From NCBI RefSeq assembly GCF_037038585.1, contig NC_092541.1, positions 5,893,445 to 5,957,444 on the forward strand: a stretch of 64,000 nucleotides of DNA, read 5' to 3'. The translations under genes and the position numbers were made by a program. The notes under the pieces are model-generated. The model was not told the origin of the DNA and searched no databases. It saw only the letters and a list, made by a program, of their open reading frames with translations. Below, piece by piece: positions 1 through 64,000 of the stretch. The stretch comes from Patagioenas fasciata (taxonomy: Eukaryota > Chordata > Aves > Columbiformes > Columbidae). Every line of letters starts with the position of its first letter. Positions within the stretch are counted from its first letter, which is position 1.

Positions 1-130
1 CCCCCAGGGCGGCTCCCCCGCCCGAGCACCGGCAACGATATTGACATTACACCAACCGCACCCCCACATGGATTCAGACCACTGAGTCTACGTGCTGATT
101 CTTCCTTCTGAGCCCTCCGAATGACAAGAG
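1..130 (+). other. 3' flank of an off-window Va1-like V segment
   Basis: The first 60 bases are GC-rich and resemble the sequence 150-230 bp downstream of Va1 segments 3 and 4 (around 25790-25865 and 40500-40575), with small gaps. The similarity then jumps to what matches 27060 onward in copy A. A Va1 V exon therefore probably lies just left of the window, and about 1.2 kb of spacer has been lost here relative to copies A and B. Confidence 0.55.
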
Positions 131-179
131 GAGTTGCCCATGGACAGTTGTCCCGTGCTGGGGGCTGGTTGTGCTCCCC

Positions 180-690
180 AGGAGGGGCAAAAAGCTGTAG
201 TTGATCTCTCCACAGAGCCTCCTCATGGCAAAGATGGGCAGTTCCAAGCACACCTGATGGAAAAGACTCTCCTCTTCATTCCCTCCTGTCAGCTATTTAC
301 ACACATTGCCAGTGTCCCCCCTGAGCCGTCTCTTCCCCAGGCTGTACACTGTCAGCCCTCTCAGCATATTCTCATAGGAAAGATGCTCCAATTCTCACAC
401 CATTTTGCTGGTCTCACTCCAGTATCTTTCTTGTATTGAGGAGTGCAAAAGTGGAGTGAGCACTCAACAGTACTGAGTAGAGAGGATCAGGTCCTTCGTC
501 CTGCTGGTTGACTCTCTTCCTACTGCAGCCCAGGCTGCTGTTGGCCTTCCTTGCCATGAGGGTCCGTTGCCACAGCAGACACAGGAACACCCCAGAACTG
601 CTGAAACTGAGCGGGACACAGCAGCGAGTATTCAGGAGCAGTATCCCAGCTGCTTGTCCAGCTCTTCCTCTTCCCTCAGCATGCACCAGA
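180..690 (-). mobile_element. CR1 LINE fragment, antisense
   Basis: Read on the minus strand this is the C-terminal part of a CR1 ORF2, broken by frameshifts. Recognisable pieces are the segment before the thumb (LMARKANSSLGC) and the cleaved-frame stretch ending near 180. The same insertion is at 27140-27660 and 41860-42390, so it predates the cassette duplication. Edges are approximate. Confidence 0.75.
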
Positions 691-1890
691 GACCACTGTT
701 GGAGAAGAAGACTCTTGGTATGAGACATGACTTCTCCTGTGTTTTTACCTTGTTGAAAAAACAACCAAACAAACAAACAAACAAAAAAACCCCAACAGGT
801 TGGAATCTATGGGCACAGATTATCTCATTCCACACATTTCAAGTGACCCAGGTGCTTCTTTACACCTACCATACATCTGAAAATGAGTGCTCCTTTGGCC
901 AAGCTTTGCCTTTTCTTTTATGCTTGTAGTTTCTCAATCATTCTGAGAAGTGAATGCCACGACAGCATTGCTACAGGTCTTGCAGGGAGACATTTCAGAG
1001 ACTGAACTCAACATGGAGTTTCTCCCCAGAGCCGACTCAGGAGAATCAATTTCCTCTGGGCACAGGAGACTTTCAGCTTCTTAAAGAACTTTCTTGCCTG
1101 AAGAACTCCAGCAAAGGCCACTGTAAGGACAAGTGGAAGGCGAGAGCTGCTGGTTCACTAAGGCTGGCAGATCAAATCCCTTTTCTTTTCAAAGGGAAGA
1201 GCAAAGAAAAGGGAAAGTGATAAACAAAGCACAAAATGACACTGATCTCTCAGTAGGTGATAAGGGAGACAAGGAGGGAGACCAGAGCTCTGCAGCCTCT
1301 AATTGATGGGCCATTGGGAAACTGCAGGTGTAGCTTTGTAGTGGGACAGGCTGAGCTTTGGAAGTGACAGGAAGTGACAGGAAGAACAGGAGGATTTGCA
1401 TGTTTGAGCAGAGTCCTGTGGGACTAGACAACACTTCTTAAGGCATGTGGAGGGGAAGAGTCAAAGGTGGGGGGAAAGAGGAGACTGGGGAGGATCAAGG
1501 GGAGACAATAGAGAGGGGGAAGAATAAAAGGTGGTACCTGCACCTAAGCAGGAGTTGGTCAGTGCAATTGTTGGGGTGGCCCCTGTGCCTGACCACTACA
1601 GCCCCCCCACCTTCTTATTAAATCCTTTCTTAAGAAGGAAAGGGAAAGGTTATGTCAGCCTGGAGACCCTCCACATCTCTAGGAACCTCATTTGAGAACA
1701 TGACGAGGTCCAGCACATCATCTATGAGGACAGGAGATGAGGACTTCACTGCAAGCAGACCAGGAACAGCCCCTTCCCATCATGGCATTCCCTCAGTTAC
1801 CAGGACATCTCCTTTTGGAATTGTTGAGAAATGCTGAATGAGCCACAGATGTTCTTGGTGGAGGAGGGAGAAACCATGAATGAGACTTTC
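691..1890. other. Spacer upstream of Va2 segment 1
   Basis: No gene is recognised. Positions 760-1640 match 27700-28610 in copy A and 42420-43320 in copy B. At about 1640 the match breaks off and resumes near 1765 with what lies at about 30900 in copy A, so this cassette lacks roughly 2.3 kb present in the others. A short direct repeat (GGAAGTGACA twice) lies at about 1362-1383. Confidence 0.5.
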
Positions 1891-1947
1891 AGGCAGAGGA
1901 AGTATAGATCTCTTCCCTTCCCCACTTCTACATTTGCTCCCCCCCAG

Positions 1948-1959
1948 AGTGGTTTCCGG
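1948..1959 (-). promoter_or_regulatory. Runx/Ets-like composite site, Va2 segment 1 promoter
   Basis: The minus strand reads CCGGAAACCACT, an Ets core (GGAA) abutting a Runx-like core (ACCAC). It lies 75 bp before the leader ATG. The same 12 bases sit 68 bp upstream of the ATG in the other two Va2 segments. Adjacent Runx and Ets sites are known from T-cell receptor control elements. Use here is inferred, and no TATA box is seen nearby. Confidence 0.45.
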
Positions 1960-2033
1960 CAGCTCTGGTATCTTGGGGCTGGGAGGTGCTTTTCTGACTC
2001 TCTCACTCAAGAAACAAGCAGGCTGTTCTCGGC

Positions 2034-3460
2034 ATGCACCTTGGGTACCTGGTCCTCACTGCCTTCCTGGGGCAACTGCTGGGTAGGTCTTTGCTTTCTA
2101 TAAATTCATCCTTCTTCTTCTTCTCCCAAGGAAACTCCCACCAACCTCATCAGGATCATGCAGAGAACTACTCATGATTAAAGGGAAAACACAAGGTAAT
2201 GTCACCTCACATTTGTGTTTTTGCACCAGTTCTCTAAAGATTCTCTTAGTGTTAGAAGGAGAGGAGAGGAGAGGAGAGGAGAGGAGAGGAGAGGAGAGGA
2301 GAGGAGAGGAGAGGAGAGGAGAGGAGAGGAGAGGAGAGGAGAGGAGAGGAGAGGAGAGGAGAGGAGAGGAGAGGAGAGGAGAGGAAAGGAAAGGAAAGGA
2401 AAGGAAAGGAAAGGAAAGGAAAGGAAAGGAAAGGAAAGGAAAGGAAAGGAAAGGAAAGGAAAGGAAAGGAAAGGAAAGGAGGAGATGCCTCTGATCACTT
2501 CTTTCCCTGTTCTCTCCTGTTTGATCAATCACTCTCTGCCTCTCTTTTCTGACCTACGTGCTGTCACCATAGGAGCTCTCAGCTCTCTCTGCACTCCCAC
2601 ATTTCTCCCTTCACAATCCCAATCATTAACAGCAGATCCTGTCAAAGCAGTTACACGGACTTTAAAGCTCTCATCCCATTGACATTACCAAGGTGTCCCA
2701 TTCTACCTCTGGGCTGGTACATGTCTGTCATGACCTCCAGTTTCCTCCTAGTTATTGACACAGACAGGACTCCCTCTTTTGAATATTCAGCTCAGTTGTG
2801 TGTTGACTCAGGAGCCCAATAAATGACAGTGATTGGGAATCAGGATGAATCTTTTTGTCATAACTCTGCAGGCTTCTCAATCTGCTGGGGGTGTGCTGGT
2901 CCCAGCACATGAAGGTCAGGCATGACAGGCTGTTCCCTGGTCCTCTGGGCAGTGGGAGCAGGGAGGAGGACCAGGGACACAGCACAGCTCTCCTCAGAGT
3001 CCAGCTCTAATCTCCTGCCCAGAACTACTCTGCACCTTGTTGTCCCCACACATCAGGATTCTCCTGCGGGGCAAGAGACAAGGAGACTTCTCCAGCAGAG
3101 TTTGGCATTCATTCCTGTTTTGCTTTCCAGAGCCCTTCCCTGCAGAGTTCCTGACCTTCACTTTCTTCCAGGCACCATGGGGCAGGTCACCGTCACCCAG
3201 CAAGAAGGACAAGTCACAGTGAAGCAGAGAGACACCTTCCAAACAACCTGCACATACCAGACACCCACCTTTCAAGGCTTGCTCTGGTACCAGCAGAGGA
3301 AAGGCCAAGCTCCCCAGCTGGTCTCATATCACGCAGGATCTGGACTCAAGCGCAGCGACCGTTTCAGCACAACTCTGAACACCACGGGGAAATACAGCGT
3401 CCTGCAGGTGGAGGAAGTCGAGGTGTCTGACAGTGCCTTGTACCTCTGTGCTGTGCAAGA
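2034..3460 (+). CDS. TRAV: T-cell receptor V segment, Va2-like, segment 1
   Basis: This germline V segment encodes the variable domain of a TCR alpha chain, or possibly delta since the loci share V genes. Exon 1 (2034-2082) encodes a 16-residue leader starting [11 protein letters not shown] and ends in phase 1 before donor GTAGGT. Exon 2 (3172-3460) follows a TTCTTCCAG acceptor. The mature domain begins GQVTVTQQE. It has the first Cys in TTCTY, the core Trp in [10 protein letters not shown], and the second Cys in ALYLCAVQD, where the coding part meets the RSS. It is open throughout. CDR1 (TPTFQG) differs from the other two Va2 copies (TSNFYG). The 1.1-kb intron carries a long purine microsatellite the other copies lack. 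There are no J or C exons; it becomes part of a gene only after rearrangement. Confidence 0.9.
2259..2481 (+). repeat. (GAGGA)n-(AAGGA)n microsatellite
   Basis: About 25 tandem GAGGA units switch at about 2384 to about 19 AAGGA units. It is a pure purine run of about 220 bp inside the Va2 segment 1 intron. Va2 segments 2 and 3 have only a short purine stretch at the equivalent place. Confidence 0.97.
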
Positions 3461-3499
3461 CACCCTGGTGCAGGGAGCTTCCTTGGCTGTGCAAGAACC
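3461..3499 (+). promoter_or_regulatory. 23-bp-spacer recombination signal, Va2 segment 1
   Basis: Heptamer CACCCTG (3461-3467), a 23-bp spacer (3468-3490) and nonamer GCAAGAACC (3491-3499) directly follow the V exon. The heptamer matches the consensus CACAGTG at 5 of 7 positions and the nonamer matches ACAAAAACC at 7 of 9. A 23-RSS on the V side is what TRA and TRD V segments use. Confidence 0.88.
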
Positions 3500-3984
3500 C
3501 CAGGGAGGGAAGGGATGAGTCTGTGCAAGACTGAGCTTGTGGGGTGGGGCCCTGAGCTGTGCCCTGGCAGCGCTGCTTCCTCTGTGCCCCCAGGGATCTG
3601 CAGGGGAAGATCCTGTGATGTAACATTTTCTGTCCATTCCAGACACCATTTATGCACACATGGTCTTCAATATTCTCATACTAAGTCAAGGTAGTTTCTT
3701 TTTCTTGCCAATGCATGGAAAGCTCCGCTGTTTGGCAAAGTGCAAGCAGCACACACAAGAGCCATTGCATTGACATGCTAGTGATTTGTTCATCTTGACC
3801 ACAAGTAATAAGCACACGCACACCTGTCCTCCCTGGCAGTAATAGGGTTTGTCTTGTCTTGAGGGGACACCTTATTACTATTTCCATTCTGCTGTTTCCC
3901 TCTTGAACTTCAGTCATCGCAGGTGTTTTTAAGATGTGCTGGACTGTTTCTTTCTCCTATTGATATGTGAATATATTGATATGC
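3500..3984. other. 3' flank of Va2 segment 1
   Basis: Non-coding sequence homologous to the flanks of Va2 segments 2 and 3 (32415 onward, 48240 onward). No gene is seen. The homology passes directly into a CR1 3' end, whereas in copies A and B about 0.5 kb of other sequence lies between. Confidence 0.55.
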
Positions 3985-4245
3985 AATGGGTACAGACTGA
4001 AACACAGGAGGTTTTATCTAAACATAAGGAGAAACTTCTTTATTTTGAGGTGCCAGAGCCCTGGAAATGGCTGCCCAGAGAGGTTGTGAAGTCTCCGTCT
4101 CTGGAAACATTCAGAACCTGTCTGGATGCAATCCTGTGTGATCTGTTCTAGGTGAAACTCCTTTAGTGGGAGGGTTGTACTAGATAATCTCCAGACATTC
4201 CTTCCAAACGTAACCATTTTGTGATTCTGCGAATCTATGTGCCCG
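3985..4245 (+). mobile_element. CR1 LINE 3' end
   Basis: This is the last part of CR1 ORF2 (LRREVV-type region before the stop) and the 3' untranslated end, finishing with a TTTTGTGATTCTGCGAATC tail. It matches the 3' half of the CR1 at 33434-33985. Confidence 0.8.
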
Positions 4246-5545
4246 GCAAAAATATGAAGAAGGTTATTCTGGGACTTATTGAAGAACATCTGAATGACAA
4301 TGCAGTCACTGGTCACAGCCAACATGGGTTCCTGGGTGGAAAGTCCTGCTTGACTGACTTAATTTGTTTCTACAAGGTTTCCCACTTAGTTGACCAAGGG
4401 AAGCCTGTTAATGTGGTCTTTTGGGGTTACAGTAAAGCCTTTGATACTGTCTCTCACAGTATCCTCCTGTACAATGTGTCCAACACACAGATGGAGAAGC
4501 ACACAATGCATTGGGTGAGCAATTGGATGATGGGCCGGGCTCAAAAGGTTCTAGTAAATGTGGTTCTGCTGGGCTGGTGACCAGTCACTAGTGGAGTTCT
4601 GCAGGGACCCATCTTAGGGCCAGTCCTCTTTCATGTCTTTATAAATGACTTCGACTCAGGACTTGAGGGATTGCTTACTGAGTTTGTTGATGACACAAAA
4701 TCAGGGCGAGCTGTTGACACTCTTGAGGGCAGAGAGGCCCTGTAGAGTGATACAGACAAATTGGAGAACTGGACAATCACCAAGCACATGAAGTTCCACA
4801 AGAGCAAGTGCTGGATTTTGTACCCGGGACACAGCAACCCTGGCTGTACAGACAGACTGAAGGACAAGATGCTGGAGAGTAGCTCTGCAGAGATGGATCT
4901 GGAGGTTCTGGTCGACAGCAGGTTGAACATGAGAAAACAGTGTCCCTGGCAGCCAAAGGGGACCCATGTCCTGGGTACATCCAGCACAGCATGGCCAGCT
5001 GGGCAGGGAGTGGATTGTCCTGCTCTGCCTCACCTGAGGTATTAGAGACAGTTCCGGGCACTACAGGATAAAAAGGTTTTAAAGCTACTGGAAAGTGTCC
5101 AGAATAGAGCTACAAAGTTGGTGAAGAGTTTGGGGGTGAAGCCATATGAGAAACAGCTAAAGTCACTTGGTTTTGTTGGCCTGGATAAGAGGAGACTGAA
5201 GGGAGAATTCATGGCGGTCTACAGCTTCCTTGTAAGGGGAAGACGAGGGACAGATGCTGAGTTCTTCTCTCTGACAACCAATGGCAGGATCCATGGGAAT
5301 GGCTGGAAGATGGGTCAGGGGAGGTTTCGGTTGCATATTAGGAAAAGATTCTTCCCCCAGACAGTAGTGGAGCACTGGAACAGGCTCCCCAGGGAGGAAC
5401 TCACAATACCAAGCCTGACAGTATTCAAGAAGAGACTAAATAATGGCCTCAGACAAAAGGTGTGAACTGTGGGATTGCATACACAGGGATAGGAATTTGG
5501 CTTGATGATCATTGTGGGTGCCTTCCAGCTCAGGATGTACTATGA
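4246..5545 (+). mobile_element. CR1 LINE, reverse transcriptase domain copy
   Basis: A long but broken CR1 ORF2 copy abutting the previous CR1 tail. Reverse transcriptase pieces are visible in order: SQHGFLGGKSCLTDL, then YSKAFDTVSH, then the VDDTK catalytic region where Phe-Val-Asp-Asp is kept, then GNGWKMGQGRF and [10 protein letters not shown] near the C-terminus. Internal stops (for example near 4580 and 4743) and frameshifts show it is dead. It ends in a typical CR1 tail (CTCAGGATGTACTATGA). Confidence 0.88.
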
Positions 5546-5639
5546 AAGAAGAATTTCTGGGAAAAATGCCCTTGGTTCAAACCCTAAAACACACATGGAT
5601 CCTTTTCCCTTTTATCTACTTTTCCAAGATCATTTTTGT

Positions 5640-5940
5640 TGGGCAGGCAAAGCAGGGATCACACCAAGAGCCAGGAGCAGCCCTCTGGCAGCGCTTTGGC
5701 CAAAGGCCTCACTCGCATGTCAGGAGAAATGCCATCCCTCCCTCTTCTACAAGGACAAACAGAGATGGTATCATCATTGCAAAGGACCTGAGGTACCTGG
5801 TGCTCGTTGCAAGGTTGAGTGCAGTAGGGTCAGGAAGTGCAACTGTCCTGCCATTGATGGTAGTTATTAAAGTATGACTAGGGCAAAGACATTTGACATT
5901 CAGTTGAAATGTGCTTATGAAGCTTTTGGCATTCAGTCAT
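5640..5940. other. Unassigned conserved block, copy 1
   Basis: This block recurs at 36940-37240 and 59340-59640 in the same position, upstream on the + strand of each keratin 3' end. On the + strand all copies keep a short open stretch of the form DGII..KDL.YL..VAR.SA...GSAT. I do not recognise it. It may be a fragment of a dead gene or part of an old repeat. Confidence 0.4.
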
Positions 5941-6900
5941 TCTGAGATCTGCTTCATTTGGCATAATTCCCTGGTGGAGGACAGTGCTACGGGGTTTTCT
6001 GTCCTTACACTTACACACCTTCGGGAGGACAACTGGTGGTTCATGCAGGAAACAGGATATGAGTCCGTAGTGACTGCCAAGAGACATTTCCACTGATCAA
6101 AAGGGATGAGATTTAAATGTAAAAGAAACCTTTTCCCCCAGAATGGCAGCCAATTCCTGAGCACAAACTCAGCCCATCTGCAGCTCTCTTGGCATGTGCA
6201 ACCAGTACTGCCATATCTGCTGATCTTCACCTTCTCCTGTATGCTGTGGTCAGAGCAATTCGCTCTCCCTCAGAAATGCACCCTTTCAGTGTCCCCGTTT
6301 CTGTGCTGGATGTCCTCACCTCCCGCATGCTTAATTACCATTTCATCCTTGACACATTCAGCAGTGGATGTCAATTTTCCCTGCTACTCCCGCCCATGAC
6401 CACGGTCCATAACCCCAATATTGGGTGATGGAGGGGAGAGGAAGGTGCAGTAGCAGCTATGGGCCATCCCAAGGGCTGTTCCAAGCTTTACTGCTCTTGC
6501 CATTCTGCAAAGCAAATCACCTTCCAGAGCCCCACACCCACCCCCTGTCACTCCGGCACAGCTCTGGCCACAGCAAGGGAACATCCTCACTCAAGAGCTC
6601 AGGGGGCTGCTGACCCCTCAGGGCCTCTTGCCTTACTGGGCATTCGTGGGCAGAGGCACAGCAAGGCAAGACCTGGTGGTCACTGACAGCAGAGTAGCCA
6701 GGGATGATTTCCTCAGGTCCAAGGGAAGGTGCCCAAAAGAGGAGCCACTGCAGACTGTCCCAACCTCTCATTCCTCTATCAATGGAGAAAGACCTTCTTG
6801 TGCCTTCACCCGCTTTCCACCCCAGAGTAACGCCCTTCTCCTTTGGCAGTCTGGGGAGAGTTCACAGGGGGAAGGACCACATGGAGGACAAGCTTGAGGG
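5941..6900. other. Spacer between conserved block and keratin 1
   Basis: I recognise no gene, repeat family or RNA here. The part after 6800 resembles 59740-59840 in copy B (the AGCTTTGG...GACCACAT region), so it belongs to the keratin cassette. Positions 6100-6800 have no visible match elsewhere in the window. Confidence 0.4.
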
Positions 6901-7230
6901 CAGCAGAACTTTAATGCATAGAAGAGGGAAACAATGTCACTGCAAGTAGAGGACAGCAGTGCAGGAATCCCCAGAGGAATCCACAAGTCTGCAGTCCATG
7001 GTCATTAAGAAGTTTGTGCATGATGTTCATCTGCCCACCCCATAGAGTGAGAGAAGACAGCTGATTCCCAACAGGTTGGACCTGGGGGAACCCTGTTGCC
7101 AAGGAGAACTGAAGCAATCAAAGAAAAAGGTAGGAAAGGTAAAGCCATTCAGCTATACTGAAAACACATTGGCCAGCACCATGTTTTGAGTTCCTCAAGG
7201 TGTCTCCCTGGGCCCTTCCCAGATTCTTTA

Positions 7231-7533
7231 TCAGCGCAGGTACCTTCTGCCAAAGTAGCGGCTGGAAATGCCAGAGAGGTCACAGCAGCCAGAGTTGATG
7301 GGCACTCCATCACAGCTGAGGATGCTGCCAACAGCAGCAGAGGTGGAGGAGCCCACAACGGTGTTCTGTGGGAAGGAGCTGAGGATGGGTCCAGGCAGGG
7401 TCACCACCACAGGGGAGGGCTCGATGACAACGGTGGAGTTCTGGCACTGCCTGACACAGGGCTCATTGCAGCTGTTGGCCAGTGGGGTCGGACCACAGGG
7501 CTGGCAGGGCAGGCACTGGTTGTAGCAGGACAT
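7231..7533 (-). CDS. Feather beta-keratin 1
   Basis: A 100-residue feather-type beta-keratin (corneous beta protein), a structural protein of feather barbs and barbules that polymerises into 3-nm filaments. The Cys-rich N-terminus (residues 1-30) starts [13 protein letters not shown]. The conserved beta-sheet core (about 38-62) includes [20 protein letters not shown] Ser/Gly/Cys-rich tail ends GRRYLR, not the Cys-terminated tail I recall for chicken feather keratins. The coding exon is preceded by acceptor CTCTCTCACAG and a leader exon near 7917-7950. ATTAAA on the minus strand at 6909-6914 is a possible polyadenylation signal. Everything needed for expression appears present. Confidence 0.93.
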
Positions 7534-7914
7534 TTCTTGAGGGTGGATATGAAGCTGTGAGAGAGAGCAGGGAGAAAGCAGAGCATAGAAGTGTGTGAGA
7601 AGCAGCCTGGTTACCCTGTCAGAAAGAAGCCAAGGCCACTACTGAGTGGGGAGCTGGAAGCTGTGCCAGGAGCCACACAGTCTTCATGACACTAAAAGGA
7701 GCAGCCTGGCACAGAGAGGCTCTCTCTCTCCTACTGAATACACCAAAAGCCACCTCTGCCACCTCCCAGCCTCTTCCTAAGCAGAACATTTTCCCACTCC
7801 CCTCTCCCTAGACAAGAAGAGGCGATTCACAGGAGAGATCATAGACAGTATCAGCTGAGATGTCCATTGATGAGAGAAATGCCAAATTGGAAGAGGAGAA
7901 GAGGTTTCAGACTC

Positions 7915-7983
7915 ACCTGGTTCCTGGGAAGAAGGAGCCAAGAGAAGTGGATGAGAGAGTAAGACCCTGGGCTGCCTTTTATA
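7915..7983 (-). promoter_or_regulatory. Keratin 1 promoter and non-coding exon 1
   Basis: On the minus strand a TATA box (TATAAAA) occupies 7977-7983. Transcription would start about 25-30 bp later, near 7950. The non-coding first exon ends at 7917, with donor GTGAGT at 7916-7911. A non-coding first exon followed by a single coding exon is the standard layout of feather keratin genes. Confidence 0.75.
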
Positions 7984-9299
7984 CCTGCCCTTCATTGCTG
8001 CAGGACCAGAGAGAACCTTGGCAGAGGTAACAATTTTCTGACAAGCTCATTTTGAATGCAAACCATCACAGCTAACGAGATGGGCTGTGCTTTAGTTTCC
8101 TATACTGCTGCCTTTTCATTTCCAGGTTTGTTCCATGCCCATTCCTCAGTGAAGGGTTCTTATGATCCCTGGGATGAAAGGCCCAAGCATTTCTCAGGCA
8201 GCAATGAAGCAATGCAGGCAGAAGATTCAACTGAAGAGTTTGATGGGTCTAGAGCAGACAAATGAGGTCATCCTGGGACACTCTCTTGGGTCTCTTTGAA
8301 CTGCCATTCTCAGGAAAATTTAATCCTCCTCAGCTGGATGCCCATGGGTTCACATGCATGAGGACGTGCCAAGTCCTCGTCTTTCCTGACCTCCTCAGAT
8401 CACCACTATGGTTCATTTTTTATACCATTCCAGGCCTGTGTGCTACGCTGTTCGGTTATGATCCCATCTTCTTAACACATCCCAGTCCCTGGGGTCCTTA
8501 GCAGAGTCCACGACCTTCTCCAGTACCACAGTTCATGGTGTTGCTATGGGTGTTCTTTTCCTGTGTGTACTTGCAAGCTGCCAGGTTTGTGCAGATGCAT
8601 GTGGGAGCACAGATTTATGTATAATTCCATGCTAATGAGCATAAACCTATGTGTGTGTGTGTGTGTGTCCTTGGGTTTACACATCATGAGGGAACGCTCT
8701 GCTGGTGGCTGGGACATTCTCCACTACTCCCTTCATGAGCACCACAGAGCACCAGGGTCCCAGGGTCAGAAGGAGCCTGAGTGTAGCTGAGTGGTGATCG
8801 CACCCGCCTACTGGAGATCTGTCCAGGGAAGAGGCTCTGAAATGCAGTCCCCGTCTCCTGAGACATCGTTTTCCTGCCACTCCAAAGTTCTTGCTCCTCT
8901 GCCACGTATTTCAAACCACAACAAGGATGGTTTCACTTGAGTTTGATTACTTGATTTAACTCAATGTAACAACATTGGGTGTGTCTCAACATGGCTGTCA
9001 GTCTCCCCTCCCTGCATCTCCAGGCCAGGACACAGCTGCTCTCCCCAGTGCTAGAGAGTTCAAAAGGATGAGGTTTGCTTTTATGGGAAAGAAGGAAAGC
9101 TGAGGAATCCTGCACAACCTTGTGCTGGCCATCCCTGAGTGAATCTGCTTCCAATGCATTCTTAAATGTGTCTGAGATGGAACACATCCCACCACACTGG
9201 ATTTGGGAATCAATCCCCAAAGCCAGCCACAGTCCCTCTTTCTAACCAGGTTTGTGTCTCAGTGGGTGCATTTTCTAAGCCTCCGCTCATGAATTTCCA
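7984..9299. other. Keratin 1 upstream flank
   Basis: Non-coding sequence homologous to the flanks of keratin 2 (21218 onward) and keratin 4 (60925 onward). A (TG)9 run lies at 8650-8668. Positions 8780-9200 are especially similar to 61680-62060, but no gene is recognised. Distal keratin control elements could lie here; none can be named. Confidence 0.45.
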
Positions 9300-9779
9300 T
9301 CAGCTGGATCTCAGATATGACTTGTGGAAGGTGCAATTGTGAACTTTCCCCCTTCCATTTATTGACCTCAGGAAGATCAGTGACAGGGAGCTCTATTGGG
9401 AGAACTCAGCCAGGGCTGATTCCCCTCTCCATGAAGCTGCTTCTGACCTGTGGCTCTAGTGATTCTGAGGGTGAACCTCGTTGCTGTCTCCTGGAGGATG
9501 TGGGGTTTTAAGGGAGACCCAGAGGAGCATGAGACAGCAGTGCGCCCTTGCAGCAAAAAGGAGCAACTGCATCCTGTGCTGTATTAGTGAAAGTGTTGCC
9601 CTCAGGTGCAGGAACATGACCCTGTCTCATTTGAGGTCTCACGTGGAGTAGTGCGGCCAGTTTGGGATTGCCTGATCCACAAAGGGAATGAGTTCATCAA
9701 ATACAACCATGTATCTTCAGGGGCTGATGAACATGCATATCAAAGAGAACGAGAGAACTGGGTCTGTTCTTCTTGGAGA
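9300..9779 (+). mobile_element. Old CR1-derived block upstream of Va1 segment 1
   Basis: Diverged CR1 ORF2 sequence without a frame, recognisable by comparison with 13730-14800, 22890-23930, 38040-38930 and 62445-63640. Each of those also precedes a Va1 leader. This copy is the shortest and stops abruptly after TTTCAGGGGAG at about 9790. Confidence 0.6.
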
Positions 9780-9860
9780 TGTTTCAGGGGAGGGAGAGGG
9801 AGAGGAAGAGGAGGAGACGGAGAAGGAGGAGGAAGAGGAGGAGCCGGAGGAGGCGGCCGT
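9780..9860 (+). repeat. Purine-rich tract before Va1 segment 1
   Basis: Imperfect GGGAGA and GGAGGA units run to within about 60 bp of the leader ATG. Purine tracts of different length occupy the same place before every Va1 leader in the window. Confidence 0.8.
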
Positions 9861-9919
9861 GCCGAAGCAAGGAGCCGGGGCTGGCAGGGGCAGCGAGACG
9901 CGGGCGGCGGAGCGGCGGG

Positions 9920-10973
9920 ATGCGGCGGTGCCGGGGCGCAGGGCTGGCGGGACTGGCCGCGGTGCTCCTGGGTGCGCGGGGCTGGCGGGGCTGGGTGGGG
10001 GCCGGGTCTCAGCCTGGAGCGTTCCCAGGGGACCTCAGCACCAGCTCTTCCCTCTCCTTCAACGTGTCCTTTCCCTCTCTCTGCCTCTCTGACATCTTTT
10101 ATGATCCTTTCCCACCCCTCCACGTCCCCCCTTCCTGTTCTCCCTCTCTACTCTTCCTCTCTTCTCCATTGACCTACTCATCTTTGGACCCATCTCTCCA
10201 TGCGTCTACTATCTCTTCATGATCCCCTCTTCACACTCTCTGAAACGCCTTTCTCATCTGTTCCCTCTGCTTTTTTTACATCTGTAGGCATAAGTTTGCT
10301 TTCCTGCACTGCACCATACATCATGCTATTCCTCTGTTCATTTAGCAATTATTCTTCTTCTGAATTCAGCCCTCCATGTTTCACTGCAACACACCAAAAT
10401 CTCCCATCGCCTTTCCCTGTCACCTTTCATTCATCTGTGCACATGACTGTCATTTGGTCTCTCAATGCATCAGTTTCAGATTCCATGCCAGCCTTCTGTC
10501 CTTGCTCAACAGACCCACACAAGTATAATCTGCCAACCATGTCAAGGAGTATATTTTCCCCAATTCTTCCGGTCTCGCTCTCTGTCACTGACACTGTTCC
10601 TAAAGATTTCTCTTGGGAAAGTGCCATCAGACCTGGGTGATCTTCGGTGATCTTTGGTCTTTCCTTCTCCTTTCTCTGCAGTGGCCGGAGCCAGAGCTCA
10701 GGTGCAACAGGACCTGTCAGCAGAGACCACCGAGGACACCGGCATCAGCATCAACTGCTCACACCCCAACATACAGTCAAACGAGGTCATTTACTGGTAC
10801 CGTCAGCTCCCAGGCCGAGGCCCCGCGTTCCTCGCACTCGGTCACAAAGGCTCCAAAGCGCTGTCGGACCCACCGGGTTGGCTGTCGGTGGCGGCAGACC
10901 GCCGGTCCAGCGCCCTGTGGCTCTCCCGGCCCCGGCGCGGGGACGCGGCGGTGTATTACTGCGCCGTGGGAGA
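9920..10973 (+). CDS. TRAV: T-cell receptor V segment, Va1-like, segment 1
   Basis: Germline TCR alpha (or delta) V segment. Exon 1 (9920-9971) encodes leader MRRCRGAGLAGLAAVLL and ends in phase 1 at donor GTGCGC. Exon 2 (10682-10973) follows acceptor TTTCTCTGCAG. The mature domain begins AQVQQDLSAETTED. It has the first Cys in INCSH, Trp in YWYRQLPGR, and the second Cys in VYYCAVGD. Framework 3 (GWLSVAADRRSSALWLSRP) is GC-rich and shared with the other Va1 copies, while CDR1 (IQSNEV) and CDR2 (LGHKGSK) vary. The frame is intact. Unlike the other Va1 copies, the conserved 5' flanking block is missing, so expression after rearrangement is doubtful. Confidence 0.9.
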
Positions 10974-11012
10974 CACGGGGAGAGGAGCCGGGGCTGCGGC
11001 CGGGCACGAACC
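10974..11012 (+). promoter_or_regulatory. 23-bp-spacer recombination signal, Va1 segment 1
   Basis: Heptamer CACGGGG, a 23-bp GC-rich spacer (10981-11003) and nonamer GCACGAACC (11004-11012). The heptamer keeps the essential CAC and matches the consensus at 5 of 7; the nonamer matches at 6 of 9. The element is identical in Va1 segments 2 and 4. Confidence 0.85.
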
Positions 11013-11121
11013 GCCGCGGGCGGGGCCGGGCGGGTGTGGCGGAGGCGGGGGGACAGTCCCTTTCCGGGCCCGCCAGGGGGCGCTGCCGCTCTGCCCGCCG
11101 GCACCACCTCACCCCGCGAAA

Positions 11122-11565
11122 TCACAGAATGGTCGGAGTTGGACGGAACCTCTGGAGATCATCTAGTCCAACCCATCTGCTAAAGCAGGTTCACCGGAGC
11201 AGATCACACAGGAATGCATCCAGGTGGGTCTTGAATGTCTCTGGAGGAGGAGACTTCCCAGCCTCTCTGGGCAGCCTGTTCCAGGGCTCTGGCACCCTCA
11301 AAGTAAAGAAGTTTTTCTTTGTATTCAGATGGAGCTTCCTGTGCTTCAGCCTGTGCCCGTTGCCCCTCATCCTATCGTTGGGCACCACTGAAAAGAGTCT
11401 GGTCTCATCCTCTTGACATCCACCCTTGAGATAGTTATAAACACTGATGAGATGCCCTCTCAGCCTTCTCCTCTCCAGGCTGAACACACACAGCTCCCTC
11501 AGTCTCTCTTCATAAGAAAGATGCTCTAGCAATAGCCACAGGTACATCTGTCCCCTGCAGCAGTA
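11122..11565 (-). mobile_element. CR1 LINE 3' fragment, antisense
   Basis: The minus strand carries an open 118-codon C-terminal piece of CR1 ORF2 ([19 protein letters not shown] through PWNRLPREAGK to FLCDLLR), then the CR1 3' tail ending at about 11122. It starts only 110 bp after the Va1 segment 1 nonamer and stands where a Va2 segment would be expected in the cassette order. Confidence 0.9.
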
Positions 11566-12639
11566 TCTGGTCTTGTCTTATCTCGAGATGGAGACAACTT
11601 AAGACTGATTGCATTACGTTCTTTCCCTCTTGAACTTCAGCCATGACAGTTAAATTTGAGGTGCTTTACCTTTACCTTCTGATCTCTCTTAGTATGACAA
11701 TAAACCAAAACAAACACAAAGAAAAGCTCCTTCCAGGCAGCTCCCAGCTTGGAGCATCCATGGATCTTCATTCCCTTGTTCTTGCTGGGGAGGCAGCAAA
11801 AGCCTCAGCCACATATCAGCAGGTGTCCCATCTCTGCCACTGGAGCATGGTCCCATGGTGTCTCTGGGGATATTAAAAATTCTCATGGGAGCTTGTCAGT
11901 CCCTTCTGCTCATGTTGTATTATGAACTGGCACTTCTGGTAGCAAGTGTCCCATATCTGCTGGATCAGGAATGGTGTGCACTGCTCTCTTTCCCTAATGG
12001 GTTTTTCTGTCATTTTTTTTTTTGGGATGGGGGGGAGAGGTGGCTCCTCAAGAGAAACATCTCCATGAACAGCAGCGGTTGCAGAAACTCCCAGTGCAGG
12101 ACCAGGCACTGTCCCACACTCTGCTGGCTCAGGGGGACACATGCGGCACAGCCTCGGCTCTGCAGACAGTTCCTCTCCAAGCTTCACGTTGTCATGTGTG
12201 ACAACCCAATGCCTGTACCAGCCTGGGCCCCACACCCTGTTCCCTGGGCAAACACAAAGGCTACCCCAGCACAACAGCACAGCCCAGAGAAAGGCTGCAT
12301 TGCCATTGACCAACAGGAGTAAATGTCACACCAGCTTTGAAAAGTGTCAAGATTGTCCAAAGCAGCTGTAACACTGAGTGCCCTTGATGTGCAACCATCC
12401 TCAGTTCCCTTGGGAGCTGCACACCCCAGTCTCCAGGAAGGAAACACCAGGCAACCAGTGACCTGAACCTATAGCAGGAGCCCCTGAATTTCTAAATTTC
12501 AGGTGCAACTGAGTAGGCTAGAGCAAGAAAGCAAGAGCAGCAGGCAGGAGTGAGGATGACCCAGACCACAGCCCAGGTCAGGCAGTGCCCACACTAGCAG
12601 GGTGCAAGGGTGCAGGTGCCCATGGCTGACTATGACTCT
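11566..12639. other. Va2-type 3' flank lacking its Va2 gene
   Basis: From about 11540 the sequence matches the 3' flank of Va2 segments 2 and 3 (32718 onward, 48545 onward). The match includes the region at 11770-11850 that equals 33340-33430. The CR1 present at 33434-33985 in copy A is absent here, giving an empty site near 11845. No gene is seen. Confidence 0.55.
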
Positions 12640-13640
12640 CTCTATCTCTGCTGCAGGACCAAAATGGATGGGCACAAGCAAACCAGGACATGGATGGGGT
12701 GTATTGAAGACAACTTTCTGATGCAGACATTCCATGAATGGACATGGGAAGAGACTCTGTTGGACCTGCTACTCACAAATGAGGAAGAACTATTGAATGA
12801 TGTAGAGTTCAAGGGTAGCCTTGCCTGCAGTGACCAGGACACTGTGGAGCTCAAGATCTACAGAGGACTGAGCAAGTCAAACAGGACTGCTACGTCCCCC
12901 GCTCCAGAAGAACACGTCTCAGTCTCATCAGGGCCCTACCTGCTTGGCAGGTTGCCATGGGAAACTGTTCTAGAGCTCAGAGGGTCCCAGCAGAGCTGGC
13001 TGCCCTTCAAGGACAGCCCTGTCAGAGCACAAAGATGGTCCTCTGCCATGTGGAGGAAAAAGCACAGCTGGAGGGGAAAGCTGCAAAGAGGGTGAAGGGA
13101 ACCAAGAAAAGAATCTTGGAGCCTATTGGCAGCAAAAGGAAGGGTCAGCCAATTAGAGTTCATTGCTTAGTGCAGAAAGGGACCTGGTGAAAAACGGTAG
13201 GAGAAAGGCTGATGTACTCAGTGCCTTATTCTCCTCAGTTTTTTCTCATATGGCTTCTCCTCAGGTCTATCACACCCCTGAACCTCCCCACAGATGCTAT
13301 GGGAACGAAGCAGTACCCACAGTAGAAGAAGGAACAGGGAAGCTCTTACTACTATTTGGATATGCACATGTTCAAGGGCTCACTTCCAGACCCATCCAAG
13401 TGTGTTCAAGGAGCTGACTGGACTCAGTCCCTGAGAGGCAGATGGAGCAAATACTCTCAGAAATCTCGTCTATACTCATTAAGGGCCAGAAGGGAACTGG
13501 GAGCAGCTCACATGGGATTTCTGAGGGTAAATCGTGCCTCACTACCCTCAATACTTTCTATGAGGCGGTGACTGGCGCTATATGGAAGGGGAGGGACACT
13601 GGCTCTGGCGTACCTTGACTTTCACAAGACTTTGACATAC
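12640..13640 (+). mobile_element. CR1 LINE, ORF2 middle part
   Basis: Region between endonuclease and reverse transcriptase of CR1 ORF2, with an open 161-codon stretch containing DNFLMQTFHEW, LLDLLLTNEEELL and GSLACSDQDTVELK. It continues with frameshifts through the GKSCLT-like and FHKTFDI-like parts near 13530-13630. Copies A and B keep only its first 350 bp. Confidence 0.8.
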
Positions 13641-13729
13641 CTTCATGAGTGCACACACACGCACATCCATAAGCACACAGAGATCTGAACACTCACAGGC
13701 AAAACCACACTGAACGTCTGTTATTTGGA

Positions 13730-14800
13730 GCTCAGATCCAACTTGCAGGCAGTGCAGTTGAGGGCTTTCCCCCTTCCCTTTAGTGACCTCAGTGAGATCA
13801 GTGCCAGGGAGCTCTGCCGGGAGAGCTCAGCCAGGGCTGATTCTCCTCTCCATGAAGCTGCTTTGAGCTGATCCCTAGTGCATCTGGCGGTGGCCAATCT
13901 CACTGCTCTCTCATGCGGTAACAGGCACTGTGGACACAGGAAGGAGAGCGGATGTGTGTATCTAGAGCACAACAAGACCTTTGGCAGCTTCTCTACTGTC
14001 ATTACAAAATATGAGATGAATGGGTTCAGTGAAAGGAGGATAAGTAGGGTAAAAAATTGCCTGGACTACCAGGCTCAGGGAGTTGTGACCACAGTGCAAA
14101 GCCCAGCTGGCTGACACACATCAGTGAGGTCTAATATTAGGGATCAGTAGTAACACCAATACTGTTTGAGGTTTTCGTGAATGGCATTAGTGACAGGAAG
14201 TCTGTGGATAACAACCAGCAAGGGGAATGAGAAGTAACTGTGAGACACGGCTTTTGTTCAAAGAACCTGGACAGGCTGAAAAAATGGGCTGACTGGAACC
14301 TCATGAATGCCAAAAAGAGAAAGGCAAGGTTTTGCATATGACAGAGAGATCAGTCCCTGCAGTCATGCAGGCTGGGGCTGGCTGCCAGGGAAACAAATCA
14401 AGTGAAAATGAGATGGGGTTTTAGGACACACTTAGCTGAACATAAGGCAGCAGTGTGCCCTTGCAGTAATTAGGACCAACTGTATTCTGAGCTGTATTAT
14501 TCACATTGTTGACAGTAGGTGCTGGAAAATGATCCTGCCCCTCTGTCTCATCACAGACCACATCTGGGGTACTGCATCCAGGCTGGTGGTCTGTGCTCCA
14601 AGAGGAGTAGTGACATCCTGAAGGGAGTTCAACAAAGTCCACCGTATAAATTAGGGGTCATGAGAAGGTGAGAGAATTGGATCTGTTCACCTTAGTGATG
14701 TCTCAGGGGAGAATTTCCTGTTTTCCACAATGACTTGTTCAGAGGAAAACAAGAAGATGGACCTAATCCACGGAACTGCCCAGGAAACAGGGGAAATGTC
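13730..14800 (+). mobile_element. Old CR1-derived block upstream of Va1 segment 2
   Basis: Diverged CR1 reverse transcriptase sequence. Recognisable parts are KTFGSFSTVITKYEMNGF (13970-14030), the NCLDYQAQGVVTTVQ part (14055-14100) and the LKKWADWNLM-like part near 14280. Many stops. It is homologous to the blocks before the other Va1 leaders, so it belongs to the cassette. Confidence 0.7.
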
Positions 14801-14929
14801 CGGTAATGGGATCTCTTGTAGATGACCTCTGCAGGTCAATTCTCACATACATTCTGAATCTGGGTCCCCCCTCCCTGACGTCTGCACAACCACGGGCACA
14901 TAGGACCTCACACCTCCTCTGCCACAAAC

Positions 14930-15255
14930 CAACTTTCAGTCATAGTGCTGGAAGTACACAGAGGCAGCTGAAGGGAGGCTCTCAGCCTCCTCACTGCCAA
15001 CCGCAGGAAAGCAGTGGCTGCTGTTTCCAGCCCCTGAGCTCGGAGACAGCTCTGGGAAGCTGATCCATGTCCTGGCTCAAGGCTCTGCAGCTGCCCCAGG
15101 CTGCAGCTGGTGCAGTGTGGGTTTCTTCTTGCTGGAGGACAGACAGAGTACTTTCCCCAGGAGTCAAAGTTGTGGCTGTGCAGAGCCGTGGAGTCCTGTG
15201 AGCGGGCGACACACCGAGCGGCACCAACGCAGGACTCAGGTTCGGGGCGGAGCTG
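14930..15255 (+). promoter_or_regulatory. Conserved 5' flanking block of Va1 segment 2
   Basis: About 320 bp shared with 24055-24330, 39045-39380 and 63745-63985, each time just before a Va1 leader, so a promoter role is likely. It contains an E-box CAGCTG near 14967 and AACCGCAGGAA at 14999-15009, a Runx-like ACCGCA beside an Ets core GGAA. No clear TATA box. The block is absent before Va1 segment 1. Confidence 0.5.
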
Positions 15256-15265
15256 GTGGTGGAGT

Positions 15266-15428
15266 GGAGAGGAGAGGAGAGGAGAGGAGAGGAGAGGAGA
15301 GGAGAGGAGAGGAGAGGAGAGGAGAGGAGAGGAGAGGAGAGGAGAGGAGAGGAGAGGAGAGGAGAGGAGAGGAGAGGAGAGGAGAGGAGAGGAGAGGAGA
15401 GGAGAGGAGAGGAGAGGAGAGGAGAGGA
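15266..15428 (+). repeat. (GGAGA)n microsatellite before Va1 segment 2
   Basis: About 33 uninterrupted GGAGA units lie between the promoter-like block and the leader ATG (80 bp away), so they are probably in the promoter or 5' untranslated region. Other Va1 copies have only a short, imperfect purine tract here. Long mirror-symmetric purine runs can form triplex DNA. Confidence 0.97.
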
Positions 15429-15508
15429 GGAGGAAGAGGAGGAGGCGGTGACGGAGCAGAGAGCCGGGGCTGTCGGGTGGAGCAGGGCGCAGGCGGAGGA
15501 GCGGCGGG

Positions 15509-16349
15509 ATGCGGCGGTGCCGGGGCGCAGGGCTGGCGGCACTGGCCGCGATGCTCCTGGGTGCGTGGGGATGGCGGGGCTGGATGGGGGCTGAGGCTGT
15601 GGCTGGGGTGGCGCATGCAGGTCCCTCGATGCTGTCGTCTCCTCTGGCTTTTACACGGATATCTGGCCCCTACCAGCCTCCCTTCCATCCCACATTCTCT
15701 CTAGAAATCTAATTGTTATATTCTTTGTCCAGCACTCCCTGTTTCCCCTCTTTCCTCTGAGTCTTTCCTTATAACTCATGAAGTCACTCATTTACCATGA
15801 TAATTTATTTTCATTATTCTTTTGACCTCCCTTTTTGCTTTTCTAATTATTCTACTCTTCCACCCATCATTCACGCATTCATCTCTCCACCAACTGTTAA
15901 TGGACATTTCTGTTCCAGCACATGTTGACAACTTCTGTAAACTCTTCTCCTCATCATCTCTCTATGTTCCTGACTTCTTCTGTGGCATTTGTCCTGGGAA
16001 ACAGCAGGCAGGGCTGTGCAGTTTATCAGGTATATTTCTTATTTTTCTCCCCGGCAGTGGCTGTGGGCAAAGCACAGGTGCAACAGGACCCGTCGGCAGA
16101 GACCATCGAGGGCACCGAAATCAGCATCAACTGCTCACATCCCAACATAAAGACAACCGACTACATCTACTGGTATCGTCAGCTACTGGGCCGACGTCCC
16201 GAATTCCTCACACTCGGTCACAAAGGCTCCAAAGCGCTGTCGGACCCGCCGGGTTGGCTGTCGGTGGCGGCAGACCGCCGGTCCAGCGCCCTGTGGCTCT
16301 CCCGGCCCCGGCGCGGGGACGCGGCGGTGTATTACTGCGCCGTGGGAGA
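15509..16349 (+). CDS. TRAV: T-cell receptor V segment, Va1-like, segment 2
   Basis: Leader exon 15509-15560 (MRRCRGAGLAALAAMLL, phase 1, donor GTGCGT). V exon 16058-16349 follows acceptor TCCCCGGCAG. The mature domain begins AQVQQDPSAETIEG, with the first Cys in INCSH, Trp in YWYRQLLGR, and the second Cys in VYYCAVGD. CDR1 (IKTTDY) differs from segment 1, but from about 16222 to about 16420 the DNA matches 10846-11038 almost base for base, across framework 3, RSS and flank. Open and with an intact RSS. The intron is only about 500 bp, shorter than in segments 1 and 3 (about 710 and 805 bp). TRDV use cannot be excluded. Confidence 0.9.
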
Positions 16350-16388
16350 CACGGGGAGAGGAGCCGGGGCTGCGGCCGGGCACGAACC
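16350..16388 (+). promoter_or_regulatory. 23-bp-spacer recombination signal, Va1 segment 2
   Basis: Heptamer CACGGGG (16350-16356), spacer of 23 bp (16357-16379), nonamer GCACGAACC (16380-16388). Identical over its whole length to the RSS of Va1 segment 1. Confidence 0.85.
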
Positions 16389-17490
16389 GCCGCGGGCGGG
16401 GCCGGGCGGGTGTGGGGAGAGAGGGGAGAGCCCCTGACCGGACCCGCCAGGGGGCGCCGCTGCTCTGCCCGCGGGGGCCGCCCGGCCCCGCCTGATCCCG
16501 GGGCGGTTCCCCGCCCCGACCGCTCCGGCTTCAGCATCTCTTGGTCCTCCTTGCAGTCGCTGCCTTGGTTCAGGACCTCTTCTCATCGATGGTTGCTGCG
16601 GGTCTGTGCTCCTGAAGGCAGCAAAGAGCTGTGCTTGTGCAGCGCTACATGTGGAGTCTGAGACGATCTGTGCAAGGCAGGGAGGGGAGTAGGGTGCTTT
16701 CCACAAGCTCTCTTGCTTCCTCAGAAACGGCTCAGAGCTTTCTGGGAAATGTGGCATCCTCTGGCCTGTCTGTAAAGACCTGCAGCATCGTCTCAGAAAT
16801 GCATCGCAGAGGTCACTGATTTCCCTTCAGCCTATGGAAGCCTGGTCCTCCTCTTGCCTCTCTCCTCCTCCCACCTAGAATGCTGAGCTCTTTTTGCCTT
16901 TTAGGAAGGCAAAGTGACAGCTGTAGGTCCTTCACACGGGGACGTGGCACAGGGAGATCATGGTGTCACAGCAAACTGACCCCAAGTCCTTCAAGGAGAT
17001 GCTCAGCTTAGTGGGTGTCTCATCAGCGCTTATCTCCCTTGTGAAAACACACCAACAGATCCCGTCCAGTGTTTTTTCCCTTCCCGAGGATACACACAAG
17101 GATCTCAAACCTACGTATGGAGAAACACTCATAGGATCCTTGGGCATTCACATGGTGCAATTAGGAATGATGCAATGAAGAAACCAATGCCCTGAGGAGT
17201 TTTCAGAGTTGCAGTGGGAGTCAGCCCGTACATGGCAAAGACCCATTCCAACAAACCAGAAATGTTTGTCAGAGCTCTGCCATGTTCTCTTTACTGTGGT
17301 TTGCCACCTGCTCCTCAGCTCTGGCAGGGCCAGGCTTTCATCTGCACTCAAGTGGTTACCTTGCCTTGCAGCTGTGATTGATTTTATTTCTCCAACACCA
17401 ACAGACACAAGGGATTTATCCCAGGACATCTCTGGTTCCTCTCTCTAGGCTGGGTAGCTGATTCTTTCCGGACATGACAAAGCTGTTCCA
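16389..17490. other. Spacer after Va1 segment 2
   Basis: The first 130 bases are GC-rich flank shared with other Va1 segments. Beyond that I recognise neither gene nor repeat, and the stretch has no visible match elsewhere in the window. Confidence 0.4.
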
Positions 17491-17579
17491 AACAGAGCAG
17501 TACATTGCCCTGAATGAAGCACAAATATAGCAAAGCATGGTGAACCCAAAGTGGCATGTGACTTAGTCTTCTCCATGGG

Positions 17580-18010
17580 TCTCCTAACAGTGGTGGGAAT
17601 GGGCTCATCCTTGTCACTGTGTGGAGTGAGCAGTCCCTGTAGTTCTAATCTAATTCTTCCTTGGCAGACTTTCCTTCCTGGAGATCTCCTGCACCACCCC
17701 CCTTGTCCCCAAAATGCTGGAGACTTTTTCTGGCACCAGGCCTACCATTTCAGATTCCTGCTGTCATTTTTCCACATCTTCATGAGCATGACTGAGTTTA
17801 TGACCCTCTCAACCATGTTCTTTGATCGTTATATCACAATATGCAAATACTCTGTAAAACACTCTATCATGACAAAGAAAGTCCACTTCCTGCTGGTGCT
17901 GGGAGCATGGGCAGTGGGCTTTGTGCTCATCTTCTCCCAGGTGGCTCTGCTTTTGAAGCCTCCTTTCTGTACCAAGAACATTGTTGACTATTTCTACCAT
18001 GCTGTCAGGC
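17580..18010 (+). pseudogene. Olfactory receptor pseudogene, N-terminal half
   Basis: Pieces of a class A olfactory receptor in order but in different frames: GNGLILVTVWSEQS (transmembrane 1, about 17597), SFLEISCTTPL-type sequence (about 17670), then an open run with FHIFMSMTEFMTLSTM and the DRY-type motif FDRYITIC (about 17770-17850). Transmembrane 4 follows as VHFLLVLGAWAVGFVLIFSQ. Homology stops near 18010 in the second extracellular loop. At least two frameshifts and loss of the C-terminal half make it dead. OR genes also border the mammalian TRA/TRD locus. Confidence 0.82.
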
Positions 18011-20150
18011 CAGGATGGGCATGGCAAATTGGGTCTGGGTCGACCTTGACTGGATGCCAGGTGCCCACCAAGCTGCTCTACCACTCCCCCACCATCAGCT
18101 GGACAGGGGGAGAAAATACAAAGAAACGCTCATGGATCAATATAAGGACATGGAGATCACTCATCAATTTCTATTACAGGCAGAACAGTCGACTCGGGGA
18201 AATCAGTTGAATTTATTACCAATGAAATGAGAGTAGGATGATAAGAAAGAAGAACCAATCTCAAACACCTTCCTCCCGCCCCTCCCTTCTTCCAGTCATT
18301 TCCCTATGTGCACTGTGGGGAGTTCCTCTCCTCCCACAGAGTGTAGGGTTTTGTTTGGGCAGGACCAGATCCTCGGGTGTCAGGGAGTCAAGTGGTTTCT
18401 GTCAACCCACCACACCTGTGCTTGGACAAGTGTTCCACAAGCAGAGCTGTAGCCTGGCCTGGCTCAGAGGTGCTGGAGTTGCTGGGCAGCTGAGTGCTTG
18501 TGGGGGATGTCCCAGCGTGCACTCTGTGGTTGGGCTGGTGTCTGCAGGTTCCACTGTATCCCCAGGGCAGGATTGGTGCTGTGCCCTGGGGCTGCCTGTG
18601 AGGCAGGGAGAGAGTGGAGGACTCTGGGAGTCCCAGGCAGGGTGAGGAGCTGGATTGCCCAGATGCTGGCACTTCACCCCAGTGGTAGTGATGCAGGTCT
18701 GGTGTGGGAGGAGGGGAGGCCTTTGTCTCTGGACATAGCAAGAATATGTCCTGTGGCCAAAGAGATGGAGAGGGTCAGTGTCTCTGCCCCAGGTCTCAAG
18801 CAGGAGGAATGTGCATGGAACTTTGCCTAATCTGTTGGGTCCTCTGTGCCTGAACCCCTCTTTTGAGCTTCACAAGCTGTGGGACCCTGAAGAGCCAACT
18901 TTCTGTAGGGACACCGTCTGTAAGCTGTGGAAGGCTGCTGAAAATTGGGGATTTGCTTCAGGAATGCTCAAGGGACAGACGTTTCGTGTCACTGAGACCT
19001 GCAGAGCTTGGCTTACAGAGTCCTTATCAACCCTGTTTGCAAGGGAGATGACATCAATACCTGAAAACCTCTGTCACCCCACTTCATCATTAATCAGTGT
19101 GCTGTTTTGCCTCAAAGAGAATTAATTTTCTTCATGCCATTAGAACACTTTCTTTTTCTGTAGCCAGCATGGTCATGTGGATTTAGTTTGAGAACAAGAA
19201 GATAACACCCCAGGACAGAGTTAAAGTTTTTTAATTGTTATCTGGGAGCCAAGGACTTTCAGAGCACTCTTTCTCTCTCCGTGACAGTCAGGCAAGAGCA
19301 GGTGATGTTGATGAAGGACTTTGGAAACTGTCCCTCCAGAAGAAAAGGATCTCTGTCAGTGTTTGAACTTACCAGTTGGGAAAAGGGCAATATCCACAGC
19401 CCCTATGTGGATGGGTGCATGGCTGGCTGGCTGACTGGGTGGATGGGTGGATGGACAGATGTGTTCTGCTCATCACACTGACCCTGGCTGAGGCCTCTGA
19501 TGTGTTTTTGATCAAATCAGTGCCCAGTAGCATTGGTCAAACAAGAGGAATGGTTGTGAATGAACGTTGCCTGCCACAACCATCTCACGGGTGTTCCATT
19601 GCCACCTGCAATTCTCAAGGGGACTAGGATGATCAGCTCCTGCACAGAAGTTTTCAGGAGCAGAGCAGGTCCTGACATAGCAGTACCTCGGGGGTGCTGG
19701 TCTCGAGCAAAGCTGCTCCATCCACTCTCGTGCTGTCCCTTGGGGACACCTTTTGTCCTTTTCTCCTTCCCTAGCACAGCAGTGACCAGAGCAAGAGGTG
19801 TCCCATGCCCAGGAGCCTGCAGGGTGTCTTGCCTCCATTGCCCCCCACAGAGTCATAGCTTTGCACCTGAGGATAACAGAGGTTGTGTTTCTTGTTTGCA
19901 GGAACTCTGGGTGTATGTTTGGGCCAAGACACTGCAAGGTGAGTGCTGATTGCCACTTGCTCTGTGGTGACTGGGTTGTTTTCTATACTGTCACAGGAAA
20001 ATGCCCCAAAAAGGTCCAGTGCACTGGGTCTCAGTAGCTTGTTTTCCCTGAGCAGCTTGGGAGGGTGCACATGGAGGAAAGTCCCACCCCTTTGCCATTT
20101 TAAAGTTCACACAGAGTATCTGACTGCATTTCACAAAGAGTGAAGGCTGG
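18011..20150. other. Spacer with no recognised gene
   Basis: I see no supportable gene, RNA or transposon here. Open frames are short and show no conserved pattern. A small minisatellite lies at about 19405-19465. The stretch appears single-copy within the window. Confidence 0.4.
19405..19465 (+). repeat. Short GGAT/GGCT minisatellite
   Basis: Degenerate tandem four-base units (GGAT, GGCT, GGGT) repeat over about 60 bp. Confidence 0.6.
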
Positions 20151-20174
20151 ATTTGGAGAGCCTTGCAGTTAGGG

Positions 20175-20382
20175 GAGCAGAAGAAAAGGAAGGAAGGGAA
20201 AAAGGAAGAGAGGAAGAAAGGAAGAGAAAGAAAGGAAGAAAGGAAGAAAGGAAGAGAAAGGAAGAAAGGAAGAGAAAGGAAGAAAGGAAGAGAAAGACAG
20301 GAAGGAAGGAAGGAAGGAAGGAAGGAAGGAAGGAAGGAAGGAAGGAAGGAAGGAAGGAAGGAAGGAAGGAAGGAAGGAAGAA
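20175..20382 (+). repeat. Purine microsatellite (GAAAGGAA)n to (GGAA)n
   Basis: Imperfect GAAAGGAAGA units pass into about 22 clean GGAA units at about 20297-20382. It lies immediately downstream, on the minus strand, of keratin 2, close to its stop codon at 20414. Confidence 0.95.
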
Positions 20383-20413
20383 ATGGATAAGGAAACATGA
20401 TCCATGTTCATGT

Positions 20414-20794
20414 TCATGGATTCATTCTTTGTCCAGCACTATGTCTGTACTTCCTGGGGAGCCTTCCCAAGGGCCACGTCCAGTGGCTTTTCCAGGGGAG
20501 GCACTTTCTGCCACAATAACAGCTGAAAATGCCAGAGAGGTCACAGATCCAAGAGTTGATGGGCACTCCATCACAGCTGAGGATGCTGCCAACAGCAGCA
20601 GAGGTGGAGGAGCCCACAACGGTGTTCTGTGGGAAGGAGCTGAGGATGGGACCAGGCAGGGTCACCACAACAGGGGAGGGCTCAATGACAACAGTGGAGT
20701 TCTGGCTCTGCCTGACATATGGCTCATTGCAGCTGTTGGCCAGTGGGATTGGGCTGCAGGGCTGGCAGGGCAGGCACTGGTCATAGCAGGACAT
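20414..20794 (-). pseudogene. Feather beta-keratin 2, degenerate with extended tail
   Basis: Starts as a normal feather keratin ([13 protein letters not shown], core [19 protein letters not shown] intact) but has lost two N-terminal cysteines (residue 26 is Tyr and 30 is Ser, where keratins 1 and 4 have Cys). The usual stop after about residue 100 is gone. The frame continues after CLPWKS for about 25 unrelated residues into flanking DNA, giving 126 in all. The splice acceptor region before the ATG is rearranged: the CTCTCACAG acceptor of keratin 1 is not kept, and only a weaker CCAG is close. The 3' end meets a purine microsatellite. It could still be transcribed, but I judge it a decaying copy. 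Confidence 0.7.
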
Positions 20795-21145
20795 GCTCTA
20801 AGGCTCTGGATGTGCAGGGATGAAGCAGAGCACAAAGGTGGGTGAAGAGCAGCATGCTTACACTGTCACAAAGGAACAAAGGCCACTACTGAATGGGCAC
20901 ATGGAAGCAGTGCCAGGAGACAAAGAGTCTTCATTGATTCAGCCTGCCAGGTCTCTACAAAGAGAAGGGAACCTCTCTTCCAGTGAATAAACCAGAAGAC
21001 CCAGGTTCCTTGAGCAGACATTCTCTGCACTTGCCTCTCCCATGGCAAGGAGTTCCAGGACCAAGAAGTGAACAAAGCCAAGTTCAGCTAAGAGGTGTAT
21101 TGAGGAAAGATCTGACTTTGAAAGAGGAGAAGAGACTTCAGACCC

Positions 21146-21217
21146 ACCTGGCACCCAAACAGAAGGAGGCAAGAGAAGTGGATGAGAGAGCAGGCAGGGA
21201 CTTGCCTGCCTTTTATA
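21146..21217 (-). promoter_or_regulatory. Keratin 2 promoter and non-coding exon 1
   Basis: TATAAAA on the minus strand at 21211-21217 and a first-exon donor GTGGGT (exon end 21148). Both correspond in position and sequence to the keratin 1 and keratin 4 promoters, so the promoter has survived although the coding exon has decayed. Confidence 0.65.
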
Positions 21218-22889
21218 CCTGCCCTTCATTGCCGCAAGGCAAGAGGCACCCTTGGCAGGGGTAACAATTTTCTGACAAGCTCATCTTGACTGTAAACCAT
21301 CACAGGTAATGAGATGGGTGGTGCTTTGGTTTCCTGCACTTCTGCCTTTTCATATCCAGGTTTGTGTCATGCCCCTTCCACAATGAAGGCTTCTTCTAAT
21401 CCCTGAGATGAAAAGCCCCCAGGATTTCTAGGGTAGTAATGAAGCGGTGCAGGCACAAGACTCAGCTCAAGTGCTGCATTTGTCTGAAGCAGACAAATGT
21501 TGTCATTCTGGGACACCCTGTTGGGGCTGAAGTGTCGCTCTCCGGAAGAAGCTCCAGGGATCCTCAGCTGGATCCCCAGATGCTCCTGTGCATAAGGACA
21601 CGCCATATCCATCTCTTTCCCTCCCTCCTCAGCTCACCCCCAATGGTCACTTTTTTCCTACCCAGGTGTGTGCATTATGCTGCTGGTTTTGACCCATCCT
21701 GCCCAGCACTGCCCTCAGGACAAATTATTGGACTGTTTTGACTGATCTCCTCTCTGTGCAGTCTGTGAGTACACAGACAATGCCATGGGCTTGCCTGGGG
21801 CCTTGTCCTTCCCCAGAATGCTCTAGCGTTGCTGTGGTTCCCCCCAGGTGTCCTCAATAGAATCTACAGTTTCTTGTGTTGTTACATGTATTCTTGTCTT
21901 GTGTGCTATTGTGAGCAGCTCTTTTTGTGTGAATTCACTTGAGAGCACAAATTTGTGCGTGATTCCACACCTGTGTGTATGAGCCTGTGTGCGTGTGTCC
22001 TTGTCACTCATCAGGAAGAAATGAGGCACTCACAGCAGGGACACTCTCTATTGCTTTGTTCATGAGCAACATGTGTCCAGGGTCAAAAGGAGCCCAAGTG
22101 CACTTCAATGGCATGAAACTGCTAGAGATCTGACCATGCAAGAGGCGCTGAAATGCAGCACCTGTCTCCTGAGCCCTCCTTTTCCTGCCCCTCCAAACTT
22201 GCCCTCCTCTACTGTTGATTTCCAGCCACAACAATGATGGTTTCGCTCCAGTTTAGATCCTTCATTTAATTACAAGTTACAGTATTTGAAATGCCTCAGC
22301 ACAGTGGGAAGTCCCCTCCACATCTCCCTCCATGTGAGGGCACAGCCACAAGACAGCTGAGGAGGGTGGGGATTGCTTTATGGGCAAGGACAAAGACTGA
22401 GAAATCCTGCACAACCATGTGCTGGCCATCCCTGAGTGGATGTGCTTCCAATGCATTGCTGAATGTGTCTGGGACGGCACAGAGCCCACGCTCGTGTCCA
22501 GGACAATGTCAAAGGTACTTGTGCAGCCCATGGATTAGGTGTTGTGCCATGTAGGGACTATGACCTTGGATGAGACAGGTATTGAATGAAGAGAACATGG
22601 ACTCTACTGTCGCTGTGCTGTGAGTGGAAGGAAAGACCCTGTGGCTTGCACAGGAAAGACAAAGAACTGATAACTGCTTTGGACTTCAGCACCCAGGACC
22701 ACCATGTCCCGCACTGGAATCTCAGTCTGAGTGCGCAGCAACTGTCCGTGGAAGGGAAGAGACTTTGGCTTTGAGGACACATCCTCCAAAGCCTGGTATT
22801 TTCCCACAGGGGTGAACAGAAGAGACCCTCTTTCCAAGAAGGGCTCTGCATAGTGAATAAAGTTCCTGAGCCCATCTTCCCTCCTGAAT
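21218..22889. other. Keratin 2 upstream flank
   Basis: Homologous to the flank of keratins 1 and 4, for example the LTR-free stretches 22040-22500 against 8700-9220 and 61600-62090. No gene is recognised. Confidence 0.45.
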
Positions 22890-23930
22890 GTTTGTCTGCC
22901 TGAGCTAAGGTCCAACTTGGAGACAGCACAATGGAGAGCTTCCCTCCTTCCCTCCAGTGATCGCAGTGAGACCAGTGCCAGGGAGCTCTGCTGGCAAAGC
23001 CAGGGCTGATTCTCCTCTCTGTGGAGCTGCCTCTGAGATGAAGATTTAGTGTAGCCAAGGGCCAACCTCATCGATTTCTCATGGTGTAACCTACACTGTA
23101 GAGAAGGGAAGGGCAGGGGAGCTGTGTACCTGCAGTTTGAAAGGACCTTTGACACCCTCTTCTGTACATGTGGATCATGAATGTCTTCATTAAGGAGCTG
23201 ATAAGTTGTGTTAAAATGAAGAATGTGTCTGTCTGGCACCTCATGAAGCTCAAGAAGAGCAAGGGCAAGGTTTTTTGTTGGGGTAGAAACCAGACCATGC
23301 AGTAACAGATGTTGGGGTGTCACTGCTAGGAAGCAGATCCACAGAAGACAATGTGTGTTTTTAGGAGACACTTAGCTGAACACAAGACAGCATGTGCCCT
23401 TGCAGCCAAGAAGACCAACCACATCCTGAACTCTGACAACCAAAGTATTGGCAGCGAGTGCAGGAAACTGTCCTTACCTCTCTGTCCATTTGAGAACCCA
23501 CCTGGAGTGCTGCTGCCAGGCTGGGGCTTCCCAGTCAAAGAAGGTTATCGACATACAGAAAGGAGTCCAACAAAGGCCACCAAGGGGCATAGTGTGCTGC
23601 CAAACCTCACAACTGAGGAGAGGCTGAGAGAACTGGGTCAGTCCATCTTGGAGATGTCTCATGTAAGACCTTCTTGCCCTCTACAACTTCTTCATCAGAA
23701 GATGGAGAGAAGATGGACCAAGACTCAGAAGTGCACATCAAGAAGAGTAGAGGCAATAGACCAGTAAATGAGATGGAAAGAAGTTTGCCTAAGCAATAGG
23801 CTGAAAGAAAAAAGAACTGGAACGGGATTCTCAGTGAGGTTGTGCAATCTCCCTCCTTAGAGGTGTTCAAGGCTGGAATGAATGTGGCCTTGAACAACTC
23901 GGTCTAAAGGAACCTGTTCCACCAGAGGGC
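22890..23930 (+). mobile_element. Old CR1-derived block upstream of Va1 segment 3
   Basis: Diverged CR1 ORF2 copy with several frameshifts, homologous to 13730-14800 and 62445-63640. The RRHLAEHKTACALAAKKTNHIL stretch at 23357-23420 matches the usual CR1 region before the thumb. Confidence 0.7.
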
Positions 23931-24054
23931 CAACCTATACGACCCCTGGAAGTCCATTATCACTTACATTCTCACTGTATAACTCCCATGTTACCCCTGT
24001 TCTCCCTGACCCCTGCACACCCACATTTCTCCTCACACTCCCTCTGCCACAACA

Positions 24055-24330
24055 CAACTTTCAGGCATTGTACTGGGACTACACAGAGGCGGATGGAAGG
24101 AGACTCTCAGCCTCCTTGCTGCCAACCGCAAGAAACCAGTGGCTGCTATTTCCAGCTCCTGAGCTCAGAGACAGCTCTGGGAAGCTGGTCCATCTCCTGC
24201 GTCAGGGCCCTGCTGTTCCCCAGGCTGCAGCCGGCACGGTGTGGGATTCTTCTTGCTGGAGGAGGGGCAGAGTCCATTTCCCAGAAGCCAAAATTCTGGC
24301 CGTGCAGAGCCTCGGAGCCCGGAGAAGAGA
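24055..24330 (+). promoter_or_regulatory. Conserved 5' flanking block of Va1 segment 3
   Basis: Counterpart of 14930-15255. The Runx/Ets-like pair has changed to AACCGCAAGAA (about 24124), which weakens the Ets core, and the E-box is altered to CGGATG. The rest of the block is well kept. A promoter role is inferred from conservation and position only. Confidence 0.45.
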
Positions 24331-24425
24331 AGAGACAGGAGAGGCGAGGCGAGGAGAGGAGAGGAGGAGGAAGGGGAGGAGGACGGGGAGGAGGACGGGG
24401 AGGAGGGGGAGGAGGAGGCGGCGCG
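24330..24425 (+). repeat. Purine-rich tract before Va1 segment 3
   Basis: Imperfect GGAGA, GGCGA and GGAGGAC units over about 95 bp, 60 bp upstream of the leader ATG. Confidence 0.8.
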
Positions 24426-24485
24426 TCCGGAGCAGAGAGCCGGGGCTGGCGGGGGGCAGCCAGGCGCAGGCGGCGGAGCGGCGGG

Positions 24486-25634
24486 ATGCGGCGGTGTCGG
24501 GGCGCAGGGCTGGCGGGACTGGCCGCGGTGCTCCTGGGTGCGCGGGGCTGGCGGGGCTGGGTGGCCGCCCAGACTTTGCCCGGTGTATTCCCTTGGGACC
24601 CACCACAAACTCTTCCTTCTCCTTTTGTCTCTGTCCTCTCTCGTTCCCCTTCAACAGCTCTTTTGAGTCGCTTCTGGGTAGTCTCCCTCTTTTCCATTGT
24701 CTCTGTGATTACAAGACTGCTTACAGGTACACCTATCTTTCTATACACGCACTATTTTCTCTGTAAATTCAACACTTCTTATTTACCCGATTTCAGCCCA
24801 CTTTCATTTTAACACTCACTCCTGCTCTCCACTCTTCCTACCTTCACTCATCTCTCCGCTCCTCTTTCTACCTATCTCTCCAGGCCACTTCCATCAGTAA
24901 CCACTCTTCCTACTCTCTGAAGACCCCTCTGTTCTCTCACTCTGAGAGTTTGCTTTCCTGCACCTCTCCATTATTCAAATACATAATCTAATCCCCTTAT
25001 GCTTTCAACATATATTATTTTTTCTGAATTCAACCCTCCATACTTCCCTGTAACACACCCATTCTCCTCTCTCTTCATCCCCTCTTCATCCATCCATCCA
25101 TTCATTAATCTGACTTTCTTTCTGTGTCAGGGTACATCAATTCCAAAATCCCCCCAAACTTCTTCTCTCGCTCCACACACATCCAGCACATGACCACTCT
25201 CCATCCCTGTTCATGGGTACATCTTCCCATTCTTTCTTGTCCATCTCCTTCTCACTGCCATTCTACCTAACAATTTATTGTGGAAAATCCGAGCTCGGAG
25301 ACTTTTGATGATCTTTGGTCTTTTTTCCTTCTTTCTCTGCAGTGACTGTGGGCAGAGCCCAGGTGCAGCAGGAGCCCTCGGCAGACACCACCGAGGGCAC
25401 CGACATCAGCATCAACTGCTCACACCCCAACATACAATCGTACGACTACATCGCCTGGTACCGTCAGCTACCGGGCCGACGTCCCGAATTCCTCGTGAAC
25501 AGTCTTAGAGGCTCCAAACCGCTGTCGGACCCGCCGGGCCGGCTGTCGGTGGCGGCAGACCGCCGGTCCAGCGCCCTGTGGCTCTCCCGGCCCCGGCGCG
25601 GGGACGCGGCGGTGTATTACTGCGCCTTGGATGA
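24486..25634 (+). CDS. TRAV: T-cell receptor V segment, Va1-like, segment 3
   Basis: Leader exon 24486-24537 (MRRCRGAGLAGLAAVLL, phase 1, donor GTGCGC). V exon 25343-25634 follows acceptor TTTCTCTGCAG. The mature domain begins AQVQQEPSADTTEG, with the first Cys in INCSH, Trp in AWYRQLPGR, and the second Cys in VYYCALDD. It is the most divergent Va1 copy: CDR1 IQSYDY, CDR2 NSLRGSK, Arg instead of Trp in GRLSVAADRR, and CALDD instead of CAVGD. The frame is open. It heads copy A of the large duplicated cassette. Confidence 0.9.
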
Positions 25635-25673
25635 CACGGGGAGAGGAGCCGGGGTTGCGGCCGGGCACGAACC
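25635..25673 (+). promoter_or_regulatory. 23-bp-spacer recombination signal, Va1 segment 3
   Basis: Heptamer CACGGGG (25635-25641), 23-bp spacer, nonamer GCACGAACC (25665-25673). One spacer base differs from the other Va1 RSSs (GGGTTGCGG instead of GGGCTGCGG). Confidence 0.85.
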
Positions 25674-27139
25674 GCCGCGGGCGGGGTCGGGTGGGTGGGG
25701 GGAGCGGGTGAACCACCCCGGTCGGATCCCCCAGGGGGCGCTGCCGCTCCGCCCGCCGGTGCCGCCTTCTCCCGCCCGGCCCCGGGACGGTTCCGTCGCC
25801 CGAGCGGCACCGGCACCGGCTTCAGCATCAACATCGGCATCGCCATTGACATTTCCGTTGCCACTCCCCGCGGGACGGAGACAGAAATACCCCGTCACAG
25901 CACGGTGGAATCGCGATCGAAGCAGTGGCGGTGGCCGGCGGTGGCCGGGAAACAGCGACTGCACCCGCCGACTCCCGGCGAGGAGCAGCGACTTTCTGCT
26001 CTGTATAGGCAGGCGGGCATCAGAGATCCTCCTGCCCACGGGCAGCTGCACAGCCCTCGCTCCTGCTGCACCGACCGTCCCATGGAACAGATGGGAGCTC
26101 TTCTTGGGATTTTGGTTTTCCCCACCAGCACAGCCAAGGGATCCCTGAGTAGGTGCTTTCCTCTGCCCTGTAAACACAGGGACTCCCCCGCTAAAGTGCT
26201 AATGCAAAATTCGACTTGGAAAAAAACAACCAGAAGGGGTTTAATTTTTGCTACTTTGTTAAAGCTCAGATATGCAATTTAAAACTGTGTCCTCCAGCTA
26301 CCACACTTTCAGGGAGATTTCAAAAATTCCTGTTAGTGTTACAAAATCATTGCATGGAGTTAGGAGTTCAAGCTCCACACCAACCAGGAACAGGGGATGT
26401 CAAGGTCACAGGCACCTCCAAACACTCCCCACAGTGGCTCATTATTGAGACCAGGAGCTTGTGTGTCAGGAGTCAGAAGCTTGGCAGTTGAGGCCCAGGA
26501 GACAGCACAAGGCTTGCACTGGTCCCACTGACCACAGCCCCAGGTGATGCCAGGTTTGTCCTTGAAGAGTGAGACAGAAAGACATCGGCTAAGTTGCCCT
26601 GAGCGGCTGGAAGTCTGAGGTGAGTGAGAGCTGGCAGGAGGCCTCTGGGAAGAGACTGTGGGCTCCAGCCAGTCCCCAGGGCCTCTGTGTGGCTCGAGTA
26701 GCTGACAGAGCTGTTCACAGCCCATAGGCAGAACCTGCAGAGGCACAGAGTGAAGGATCAGCCCTGCTCCCTGTCACAGTTGGACTTTCTAACTGTGTTT
26801 CCGGGACAAATAAGGCAGAGCAACAGACATGGCCAGTCCAGCACACAGATCTGTCACATGCTCACATGGTATTGACCCCTCTTCTCACTGCCTCCTTCTG
26901 TCTTCCCACACTTGCTCCAGGTCAAACTATCTTTCCTGGTCTCAGCTCCTTCCCCTAAACATCTCCAGGCTTGCAAAATCACCAAATGCTTTCCCACTGC
27001 ATCCCATAATGAGTCTGATACTGCTGTATTCAGAAACATTGATGCGTCTATAGGATGGTATTCTCACCCTTCTGGATGGCAGGAGAAGTTCACCATGGAC
27101 GGTTCTCCCTTGCTGGGGGGTGGCTGGACTTGGTGTGAT
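25674..27139. other. Spacer after Va1 segment 3
   Basis: GC-rich flank to about 26060, then ordinary sequence. From about 26160 it is near-identical to 40870-41860 in copy B. No gene is recognised. The apparent long open frames at 25617-26282 are GC-driven and run across the RSS. Confidence 0.5.
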
Positions 27140-27660
27140 CTCCAGGAGGAGCAAAAAGCTGTAGTTGATCTCTCCATAGGGCCTTTTCATGGCAGAAGCG
27201 GGAAGTCCCGAGGACGTCCAACTGGGAAGACTCTCTTGTTCATTCCCTCCCATCAGCTCTGTACACACATTCCAAGATCCCCCCTGAATCCTCTCTTCCC
27301 CAAGCTGAACACTGTCAGCCCTCTCAGTGTATCCTCATAGTTAAGATGCTCCAGTCCCTGCACCATTTTGCTGGTCTTGCTCCAGTATCTTTTTTCCATC
27401 AGGAGGTCCAGAACTGGATCCAGAGCTCCAGAGTTGGCCTCACCAGCGCTGACTAGAGAGGAAGGATCAGGTCCCTTGTTCCGCTGGAGATGCCCTTCCT
27501 ACTGCAGCCCAGGCTGCTGTTGACCTTCCTTGCCATGAGGGTCCATTGCCACAGCAGACACAGGAACACCTCAGAGCTGCTGAAACTGAGCGGGACACAG
27601 CAGTGAGTATTCAGGAGAAGCATCCCAGCTGCTTGTCCAGCTCTTCCTCTTCCCTCAGCA
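27140..27660 (-). mobile_element. CR1 LINE fragment, antisense, copy A
   Basis: Same insertion as at 180-690 and 41860-42390: minus-strand CR1 ORF2 C-terminal sequence broken by stops. Confidence 0.75.
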
Positions 27661-29289
27661 TGCACTAATGACCACTGTTGGAAAAGAGGACTCTAGGTAG
27701 GAGATGTGGTTTTACCTCCTTTCCAAAATAAAATCCTTAAAGAGATAAAGTGTCCTCCTAGCCCTGCATCTGGGGATCAGTGAAAGCCTCAACATGTGAG
27801 CAAGACCCGTCAGCCAGGCACTGGACAAGAGTTTCTGTTGAACGCCTTGAATTGTCTCCCTGCTCTTCACGTGTCTTCTCCAGCTTAGGGACTGACCAGT
27901 GCGTTCCTGGGGGCTGGGGTGGAGTCCCTGTGTCCCCGTGGGTTCCCTGCCCAACAGAAAACTGCTGGTGGCTGTACTTTCAGGATGTGTCTTTCTGGGA
28001 TCTTATTTACTCCAGAAACAGGAAACTTTCAGCATTTTGAGGAACTCACTCACCTGAGCAAGTTCAGCAGAGGCCCCTGTAAGGGCGTGTGGAATGTGAG
28101 AGCAGCTGGTTAGTGAACCAGCCTTAGGGAAGGCTGGCTGATCAAGTCCCTTTTCCTTTCAAAGGGAAGAACAAGGAAAAGGGAAAGCGATTAACAAAGC
28201 CTACAATGACACCAGTTTCTCAGTAAGTGATAAGGGAGGCAAGGAAGGAGACCAGAGCTCTGCAGCCTCCAATTGATGGGCCATTGGGAAACTGCAGGTG
28301 TAGATTTCAAGTGGGACAGGCTGAGCTTTGTAAGTGACAGGAAGTGACAAGAGGAACATGAGGATTCTGGATGTTTGAGGGGGTTGTGCAGGACTAGAGA
28401 ACACTTCTGAAGGCATGTGTAGGGGAAGGGTCAAAGGAGGGGGGAAAGAGAAGACTGGGGAGGAGCAAGGGGACTGAACAGACAGGAGGAAGAAAATAGA
28501 AGTCGGTACCTGCACGTGAGGCAGGACTGCTCAGTGCATTTGTTGGGGTGATCCCTATGCCTGACCACTACAGCTCCCCCGCTTTCTTATTAAATCCTTT
28601 CTTAACCATCCTTCTGTGTAACGTCCCCTGTTTGAGTACCAGTAGTTGGGGAGAGTGGTGTGAAAGAGAGAACTGGGTGCCAGTAACTGGATGGACTGTG
28701 CTGTGTGCAGCAAGGCCTCCAGCCAGCAGCTGGAGAAGAGACCTCTGCTCACAGGGTCTGTCAGTCTCTGTGTCAGCAACTGGAGGGACAACATCACACA
28801 TGCATGTGTGAGAAGTCATTGGAGGGATCTCAGTGGTTTTTGGTGTTCTTTCTGAATTTAAGTTGATGCTCACGTGTGTTTGTGGATTTTTTTTGCCATA
28901 TTGCAAAGTTGCTTGCTCAATGAGCGGGAGGAAAAGTTGTATCTAAAGCCAAAGCCAGCGGTGGGTAAGGTGGCCCAAGGCCAGCACATGACTGCTCAAC
29001 AGACTGATACTACCAAGCTGTGGTAATGTTTGAGGGGTCCAAGAGTGTGGAAATAACTGTGAGACGAGTGGGTGATTGTGTGCATCTCTTTGTCAGTGAA
29101 CATCAGACTGGCCATGCCAGGGAGAAGGGGGAGCCCCAGGTGCTGGGTCAGAGGGCCCTGGCTCCGGGCAGGGCTATGAGATGGGCTGAGGGCCCATGGC
29201 GATATTTGAGGGGTGCAGGAATGCGGCTGTGCTGGTGACTCCAGAGGGTGAGGGGGTGTGTGTTTGCACTATGGAAATGTATGAGCCAG
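27661..29289. other. Spacer, copy A
   Basis: No gene or RNA recognised. It matches 42391-45129 in copy B apart from the LTR inserted there at 43399. The uninterrupted target site GGTGCC is at about 28677-28682. Confidence 0.5.
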
Positions 29290-29690
29290 GCATCTGGGAG
29301 ACAGTCCAATAAAGGGACACTGAAATGATGAAGAGACTGAAGCATCCCTGACATGGTGATAGACCGAGAAGCCTGGGACTGCTCAGCACAGAGAAATCTC
29401 ACGGAGATCTCATCAGTGTCTACAAATATCTGAAGGGAGGTTGTGAAGAACACAAAGCCAGGGTCTTCCCCATGGTGTCCAGTGACAGGACAAGAGGCAC
29501 CTGGCACAAAGGGAAACAGTGGAGACTCTGTCTGGACACCAGGAAACACTGTTTCACTGTGAGGGTGAGTGAGCTCTGGCACAGGATGTCCAGAGTGGTT
29601 GTGGAGTGTCCATCCTTGGAGAGCTTGCCTTCTTCAGTATCCCAAAGAGAAGCTGAGAAGAGAAAGATTTTTGGTGCTTCTAACACTTGA
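29290..29690 (+). mobile_element. Diverged CR1 fragment, copy A
   Basis: C-terminal ORF2 remnant. The pattern of a short VYKYLKG-like piece, then SSDRTRGTWHKGKQ, then VRVSELWHRMSRVVVE is that of CR1, but the frame is broken. Duplicate at 45130-45530. Confidence 0.65.
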
Positions 29691-31090
29691 CTGCAGGATG
29701 AGGAGCCAGATGGAGCCAAACTCTGCTTGAGCACGTCGCAAAAGGCAATGGACCTGGTTGGGAACAGGGAAAACTCCTCCTAGAAACTTGGAACTGTGAT
29801 TTTTTAATGATAAAGGTGGAGCATGGGTGGAGATGGATCTCAGTTAGAATGAGACTCTGACTCCACAGAATGTTGATTAAAATACTGGAGATAAAACAAG
29901 AGTGTAAAAGGAGATGGCACAGGTGATGTGATGCCCTTTCAATTGTGGGATCCCTGAGTTATGGAGCATAATGTGGAGCTCAAATTGGGTTTTAGCACAT
30001 AGTGCAAATCCCAGCCATGCAGAGATTTGCTGGTACTGTCATCTTTTCAGTTTTCATGGGACATTCTTAGAAATACACCACTCCTAATTTCTAGTGTTGA
30101 GTGAAAGGACATTTATATGAAAGACCAGTGCATCAATCCCAGATCAACACAAGGATGTGTTTGTGGCAACATTGCCAAATTCGTCAGGTGATCTATACAG
30201 CTCAGCACAACACAGGCCTATGCCTGCTCAGGTCAGGTTAACTTAACGATAATGAGCAGTTTGTTAGCTCTGCCATTACTGGTGCCTGGTATCATTTGGA
30301 AAGTGAATGGGAGTAGGGGTCCCCACCTGCAGTACCCCCACCCCTTCACATGCCCTTTCAGCTCTGGGGTGCAAGGCTACCCCATTCCCAGCCCTCACAG
30401 TGCAGCACTCCAATGGGTGCCCCATGTGCTCCCTGGGAATCGGGGGTGACCTACTGGTCCCTCACCCTGTTCCCTGGTGACCCCTCACCCTTTTCCCTAG
30501 ACTAGGAGTACATTGTCCTTGTCACCTCTGGGTTGTGGAACCCAGCAACCCCACTAGAGCCAGGTTCCTCTCTCACACTGTGGATTTTCCCAGCAGAAAC
30601 AGGACATGGCCAGAACCCCTGGGCAGCTCCACAGCAAAATAATCTCCTGGTTTGGAGGATTTGGGGGAGAGGTGTTGTTCCCAGGTAGCTGAGGAAAGAA
30701 AGGGGAGAAGAGAGAGAAACAGAAGAGACTTCTGTTCCCAAAGGAAATAACAGTGCTGCCGGAAAGCTGAGGATCCCAGAGGAAGATGTGAAACCTCCAC
30801 GGGGAAAGAAACTTCTGATCTCCTAAATGACTCAGAAGTGTTTGTGCGGAATTGCAGGCGATTCCAGTTGGGGCTTTGAGAATTCCGCTGTGAGCTGACT
30901 GGGAACAGCCCCTTCCCAGGACTGGGGCTCTCAGAGTGCCCAGGACCCCTCATTGTGGAAATGCTGACAAAGCCTTTGGCTGAGGGAGCCACAGGTGGTG
31001 CTGCTGGAGGAGGGAGAAACCCAAAAGGAGCATTTGAGGCACAGGAAGAACAGATCAGTTGTCTTCCTCACTTCTACATTTGCTCCCCCA
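29691..31090. other. Spacer upstream of Va2 segment 2
   Basis: Non-coding; no gene recognised. Near-identical to 45531-46915. Copy A carries 18 extra bases at about 30211-30230 (CCTATGCCTGCTCAGG region) that copy B lacks. Confidence 0.45.
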
Positions 31091-31094
31091 CCAG

Positions 31095-31106
31095 AGTGGT
31101 TTCCGG
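31095..31106 (-). promoter_or_regulatory. Runx/Ets-like composite site, Va2 segment 2 promoter
   Basis: The same CCGGAAACCACT on the minus strand as upstream of the other Va2 segments, 68 bp before the leader ATG. Confidence 0.45.
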
Positions 31107-31174
31107 TAGCTCTGGTATCTTGGGGCTGGGAGGTGCTTTTCTGACTCTCACTCAACAGGCAGGCTGCTCTCAGT

Positions 31175-32375
31175 ATGCACCTCGGGTATCTCGTCCTCAC
31201 TGCCTTTCTGGGGCAACTGCTGGGTAAGTCCTGGATTTTCCTCAACACATTCTTTCTTCTCCTGTGGAAACCCTCACCAGCCGTATCAGGTCCATATGGG
31301 AAAATAATCTTGAATTATAGGAAAACATTGGGACGCATTAGCTCACATTTGTGTTTTTACATTGGCTCTCTCAAGGTGTTTTTACTGTTCAAAAGGGGAG
31401 AGATCTCAGACCTCTTCTCCTGCTTTTCTGTTGCCTTCAATGCATCTCTCTCTGTCTCTCTGTTCAGATCCACATGCTGTCTTCATGGGAGATCTCAGCT
31501 GTCTCTACACTCTCACATTTCTCCATTTTCAACAGAAATTAGCAGATCTTGTCAAAGCTGCCCCAAGGACTATAAAGCTCTCATGAGATTGACATTAATA
31601 GGGTTTCCCATTCTGCCTCCTGGCTGGCACATCAGCCATGGCTCCCAGTTTTCTCCTTTTTGTTGTTGTCACAGCCAGGGTTCCCTTATTTCAGGCTCAG
31701 CATTCTATACACTCGGGAAGCCAGGAACCCTCTAAGAGGAGAAGTATGGAGAAGAAAGATGATGTTTTTCTATAGGTCCATGGATGTCTCAGCCTGCTGC
31801 TGGGGGGGTGCTGGTCCCCAGACATGAAGGTCAGGCATGACAGGCTGTTCCCTGGTCCTCTGGGCAGTGGGAGCAGGGACACAGAACAGCTCTCCTCAGA
31901 ATCCACACTTGCCTGTGAGATCCAACCTCCTGCCCAGAACTACTGTCCACCTCCCTTTCCCCAGGCATAAGGATTTTCCTGTAGGGTAAGGGACAAGGAA
32001 TCTTCGCCAGCAGGGTTTGGCACCCATTCCTGATTTGCTTCCCAGAGCCTTTCCCTGCAGAGTTCCTGACCTTCACTTTCTTCCAGGCACCATGGGGCAG
32101 GTCACTGTCACCCAGCAAGAAGGACAAGTCACAGTGAAGCAGAGAGACACCTTCCAAACTACCTGCACATACCAGACCTCCAACTTTTATGGCTTGCTCT
32201 GGTACCAGCAGAGGAAAGGCCAAGCTCCCCAACTGGTCTCATATCACGCAGGATCTGGCCTCAAGCGCAGCGACCGTTTCAGTACAACCCTGAACACCAC
32301 GGGGAAATACAGCGTCCTGCAGGTGGAGGAAGTCGAGGTGTCTGACAGTGCCTTGTACCTCTGTGCTGTGCAAGA
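31175..32375 (+). CDS. TRAV: T-cell receptor V segment, Va2-like, segment 2
   Basis: Leader exon 31175-31223 ([16 protein letters not shown], phase 1, donor GTAAGT, a stronger donor than in segment 1). V exon 32087-32375 follows acceptor TTCTTCCAG. The mature domain [11 protein letters not shown] has its Cys in TTCTY, Trp in [10 protein letters not shown], and second Cys in [12 protein letters not shown]1 is TSNFYG and CDR2 is YHAGSG. It differs from segment 3 by one visible residue in CDR2. Open and with an intact RSS. It lies in copy A about 6.5 kb after Va1 segment 3. Confidence 0.92.
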
Positions 32376-32414
32376 CACCCTGGTGCAGGGAGCTTCCTTG
32401 GCTGTGCAAGAACC
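32376..32414 (+). promoter_or_regulatory. 23-bp-spacer recombination signal, Va2 segment 2
   Basis: Heptamer CACCCTG, spacer 32383-32405, nonamer GCAAGAACC (32406-32414). Identical to the RSS of Va2 segment 1. Confidence 0.88.
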
Positions 32415-33433
32415 CCAGGGAGGGAGGGGATGTGTCTGTGCAAGGCTGAGCTTGTGGGATGGGGCCCTGAGCTGTGCCCTGGCGGTGCTGCTTCCCCTGT
32501 GCCCCCAGGGATCTGCAGGGGAAGATCCTGTGATGTCATGTTTTCTGTCATCATTTATGCACACATGATATTCAATATTCTCATATCACAGTAGGCGAAG
32601 ACAGTATCCTCTCCTTGTCAATGCATGGGAAGCTCCAGTTTCTGGTAAAGTGCAAGCAGCACACACACGAACATTTGTATTGACATATTAACAATTTGTT
32701 CATCTGCTCATAACCACAGGAACATCTGTCCTCTGTAAGAATACCTGATTTAGTCTTGTCTTGAGATGGAGAAACCTTAAAACTGGTTCCATTGTATTAT
32801 TCCGCTCTTGATCTTCAGCCATTGCAGTTGATCTTAAGAGATGCTGTAACTTTTCCTTCCCCTCTTGTGACAGATTCACTCCAGCCCCCCACCCAGCCAA
32901 ACCAGCAGCATTTTGGCCCAGGCTCCAGAGGAGGGAGAGGCCTGAGCTGCAGCCAGGCCAATAACTCCTTTTAGGAAACCCACAAGGAAGCAGAATAGCA
33001 AACGAACACTGACAAATTGTGGGTGCACGAATCTCATACAGACCTTTCCCACTGTCTGCAATTTGACTACGAGTCAACCACCTTATTCTATAAATACGAC
33101 AACCTGAGTGAGCCCAATCTGAGCTCTCTCTGCTAAATAAGTTGGCTGTACAGCAAAGGCCTTACTGCTCACAGGTCAGCGGATGATCACGATTTAAACT
33201 TCTGATTAATCACTTACCTGAAGTAAATGCACACTAAATATAATGAATCATCTAGAAGTATACACTTGTGTTATTTTTTATACTCTCCCTGCTTCATGTT
33301 ACTTAGTAAGCTGAATTTGCTGCATTTCTTAAGCATGAGACATCCATGGGTCTTCATTCCCCTGTTCTCCCTGGGGAGGCAGCAAAAGGCTCAGCCTCAT
33401 TTCAGCAGGTGTCTCATCTCTGCCACTGGAACA
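32415..33433. other. 3' flank of Va2 segment 2
   Basis: Non-coding, near-identical to 48240-49258 and related to 3500-3984 and 11540-11850. No gene is seen. Confidence 0.5.
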
Positions 33434-33985
33434 GGAGGTTGAGGGAAGGTTTCCTCCCCCTCTACTCTGCCCTGATGGGTCCACACCTGGACTAATGTGT
33501 CCAATTCTGATTTCCCAGGTTTAAGAAGGACAAGGAATTACTGGAGATAGTCCAGCGGAGGGACACGGAGATGATGAGGGAGCTGGAGCATCTTTTTTAT
33601 GAGGAGAGACTGTGAGAGCTGTGTCTGTTCAGCCTGGAGAAAACAAGGCTGAGAGGGGATCTTATTCATACTTATAAGTATCTCAAGCCTGGGTGTCAAG
33701 ATGATTGGGCCAGACTCTTTTAGGTGGTGTTCAATGATGAGAGGCAATGGACACCAACTGAAACACAGGAGGTTCCATCTAAACATGAGGAGAAACTTCT
33801 TTACTTTGAGGGTGCCAGAGCCCTGAAACAATCTGCCCTGAGAGGCTGTTGAGTCTCTTTCTCTGGAGATATTCAAAACCCGCTTGGACACAATCCTGTG
33901 TGATCTGCTCTGGTGACCATGCTTTAGCAGGTGGGTTGGAGTAGACAATCCCTGCAACCCCAGCCATTCTGTGATTCTGTCATCA
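33434..33985 (+). mobile_element. CR1 LINE 3' part, copy A
   Basis: C-terminal CR1 ORF2 with 3' tail (GCCATTCTGTGATTCTGTC). Stops interrupt it (for example after ERL in the usual [12 protein letters not shown] stretch). Duplicate at 49259-49810. Absent from the related block at 11.8 kb, so it inserted after the 11.5-12.6 kb flank separated but before copies A and B did. Confidence 0.82.
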
Positions 33986-34369
33986 TCACCCCAAGGAATC
34001 TATGTAGACATTCTGTTTTCTAGTGGGAGCTGGTCAGTTCCTTCTGCTCATGTTGTGTAATGAACTGGTACTTGTGATAGCAAGTGTCCTGTGTCTGCTT
34101 GATCAGGAATGAACTTCACAGTTCTCTTTCCTTAATGTGTCCCCTTGGAAGCTGTATGCCCCAGCCCCCAGGAAGGAGACACCAGGCAGCCAGTGACCCG
34201 AACCCATAGTAGGAGCTCCTGAGCTTCTAAATTTCAGGTATAACTGGGTAGGCTAAGCCAAGAAAGCAAGAGCAGGGAGGCAGGAGTGAGGATGACCCAG
34301 ACCGAGCCTTGGTCAGGCAGTGCCCACACCAGCAAGGTGCAGGGGTGCAGAAGCCTGCGAGAAGCTTTT

Positions 34370-34720
34370 ATGACCTCATTCTCTGCTGCAGGACAAAAAT
34401 GGAGGGGCACGAGCAAAGCAGGACATGGATGGGGTGTATGGAGGGCAAATTTTTGATGCAGGCAATCCATGAATGGAACAGGGGAGAGGCTGTGTTGGAC
34501 ATGGTACTCACAAATGAAGAACAACAGTTGGATGATGTACAGTTCAAGGGCAGCCTTGCCTGCACTGGCCAAAAGGCTGTGGAGCTCAAGATCCTGAGAG
34601 CACTGACCAAGACAAACAGGACGACTACTGCCCTGGACTGCAGAAGAGCCCATCAGTCTTGTCTGGGACCTACCTGCTTGGCAGGGTGCAATGGGAAATG
34701 GTCCTGTAGCACAGAGGACA
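34370..34720 (+). mobile_element. CR1 LINE ORF2 middle fragment, copy A
   Basis: Open stretch containing MQAIHEWNRGEAVLDMVLTN and GSLACTGQKAVELKILRA, the region between the CR1 endonuclease and reverse transcriptase. Homologous to 12640-12990 but truncated after it. Confidence 0.75.
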
Positions 34721-36581
34721 CCAGGAGAGCTGGATGCCCCTCAAGAACATCCTCCTCAGAGCACGAGGATGGTCCTCTGCAATGTGGCAGCAGGGCGACA
34801 CTGTGGGGTGCAACCACAGCCCCATGGGGACACACATCCCCAAAACCCAGAAACCTACAGGCACAATCGTCCCCACTGCAATCTGAGCAGATATGAAAGG
34901 AATATTTTCCACAACTGGATATTAAATCTTTCCTGCCAATGGATCGTGGCCTGTGACATATCGGAGTGTTCTTGGAGCCCATCCCAAGCTGTAAGCAGCT
35001 GGTACCTTCCTGGCTGCAAGGTTAGAAAGACTTTCTGAGACAATTTTTTCACCTTTCCCTCACCCTGACTTTGTAGATACTCATCATTTTATTCTTGGGG
35101 TAATGGGGCAGATTTCCATGAATTAGGGTTACTTCTGCCCTGGTACCCAGCAGAGCCATAACTTGTTGTTTATAGTGCTGGGCCCACAGGGTTACAAGCA
35201 GAACATAAGGATCATGTTTATTTCCACCTGTGCCTGTACCTGTCCCTCTCCCCATGCTGAAGAGGGGACAACCCTTCCCTGGGCTTGTTTGCGGGGAAGG
35301 GAGGATCCCACTCTGTGCACCCCCTGCCCCATGGCTCCTCCTCACCATTTTGTGCCCAGACCCCTCTGAGGTGCTGAGTCTGCATCTCACACAGGGCTGC
35401 TGCTTCAGCTCCAAACATCCCCATGTTCACTATAAACACAATTGTAACAGCATTAACATAGCATGAGTTTTCCTTATTTTTTCTTTGTTCTACCCTGTGT
35501 TTCCTGAAATAAGTTCATTCTTCAGGTGGGCTGGGACATTCAGCTAATTCCTCCTCACTTTCTCAATTCACCAGGAAAACCACCTGGCCAAGTGTCCTAT
35601 GACAGCCCTCCATGCCTGTGTGTGGGGCCAGCCAGGCATTTGGTCTCTCTCTTCTTCACTATCCTTTCTCTACAAAGGCATTTCCCACTGGGACCTGCTG
35701 ACTACACCAAGTGTTTTGCACCAGGAGCTGCTGCTTTGTTTAGATTCCCTGACTCTCCTTAAATATGAAGCATGATGTTAATGGGATGGAATACTCTTAT
35801 TGATCAGTTTGGATGTCAGTCAAGCTCTGTCCCATCTATGCCCGCCTTCCTCGATGCCTCACACCTGTGGGCAGAGCACTCAGAATGTCCTTGGCTCTCA
35901 GACAAGAGCAATTAAAAATGTTAACTCTGTGCTGGGGTTGTTATCTCTTGTTCTCAAATCAAGTCCAAATAATGACTGTACTAACTATGAAAAAGAAAGG
36001 TTTCTAACTGCATGGAGAAAATTAACGTATTTTCAGTCAAATCAGCACAGCTATGAAGAAAGAGAAGGCAGTAGAGATGATTCTATATCCTTCAGATGCC
36101 AGGAGTCCCAAGCTATAATATGTGCTGTCAAACAGGCAGCTCCAATCAGGGCACACCACAACACATGGATCCTGCTCATGGAAGTGTGATTTTTGGTCCA
36201 TCAAGCCTTTAGAAGATTTTTATAAAATAAAATATCTCTATTCATAATTTCTGCTATGAAACAGGAAAAGTGTTCGCATGAGAACTTCTTACTACATTTT
36301 AGACACGGGCAAGGACACCCAGAGAATGTAACCACAGGCACGGAGCAGGAGCTGCCTCCAGGCTCATCAGTTACAATGGACTGGATCAATTTTGCCTCTG
36401 GTCGAGGGACCTGTGCAGTGCAACATTGCCCTGAAGGGCAAACTCTGCATATAGCACAGCACAGCAGAGGACAAAGCCTCCTCAGTAATCTGTCATATGG
36501 ACCATAAACTCCTTGATGTACGGGGATCTCTGGCTGAGGGTGATGGCACCCTGACAGTTGTTTTCATCATGAGGACAAATA
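34721..36581. other. Spacer, copy A, with the uninterrupted provirus target
   Basis: No gene recognised. Around 35236-35245 the sequence reads GTACCTGTCCC without interruption; in copy B a provirus splits it. From there the match to copy B continues at 57648. Positions 35500-36500 are AT-rich, single-copy within each cassette, and near-identical to 57880-58910. Confidence 0.5.
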
Positions 36582-36795
36582 TCAGCTCTCGGACCTGCTC
36601 AGAGCAGCTTTCACATCCTTGTTTCTTGGGGTCTACATCAAGGGGTTGGGCAGGGGATTAAGAACACTGTAAAGAATGGCCACTGCTCTGCCTGGTTCAA
36701 GGCAGCTCCCATGTAGGTGAACAAATACGGGCCATAGAAACAGGCCACAGCAATGAAATGAGAAGCACAGGGTGAGACAGCTCAGTGCCTGCATT
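36582..36795 (-). pseudogene. Olfactory receptor remnant, C-terminal part, copy A
   Basis: Minus strand. Transmembrane 6 to the C-terminus of an olfactory receptor, in pieces: ASHFIAVACFYGPYLFTYMG, then in another frame GRAVAILYSVLNPLPNPLM. A TAG at 36635-36633 stands where the conserved Tyr of the NPLIYTLRN motif belongs, followed by TPRNKDVKAALSRSES and a stop at 36584-36582. At least one frameshift and the premature stop make it dead. Only this end of the gene is present. Confidence 0.82.
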
Positions 36796-36939
36796 CTGCA
36801 AAGCAGAGCCACAGGGTAATTTAAATCACCATTAAATAAAACAACCTCAGGCAACAAGGACCACAACTTGAAGTGGAAAACCTGCATGGATCCTGTATTC
36901 CTTTCCCACCGTTTCAAGATCTCCTCAGTTGCGCAGTCA

Positions 36940-37240
36940 AGCCGGGGGTCATGCTAAGAGCCAGTGGCAGCACTCTAGCAGTGCTTTGCAGAAGGGCTTA
37001 CTCGTCTGTCAGGGTACTGTCATTCCTCCCTCTTCATCAAGGACAATTACAGATGGTATCATCAATGTGAAGGACTTGAAGTACCTTGCAGTTGTTGCAA
37101 GATTTAGTGCAATAAGGTTAGGAAGTGCAACTCTTCTGCTTTTAAAGACAGATATTAAGAGAACAACTAGGGGGGAAAGATTTCAGACATGCAAGTGAAA
37201 TGCCCTTGTGAAGCTTTTGGCATCAGAGACATGCTTCATG
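36940..37240. other. Unassigned conserved block, copy A
   Basis: Second copy of the block described at 5640-5940. The + strand keeps an open stretch including ITDGIINVKDLKYLAVVARF. No family recognised. Confidence 0.4.
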
Positions 37241-37593
37241 AACCTTAATTCCCTTTTGCATGAAGGACATGAGTGTACAAAGTCACTGCAAGTGGAGGAC
37301 AGCAGTGCAGGAATCCCCAGAGGAATCCACAAGTCTGCAGTCCATGGTCATTAAGAAGTTTGTGCATGATGTTCATCTGCCTGCCCCATAGAGGGAGAGA
37401 AGACAGCTGATCCCCACCAGGCTGGACCTGGGGGAACCTTGTGGCCAAGAGGAAACAAAGGAAACAAAGAAAAAGGTAAAAAAGGTAAAGCCATTCAGCT
37501 CTACTGAAAACACAGCCAATATCTCAGTCCTTTGCCCAGCACCATGTTTTTAGTTCCTTAAGGTGTCTCCCTGGGCCTTTCCAGGCGTCTTTA

Positions 37594-37896
37594 TCAGCGC
37601 AGGTACCTTTTGCCAAAGTAGCAGCTGGAAATGCCAGAGAGGTCACAGCAGCCAGAGTTGATGGGCACTCCATCACAGCTGAGGATTCTGCCAACAGCAG
37701 CAGAGGTGGAGGAGCCCACAACGGTGTTCTGTGGGAAGGAGCTGAGGATGGGGCCAGGCAGGATCACCACCACAGGGGAGGGCTCAATGACAACGGTGGA
37801 GTTCTGGCACTGCCTGAGACAGGGCTCATTGCAGCTGTTGGCCAGTGGGGTCGGGCCACAGGGCTGGCAGGGCAGGCACTGGTTGTAGCAGGACAT
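37594..37896 (-). CDS. Feather beta-keratin 3, without its own promoter
   Basis: Intact 100-residue feather keratin, close to keratins 1 and 4. It has [13 protein letters not shown] at the N-terminus and core [17 protein letters not shown] with Ile for Thr. Substitutions include Leu for Val after NEPC, Cys at residue 92 (SCYFGK), and Lys for Arg in the tail. The acceptor before the ATG (TTCTCTCCCAG, 37920s) is kept. The intron, however, is cut at about 38034 by a deletion that removed the non-coding first exon and TATA box seen in keratins 1, 2 and 4. Unless a new promoter is used it should be silent, although the coding frame has not yet decayed. Confidence 0.85.
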
Positions 37897-38030
37897 GTCT
37901 TGAGACCGGAGGTTCACCTGGGAGAGAAGGCAGGGAGAAAGCATAGGATAAAAGCAGATAAGAAGTAGTCTGGTTACCCTCTCAAAAAGCAGCCAAGGCC
38001 ACTACTGAGTCGGGAGCTGGAAGACATGCC

Positions 38031-38038
38031 AGGCGGAG
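38031..38038. other. Deletion junction upstream of keratin 3
   Basis: Sequence equal to 60600-60624 of copy B joins directly to sequence equal to 62744 onward. Relative to copy B this removes 60625-62743 (2119 bp). The ends share GG, a microhomology that suits end joining. Confidence 0.8.
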
Positions 38039-38930
38039 AAAATTGCCTGGACTAACAGGCTCAGATGGTTACGACCACAGTGCAAAGCTCAGCTGCCCAA
38101 CACTTATTGGTGGGGTGTAGTAGTAGGGATCCAGTAGTAGAACCAATACTGTTTGATGTTTTAATTAATCCCACGAGTCATGGGAAGCGGGGAACTCCCA
38201 GAGACTCTGTGGATAACACCCAGCAAGGGGAATGGGCCATAACGGTTGGACATGGCTCCTGGTCAAAGAACCTGAACAGTCTGAAGAAGTGGGCTGACTG
38301 GAAACTCATGGATGCCAAAAACAGCAAGGGCAAGGTTTTGCATGTGGGGGAGTAACCAGCTAGTTCATGGAGTCATGTAGGCTAGAACTGGCTGCCTGGG
38401 AAGCAGATCCACGGAAAAGGATGTGAGGTTTCAAGGCTGAGCCATCTGACTATCAGACAGCAGTGTGCCCTAGCAGCAAAAGGACCAGCTGCGTCCCGAG
38501 CTGTGTTAATGTTTTGCCAGCAGGTACAAGAACACGACCCTTTCCATCTGGCCCATTTGAGATCATATGTGGAGTACTGCTGCCAGAGTGGGGCTCCCTG
38601 GTCAAGGAAGGGTATCAACATATGAAAGTGAGTTCAACAAGGCTGTTGAACATGTACATGTTAGGCAGCTGATGAACATGACATGCAAGGAGACACTGAG
38701 AGAAATGGGTGTCTTCATCTTGGACAAGAGATGTCTAGGAAGAATTTCTTGCCTTCTATAACTGCTTGTACAGAGGAACACAAGAAGATGCACATGGCCC
38801 GTGTAAGCGCCTAGGAGACAGACTTGGTGCAATTTCCATCCTCTGAGGTGCTAAAGAATGGACTGAATGTGACTTTGAGCAACAGGATCTAATGGGATCT
38901 GTTCTAAGCAGAGGAGTGACCTGGATGACT
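38039..38930 (+). mobile_element. Old CR1-derived block upstream of Va1 segment 4
   Basis: Diverged CR1 ORF2. The piece SLKKWADWKLMDAKNSKGK (38281-38335) corresponds to the CR1 thumb region, followed by fragments to about 38930. Its 5' part was removed by the deletion at 38034. Confidence 0.72.
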
Positions 38931-39044
38931 TCTGAAGGTCTCTTCTTAACTACATACTGACTCCCTAATTCCCCACCTCCCCTACTCACACTGACACCTG
39001 CACGGCCATGGGCACATGTGTCCCCACACACCCTCTGCCACAAC

Positions 39045-39385
39045 ACAATTTTCAGTCATTGTGCTGGGACTACACAGAGGCAGCTGAATGGAGGCTCTCA
39101 GCCCCCTCACTGTCAACTGCAGGAAATCAGCAGCCGTTGTTTCCAGCCCCTGAGCTCGCAGACAGCTCTGGGAAGCTGGTCCATGTCCTGGTTCAAGGCC
39201 CTGCTGTTCCCTAGACAGCAGCTGGCGCTGTGCGAGCTTCGTCTTGCTGGAGGAAGAGACGAGTCCATTTCCCCGGAGCCAAAGTTGTGGCGGTGCAGAG
39301 CCCCGGAGCCCTGTGAGCCCGGGAGAGACTCCGAGCGGCGCCGGCACAGGACTCAGCCTGGGGGTGGAGCTAGCGGCGAAGGGGA
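39045..39385 (+). promoter_or_regulatory. Conserved 5' flanking block of Va1 segment 4
   Basis: Counterpart of 14930-15255, with the E-box CAGCTG near 39081. The Runx-like half reads AACTGCAGGAA (39115-39125), so the Runx core is altered but the Ets core is kept. Candidate V promoter. Confidence 0.48.
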
Positions 39386-39465
39386 GAGGAGAGAAGAGAG
39401 AGGACAGATGAGAGAGGAGAAAGAGGAAGAGGAGGAGGAGAAGGAGGAGCAGGCGACGCGGCTGG
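39385..39465 (+). repeat. Purine-rich tract before Va1 segment 4
   Basis: Imperfect GAGAGGA and GAGGAG units, the equivalent of the perfect GGAGA array before Va1 segment 2. Confidence 0.78.
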
Positions 39466-39520
39466 AGCAGAAAGCGGGGGCTGGAGGGGGTCAGCGAGGC
39501 GCGGGCAGCGGAGCGGCGGG

Positions 39521-40344
39521 ATGCGGCGGTGCCGGGGAGCAGGGCTGGCGGGATTGGCCGCGGTGCTCCTGGGTGCGCGGGGCTGGTGGGGCTGGGTGGG
39601 GGACGGGGCTGAGCCTGGGGTCGCCTCCGCAGGTCCCTCGAAGCTGTCGGCGCCTCTGGCTTCCTCACAGACTTCTGCCCCCGAACCACACTCCCTCTGT
39701 CCCAAATTTCCTCTAGAAAACTCATTCCTTTCTTGCCTCTGTGTCTTTCCCTATAACTCATGCAGTCATTCTTTCCCCTTGCTACTTGGTGTTTATCAGT
39801 CTTTTATCCCACTTCTTTTTCTAAATGATTTCACCCTTCCACCTGTCGTTCATGCATTCATCTCTCCACCAAATACTATGGACACTTTCATTATTCGTGT
39901 GTACACATCTTCTAGAACCCCTTCTCATCTTCCCTTTTTGTTCCTCAGTGCTTCTGTGGAATTTGTTCCCGGAAGCAGCAACCAGGGCTTTGAGGTTTTG
40001 AGGAATTTTGAGGGTTCGAGGACTTTTTTTTTCTTCTTTTTCTCCTCGGCAGTGGCTTCGGGAAGAGGCCAGGTGCAGCAGGACCCGTCGGCAGAGACCA
40101 TCGAGGGCACCGAAATCAGCATCAACTGCTCACACCCCAACATACAGATCAATGATTACATCTTCTGGTACCGTCTCCTCCCGGACCGAGGTCCCGAACT
40201 CCTCGTGTGGGGTATTAAAGGCTCCAAAGCGCTGTCGGACCCGCCGGGTTGGCTGTCGGTGGCGGCAGACCGCCGGTCCAGCGCCCTGTGGCTCTCCCGG
40301 CCCCGGCGCGGGGACGCGGCGGTGTATTACTGCGCCGTGGGAGA
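39521..40344 (+). CDS. TRAV: T-cell receptor V segment, Va1-like, segment 4
   Basis: Leader exon 39521-39572 (MRRCRGAGLAGLAAVLL, phase 1, donor GTGCGC). V exon 40053-40344 follows acceptor CTCCTCGGCAG. The mature domain begins GQVQQDPSAETIEG, with the first Cys in INCSH, Trp in FWYRLLPDR, and the second Cys in VYYCAVGD. CDR1 IQINDY and CDR2 WGIKGSK are its own, while framework 3 and the RSS equal those of segments 1 and 2. The YRQL motif is YRLL here. The intron resembles that of segment 2 (about 480 bp), although the flanks pair with segment 3. Open. Confidence 0.9.
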
Positions 40345-40383
40345 CACGGGGAGAGGAGCCGGGGCTGCGGCCGGGCACGAACC
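40345..40383 (+). promoter_or_regulatory. 23-bp-spacer recombination signal, Va1 segment 4
   Basis: Heptamer CACGGGG, 23-bp spacer 40352-40374, nonamer GCACGAACC (40375-40383). Same as segments 1 and 2. Confidence 0.85.
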
Positions 40384-41859
40384 GCCGCGGGCGGGGTCGG
40401 GTGGGGTTGGGGGGGAGCGGGTGAAGCAGCCCTGTCGGATCCTCCAGGGGGCGCTGCCGCTCTGCCCACCGGTGCCGCCTTGTCCCGCCCGGCCCCGGGA
40501 CGGTTCCGTCGCCCGAGCGGCACCGGCACCGGCTTCAGCATCAACATCGGCATCGCCATTGACATTTCCGTTGCCACTCCCCGCGGGACGGAGACAGAAA
40601 TACCCCGTCACAGCAGGGTGGAATCGCGATCGGAGCAGTGGCGGTGGCCGATGGTGCCCGGCAAGAAGCGATTGCAGCCACTGACCCCGCTGGCTTCCAT
40701 CGAGGAGCAGCGACTTTCTGCTCTGCACAGGGAGGCGAGCAGCAGAGATCCTCCTGCCCACAGACAAATGCACAGCCCTTGCTCCTGCTGCAATGCCCGT
40801 CCAATGCTACCATGGAAGCCTCTTCTTGGGATTTTGGTTTTCCCCACCAGCACAGTAAGGATCACTGAGCAGGTGCTTTCCTCTGCTCTGTGAACACAGG
40901 GACTCCCCTGCTAAAGCGCTAATGCAAAATTTGACTTGGAAAACAACAACCAGAAGGGGTTTAATTTTTGCTACTTTGTTAAAGCTCAGATATGCAATTT
41001 AAAACTGTGTCCTCCAGCTACCACACTTTCAGGGAGATTTCAAAAATTTCCTGTTAGTGTTACAAAGTCATTGCATGGAGTTAGGAGTTCAAGTTCCACA
41101 CCAACCAGGAACAGGGGATGTCAAGGTCACAGGCACCTTCAAACACTCCCCACAGTGGCTCATTATTGAGACCAGGAGCTTGTGTGTCAGGAGTCAGAAG
41201 CTTGGCAGTTGAGGCCCAGGAGACAGCACAAGGCTTGCACTGGTCCCACTGACCACAGCCCCAGGTGATGCCAGGTTTCTACTTGAAGAGTGAGACAGAA
41301 AGACATCGGCTAAGTTGCCCTGAGCGGCTGGAGGTCTGAGGTGAGTGAGAGCTGGCAGGAGGCCTCTGGGAAGAGACTGTGGGCTCCAGCCAGTCCCCAG
41401 GGCCTCTGTGTGGCTCGAGTAGCTGACAGAGCTGTTCACAGCCCATAGGCAGAGCCTGCAGAGGCACAGAGTGAAGGATCAGCCCTGCTCCCTGTCACAG
41501 CTGGACTTCCTAACTGTGTTTCTAGGACAAATAAGGCAGAGCAACAGACATGGCCAGTCCAGCACACAGATCTGTCACATGCTCACATGGTATTGACCCC
41601 TCTTCTCACTGCCTCCTTCTGTCTTCCCACACTTGCTCCAGGCCAAACTACCTTTCCTGGTCTCAGCTCCTTCCCTTAAACATCTCCAGGCTTGCAAAAT
41701 TACCAAATGCTTTTCCACTGCATCCCATAATGAGGTCTGATACTGCTGTATTCAGAAACATTGATGCGTCTATAGGATGGTATTCTCACCCTTCTGGATG
41801 GCAGGAGAAGTTCACCATGGACGGTTCTCCCTTGCTGGGGGGTGGCTGGACTTGGTGCG
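40384..41859. other. Spacer after Va1 segment 4
   Basis: GC-rich flank paired with that of segment 3 to about 40870, then near-identical to 26160-27139. No gene recognised. Confidence 0.5.
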
Positions 41860-42390
41860 ATCTCCAGGAGGAGCAAAAAGCTGTAGTTGATCTCTCCATA
41901 GGGCGTTTTCACGGCAGAAGCGGGAAGTCCCGAGGACGTCCAACGGAGAAGACTCTCTTGTTCATTCCCTCCCATCAGCTCTGTACACACATTCCAAGAT
42001 CCCCACTGAACCCTCTCTTCCCCAAGCTGAACACTGTCAGCCCTCTCAGCGTATCCTCGTAGGAAAGATGCTCCAGTCCCTGCACTATTTTGCTGGTCTT
42101 GCTCCAATATCTTTTTTCTATCAGGTGGCCCAGAACTGGAGCCAGAGCTCCAGAGTTGGCCTCACCAGCGCTGAGCAGAGAAGAAGGATCAGGTCCCTTG
42201 TTCTGCTGGAGATGCGCTTCCTACTGCAGCCCAGGCTGCTGTTGGCCTTCCTTGCCATGAGGGTCCATTGCCACAGCAGACACAGGAACACCTCAGAGCT
42301 GCTGAAACTGAGCGGGACACGGCAGTGAGTATTCAGGAGAAGCATCCCAGCTGCTTCTCCAGCTCTTCCTCTTCCCTCAGCATGCACTAA
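41860..42390 (-). mobile_element. CR1 LINE fragment, antisense, copy B
   Basis: Duplicate of 27140-27660. The minus strand includes LMARKANSSLGCSRKRI. Confidence 0.75.
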
Positions 42391-43398
42391 TGACAACTGT
42401 TGGAAAAGAGGACTCTAGGTAGGAGATGTGGTTTTACCTCCTTTCCAAAAAAAAATCCCTAAAGAGATAAAGTGACCTCCTAGCCCTGCATCTGGGGATC
42501 AGTGAAAGCCTCAACATGTGAGCAAGACCCGTCAGCCAGGCACTGGACAAGAGTTTCTGTTGAACGCCTTGAATTGTCTCCCTGCTCTTCACGTGTCTCC
42601 TCCAGCTTAGGGACTGGCCAGTGCGTTCCTGGGGGCTGGGGGGGAGTCCCTGTGTCCCCGTGGGTTCCCTGCCCAACAGAAAACTGCTGGTGGCTGTACT
42701 TCTGGGATGTGTCTTTCTGGGATCTTATTTACTCCAGAAACAGGAAACTTCCAGCATTTTGAGGAACTCACTCACCTGAGCAAGTTCAGCAGAGGCCCCT
42801 GTAAGGGCGTGTGGAATGTGAGAGCAGCTGGTTAGTGAACCAGCCTTAGGGAAGGCTGGCTGATCAAGTCCCTTTTTCTTTCAAAGGGAAGAACAAGGAA
42901 AAGGGAAAGCGATTAACAAAGCCTACAATGACACCAGTTTCTCAGTAAGTGATAAGGCAAGGAAGGAGACCAGAGCTCTGCAGCCTCTAATTGATGGGCC
43001 ATTGAGAAACTGCAGGTGTAGATTTGAAGTGGGACAGGCTGAGCTTTGTAAGTGACAGGAAGTGACAAGAGGAACATGAGGATTCTGGATGTTTCAGGGT
43101 GTTGTGCGGGACTAGAGAACACTTCTGAAGGCATGTGTAGGGGAAGGGTCAAAGGAGGAGGAAAGAGAAGACTGGGGAGGAGCAAGGGGACTGAATAGAA
43201 AGGAGGAAGAAAATAGAAGTCAGTACCTGCACGTGAGGCAGGACTGCTCAGTGCATTTCTTGGAAAGATCTCTATGCCTGACCACTACAGCTCCCCCGCT
43301 TCCTTATTAAATCCTTTCTTAACCATCCTTCTGTGTAACGTCCCATGTTTGAGTGCCAGTAGTTGGGGAGAGTGGAGCGAAAGAGAGAACTGGGTGCC
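42391..43398. other. Spacer, copy B
   Basis: Near-identical to 27661-28682 with no gene recognised. It ends at the target duplication GGTGCC (43393-43398). Confidence 0.5.
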
Positions 43399-44517
43399 TG
43401 TTGGAGCGATAAACGACTCAGCATCCCGATTCAATGTGAATCATGCAAAGCCATTTATTACAGAAACAAGCCTCCTTATATACACAACTATTCTCCAATC
43501 ACGCGTCCACGCTCCAAGCATGGATTTGCTAAATGAGTATCACGGGCAGTCCATATGCTGGAGCCCCACCGATGATAGGTCCGACGACTCACACCATGCT
43601 GAGGCCCTGTTAATGAAGAAACACCCCTCTTTCTCACAGCAGATTCTGTTCTCAGCTTCTCGAAGTGGCCTTGAGATTCTTTTGGGCCTGACTAATTCAA
43701 CAACGTATCTCCATCTAACGAAATTTAACAAGGGAAAGTGTAGAGTCCTGCATCTGGGCAGGAAAAATCCCAAGTTCCAGTATAGGTTGGGGCATGACCT
43801 ATTAGAGAGCAGTGTAGGGGAAAGGGACCTGGGGGTCCCGGTGAACAGCAGGGTGACCATGAGCCAGCACTGTTCCCTTGTGGCCAGGAAGGCCAATGGC
43901 ATCCTTGGGTGTATTACAAGGGGGGTGGTCAGTAGATCGAGAGAGGTCCTCCTTCCCCTCTACTCCGCCCTGGTGAGACCCCATCTGGAATATTGTGTCC
44001 AGCTCTGGGCCCCTCAGTTCAAGAAGGACAGGGAACTGCTGGAGAGGGTCCAGCGTAGGGCAACAAAGATGATTAAGGGAGTGGAGCATCTCCCTTATGA
44101 AGAAAGGCTGAGGGAGCTGGGGCTCTTTAGTTTGGAGAAGAGGAGACTGAGGGGTGACCTTATTAATGTTTATAAATATATAAAGGGTGAGTGCCACGAG
44201 GATGGAGTACGGCTCTTCTCAGTGGCAAACAATGATAGGACAAGGGGCAATGGGATCAAGCTGGAACACAAGAGGTTCCACTTAAATTTGAGAAAGAACT
44301 TCTTCTCAGTGAGGGTAACAGAGCACTGGAACAGGCTGCCCAGGGAGGTTGTGGAGTCTCCTTCCCTGGAGACATTCAAAGCCCGCCTGGACACCTTCCT
44401 GTGCGACCTCACCTAGGCGTTCCTGCTCCAGCAGGGGGATTGGACTAGATGATCTTTTGAGGTCCCTTCCAATCCCAAACATACTGTGATACTGTGATAC
44501 TGTGAAACCCCTCCACA
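43399..44517 (-). mobile_element. Endogenous retrovirus LTR (solo) carrying a nested CR1
   Basis: Bounded by TGTTGGAGCG (43399) and CCTCCACA (44517) and flanked by 6-bp duplications GGTGCC (43393-43398 and 44518-44523). Copy A has a single GGTGCC at 28677-28682. TG...CA ends and a 6-bp duplication suit a class II (ERVK-like) LTR. Read on the minus strand, TATATAAG at about 43473-43480 and AATAAA at 43459-43454 are the promoter and polyadenylation signals. About 320 bp of LTR lie left of the CR1 and only about 13 bp right of it. No internal retroviral genes are seen, so it is probably a solo LTR. Confidence 0.8.
43725..44504 (+). mobile_element. Young 5'-truncated CR1 nested in the LTR
   Basis: The C-terminal quarter of CR1 ORF2 is fully open ([71 protein letters not shown], stop at 44414-44416). 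It ends in the 3' repeat ATACTGTGATACTGTGATAC. It is the best preserved CR1 in the window. Because it sits inside an LTR that is itself missing from copy A, it is recent, or it arrived with the LTR. Confidence 0.9.
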
Positions 44518-45129
44518 GGTGCCAGTAACTGGATGGACTGTGCTGTGTGCAGCAAGGCCTCCAGCCAGCAGCTGGAGAAGAGACCGCTGCTCACAGGGTC
44601 TGTCAGTCTCTGTGTCAGCAACTGGAGGGACAACATCACACATGCATGTGTGAGAAGTCATTGGAGGGATCTCAGTGGTTCTTGGTGTTCTTTCTGAATT
44701 TAAGTTGATGCTCACGTGTGTTTGTGGAATTTTTTGCCATATTGCAAACTTGCTTGCCCAGTGAGCAGGAGGAAAAGTTGTATCTAAAGCCAAAGCCAGC
44801 GGTGGGTAAGGTGGCCCAAGGCCAGCACATGACTGCTCAGCAGACTGATACTACCAAGTTGTGGTAATGTTTGAGGGATCCAAGAGTGTGGAAATAACTG
44901 TGAGACGAGTGGGTGATTGTGTGCATCTCTTTGTCAGTGAACATCAGACTGGCCATGCCAGGGAGAAGGGGGAGCCCCAGGTGCTGGGTCAGAGGGCCCT
45001 GGCTCCGGGCAGGGCTATGAGATGGGCTGAGGGCCCATAGCGATATTTGAGGGGTGCAGGAATGCGGCTGTGCTGGTGACTCCAGAGGGTGAGGGGGTGT
45101 GTGTTTGCGCTATGGAAATGTATGAGCCA
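44518..45129. other. Spacer, copy B
   Basis: Near-identical to 28677-29289. No gene recognised. Confidence 0.45.
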
Positions 45130-45530
45130 GGCATCATGGAGACAGTCCAATAAAGGGACACTGAAATGATGAAGAGACTGAAGCATCCCTGACATGGTGA
45201 TAGACCGAGAAGCCTGGGACTGCTCAGCACAGAGAAATCTCACGGAGATCTCATCAGTGTCTACAAATATCTGAAGGGAGGTTGTGAAGAACACAAAGCC
45301 AGGGTCTTCCCCATGGTGTCCAGTGACAGGACAAGAGGCACTTGGCACAAAGGGAAACAGTGGAGACTCTGTCTGGACACCAGGAAACACTGTTTCACTG
45401 TGAGGGTGAGTGAGCTCTGGCACAGGATGTCCAGAGTGGTTATGGAGTCTCCATCCTTGGAGAGCTTGCCTTCTTCAGTATCCCAAAGAGAAGCTGAGAA
45501 GAGAAAGATTTTTGGTGCTTCTAACACTTG
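45130..45530 (+). mobile_element. Diverged CR1 fragment, copy B
   Basis: Duplicate of 29290-29690 with a handful of substitutions. Confidence 0.65.
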
Positions 45531-46915
45531 ACTGCAGGATGAGGAGCCAGATGGAGCCAAACTCTGCTTGAGCACGTCGCAAAAGGCAATGGACCTGGTT
45601 GGGAACAGGGAAAACTCCTCCTAGAAACTTGGAACTGTGATTTTTTAATGATAAAGGTGGAGCATGGGTGGAGATGGATCTCAGTTAGAATGAGACTCTG
45701 ACTCCACAGAATGTTGATTAAAATACTGGAGATAAAACAAGAGTGTAAAAGGAGATGGCACAGGTGATGCGATGCCCTTTCAATTGTGGGATCCCTGAGT
45801 TATGGAGCATAATGTGGAGCTCAAATTGGGTTTTAGCACACAGTGCAAATCCCAGCCATGCAGAGATTTGCTGGTACTGTCATCTTTTCAGTTTTCATGG
45901 GACATTCTTAGAAATACACCACTCCTAATTTCTAGTGTTGAGTGAAAGGACATTTATATGAAAGACCAGTGCATCAATCCCAGATCAACACAAGGATGTG
46001 TTTGTGGCAACATTGCCAAATTCGTCAGGTGATCTATACAGCTCAGCACAACACAGGTCAGGTTAACTTAACGATAATGAGCAGTTTGTTAGCTCTGCCA
46101 TTACTGGTGCCTGGTATCATTTGGAAAGTGAATGGGAGTAGGGGTCCCCACCTGCAGTACCCCCACCCCTTCACATGCCCTTTCAGCTCTGGGGTGCAAG
46201 GCTACCCCATTCCCAGCCCTCACAGTGCAGCACTCCAATGGGTGCCCCATGTGCTCCCTGGGAATCGGGGGTGACCTACTGGTCCCTCACCCTGTTCCCT
46301 GGTGACCCCTCACCCTTTTCCCTAGACTAGGAGTACATTGTCCTTGTCACCTCTGAGTTTGTGGAACCCAGCAACCCCACTAGAGCCAGGTTCCTCTCTC
46401 ACACTGTGGATTTTCCCAGCAGAAACAGGACACGGCCAGAACCCCTGGGCAACTCCACAGCAAAATAATCTCCTGGTTTGGAGGATTTGGGGGAGAGGTG
46501 TTGTACCCAGGTAGCTGAGGAAAGAAAGGGGAGAAGAGAGAGAAACAGAAGAGACTTCTGTTCCCAAAGGAAATAACAGTGTTGCCAGACAGCTGAGGAT
46601 CCCAGAGGAAGATGTGAAACCTCCATGGTCAAAGAAACCTCTGATCTCCTAAATGACTCAGAAGTGTTTGTGCAGAATTGCAGGCGATTCCAGTTGGGGC
46701 TTTGAGAATTCCGCTGTGAGCTGACTGGGAACAGCCCCTTCCCAGGACTGGGGCTCTCAGAGTGCCCAGGACCCCTCATTGTGGAAATGCTGACAAAGCC
46801 TTTGGCTGAGGGAACCACAGGTGGTGCTGCTGGAGGAGGGAGAAACCCAGAAGGAGCATTTGAGGCACAGGAAGAACAGATCAGTTGTCTTCCCCACTTC
46901 TACATTTGCTCCCCC
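45531..46915. other. Spacer upstream of Va2 segment 3
   Basis: Near-identical to 29691-31090. No gene recognised. Confidence 0.45.
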
Positions 46916-46920
46916 ACCAG

Positions 46921-46932
46921 AGTGGTTTCCGG
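46921..46932 (-). promoter_or_regulatory. Runx/Ets-like composite site, Va2 segment 3 promoter
   Basis: CCGGAAACCACT on the minus strand, 68 bp before the leader ATG, as in Va2 segment 2. Confidence 0.45.
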
Positions 46933-47000
46933 TAGCTCTGGTATCTCGGGGCTGGGAGGTGCTTTTCTGACTCTCACTCAACAGGCAGGCTGCTCTCAGT

Positions 47001-48200
47001 ATGCACCTCGGGTATCTCGTCCTCACTGCCTTTCTGGGGCAACTGCTGGGTAAGTCCTGGATTTTCCTCAACACATTCTTTCTTCTCCTGTGGAAACCCT
47101 CACCAGCCGTATCAGTTCCATATGGGAAAATAATCTTGAATTATAGGAAAAGATTGGGACACATTAGCTCACATTTGTGGTTTTACATTGGCTCTCTCAA
47201 GGTGTTTTTACTGTTCAAAAGGGGAGAGATCTCAGACCTCTTCTCCTGCTTTTCTGTTGCCTTCAATCCATCTCTCTCTGTCACTCTTCTCTGATCCACA
47301 TGCTGTCTTCATGGGAGATCTCAGCTGTCTCTACACTCTCACATTTCTCCATTTTCAACAGAAATTAGCAGATCTTGTCAAAGCCGCCCCAAGGACTATA
47401 AAGCACCCATGAGATTGACATTAATAGGGTTTCCATTCTGCCTCCTGGCTGGCACATCAGCCATGGCTCCCAGTTTTCTCCTTTTTGTTGTTGTCACAGC
47501 CAGGGTTCCCTTATTTCAGGCTCAGCATTTTATACACTCAGGGGGTCAGGAGCCCTCTAAGAGGAGAAGTACGGAGAAGAACGATAATTTTTTTTTTCTA
47601 TAGCTCCATGGATGGCTCTGCCTGCTGCAGGGGTGCTGGTACCTAACCATGAAGGTCAGGCATGACAGGCTGTTCCCTGGTCCTCTGGGCAGTAGGAGCA
47701 GGGACACAGAACAGCTCTCCTCAGAATCCACACTTGCCTGTGAGCTCCAGCCTCCTGCCCAGAACTACTGTCCACCTCCCTTTCCCCAGGCATAAGGATT
47801 TTCCTGTAGGGTAAGGGACAAGGAGTCTGCTTCAGCAGGGTTTTCCATCCATTCTTGATTTGCTTCCCAGAGCCCTTCCCTGCAGAGTTCCTGACCTTCA
47901 CTTTCTTCCAGGCACCATGGGGCAGGTCACTGTCACCCAGCAAGAAGGACAAGTCACAGTGAAGCAGAGAGACACCTTCCAAACTACCTGCACATACCAG
48001 ACCTCCAACTTTTATGGCTTGCTCTGGTACCAGCAGAGGAAAGGCCAAGCTCCCCAGCTGGTCTCATATCACACAGGATCTGGCCTCAAGCGCAGCGACC
48101 GTTTCAGTACAACTCTGAACACCACGGGGAAATACAGCGTCCTGCAGGTGGAGGAAGTCGAGGTGTCTGACAGTGCCTTGTACCTCTGTGCTGTGCAAGA
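47001..48200 (+). CDS. TRAV: T-cell receptor V segment, Va2-like, segment 3
   Basis: Leader exon 47001-47049 ([16 protein letters not shown], phase 1, donor GTAAGT). V exon 47912-48200 follows acceptor TTCTTCCAG. The mature domain [11 protein letters not shown] has its Cys in TTCTY, Trp in [10 protein letters not shown], and second Cys in ALYLCAVQD. It is identical to segment 2 except YHTGSG for YHAGSG in CDR2. Fully open. The RSS nonamer has lost one conserved C, which may lower its use. Copy B, about 8 kb after Va1 segment 4. Confidence 0.92.
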
Positions 48201-48239
48201 CACCCTGGTGCAGGGAGCTTCCTTGGCTGTGCAAGAATC
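48201..48239 (+). promoter_or_regulatory. 23-bp-spacer recombination signal, Va2 segment 3, altered nonamer
   Basis: Heptamer CACCCTG, spacer 48208-48230, nonamer GCAAGAATC (48231-48239). The other two Va2 segments have GCAAGAACC. The change hits the penultimate C of the consensus ACAAAAACC. Confidence 0.85.
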
Positions 48240-49258
48240 CCAGGGAGGGAGGGGATGTGTCTGTGCAAGGCTGAGCTTGTGGGATGGGGCCCTGAGCTGT
48301 GCCCTGGCGGTGCTGCTTCCCCTGTGCCCCCAGGGATCTGCAGGGGAAGATCCTGTGATGTCATGTTTTCTGTCATCATTTATGCACACATGATATTCAA
48401 TATTCTCATATCACAGTAGGTGAAGGCAGTATCCTCTCCTTGTCAATGCATGGGAAGCTCCAGTTTCTGGTGAAGTGCAAGCAGCACACACATGAACATT
48501 TGTATTGACATATTAACAATTTGTTCATCTGCTCATAACCACAGGAACATCTGTCCTCTGCAACACTATCTGGTTTAGTCTTTTCTTGAGGTGGAAAAAC
48601 CTTAAAACTGGTTCCATTGTAATATTCCCCTCTTGATCTTCAGCCATTGCGGTTGATGTTAAGAGATGCTGTAACTTTTCTTTCCCCTCTTGTGACAGAT
48701 TCACACCAGCCCCCCACCCAGCCAAACCAGCAGCATTTTGGCCCAGGCTCCAGAGGAGGTAGAGGCCTGAGCTGCAGCCAGGCCAATAACTCCTTTTAGG
48801 AAACCTACAAGGAAGTAGAATAGCAAACGAACACTGACAAATTGTGGGTGCACGAATCTCATACAGACCTTTCCCACTGTCTGCAATTTGTCCAGGAGTC
48901 AACCACCTTATTCTACAAATATGACAGCCTGAGTGAGCCCACTTTGAGCTCTCTCTGCTAAATAAGTTGGCTGTACAGCAAAGGCCTTACTGCTCACAGG
49001 TCAGTGGATGGTCACAGTTTAAATTTCTGATTAATCATTTACCTGAAGTAAATGCACACTAAATATAATGAATCATCTAGAAGTATACACTTGTGTTATT
49101 TTTTATACACTCCCTGCTTCATGTTACTTAGTAAGCTGAATTTGCTGCATTTCTTAAGCATGAGACATCCATGGGTCTTCATTCCCCTGTTCTCCCTGGG
49201 GAGGCAGCAAAAGGCTCAGCCTCATTTCAGCAGGTGTCTCGTCTCTGCCACTGGAACA
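48240..49258. other. 3' flank of Va2 segment 3
   Basis: Near-identical to 32415-33433. Non-coding. Confidence 0.5.
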
Positions 49259-49810
49259 GGAGGTTGAGGGAAGGTTTCCTCCCCCTCTACTCTGCCCTGA
49301 TGGGTCCACACCTGGACTAATGTGTCCAATTCTGATTTCCCAGGTTTAAGAAGGACAAGGAATTACTGGAGATAGTCCAGCGGAGGGACACGGAGATGAT
49401 GAGGGAGCTGGAGCATCTTTTTTATGAGGAGAGACTGTGAGAGCTGTGTCTGTTCAGCCTGGAGAAAAGAAGGCTGAGAGGGGTTCTTATTCATACTTAT
49501 AAGTATCTCAAGCCTGGGTGTCAAGATGATTGGGCCAGACTCTTTTAGGTGGTGTTCAATGATGAGAGGCAATGGACACCAACTGAAACACAGGAGGTTC
49601 TATCTAAACATGAGGAGAAACTTCTTTACTTTGAGGGTGCCAGAGCCCTGAAACAATCTGCCCTGAGAGGCTGTTGAGTCTCTTTCTCTGGAGATATTCA
49701 AAACCCGCTTGGACACAATCCTGTGTGATCTGCTCTGGTGACCATGTTTTAGCAGGTGGGTTGGAGTAGACAATCCCTGCAACCCCAGCCATTCTGTGAT
49801 TCTGTCATCA
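49259..49810 (+). mobile_element. CR1 LINE 3' part, copy B
   Basis: Duplicate of 33434-33985, with the same premature stop and the same 3' tail. Confidence 0.82.
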
Positions 49811-50199
49811 TCACCCCAAGGAATCTATGTAGACATTCTGTTTTCTAGTGGGAGCTGGTCAGTTCCTTCTGCTCATGTTGTGTAATGAACTGGTACTTGT
49901 GATAGCAAGTGTCCTGTGTCTGCTTGATCAGGAATGAACTTCACAGTTCTCTTTCCTTAATGTGTCCCCTTGGAAGCTGTATGCCCCAGTCTCCAGGAAG
50001 GAGACACCAGGCAGCCAGTGACCCGAACCCATAGTAGGAGCTCCTGAGCTTCTAAATTTCAGGTATAACTGGGTAGGCTAAGCCGAGAAAGCAAGAGCAG
50101 GGAGGCAGGAGTGAGGATGACCCAGACCGAGCCTTGGTCAGGCAGTGCCCACACCAGCAAGGTGCAGGGGTGCAGAAGCCTGCGAGAAGCTTTTATGAC

Positions 50200-50545
50200 C
50201 TCATTCTCTGCTGCAGGACAAAAATGGAGGGGCACGAGCAAAGTAGGACATGGATGGGGTGTATGGAGGGCAAATTTTTGATGCAGGCAATCCATGAATG
50301 GAACAGGGGAGAGGCTGTGTTGGACATGGTACTCACAAATGAAGAACAACAGTTGGATGATGTACAGTTCAAGGGCAGCCTTGCCTGCACTGGCCAAAAG
50401 GCTGTGGAGCTCAAGATCCTGAGAGCACTGACCAAGACAAACAGGACGACTACTGCCCTGGACTGCAGAAGAGCCCATCAGTCTTGTCTGGGACCTACCT
50501 GCTTGGCAGGGTGCAATGGGAAATGGTCCTGTAGTGCAGAGGACA
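50200..50545 (+). mobile_element. CR1 LINE ORF2 middle fragment, copy B
   Basis: Duplicate of 34370-34720, with the same MQAIHEWNRGEAVLDMVLTN stretch. Confidence 0.75.
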
Positions 50546-51055
50546 CCAGGAGAGCTGGATGCCCCTCAAGAACATCCTCCTCAGAGCACAAGGATGGTCC
50601 TCTGCAATGTGGCAGCAGGGTGACACTGTGGGGTGCAGCCACAGCCCCATGGGGACACACATCCCCAAAACCCAGAAACCTACAGGCACAATCGTCCCCA
50701 CTGCAATCTGAGCAGATATAAAGGAATATTTTCCCCAACTGGATATTAAATCTTTCCTGCCAATGGATCGTGGCCTGTGACATATCAGAGTGTTCTTGGA
50801 GCCCATCCCAAGCTGTAAGCAGCTGGTACCTTCCTGGCTGCAAGGTTAGAAAGACTTTCTGAGACAATTTTTTCACCTTTCCCTCACCCTGACTTTGTAG
50901 ATACTCATCATTTTATTCTTGGGGTAATGGGGCAGATTTCCATGAATTAGGGTTACTTCTGCCCTGGTACCCAGCAGAGCCATAACTTGTAGTTTATGGT
51001 GTTGGGCCCACAGGGTTACAAGCAGAACATAAGGATCATGTTTATTTCCACCTGT
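50546..51055. other. Spacer, copy B, up to the provirus
   Basis: Near-identical to 34721-35235. Non-coding. Confidence 0.45.
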
Positions 51056-51060
51056 ACCTG

Positions 51061-51822
51061 TGTGGCAGAATGCAAACCCCCCTCTCTCCCCCCTCCTCCT
51101 TCAATATGGAGGGAGTAGGCACATCTCCCTGTCTCTGCTACTTGAGGCTGACGGCTTCTTTTGTTTGGCCCAGAGCACCCTGGCTAGGGCCATTAGGAGA
51201 AGGGAGTGCCGAGGCGCCAGTGAGCCGCTGGGCGCCTGTGACCAGTGTGGGGGGATGTTTGGAGGCTTCAGGGGCGCCCCACACACGGTGTGGGGGTGCA
51301 GAGAAGCTTCTAGAATGCCTACAGTCAGGTCTGATCAGCCAATAAAAACGGGACTCTCGTCGAGACTGAGCCAGTTGTTGCCGGTCTCTCGGAGCTACGA
51401 GCAAGATTCTGCTGCTGAGACCCCTCCTCCCCGGGATGGAGACCCCGCTTGCCTTGCCGCCACTTGCGTAAGTAAAACACTCGCACAATTGCGAGTGTAT
51501 TATAAATTTACACTCGCGGAATCGCGAGTGTACGCTTTACCTTTATCTCTCTAAGAATAATCCAGAAACCGGATTCAGGCAAGTGTGTACTCCTCTGGGA
51601 CTCGAGGGTGGTTCCAGCATAGTTTTGGGTGAAGCCACGTGTATGTACTCTGTGGACCTCCTGTTGTACTAGTTGTTACCCCTTAATAATTTTCCTCAAC
51701 TGATACCCGAACCTATATTTAAGTCACTTTTGGAGTGTTAAAACCCTGTTTCTCACTGGTTTAATAAAAGTTGTTCTGGACCCTGTTGTCCCTTAAATCA
51801 GCCTCGGGGTGCCTCCGTGACA
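51061..51822 (+). repeat. 5' LTR of the provirus
   Basis: 762 bp from TGTGGCAGAA to GTGACA. A CCAAT box is at 51339-51343, TATAAAT at 51501-51507 and polyadenylation signal AATAAA at 51763-51768. This implies U3 to about 51530, R to about 51785 and a short U5. Confidence 0.93.
51477..51531. promoter_or_regulatory. Paired palindromes flanking the LTR TATA box
   Basis: Two dyads of the form ACACTCGC-N6-GCGAGTGT occupy 51477-51498 and 51510-51531, 33 bp apart start to start, with 11 bp containing TATAAAT between them. All 16 arm bases pair in both. The 3' LTR has the same arrangement at 57297-57318 and 57330-57351. They may be operator-like binding sites or RNA/DNA hairpins; the function is unknown. 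Confidence 0.9.
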
Positions 51823-51826
51823 ATTT

Positions 51827-51844
51827 TGGCGCAGCGAGCAGGGT
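51827..51844 (+). other. Probable primer-binding site
   Basis: TGGCGCAGCGAGCAGGGT begins 4 bases after the 5' LTR. TGG complements a tRNA 3' CCA end, and the position fits a primer-binding site. I cannot assign the tRNA from memory. Confidence 0.6.
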
Positions 51845-51851
51845 ATCAGAT

Positions 51852-54800
51852 ATGGAGGAATTATTTAGAGGGTTGTTTAATGTCTCTGCAGTAACCTGGG
51901 GTCTTGCCGTAATGTGGATCGCGGTGTGTTTCAGTTTGGGTGTTTGCTTAAAGGTAGCACAGGATTTGTGTAAAATTAAGCAGCGAATGGAGGAAAACCT
52001 TTCGCGGGAAAGTGAAAAGTTTGACTCTCTGATACAGGACTTTTCTCGGCAAAGCATACGGTCGGATTTGTTAGAACAGAGATTGGGCTTGTTAGAACAG
52101 AAACTTGTTTTTTTGGAACAAAAACTTGAGTTTTTGTTAATTAATATGAGAACTTCCTCTAGCGTCTCCCCAGTTCAGGTGTGCCCCTCGGCCCCCCCGT
52201 TTCTCGACAAAGATACTGATTCTGAAAACAGTGTTGATGAAGGGGGGGTAGAAACAAAGGACGTGCGTCCTCTTATTAGAACTGAAACACATACGGATGG
52301 ACGAGGCAAAAATCCACGCACGGCTACCCATAGCACGCCATATTCAGGACTGGAGCTAAGAGATTTACAAACTAGATTCTCACGCAAGCCGGGCGAGACA
52401 GAGACTGAATATCTTTGGCGCGTTTCACTTACCGGGGGTGATAGGATATTATTGAGTAAGGACGAGGCCACAGGCTTCTGGGGCCCAGGGGTATTTTTAA
52501 GTGATGGTCTGGATGGTAATCACTCCATCACATCTCGTGTAGCTTACTGGGCTGGCGGTATAGATCCCAGGGAACGTGGGGAGCCAGTTGCAATTGTTGT
52601 AAAAGGCTTATCAGATCTTGCTGAGGGAGTTCAAAAGGCGGCTTGTATACAAGCAATGTATGAAAAGGGCCGGCAGTCCCCCCCTATAGCGGCGCCGGTG
52701 GATCCGGTCCACCTTCGGCTGCTTATTAAAGGATTACCGGATGCCTTAAAAATATATGTCCAGTCCCTTAAGGAGAAAATTCAGGGGACTATTGATCATA
52801 ATAAGCAAAATCCCCGAAGTCCTCCTGAACATGTATTAACCTGGGCGGAAATTTTACACAATGTGGTTACACATGGGCGCGAGATGGGGTGGGTAGACCC
52901 AAGCGGCGGCCCGTGCAGAAGCCGGACGGTCCGGAAGACGAGCCGAGCCGAGCCTCTTCAGAGGCCGCCCCCCCCGTCCCAGAAACCGAAGCGTTTTGGC
53001 TGCCGGTCAGATCAGAGCAGCAGCTTGCAGCAGAGCAGCCTCTGGCGCCGCGCGGCTGCTCTGGGTGTGCCCCGAACACTGCTATATAAGCTTTCCACCG
53101 AGCACCTACAGGAGCTGGTGGAATACTTAGAGGGAAGATCAGAGAACAAAGAGGAGGCACCGGTAACCGTCCCCCTCCCTGAGGACAAGCGAAACATTAA
53201 CCCTTTCGTATCCTCACAAAGGGAGCCAAAAAAACTAGTAGAAGCGGATGGGAAGCAGGACCGCCCCACCCGCTTTGTATTTTCTTGCCAATGGTCCAGT
53301 GATAAAGAACCATACATACATATCCCCGTTGGTCCAAGGCGAATAAGTGTGAAATTTCTAATTGACACAGGCGCACAAATCAGTGTTTTGAACAGGCGGC
53401 AAGCTGACAAACTTGGGATTAAACCATCAAGGAAAGCCATCAATATAGTAGGGGTAACAGGTGTAGCAGAGAGATGTCCTTTAGCTCGAACCCACCTTTT
53501 GCTACCTGGGGAAAAACGGACAACAGCTGTGGAAGTTGCCCTGAGTCCTTATAAGGCAAACATATTGGGATTTGATATTTTGGCAGGTAGACGGTGGTGC
53601 TTACCTAATGGGGAGATTTGGAGCTTTGGAAGCCACAGAGCGGAGGTAGCCCGTATTAGAATATTGCCACTTACCTCTGCACCCTTGCAGTTCGAAAGAA
53701 CTACTGATGTTAGGATTTTGCAACTTGCTCCTGCTCTACCCACATCTACAATAACCTGTACTCCACAGTACCCCCTGCCAAATGCAGCAAAACGGGGCAT
53801 TACGGAGGTTATTAATGATCTTGAAAAAAGACAAATAATTAGCTGCACCCATTCTCCCTATAATTCTCCAGTTTGGCCCGTTCGCAAGCCTGATGGGCGA
53901 TGGCGCCTAACTATTGATTATCGAAAACTGAATAGTAACACTGCACCACTAACAGCTGCCGTCCCAAACATAGCCTCAGTGGTGACTGTAATACAAGCAG
54001 CAGCCCACCCATGGATGGCTGCTTTAGATGTTAAAGATATGTTCTTCATGATTCCCCTAAGGGAAGAAGACAAGCCACAATTTGCTTTTACCTGGGAAGG
54101 GAAGCAATACACTTTTAATCGGCTTCCTCAGGGGTACAAACACTCTCCTACTATTGCCCACAATGCCCTTGCTGCACTCATTGACACTGTACAGGTACCC
54201 TCAGGCATTTGCATATATCAATATATAGATGACATCTTAGTGGGTGGAAACAATAAGGAACAGGTGGGGCAAGTAGCAGAAACTCTTTGGAATTTATTAA
54301 CACAGAACGGATTAGATATTCCACCGTCCAAGTGCCAGGGTCCCAGCCAGAAAGTTAAATTCCTAGGGGCTTGGTGGATAGGAGGAGCCATAGCAGTGCC
54401 TGATGATGTTCTGGCTACTATAGACAAGGGACACACCCCAAACAGCAAAGCGGACCTACAATGCCTGTTGGGTACATTAGGGTACTGGAGAAAACATATC
54501 CCAGGATTCTCGGTGATTGCCCGTCCCCTATATGACCTACTCCGAAAAAACAAGAAATGGAATTGGACTCTACAACATACAGAGGCCCTTAATGTTCTAA
54601 AAGATGAACTTAAAACCTATCAGAAATTGGGCCCACTACATCCACAAGACCCATTGAGAGTGGAATGGGGGTTTGCAGAACATGCCTCCTATTGTGCCAT
54701 ATTCCAAAGGGGTCCAACAGGGCCAGCTAGACCTTTGTTGTTCTCTTCCACCGCATTTAAGGGAGCTGAACAACGATATTCGGAGTGGGAGAAGGGGCTT

Positions 54801-56408
54801 CTCTCACTTAGCCGAGCAGTTAAGGAGGCAGAGAAACTGTGTACGTCACAGGAAGTTATTGTACAAGGCCCTTTCCCTCTGTTGAATTCAATCCTTAAAG
54901 GGTTACCACCCCCTGAGGGGGTGGCACAGAAAGCAACAGTACAAAAATGGTACGCCTATTTAGAGGGAGTTAGCCAATTGTTACTACTAAAGGAGGGTTC
55001 TGTAAAAGTTTCAAAACTTCAACAACCTGTGAACGCTGATCCGGTCCTGTTGAGCCTGCCTTATAAACCCTCTCCTATTAAAGAAGCACCTAAGCTAACT
55101 CAGGACTCAGACACACAAGGAGTCTGGTTCACTGATGCATCAGCCCATCGGGTAGGGACAAACTGGCAGTACAAGGCAGCAGCATTGGAGATTGCTACTG
55201 GAAAAAGAATAACAGAGGAGGGGGAAGGTAGTGCTCAAGTAGGAGAACTGCGTGCTCTTTTATTAGCAGCAGAAGGAGGAGCCTCCATGATTTACACTGA
55301 TTCCTATGCAACCTATAAGGGTGCCACTGAATGGATATGCCAATGGGAATCTAACCAATGGGAAGTAAATCGCACCAGAGTGTGGAGAGCTGAAGATTGG
55401 CAAAGACTATTAGAAATTGGCAGGTCACGACCTTTGAGTGTGGGTTGGGTAAAAGGACATGCAAAGGATGGAACCCTCGCTGCCAAATGGAATCGACAAG
55501 CTGACTTTCTAGCCCAGATCAGGCTGGCTGAAAGCATACCAGAGGAGTGGGCACGGTTAGCTGAATGGTTACACCTTAAGCGAGGCCATTCTGGAAAAGC
55601 AGATCTTTATTACGAATGCCGATCCCGGGGTTGGCCAGTGTCCATGGGAATATGTGAAGCAATTCTCACAGCCTGTCCACAATGTCGGATCAGACTTAAA
55701 GCTGATCACCCAAATCAGGCCCCGGCCCTACATATCAGGCAGGACAAGACTCTCTGGAGCACGTGGCAAATTGACTATGTCGGGCCACTGAGACCCTCTA
55801 ATGGAAAGAAATACATCCTGGTGGGGGTAGAGGTAGTATCAGGATTATCAATGGCCACTGCTGTCAACACGGCCACTGGAGATCAAACCGTGCAAGCGCT
55901 GTGTGGGTGGTTTGGTATCCTACCCACTCCTGAGAATATCCAGAGTGATAATGGCACACACTTTTCAGCTGCCGTGGTTCAAGACTGGGCTAAGGGAGAA
56001 GGTATTAAGTGGGTGTTTCATACACCATACTATCCCCAAGCCAATGGGATCGTGGAACGAACCAATGGTTTGATTAAGAAGTATGCAGATGTATCACGAC
56101 ACAACTGGGACAAGCGATTAGCACAAGCTGTCTTCCTTGTCAATAACCGCTGGGGAAGCTATGGGAGCCCCAAAATCAGGGCGTTCTGTCCTGAAAAGCC
56201 ATTGACAGACAGCAACTTGACAACCAACACAGAGGAAGAGCATTCCTCAAAAATACAAGTGGGCCAGCCTGTCATGGTGAAATTACCATCTATTGGTATT
56301 GTACCCATGACTCTAGCAAAACCCAGAGGGTTATATGCCTGGGAAGCCCTTGATGAGAATGGGAAAACCCACCGTATTAGTGCTCGGTGGATAGTTCCAG
56401 ACTACTAA
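51852..56408 (+). CDS. Proviral Gag-protease-polymerase, single open frame
   Basis: 1518 residues with no frameshift or stop between gag and pol. I chose the ATG at 51852, the first after the primer-binding site; the in-frame ATG at 51771 is inside the LTR. In order: a hydrophobic segment (about 14-36, WGLAVMWIAVCFSLGVCL); a coiled coil of repeated LEQ-L heptads (about 50-97); Gag-like sequence to about 360; a basic, Pro-rich linker without CCHC knuckles; aspartic protease with DTGA at 505-508; reverse transcriptase with LPQG at 758 and YIDD at 791-794; RNase H with TDAS near Asp1095; integrase with a His/Cys finger and catalytic Asp1308, Asp1366 and Glu1402 (35 residues between the last two). 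All catalytic residues are present, so the enzymes may still be active. How Gag and Pol amounts are balanced without a frameshift is unclear. Confidence 0.93.
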   Translation: MEELFRGLFNVSAVTWGLAVMWIAVCFSLGVCLKVAQDLCKIKQRMEENLSRESEKFDSLIQDFSRQSIRSDLLEQRLGLLEQKLVFLEQKLEFLLINMRTSSSVSPVQVCPSAPPFLDKDTDSENSVDEGGVETKDVRPLIRTETHTDGRGKNPRTATHSTPYSGLELRDLQTRFSRKPGETETEYLWRVSLTGGDRILLSKDEATGFWGPGVFLSDGLDGNHSITSRVAYWAGGIDPRERGEPVAIVVKGLSDLAEGVQKAACIQAMYEKGRQSPPIAAPVDPVHLRLLIKGLPDALKIYVQSLKEKIQGTIDHNKQNPRSPPEHVLTWAEILHNVVTHGREMGWVDPSGGPCRSRTVRKTSRAEPLQRPPPPSQKPKRFGCRSDQSSSLQQSSLWRRAAALGVPRTLLYKLSTEHLQELVEYLEGRSENKEEAPVTVPLPEDKRNINPFVSSQREPKKLVEADGKQDRPTRFVFSCQWSSDKEPYIHIPVGPRRISVKFLIDTGAQISVLNRRQADKLGIKPSRKAINIVGVTGVAERCPLARTHLLLPGEKRTTAVEVALSPYKANILGFDILAGRRWCLPNGEIWSFGSHRAEVARIRILPLTSAPLQFERTTDVRILQLAPALPTSTITCTPQYPLPNAAKRGITEVINDLEKRQIISCTHSPYNSPVWPVRKPDGRWRLTIDYRKLNSNTAPLTAAVPNIASVVTVIQAAAHPWMAALDVKDMFFMIPLREEDKPQFAFTWEGKQYTFNRLPQGYKHSPTIAHNALAALIDTVQVPSGICIYQYIDDILVGGNNKEQVGQVAETLWNLLTQNGLDIPPSKCQGPSQKVKFLGAWWIGGAIAVPDDVLATIDKGHTPNSKADLQCLLGTLGYWRKHIPGFSVIARPLYDLLRKNKKWNWTLQHTEALNVLKDELKTYQKLGPLHPQDPLRVEWGFAEHASYCAIFQRGPTGPARPLLFSSTAFKGAEQRYSEWEKGLLSLSRAVKEAEKLCTSQEVIVQGPFPLLNSILKGLPPPEGVAQKATVQKWYAYLEGVSQLLLLKEGSVKVSKLQQPVNADPVLLSLPYKPSPIKEAPKLTQDSDTQGVWFTDASAHRVGTNWQYKAAALEIATGKRITEEGEGSAQVGELRALLLAAEGGASMIYTDSYATYKGATEWICQWESNQWEVNRTRVWRAEDWQRLLEIGRSRPLSVGWVKGHAKDGTLAAKWNRQADFLAQIRLAESIPEEWARLAEWLHLKRGHSGKADLYYECRSRGWPVSMGICEAILTACPQCRIRLKADHPNQAPALHIRQDKTLWSTWQIDYVGPLRPSNGKKYILVGVEVVSGLSMATAVNTATGDQTVQALCGWFGILPTPENIQSDNGTHFSAAVVQDWAKGEGIKWVFHTPYYPQANGIVERTNGLIKKYADVSRHNWDKRLAQAVFLVNNRWGSYGSPKIRAFCPEKPLTDSNLTTNTEEEHSSKIQVGQPVMVKLPSIGIVPMTLAKPRGLYAWEALDENGKTHRISARWIVPDY

Positions 56409-56880
56409 CCCTGAAAGCCCGGTTCCTCTTCAAGGACCGAGGTCTGTTCTTGTGTTTTCTTGCAGGGCAAAGGACAATGACGGGGTGGAAGAGGATCCAG
56501 ATGCCTTGGAAACGAAACGACACCAGCAATGACGGGGTGGAAAGGGATCCAGCTATCACCAGCAAGAGATGGAAGAGAATCCAGATGCAAGCCATTCAGA
56601 AGGAAGGCAGTCACAGGAATGGAAACACTAACGAACTGTGACTGATGTTTGGGACTCAATAATTACCTTGGGCAATTGTTGATTGTTCTAATTATTTCAA
56701 TTCTATTGTTGATTGTTATTAATAACTGCGTTGCAGGGGTAAGTCAACCCATGAGATACGGTGATCCACAGTGGACATTAAGGCTCACCGGCAGAAGTGT
56801 CCCCTTTTTACTTTGGAGGCAAGAGGTGACTGCACCACCACTCCAAAGTATCAGACCATGACTGTAGTCACGGGGTGGAT
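56409..56880 (+). other. Post-pol region without env
   Basis: Only 472 bp separate pol from the 3' LTR, too short for env, and no envelope-like sequence is seen. Positions 56475-56590 hold three degenerate repeats of a unit like AATGACGGGGTGGAA..GGATCCAG. A hydrophobic-coding run (LLIVLIISILLLIVINN in one frame, about 56676-56727) might be a remnant membrane segment. A weak polypurine stretch (ACGGGGTGG) precedes the 3' LTR. Confidence 0.6.
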
Positions 56881-57642
56881 TGTGGCAGAATGCAAACCCC
56901 CCTCTCTCCCCCCACCTCCTTCAATATGGAGGGAGTAGGCACATCTCCCTGTCTCTGCTACTTGAGGCTGACGGCTTCTTTTGTTTGGCCCAGAGCACCC
57001 TGGCTAGGGCCATTAGGAGAAGGGAGTGCCGAGGCGCCAGTGAGCCGCTGGGCGCCTGTGACCAGTGTGGGGGGATGTTTGGAGGCTTCAGGGGCGCCCC
57101 ACACACGGTGTGGGGGTGCAGAGAAGCTTCTAGAATGCCTACAGTCAGGTCTGATCAGCCAATAAAAACGGGACTCTCGTCGAGACTGAGCCAGTTGTTG
57201 CCGGTCTCTCGGAGCTACGAGCAAGATTCTGCTGCTGAGACCCCTCCTCCCCGGGATGGAGACCCCGCTTGCCTTGCCGCCACGTGCGTAAGTAAAACAC
57301 TCGCACAATTGCGAGTGTATTATAAATTTACACTCGCGGAATCGCGAGTGTACGCTTTACCTTTATCTCTCTAAGAATAATCCAGAAACCGGATTCAGGC
57401 AAGTGTGTACTCCTCTGGGACTCGAGGGTGGTTCCAGCATAGTTTTGGGTGAAGCCACGTGTATGTACTCTGTGGACCTCCTGTTGTACTAGTTGTTACC
57501 CCTTAATAATTTTCCTCAACTGATACCCGAACCTATATTTAAGTCACTTTTGGAGTGTTAAAACCCTGTTTCTCACTGGTTTAATAAAAGTTGTTCTGGA
57601 CCCTGTTGTCCCTTAAATCAGCCTCGGGGTGCCTCCGTGACA
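56881..57642 (+). repeat. 3' LTR of the provirus
   Basis: 762 bp, identical to the 5' LTR except at 56914 and 57284. Polyadenylation signal AATAAA is at 57583-57588. Confidence 0.93.
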
Positions 57643-57647
57643 ACCTG

Positions 57648-58982
57648 TCCCTCTCCCCATGCTGAAGAGGGGACAACCCTTCCCTGGGCTTGTTTGCAGG
57701 GAAGGGAGGATGCCACTCTGTGCACCCCCTGCCCCATGGCTCCTCCTCACCATTTTGTGCCCAGACCCCTCTGGGGTGCTGAGTCTGCATCTCACACAGG
57801 GCTGCTGCTTCAGCTCCAAACGTCCCCATGTTCACTATAAACACAATTGTAACAGCATTAACATAGCATGAGTTTTCCTTATTTTTTCTTTGTTCTACCC
57901 TGTGTTTCCTGAAATAAGTTCATTCTTCAGGTGGGCTGGGACATTCAGCTAATTCCTCCTCACTTTCTCAATTCACCAGGAAAACCACCTGGCCAAGTGT
58001 CCTATGACAGCCCTCCATGCCTGTGTGTGGGGCCAGCCAGGCATTTGGTCTCTTCTTCACTATCCTTTCTCTACAAAGGCATTTCCCACTGGGACCTGCT
58101 GACTACACCAAGTGTTTTGCACCAGGAGCTGCTGCTTTGTTTAGATTCCCTGACTCTCCTTAAATATGAAGCATGATGTTAATGGGATGGAATACTCTTA
58201 TTGATCAGTTTGGATGTCAGTCAAGCTCTGTCCCATCTATGCCCGCCTTCCTCGATGCCTCACACCTGTGGGCAGAGCACAGAGAATGTCCTTGGCTCTC
58301 AGACAAGAGCAATTTAAAATGTTAACTCTGTGCTGGGGTTGTTATCTCTTGTTCTCAAATCAAGTCCAAATAATGACTGTACTAACTATGAAAAAGAAAG
58401 GTTTCTAACTGCATGGAGAAAATTAACGTATTTTCAGTCAAATCAGCACAGCTATGAAGAAAGAGAAGGCAGTAGAGATGATTCTATATCCTTCAGATGC
58501 CAGGAGTCCCAAGCTATAATATGTGCTGTCAAACAGGCAGCTCCAATCAGGGCACACCACAACACATGGATCCTGCTCATGGAAGTGTGATTTTTGGTCC
58601 ATCAAGCCTTTAGAAGATTTTTATAAAATAAAATATCTCTATTCATAATTTCTGCTATGAAACAGGAAAAGTGTTCGCATGAGAACTTCTTACTACATTT
58701 TAGACACAGGCAAGGACACCCAGAGAATGTAACCACAGGCACGGAGCAGGAGCTGCCTCCAGGCTCATCAGTTACAATGGGTTGGATCAATTTTGCCTCT
58801 GGTCGAGGGATCTGTGCAGTGCAACATTGCCCTGAAGGGCAAGCTCTGCATATAGCACAGCACAGCAGAGGACAAAGCCTCCACAGTAATCTGTCATATG
58901 GATCATTAACTCCTTGATGTTCGGGGATCTCTGGCTGAGGGTGATGGCACCCTGACAGTTGTTTTCATCATGAGGACAAATA
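57648..58982. other. Spacer, copy B, after the provirus
   Basis: Resumes copy A sequence (35246-36581), near-identical. No gene recognised. Confidence 0.5.
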
Positions 58983-59196
58983 TCAGCTCTCGGACCTGCT
59001 CAGAGCAGCTTTCACATCCTTGTTTCTTGGGGTCTACATCAAGGGGTTGGGCAGGGGATTAAGAACCCTGTAAAGAATGGCCACTGCTCTGCCTGGTTCA
59101 AGGCAGCTTCCATGTAGGTGAACAAATATGGGCCATAGAAACAGGCCACAGCAATGAAATCAGAAGCACAGGGTGAGACAGCTCAGTGCCTGCATT
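58983..59196 (-). pseudogene. Olfactory receptor remnant, C-terminal part, copy B
   Basis: Duplicate of 36582-36795 with the same premature TAG (59036-59034), so the gene was already dead before duplication. Confidence 0.82.
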
Positions 59197-59339
59197 CTGC
59201 AAAGCAGAGCCACAGGGTAATTTAAATCACCATTAAATAAAACAACCTCAGGCAACAAGGACCACAACTTGAAGTGGAAAACCTGCATGGATCCTGTATT
59301 CCTTTCCCACCGTTTCAAGATCTCCTCAGTTGCGCAGTC

Positions 59340-59640
59340 AAGCCGGGGGTCATGCTAAGAGCCAGTGGCAGCACTCTAGCAGTGCTTTGCAGAAGGGCTT
59401 ACTCGTCTGTCAGGATACTGTCATTCCTCCCTCTTCATCAAGGACAATTACAGATGGTACCATCAATGTGAAGGACTTGAAGTACCTTGCAGTTGTTACA
59501 AGATTTAGTGCAATAAGGTTAGGAAGTGCAACTCTTCTGCTTTTAAAGACAGATATTAAGAGAACAACTAGGGGGGAAAGATTTCAGACATGCAAGTGAA
59601 ATGCCCTTGTGAAGCTTTTGGCATCAGAGATATGCTTCAT
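59340..59640. other. Unassigned conserved block, copy B
   Basis: Third copy of the block at 5640-5940, keeping ITDGTINVKDLKYLAVVTRF on the + strand. Confidence 0.4.
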
Positions 59641-60179
59641 GAGCCTTAATTCCCTTTTGCATGAAGAACATGAGTGTACAGATTTCCATCTTTCCACCTG
59701 CACAGTAGAAAAAAATAGAGAAGGATCCCCTTGTGCCCTCACCCCCTTCCACTCCAGAGTATCACGCTGCTTCTTTGGCAGATTGGGGAGTTTCCACACA
59801 GGGAAGGACCACATAGAGGCCAGAATTCAATGCAGCAGAACTTTAATGCATAAAAGAGAGAAACAAAGTCACTGCAAGTGGAGGACAGCAGTGCAGGAAT
59901 CCCCAGAGGAATCCACAAGTCTGCAGTCCATGGTCATTAAGAAGTTTGTGCATGGTGTTCATCTGCCTGCCCCATAGAGGGAGAGAAGACAGCTGATCCC
60001 CAGCAGGCTGGACCTGGGGGAACCTTGTGGCCAAGAGGAACCAAAGGAAACAAAGAAAAAGGTAAAAAAGGTAAAGCCATTCAGCTCTACTGAAAACACA
60101 GCCAGTATCTCAGTCCTTTGTCCAGCACCATGTTTTTAGTTCCTTAAGGTGTCTCCCTGGGCCCTTCCCAGATTCTTTA

Positions 60180-60482
60180 TCAGCGCAGGTACCTTCTGCC
60201 AAAGTAGCGGCCGGAAATGCCAGAGAGGTCACAGCAGCCAGAGTTGATGGGCACTCCATCACAGCTGAGGATTCTGCCAACAGCAGCAGAGGTGGAGGAG
60301 CCCACAACGGTGTTCTGTGGGAAGGAGCTGAGGATGGGGCCGGGCAGGGTCACCACCACAGGGGAGGGCTCGATGACAACTCTGGAGTCCTGGCACTGCC
60401 TGACACAGGGCTCATTGCAGCTGTTTGCCAGCGGGGTCGGGCCACAGGGCTGGCAGGGCAGGCACTGGTCATAGCAGGACAT
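60180..60482 (-). CDS. Feather beta-keratin 4
   Basis: Intact 100-residue feather keratin. The N-terminus [20 protein letters not shown] and [11 protein letters not shown] are the closest here to the classic chicken pattern. The core [19 protein letters not shown] and tail [13 protein letters not shown] are kept. Acceptor TTCTCTCCCAG lies 24 bp before the ATG, and the non-coding exon and TATA box are in place at 60858-60924. This is the copy B partner of keratin 3 and has everything needed for expression. Confidence 0.94.
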
Positions 60483-60857
60483 GTCTTGAGACCGGAGGTT
60501 CACCTGGGAGAGAAGGCAGGGAGAAAGCAGAGCATAAAAGTAGATAAGAAGTAGCCTGGTTACCCTGTCAGAAAAAGCATGCAAGGCCACTACTGAGTGG
60601 GGAGCTGGAAGACATGCCAGGCGGTGCACAACCTTCACTGCCCTACAAGGAGCCTCACAGCACAGGGCAGCTCTCAGTGAAAAACCAAAACGCCCCTCTG
60701 CCACCTCCCAGCCTCTCTCTAAGCAGAACTTCTCACCCCTTCCATCTCCCATGATAAGGAGATGCAAAGCTGAGGAAAGGACACAGCCAATATGAGCAGA
60801 GATGTCCATCAGTAACAGATGTCAAGTTGGAAGAGAATCAGAAGGGACTTCATACTT

Positions 60858-60924
60858 ACCTGGTTCCCAAGAGGAAGAAGGCAAGAGAAATGGATGAGAG
60901 CAGGGACTTGGGCTGCCTTTTATA
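60858..60924 (-). promoter_or_regulatory. Keratin 4 promoter and non-coding exon 1
   Basis: TATAAAA on the minus strand at 60918-60924; exon 1 ends at 60860 with donor GTAAGT. Matches the keratin 1 layout. This element lies in the part deleted from copy A. Confidence 0.75.
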
Positions 60925-62444
60925 CCCGCCCTTCATTGCCACAGGACCAGAGGTACCCTTGGCAGAGGTAACAATTTTCGGACAAGCTCATCTTGAATGC
61001 AAACATGTGGGCTGTGCTTTAGCTTCCAACACTGCTGCCTTTTCATTTCCAGGTTTGTGCCATGCTCATCCTCCAATGAAGGCTTTGTTTGATCTCTGGG
61101 ATTAAAGGTCCCTGGATTTCTCAGGCAGGAATGCAGCAGTGCAGACAGAAGACTCAGTTCAGGTGCTGCACGGGTCTAAGAGAAGGCAAATGATGTCATT
61201 CTGGGTCACTCTCTGTTCTTTGATATACCAGTCTCAGGAAGAAGCTGAAGCCATAATCGACTGCATGCCCTTGTGCTCCCATGCATGAGGATGTCACAAG
61301 TCCTCATCTTTCCTTAACTTCTCAGCTCACCCTGATGGTTTTTGTGAGCATTGTGTTGCTTGAATTTGACACCATCCTGCCTAACGCTGCCCCAGGAGTC
61401 ATCAGCAGAGTACACGAACTTCTCTTAATGTGATGGTTCATGGTGTTGCTATCTGTGTTCTTTTCCTGTGTATACTTGCAAGCAGCCAAGTTTGTGCAGA
61501 TGGACATTTGTGTATAATTGCACACTGGTGTGCATGAGTCTAAGTATGGATGTCCTTGTCTGTCAGTCATCACAACAAAACGTGCGGTTCACTGCAGAGA
61601 CACTCTCTATTGCTCTGTCCATGAGCACCACAGAGCAGGAGGTTCCCAGGGCCTAAAGGAGCCCCAGTGCAGCTGAGTGATGTTTGCAGCAGCCTGCCAG
61701 AGATCTGCCCAGGGAAGAGAAATGCAGCCCCTGTCTCCTGAGCCCTCCTTCTCCTGCCTGTCCAAACCTCTTGCTTCCCTGCTGTTGTTTCCAGCTCATA
61801 ACAAGAATGATTTCAGTCCAGTTTGAATCCTTGGTTTCACTCCGTGTAACAACATTTGATTTGTCTCATCATGGCTGGCAGTCTCCCCTCCCTGCATCTC
61901 CAGGCCAGGAAACAGCTGCTCTCCCCAGCACTAGAGAGTTCAATACGAGGGGTTTGCTTTGTGGGCAAGGAGGAAGGCTGAGGAATCCTGTCGACCGTGT
62001 GCTGGCCATCCCTGAGGGGACCTCCTTCCAATGCACTCTAGAATGTGTCTGAGATGGCATAGAGCCCAATTTCATGCACAAGTCAATGCCAATGTGCAGT
62101 AGATTGATCAGGTCCTATGTCAGACAAGAATTATGGCCTTCAATCAGAGAGCTACTGACTGAAGGGAACATGGAGTCTGATGCTGCTGTGCTGTGAGTAG
62201 AAAGACAGACTGTGTAGCTTCCACTGGGAAAGCCAAAGAACAGGTGGATGCTTTGGACTTCAGATCACACTGACCATTACATCTTGCATCACAGTTTCAG
62301 TCTTAGTGTCCAGGAACTGCACATGGAAGGGAAGGAACATGAAATTCAAGAAAACATCCCCAAAACACAGTTGTTGTCCCTCTTTCTAACAAGGTCTGTT
62401 CCCAGCAAGCACTTTTCTGAAGCCTCCACTCCTGACTGTTTGTC
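60925..62444. other. Keratin 4 upstream flank
   Basis: Related to 7984-9299 and 21218-22889. Non-coding, no gene recognised. The whole stretch is absent from copy A because of the 2119-bp deletion. Confidence 0.45.
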
Positions 62445-63640
62445 AGCTGCAGCTCAGTTGAGGGCTTTCTGCCTTCCCTTCTGTGACCTCAGTGAAATCA
62501 ATGCCAGGAGCTCTGCTGGGAGAGCTCAGCCAGGGCTGATTTGCCCTCTCCATGAAGCTGCTTTGAGCTGAGGACAATGGGCCAAACCCATTGCTTTCTC
62601 ATGAGGTAACAGGCACTGTGGACATGGAAAGGGCAGGGATATCTGTACTTGGAGCTTAGCAAGACCTTTGGCAGTTTCTCTCTTACTTCTTTCATGACCA
62701 AGTATGAGATGAATGGGTGCAGTGAAAGGATGATAAGGTGTGGAGAAAATTGCCTGGACTAACAGGCTCAGATGGTTATGACCACAGTGCAAAGCTCAGC
62801 TGCCCAACACTTACTGGTGGGGTGTAATAGTAGGGATCCAGTAGTAGAACCAATACTGTTTGATGTTTTAATGAATCCCATGAGTCATGGGAAGCGGGGA
62901 ACTCCCAGAGACTCTGTGGATAACACCCAGCAAGGGGAATGGGTCATAACGGTTGGACATGGCTCCTGGTCAAAGAACCTGAACAGTCTGAAGAAGTGGG
63001 CTGACTGGAAACTCATGGATGCCAAAAACAGCAAGGGCAAGGTTCTGCATGTGGGGGAGTAACCAGCTAGTTCATGGAGTCATGTAGGCTAGAACTGGCT
63101 GCCTGGGAAGCAGATCCACAGAAAAGGATGTGAGGTTTCAAGGCTGATCCATCTGACTATGAGACAGCAGTGTGCCCTAGCAGCAAAAGGACCAGCTGCG
63201 TCCTGAGCTGTGTTAATGTTTTGCCAGCAGGTACAAGAACACGACCCTTTCCATCTGGTCCATTTGAGATAATATGTGGAGTACTGCTGCCAGACTGGGG
63301 CTCCCTGGTCAAGGAAGGGTATCAACATATGGAAGTGAGTTCAACAAGGCCACTGTACATGTTAGGCAGCTGATGAACATGACATGCAAGGAGACACTGA
63401 GAGAAATGGGTGTCTTCATCTTGGACAAGAGATGTCTAGAATAATTTCTTGCCTTCTGTAACTGCTTGTACAGAGGAACACAAGAAGATGCACATGGCCC
63501 GTGTAAGTGCCCAGGAGACAGACTTGGTGCAATTTCCATCCTCTGAGATGCTAAAGAATGGACTGAATGTGACCTTGAGCAACAGGATCTACTGGGATCT
63601 GTGCTGAGCAGAGGAGTGACCTAGATGACTTCTGAAGGTC
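62445..63640 (+). mobile_element. Old CR1-derived block before the next Va1
   Basis: The most complete copy of the diverged CR1 block. It shows the LSKTFGSFSLTSFMTKYEM-like part (62660-62715), the SLKKWADWKLMDAKNSKGK part (62988-63040) and the following fragments. From 62744 it is near-identical to 38034-38930. Confidence 0.72.
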
Positions 63641-63744
63641 CCTTCTTACCTACATTCTGACTCCGTAATTCTCCTCCTCAACTACGCACAGTGACACCTG
63701 CACGGCCATGAGCACATGTGTCCCCACACCCCTCTACCACAAAC

Positions 63745-64000
63745 CAACTTTCAGTCATAGTGCTGGAAGTACACAGAGGCAGCTGAAGGGAGGCTCTCAG
63801 CCTCCTCACTGCCAACCGCAGGAAATCAGTGGCTGCTGTTTCCAGCCCCTGAGCTCGGAGACAGCTCTGGGAAGCTGGTCCAGGAGCCGAAGCTGTGGCC
63901 GTGCAGAGCCCCGGAGCCCTGTGAACTCGGGCGAGATCCCGAGCGGCGCAGGCGCAGGACTCAGCCCCAAGGCGGAGCTTGCGGTGGAGAGGAGAAGAGG
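63745..64000 (+). promoter_or_regulatory. 5' flank of a further Va1 segment, cut by the window end
   Basis: Matches the promoter-like block of Va1 segments 2 and 4, including AACCGCAGGAA at 63814-63824, though about 85 bp (the CCATGTCCTGG to CTGGAGGA part) are missing near 63880. It ends in the start of a purine tract, so a Va1 leader ATG is expected within about 200 bp to the right. Confidence 0.65.

Follow-up and report, generated by a model that had tools for sequence, protein, structure and literature searches.

Feather beta-keratin genes among T-cell receptor alpha-type V segments in tandem units of a Patagioenas fasciata locus

Do the V segments of a T-cell receptor (TCR) locus and the feather keratin genes that lie among them multiply together? 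The question is raised by the 64-kb stretch of Patagioenas fasciata DNA analysed here (the window), which carries seven TCR-alpha-type V segments on the plus strand (four V1, TRAV1-like, and three V2) and, between them, four feather beta-keratin genes, all on the minus strand. The original prediction held that the two families had been copied as one cassette and share a mechanism of copy-number change.

Tandem units and their contents

Self-BLAST of the window resolves tandem units A, B, C, E, F, and the start of G (Table 1). In self-alignment, the homology between units is continuous across V segments, non-coding spacer, and keratin, and both families lie inside a single homology unit, which bears out copying as one cassette. 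Complete cassettes had been predicted at about 24–38.9 and 39–63.6 kb, with partial ones before; these correspond to E and F, and to A, B, and C, respectively.

Table 1 Features of the window
Feature	Position	Strand	Description
Unit A			older, partial; cut by window start; holds V2 and keratin
V2 of A	3172–3499	+	exon 3172–3460, RSS (23-base spacer) 3461–3499; tblastn, V-set; acceptor read from sequence
Keratin gene A	7231–7983	-	TATA 7983–7975, donor GT 7916, CDS 7533–7231 (100 aa), ATTAAA 6915; Pfam Keratin 7.8e-38
Unit B			older, partial; V1 alone, lacks V2 and keratin
V1 of B	9920–11012	+	leader ATG 9920, V exon ~10681–10973, RSS 10974–11012; V-set 1.6e-6
Unit C			older, partial; V1, olfactory-receptor fragment, keratin; lacks V2
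V1 of C	15509–16388	+	leader ATG 15509, V exon ~16057–16349, RSS 16350–16388; tblastn
Olfactory-receptor pseudogene fragment	17698–18012	+	unit C only; Pfam 7tm_1 1.9e-8, 7tm_4 3e-6
Keratin gene C	20414–21217	-	TATA 21217–21209, donor 21147, CDS 20794–20414 (126 aa); Pfam 3.6e-34
Unit E	23842–38826		V1-V2-keratin; self-alignment
V1 of E	24486–25673	+	leader 24486, V exon ~25342–25634, RSS 25635–25673; tblastn
V2 of E	32087–32414	+	exon 32087–32375, RSS 32376–32414; tblastn
Keratin E CDS	37594–37896	-	intact, 100 aa; Pfam 4.2e-36
Unit F	38827–63526		V1-V2-[LTR element]-keratin; self-alignment
V1 of F, hybrid	39521–40383	+	leader 39521, V exon ~40052–40344, RSS 40345–40383; tblastn
CR1-like insertion	43393–44526		private to F; GGTGCC at both ends; empty site in E ~28676; no Pfam match
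V2 of F	47912–48239	+	exon 47912–48200, RSS 48201–48239; tblastn
LTR retroelement, endogenous-retrovirus type	51061–57642	+	F only; ACCTG at both ends; empty site in E
Keratin gene F	60180–60924	-	TATA 60924–60916, donor 60859, CDS 60482–60180 (100 aa), ATTAAA 59847; Pfam 1.6e-38
Unit G, start	63527–64000		matches region upstream of V1 in other units; self-alignment

The strand and relative place of the keratin are identical in A, C, E, and F, and its upstream flank (60.6–63.5 kb) is repeated in A, C, and partly B in self-BLAST. Separate insertion of keratins near V segments, with no shared duplication, would fit the several chromosomal places that feather keratins occupy in birds (PMC2894828). 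The recurring flank and the constant place and strand contradict it for A, C, E, and F, as does the homology that spans V, non-coding DNA, and keratin alike, and we give this explanation almost no credence.

The V segments are recognisable at several levels. One V1 and one V2, submitted to Pfam as representatives, match V-set (1.6e-6 and 6.7e-9, respectively); the Cys, Trp, and Cys of the V domain are visible by eye in all seven translations; and each segment is followed by a recombination signal with a 23-base spacer. The heptamers CACGGGG and CACCCTG have five of the seven consensus letters and are hence weak. A separate leader exon was located for V1 only (4 of 4). For the two copies searched against proteins, the closest among the matches listed are avian TVA4 (V1 of C) and avian TVA11/TVA12 (V2 of E); a few of the V1 protein matches listed (120 of 383) bear Ig lambda names. 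The best solved structures are TCR alpha chains for both V1 of E (6lir_A, 2.8e-39) and V2 of E (8v4z_D, 1e-20), with antibodies mixed with TCR alpha below the top row of the V1 list. The window is probably part of a TCR alpha/delta V array, a locus name that rests on similarity, V being the only segment type seen.

Feather beta-keratin genes are built of a TATA box, a non-coding exon 1, an intron, and a coding exon 2. All four genes match Pfam Keratin (PF02422; E-values 4e-34 to 2e-38) with an open frame, of 100 aa in three; the product of C has an altered, longer C-terminus. A, C, and F have the TATA box and exon 1; E has neither, having lost them to a deletion with an edge at ~38036. Only A and F are complete-looking. 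Keratins amid V segments would, as the original prediction has it, place skin-type promoters in T-cell chromatin, a matter on which this gene anatomy has no bearing. No keratin relatives were found in viral_contigs, and a match in genome_contigs to an Acidobacteria MAG (46% over 39 residues) was judged to be chance.

The predicted recurring order was V1, V2, olfactory-receptor remnant, keratin on the opposite strand, and old CR1. V1-V2-keratin stands, in E and F; the olfactory-receptor remnant was found in C alone. Searched by tblastn against the whole window, the fragment returns only itself, and Pfam profiles give no olfactory-receptor match at 3.5–7.2 kb in A or 11.0–14.9 kb in B (plus-strand frames), or at 32.5–37.5 kb in E (six frames). 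As far as tested, the remnant lies outside the recurring unit. As for the old CR1, unit A matches a reverse-transcriptase profile, which supports the name there; the pieces at 43.2–44.4 and 34.3–34.9 kb have no Pfam profile match, and we take them to be CR1 from the look of the sequence.

The exchange site in the V1 gene of unit F

E and F are close relatives. Self-BLAST pairs E 25321–28684 with F 40026–43401 (94.4%), 28676–35237 with 44518–51061 (97.5%), 35238–37279 with 57643–59680 (98.5%), and 37277–38036 with 59863–60624 (95.5%); 38035–39183, from the end of E, pairs with 62742–63882 (94.7%). Over the body, the two are 97.9% identical (236 differences in 10989 sites, 2.1%). F is not a simple copy of E: F has inserts, E has a deletion, and their V1 leader introns are unlike (41% identical). 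The LTR retroelement in F is young, with 2 differences between its LTRs over 763 positions, and a 2.1-kb stretch of F (60625–62741) that holds the keratin promoter is missing from E.

The V1 gene of F is a hybrid, with a C-like leader intron and an E-like 3' flank. In the leader intron, the split BE|CF is supported by 75 informative sites versus 7 and 5 for the alternatives; in the 3' flank, the split BC|EF is supported by 96 versus 5 and 5 (1000 of 1000 bootstraps in each case). E–F identity is 0.49–0.64 in the leader intron; in 250-base bins beginning where the V exon ends, it is 0.89–1.00. The conflict between intron and flank places the exchange within the V1 gene, in repeated sequence, with the keratin carried along. 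These splits do not pin down precisely where the switch lies, since the leader exon (best split BF|CE, 606 of 1000) and nucleotides 1–186 of the V exon (best split BC|EF, 891 of 1000) depart from the intron grouping. In addition, the region upstream of V1 is 0.82–0.91 identical between F and G, where ~0.98 is expected if the same event made both, and G is closer to C than to F (0.95–0.99 over ~150 bases); a later conversion therefore has to be assumed.

The assembler might have placed two haplotypes of one locus, E and F, in tandem, in which case the true array has fewer cassettes. The 97.9% identity of their bodies is what such a misplacement could give, but their leader introns, F grouping with C and E with B, are as predicted by unequal exchange and not by plain alleles. 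A and C show the interleaving of V and keratin independently of E and F, and the linkage is present in other species (see below). We regard misplaced haplotypes as improbable.

The reading that we strongly favour is that unequal crossing-over between V1 segments enlarges a TCR alpha/delta V array in this columbid, in units of V1-V2-keratin whose keratin is copied passively. The exchange would be meiotic unequal crossing-over rather than conversion; each duplication of a V pair would copy one opposite-strand keratin, and the units would then decay one by one. A shared copy-number mechanism is supported by the single homology unit and by the exchange of the newest copy, which maps into V1. The further claim that growth of one family drags the other along holds at duplication; losses afterwards uncouple them (four V1, three V2, and four keratins), with V2 gone from B and C and the keratin from B, and copy numbers are not locked. 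Keratins A and F may be expressed in skin, and V-to-J joining in T cells would delete the keratins between the chosen V and J.

Between the old units, divergence is much lower in the keratin, in V2, and over part of V1 than in their flanks, an exon-centred likeness that suggests gene conversion, as judged from sequence comparison. Purifying selection alone could instead have kept these exons alike: dN/dS is 0.27–0.53 for keratin (six pairs) and 0.14–0.29 for V2 (three pairs), and the conservation extends to the keratin promoter block. However, silent keratin divergence is 0.096 (A–F) and 0.043 (A–E), against non-coding A–F divergence away from exons of mostly 0.27–0.40 (0.20–0.22 in two 5' stretches); the islands of low divergence run 240–330 bases past V2 and the keratin stop; and V1 copies differ at 0–6 positions in nucleotides 187–300 versus 29–40 in nucleotides 1–186. 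Selection as the sole cause is accordingly a doubtful, if conceivable, account.

Keratin and V segments in other birds

Among the matches listed, six other birds of four orders have a keratin and a V segment together on a single short contig (11–86 kb): Caloenas (86191 bp), Pterocles burchelli (56082 bp), Rostratula (11016 bp), Pedionomus (21557 bp), Glareola (21064 bp), and Spizaetus (20456 bp). Linkage was called from the species name together with the same contig bp value in both match lists, contig sequences not being fetched. The keratin side comprised 29 species-contigs (26 species) from 120 listed of 1416 matches, keeping named rows with contigs <150 kb and leaving out longer contigs and rows that lack a name or contig. 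On the V side, 120 of 383 and 120 of 376 matches were listed; the keratin species and others were compared, and the rest were inspected by eye. Each list gives the longest contig of a cluster. A shared contig was found in 6 of the 10 species in both lists, and not, among the matches listed, in Bambusicola, Corythaixoides, Phaetusa, or Tauraco. Interspersion of the two families in more than one assembly is thereby supported, and an artefact of one genome is unlikely to be the source of the interleaving, since keratin and TRAV share a contig in six other birds. In a keratin protein tree of 113 rows (4 from the window and 109 of 120 listed matches, 11 being dropped as too short or lacking the start motif), the six V-linked rows need three changes, as low as in 256 of 500 shuffles, with too few alignment columns to judge a V-linked clade.

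A broader reading is more tentative. Possibly, in much of Neoaves, keratins of the chromosome 27 type and TRAV form one array, in which V1–V1 exchange would set keratin dosage, selection on the T-cell repertoire would drive keratin copy number or vice versa, and T cells would delete keratins when rearranging TCR alpha. The number of feather keratins and the size of the TCR repertoire tend to be explained as separate adaptive stories; if the array and crossover site are shared, variation in either family could be partly a by-product of the other. At the sequence level, V segments, not transposons, look like the substrate of locus growth.

Comparison with known systems

A feather beta-keratin array lies on chromosome 27 in chicken and zebra finch (PMC2894828), and copy-number variation at chicken chr27:30–930 kb has been ascribed mainly to feather keratins (PMC2375447). 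This array resembles the window in protein family and in being a large tandem array, and in chicken TRA is on the same chromosome; unlike in the window, the keratins are not placed among V segments in the accessible parts of either paper.

The chicken TRA/TRD locus, also on chromosome 27, has recurring TRAV1/TRAV2 pairs (PMC10972964). As there, V1 carries the TRAV1 motif QVQQ, both V families lie within homology units, and most TRAV1 have weak RSSs. The paired V segments are ~2 kb apart in chicken; here, the start of V2 lies 6.7 kb from that of V1 in E and 7.8 kb from it in F. The word keratin is absent from that paper, and no earlier report of keratins in a TCR locus was found in the literature searched, mostly without subscription papers.

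Trypsinogen genes lie inside bovine, human, and mouse TRB (PMC2685407), and in duck TCR-beta a unit of PRSS2 and Vb1 occurs in three copies (PMC5278385). The window is of this known kind, a non-immune gene in TCR units, in a keratin version that is apparently unreported. In both cases, an unrelated non-immune gene sits among V segments and, in duck as here, is tandemly duplicated with V in one homology unit. Here, unlike in TCR-beta, the partners are TCR-alpha V segments and a feather keratin on the opposite strand, and the site of exchange is traced to a V gene.

Tandem units and their gene content

Self-BLAST of the window revealed tandem units, designated A, B, C, E, F, and G in order. The + strand carries seven TCR-alpha-type V segments (tblastn and Pfam) of two families, V1 (TRAV1-like) and V2, and the − strand carries four feather β-keratin genes; all unit and copy counts apply within the 64,000-nt window.

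Coordinates of the units, genes, and insertions
Feature	Unit	Position	Strand	Remarks
Unit	A			Older unit, truncated by window start; V2, keratin
Unit	B			Older unit; V1 alone
Unit	C			Older unit; V1, OR fragment, keratin
Unit	E	23.84–38.83 kb		V1, V2, keratin; self-BLAST
Unit	F	38.83–63.53 kb		V1, V2, keratin; self-BLAST
Unit	G	begins 63.53 kb
V1	B	10681	+	tblastn
V1	C	16057	+	tblastn
V1	E	25342	+	tblastn
V1	F	40052	+	tblastn
V2	A	3153	+	tblastn
V2	E	32068	+	tblastn
V2	F	47893	+	tblastn
Keratin coding start	A	7533	−
Keratin coding start	C	20794	−
Keratin coding start	E	37896	−
Keratin coding start	F	60482	−
CR1-like insert	F only	43.40–44.52 kb		Target duplication GGTGCC; empty site in E
LTR retroelement	F only	51.06–57.64 kb (51061–57642)		Target duplication ACCTG; empty site in E

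The original prediction was that V1, V2, an olfactory-receptor (OR) remnant, a keratin gene, and an old CR1 element recur as one co-duplicated cassette, complete in E and F. Both units do contain V1, V2, and keratin, but the keratin of E is promoterless and the OR remnant is absent where scanned. Rather than recurring, the remnant is seen in C alone (tblastn of the window; Pfam scans); OR profile scans found no match in A (3.5–7.2 kb) or B (11.0–14.9 kb) in + frames, or in E (32.5–37.5 kb) in six frames.

Over 10,989 aligned sites, the bodies of E and F (E 26.25–37.28 kb) show 236 differences (2.1%), and the older units match E or F in BLAST pieces ~67–89% identical. At an avian substitution rate near 2e-9 per site per year, the E/F split would very roughly date to ~5 million years ago. 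The LTRs of the F element differ at 2 of 763 positions, which at this rate would make it, very roughly, less than 1 million years old. Its single long open frame (1546 codons) appears gag-pol-like by eye, and there is no room for an envelope gene because fewer than 500 bases remain before the second LTR. GA-rich short tandem repeats (family D1) in A (2198–2547) and C (15196–15515) yield long low-complexity open frames on both strands.

Each of the seven V segments has a recombination signal whose spacer is exactly 23 bases long; the heptamers are weak (CACGGGG in V1, CACCCTG in V2). A leader exon (MRRC...) was placed for all four V1 but for none of the V2. In protein searches with V1 of C and V2 of E as queries, the matches listed bear mainly avian TVA4 (V1) or TVA11/TVA12 (V2) or T cell receptor alpha variable names, with Ig lambda names on a few V1 matches. 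The best solved structures for V1 and V2 of E are TCR alpha chains (6lir_A, 2.8e-39; 8v4z_D, 1e-20); below 6lir_A, the V1 list is a mixture of antibodies and TCR alpha chains.

In a search of 5.8 billion proteins, Columba, Caloenas, and Patagioenas supply the top-ranked keratin matches, and protein P0003, encoded on a 9.48 Mb contig, has the same sequence as keratin F; the source is therefore most likely a columbid. The reading frame of keratin E is intact, but a 2.1 kb deletion has removed the gene's TATA box and first exon (F 60625–62741 is missing from E; edge at 38036). Keratin C keeps its promoter anatomy; its C-terminus is longer and altered, and no poly(A) signal was found in the 900 bases examined. 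Therefore, two of the four keratins (A and F) look complete. A natural promoterless copy, its coding frame spared by the deletion, thus stands beside a complete one.

Apparent homogenisation of exons and the hybrid V1 of unit F

Away from exons, the non-coding distance between A and F is mostly 0.27–0.40 (0.20–0.22 in two 5′ stretches; 726–1048 is unalignable). The distance is 0.041 in the keratin coding sequence, 0.080 on its 3′ side, and 0.157 in the promoter and exon-1 block, and 0.036 in the V2 exon with 0.09–0.15 on either side. Keratin dS is 0.096 for A–F and 0.043 for A–E. By sequence comparison, the V and keratin families look homogenised. The dN/dS values are 0.27–0.53 for keratin (six pairs), 0.14–0.29 for V2 (three pairs), and 0.45–1.17 for V1 (six pairs). 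That purifying selection alone accounts for the low exon divergence is a live alternative; we read the low exon distances as gene conversion and purifying selection together.

V1 of F is a hybrid, because its leader intron and 3′ flank give incompatible histories of the four V1. The leader intron splits BE from CF (75 informative sites versus 7 and 5; 1000/1000 bootstraps), and the distance from leader start to V exon is long in B and E (761 and 856 bases) and short in C and F (548 and 531 bases). In the 3′ flank, E joins F (96 informative sites versus 5 and 5; 1000/1000 bootstraps). The switch falls within the V1 gene; its exact point is not fixed by exon sites, since the leader exon (6 informative sites in all; best split BF|CE, 606/1000) and exon nt 1–186 (10 sites; BC|EF, 891/1000) are poor in signal and nt 187–300 has no grouping signal. 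The four copies show 0–6 pairwise differences in nt 187–300 (10867–10980 in B) versus 29–40 in nt 1–186 (Fisher p 2e-3 to 2e-8, six pairs), and GC of the 3′ part is 76–77% in all four. The near-identical part looks like a conversion tract and would suit crossing-over.

A hybrid V1 as in F is what would result if two V1 genes on either side of a V2–keratin body underwent unequal crossing-over. Upstream of V1, F and G are only 0.82–0.91 alike, which counts against plain crossing-over, and over a short tract G is nearer to C than to F; later gene conversion altering this region would therefore have to be added. The start of G (63731–63882) is 98% identical over 152 bases to C (14916–15067), ~49 kb away, and F is 89% identical to that copy. 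The G–C identity suggests conversion at a distance.

Linkage in other birds and comparison with known loci

Judged by species and identical contig size among the matches listed, keratin and V proteins share a contig in Caloenas nicobarica (86,191), Pterocles burchelli (56,082), Rostratula benghalensis (11,016), Pedionomus torquatus (21,557), Glareola pratincola (21,064), and Spizaetus tyrannus (20,456), representing Columbiformes, Pterocliformes, Charadriiformes (three species), and Accipitriformes. This is at least 6 of 29 keratin species-contigs and at least 6 of the 10 species in both lists, with no shared contig found among the matches listed for the other four; the count is a floor, as each cluster shows its longest contig only. 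The contigs give linkage within 11–86 kb, not gene order. The interleaving is probably not an artefact of a single assembly. We infer that the keratins may be expressed, that T-cell chromatin may have an effect, that V–J joining may delete keratins, and that copy numbers may be correlated.

A literature search on both subjects, with partial coverage, found no paper placing feather keratins together with a TCR locus. TCR loci are known to grow by homology units, including chicken TRA, where TRAV1/TRAV2 pairs recur (PMC10972964), and chicken chromosome 27 carries both an array of 61 feather keratins (PMC2894828) and the TRA/TRD locus (PMC10972964). Duck TCR beta has a unit with PRSS2 and a Vb1 in three copies, so that an unrelated gene within a V-bearing homology unit is already known there (PMC5278385).
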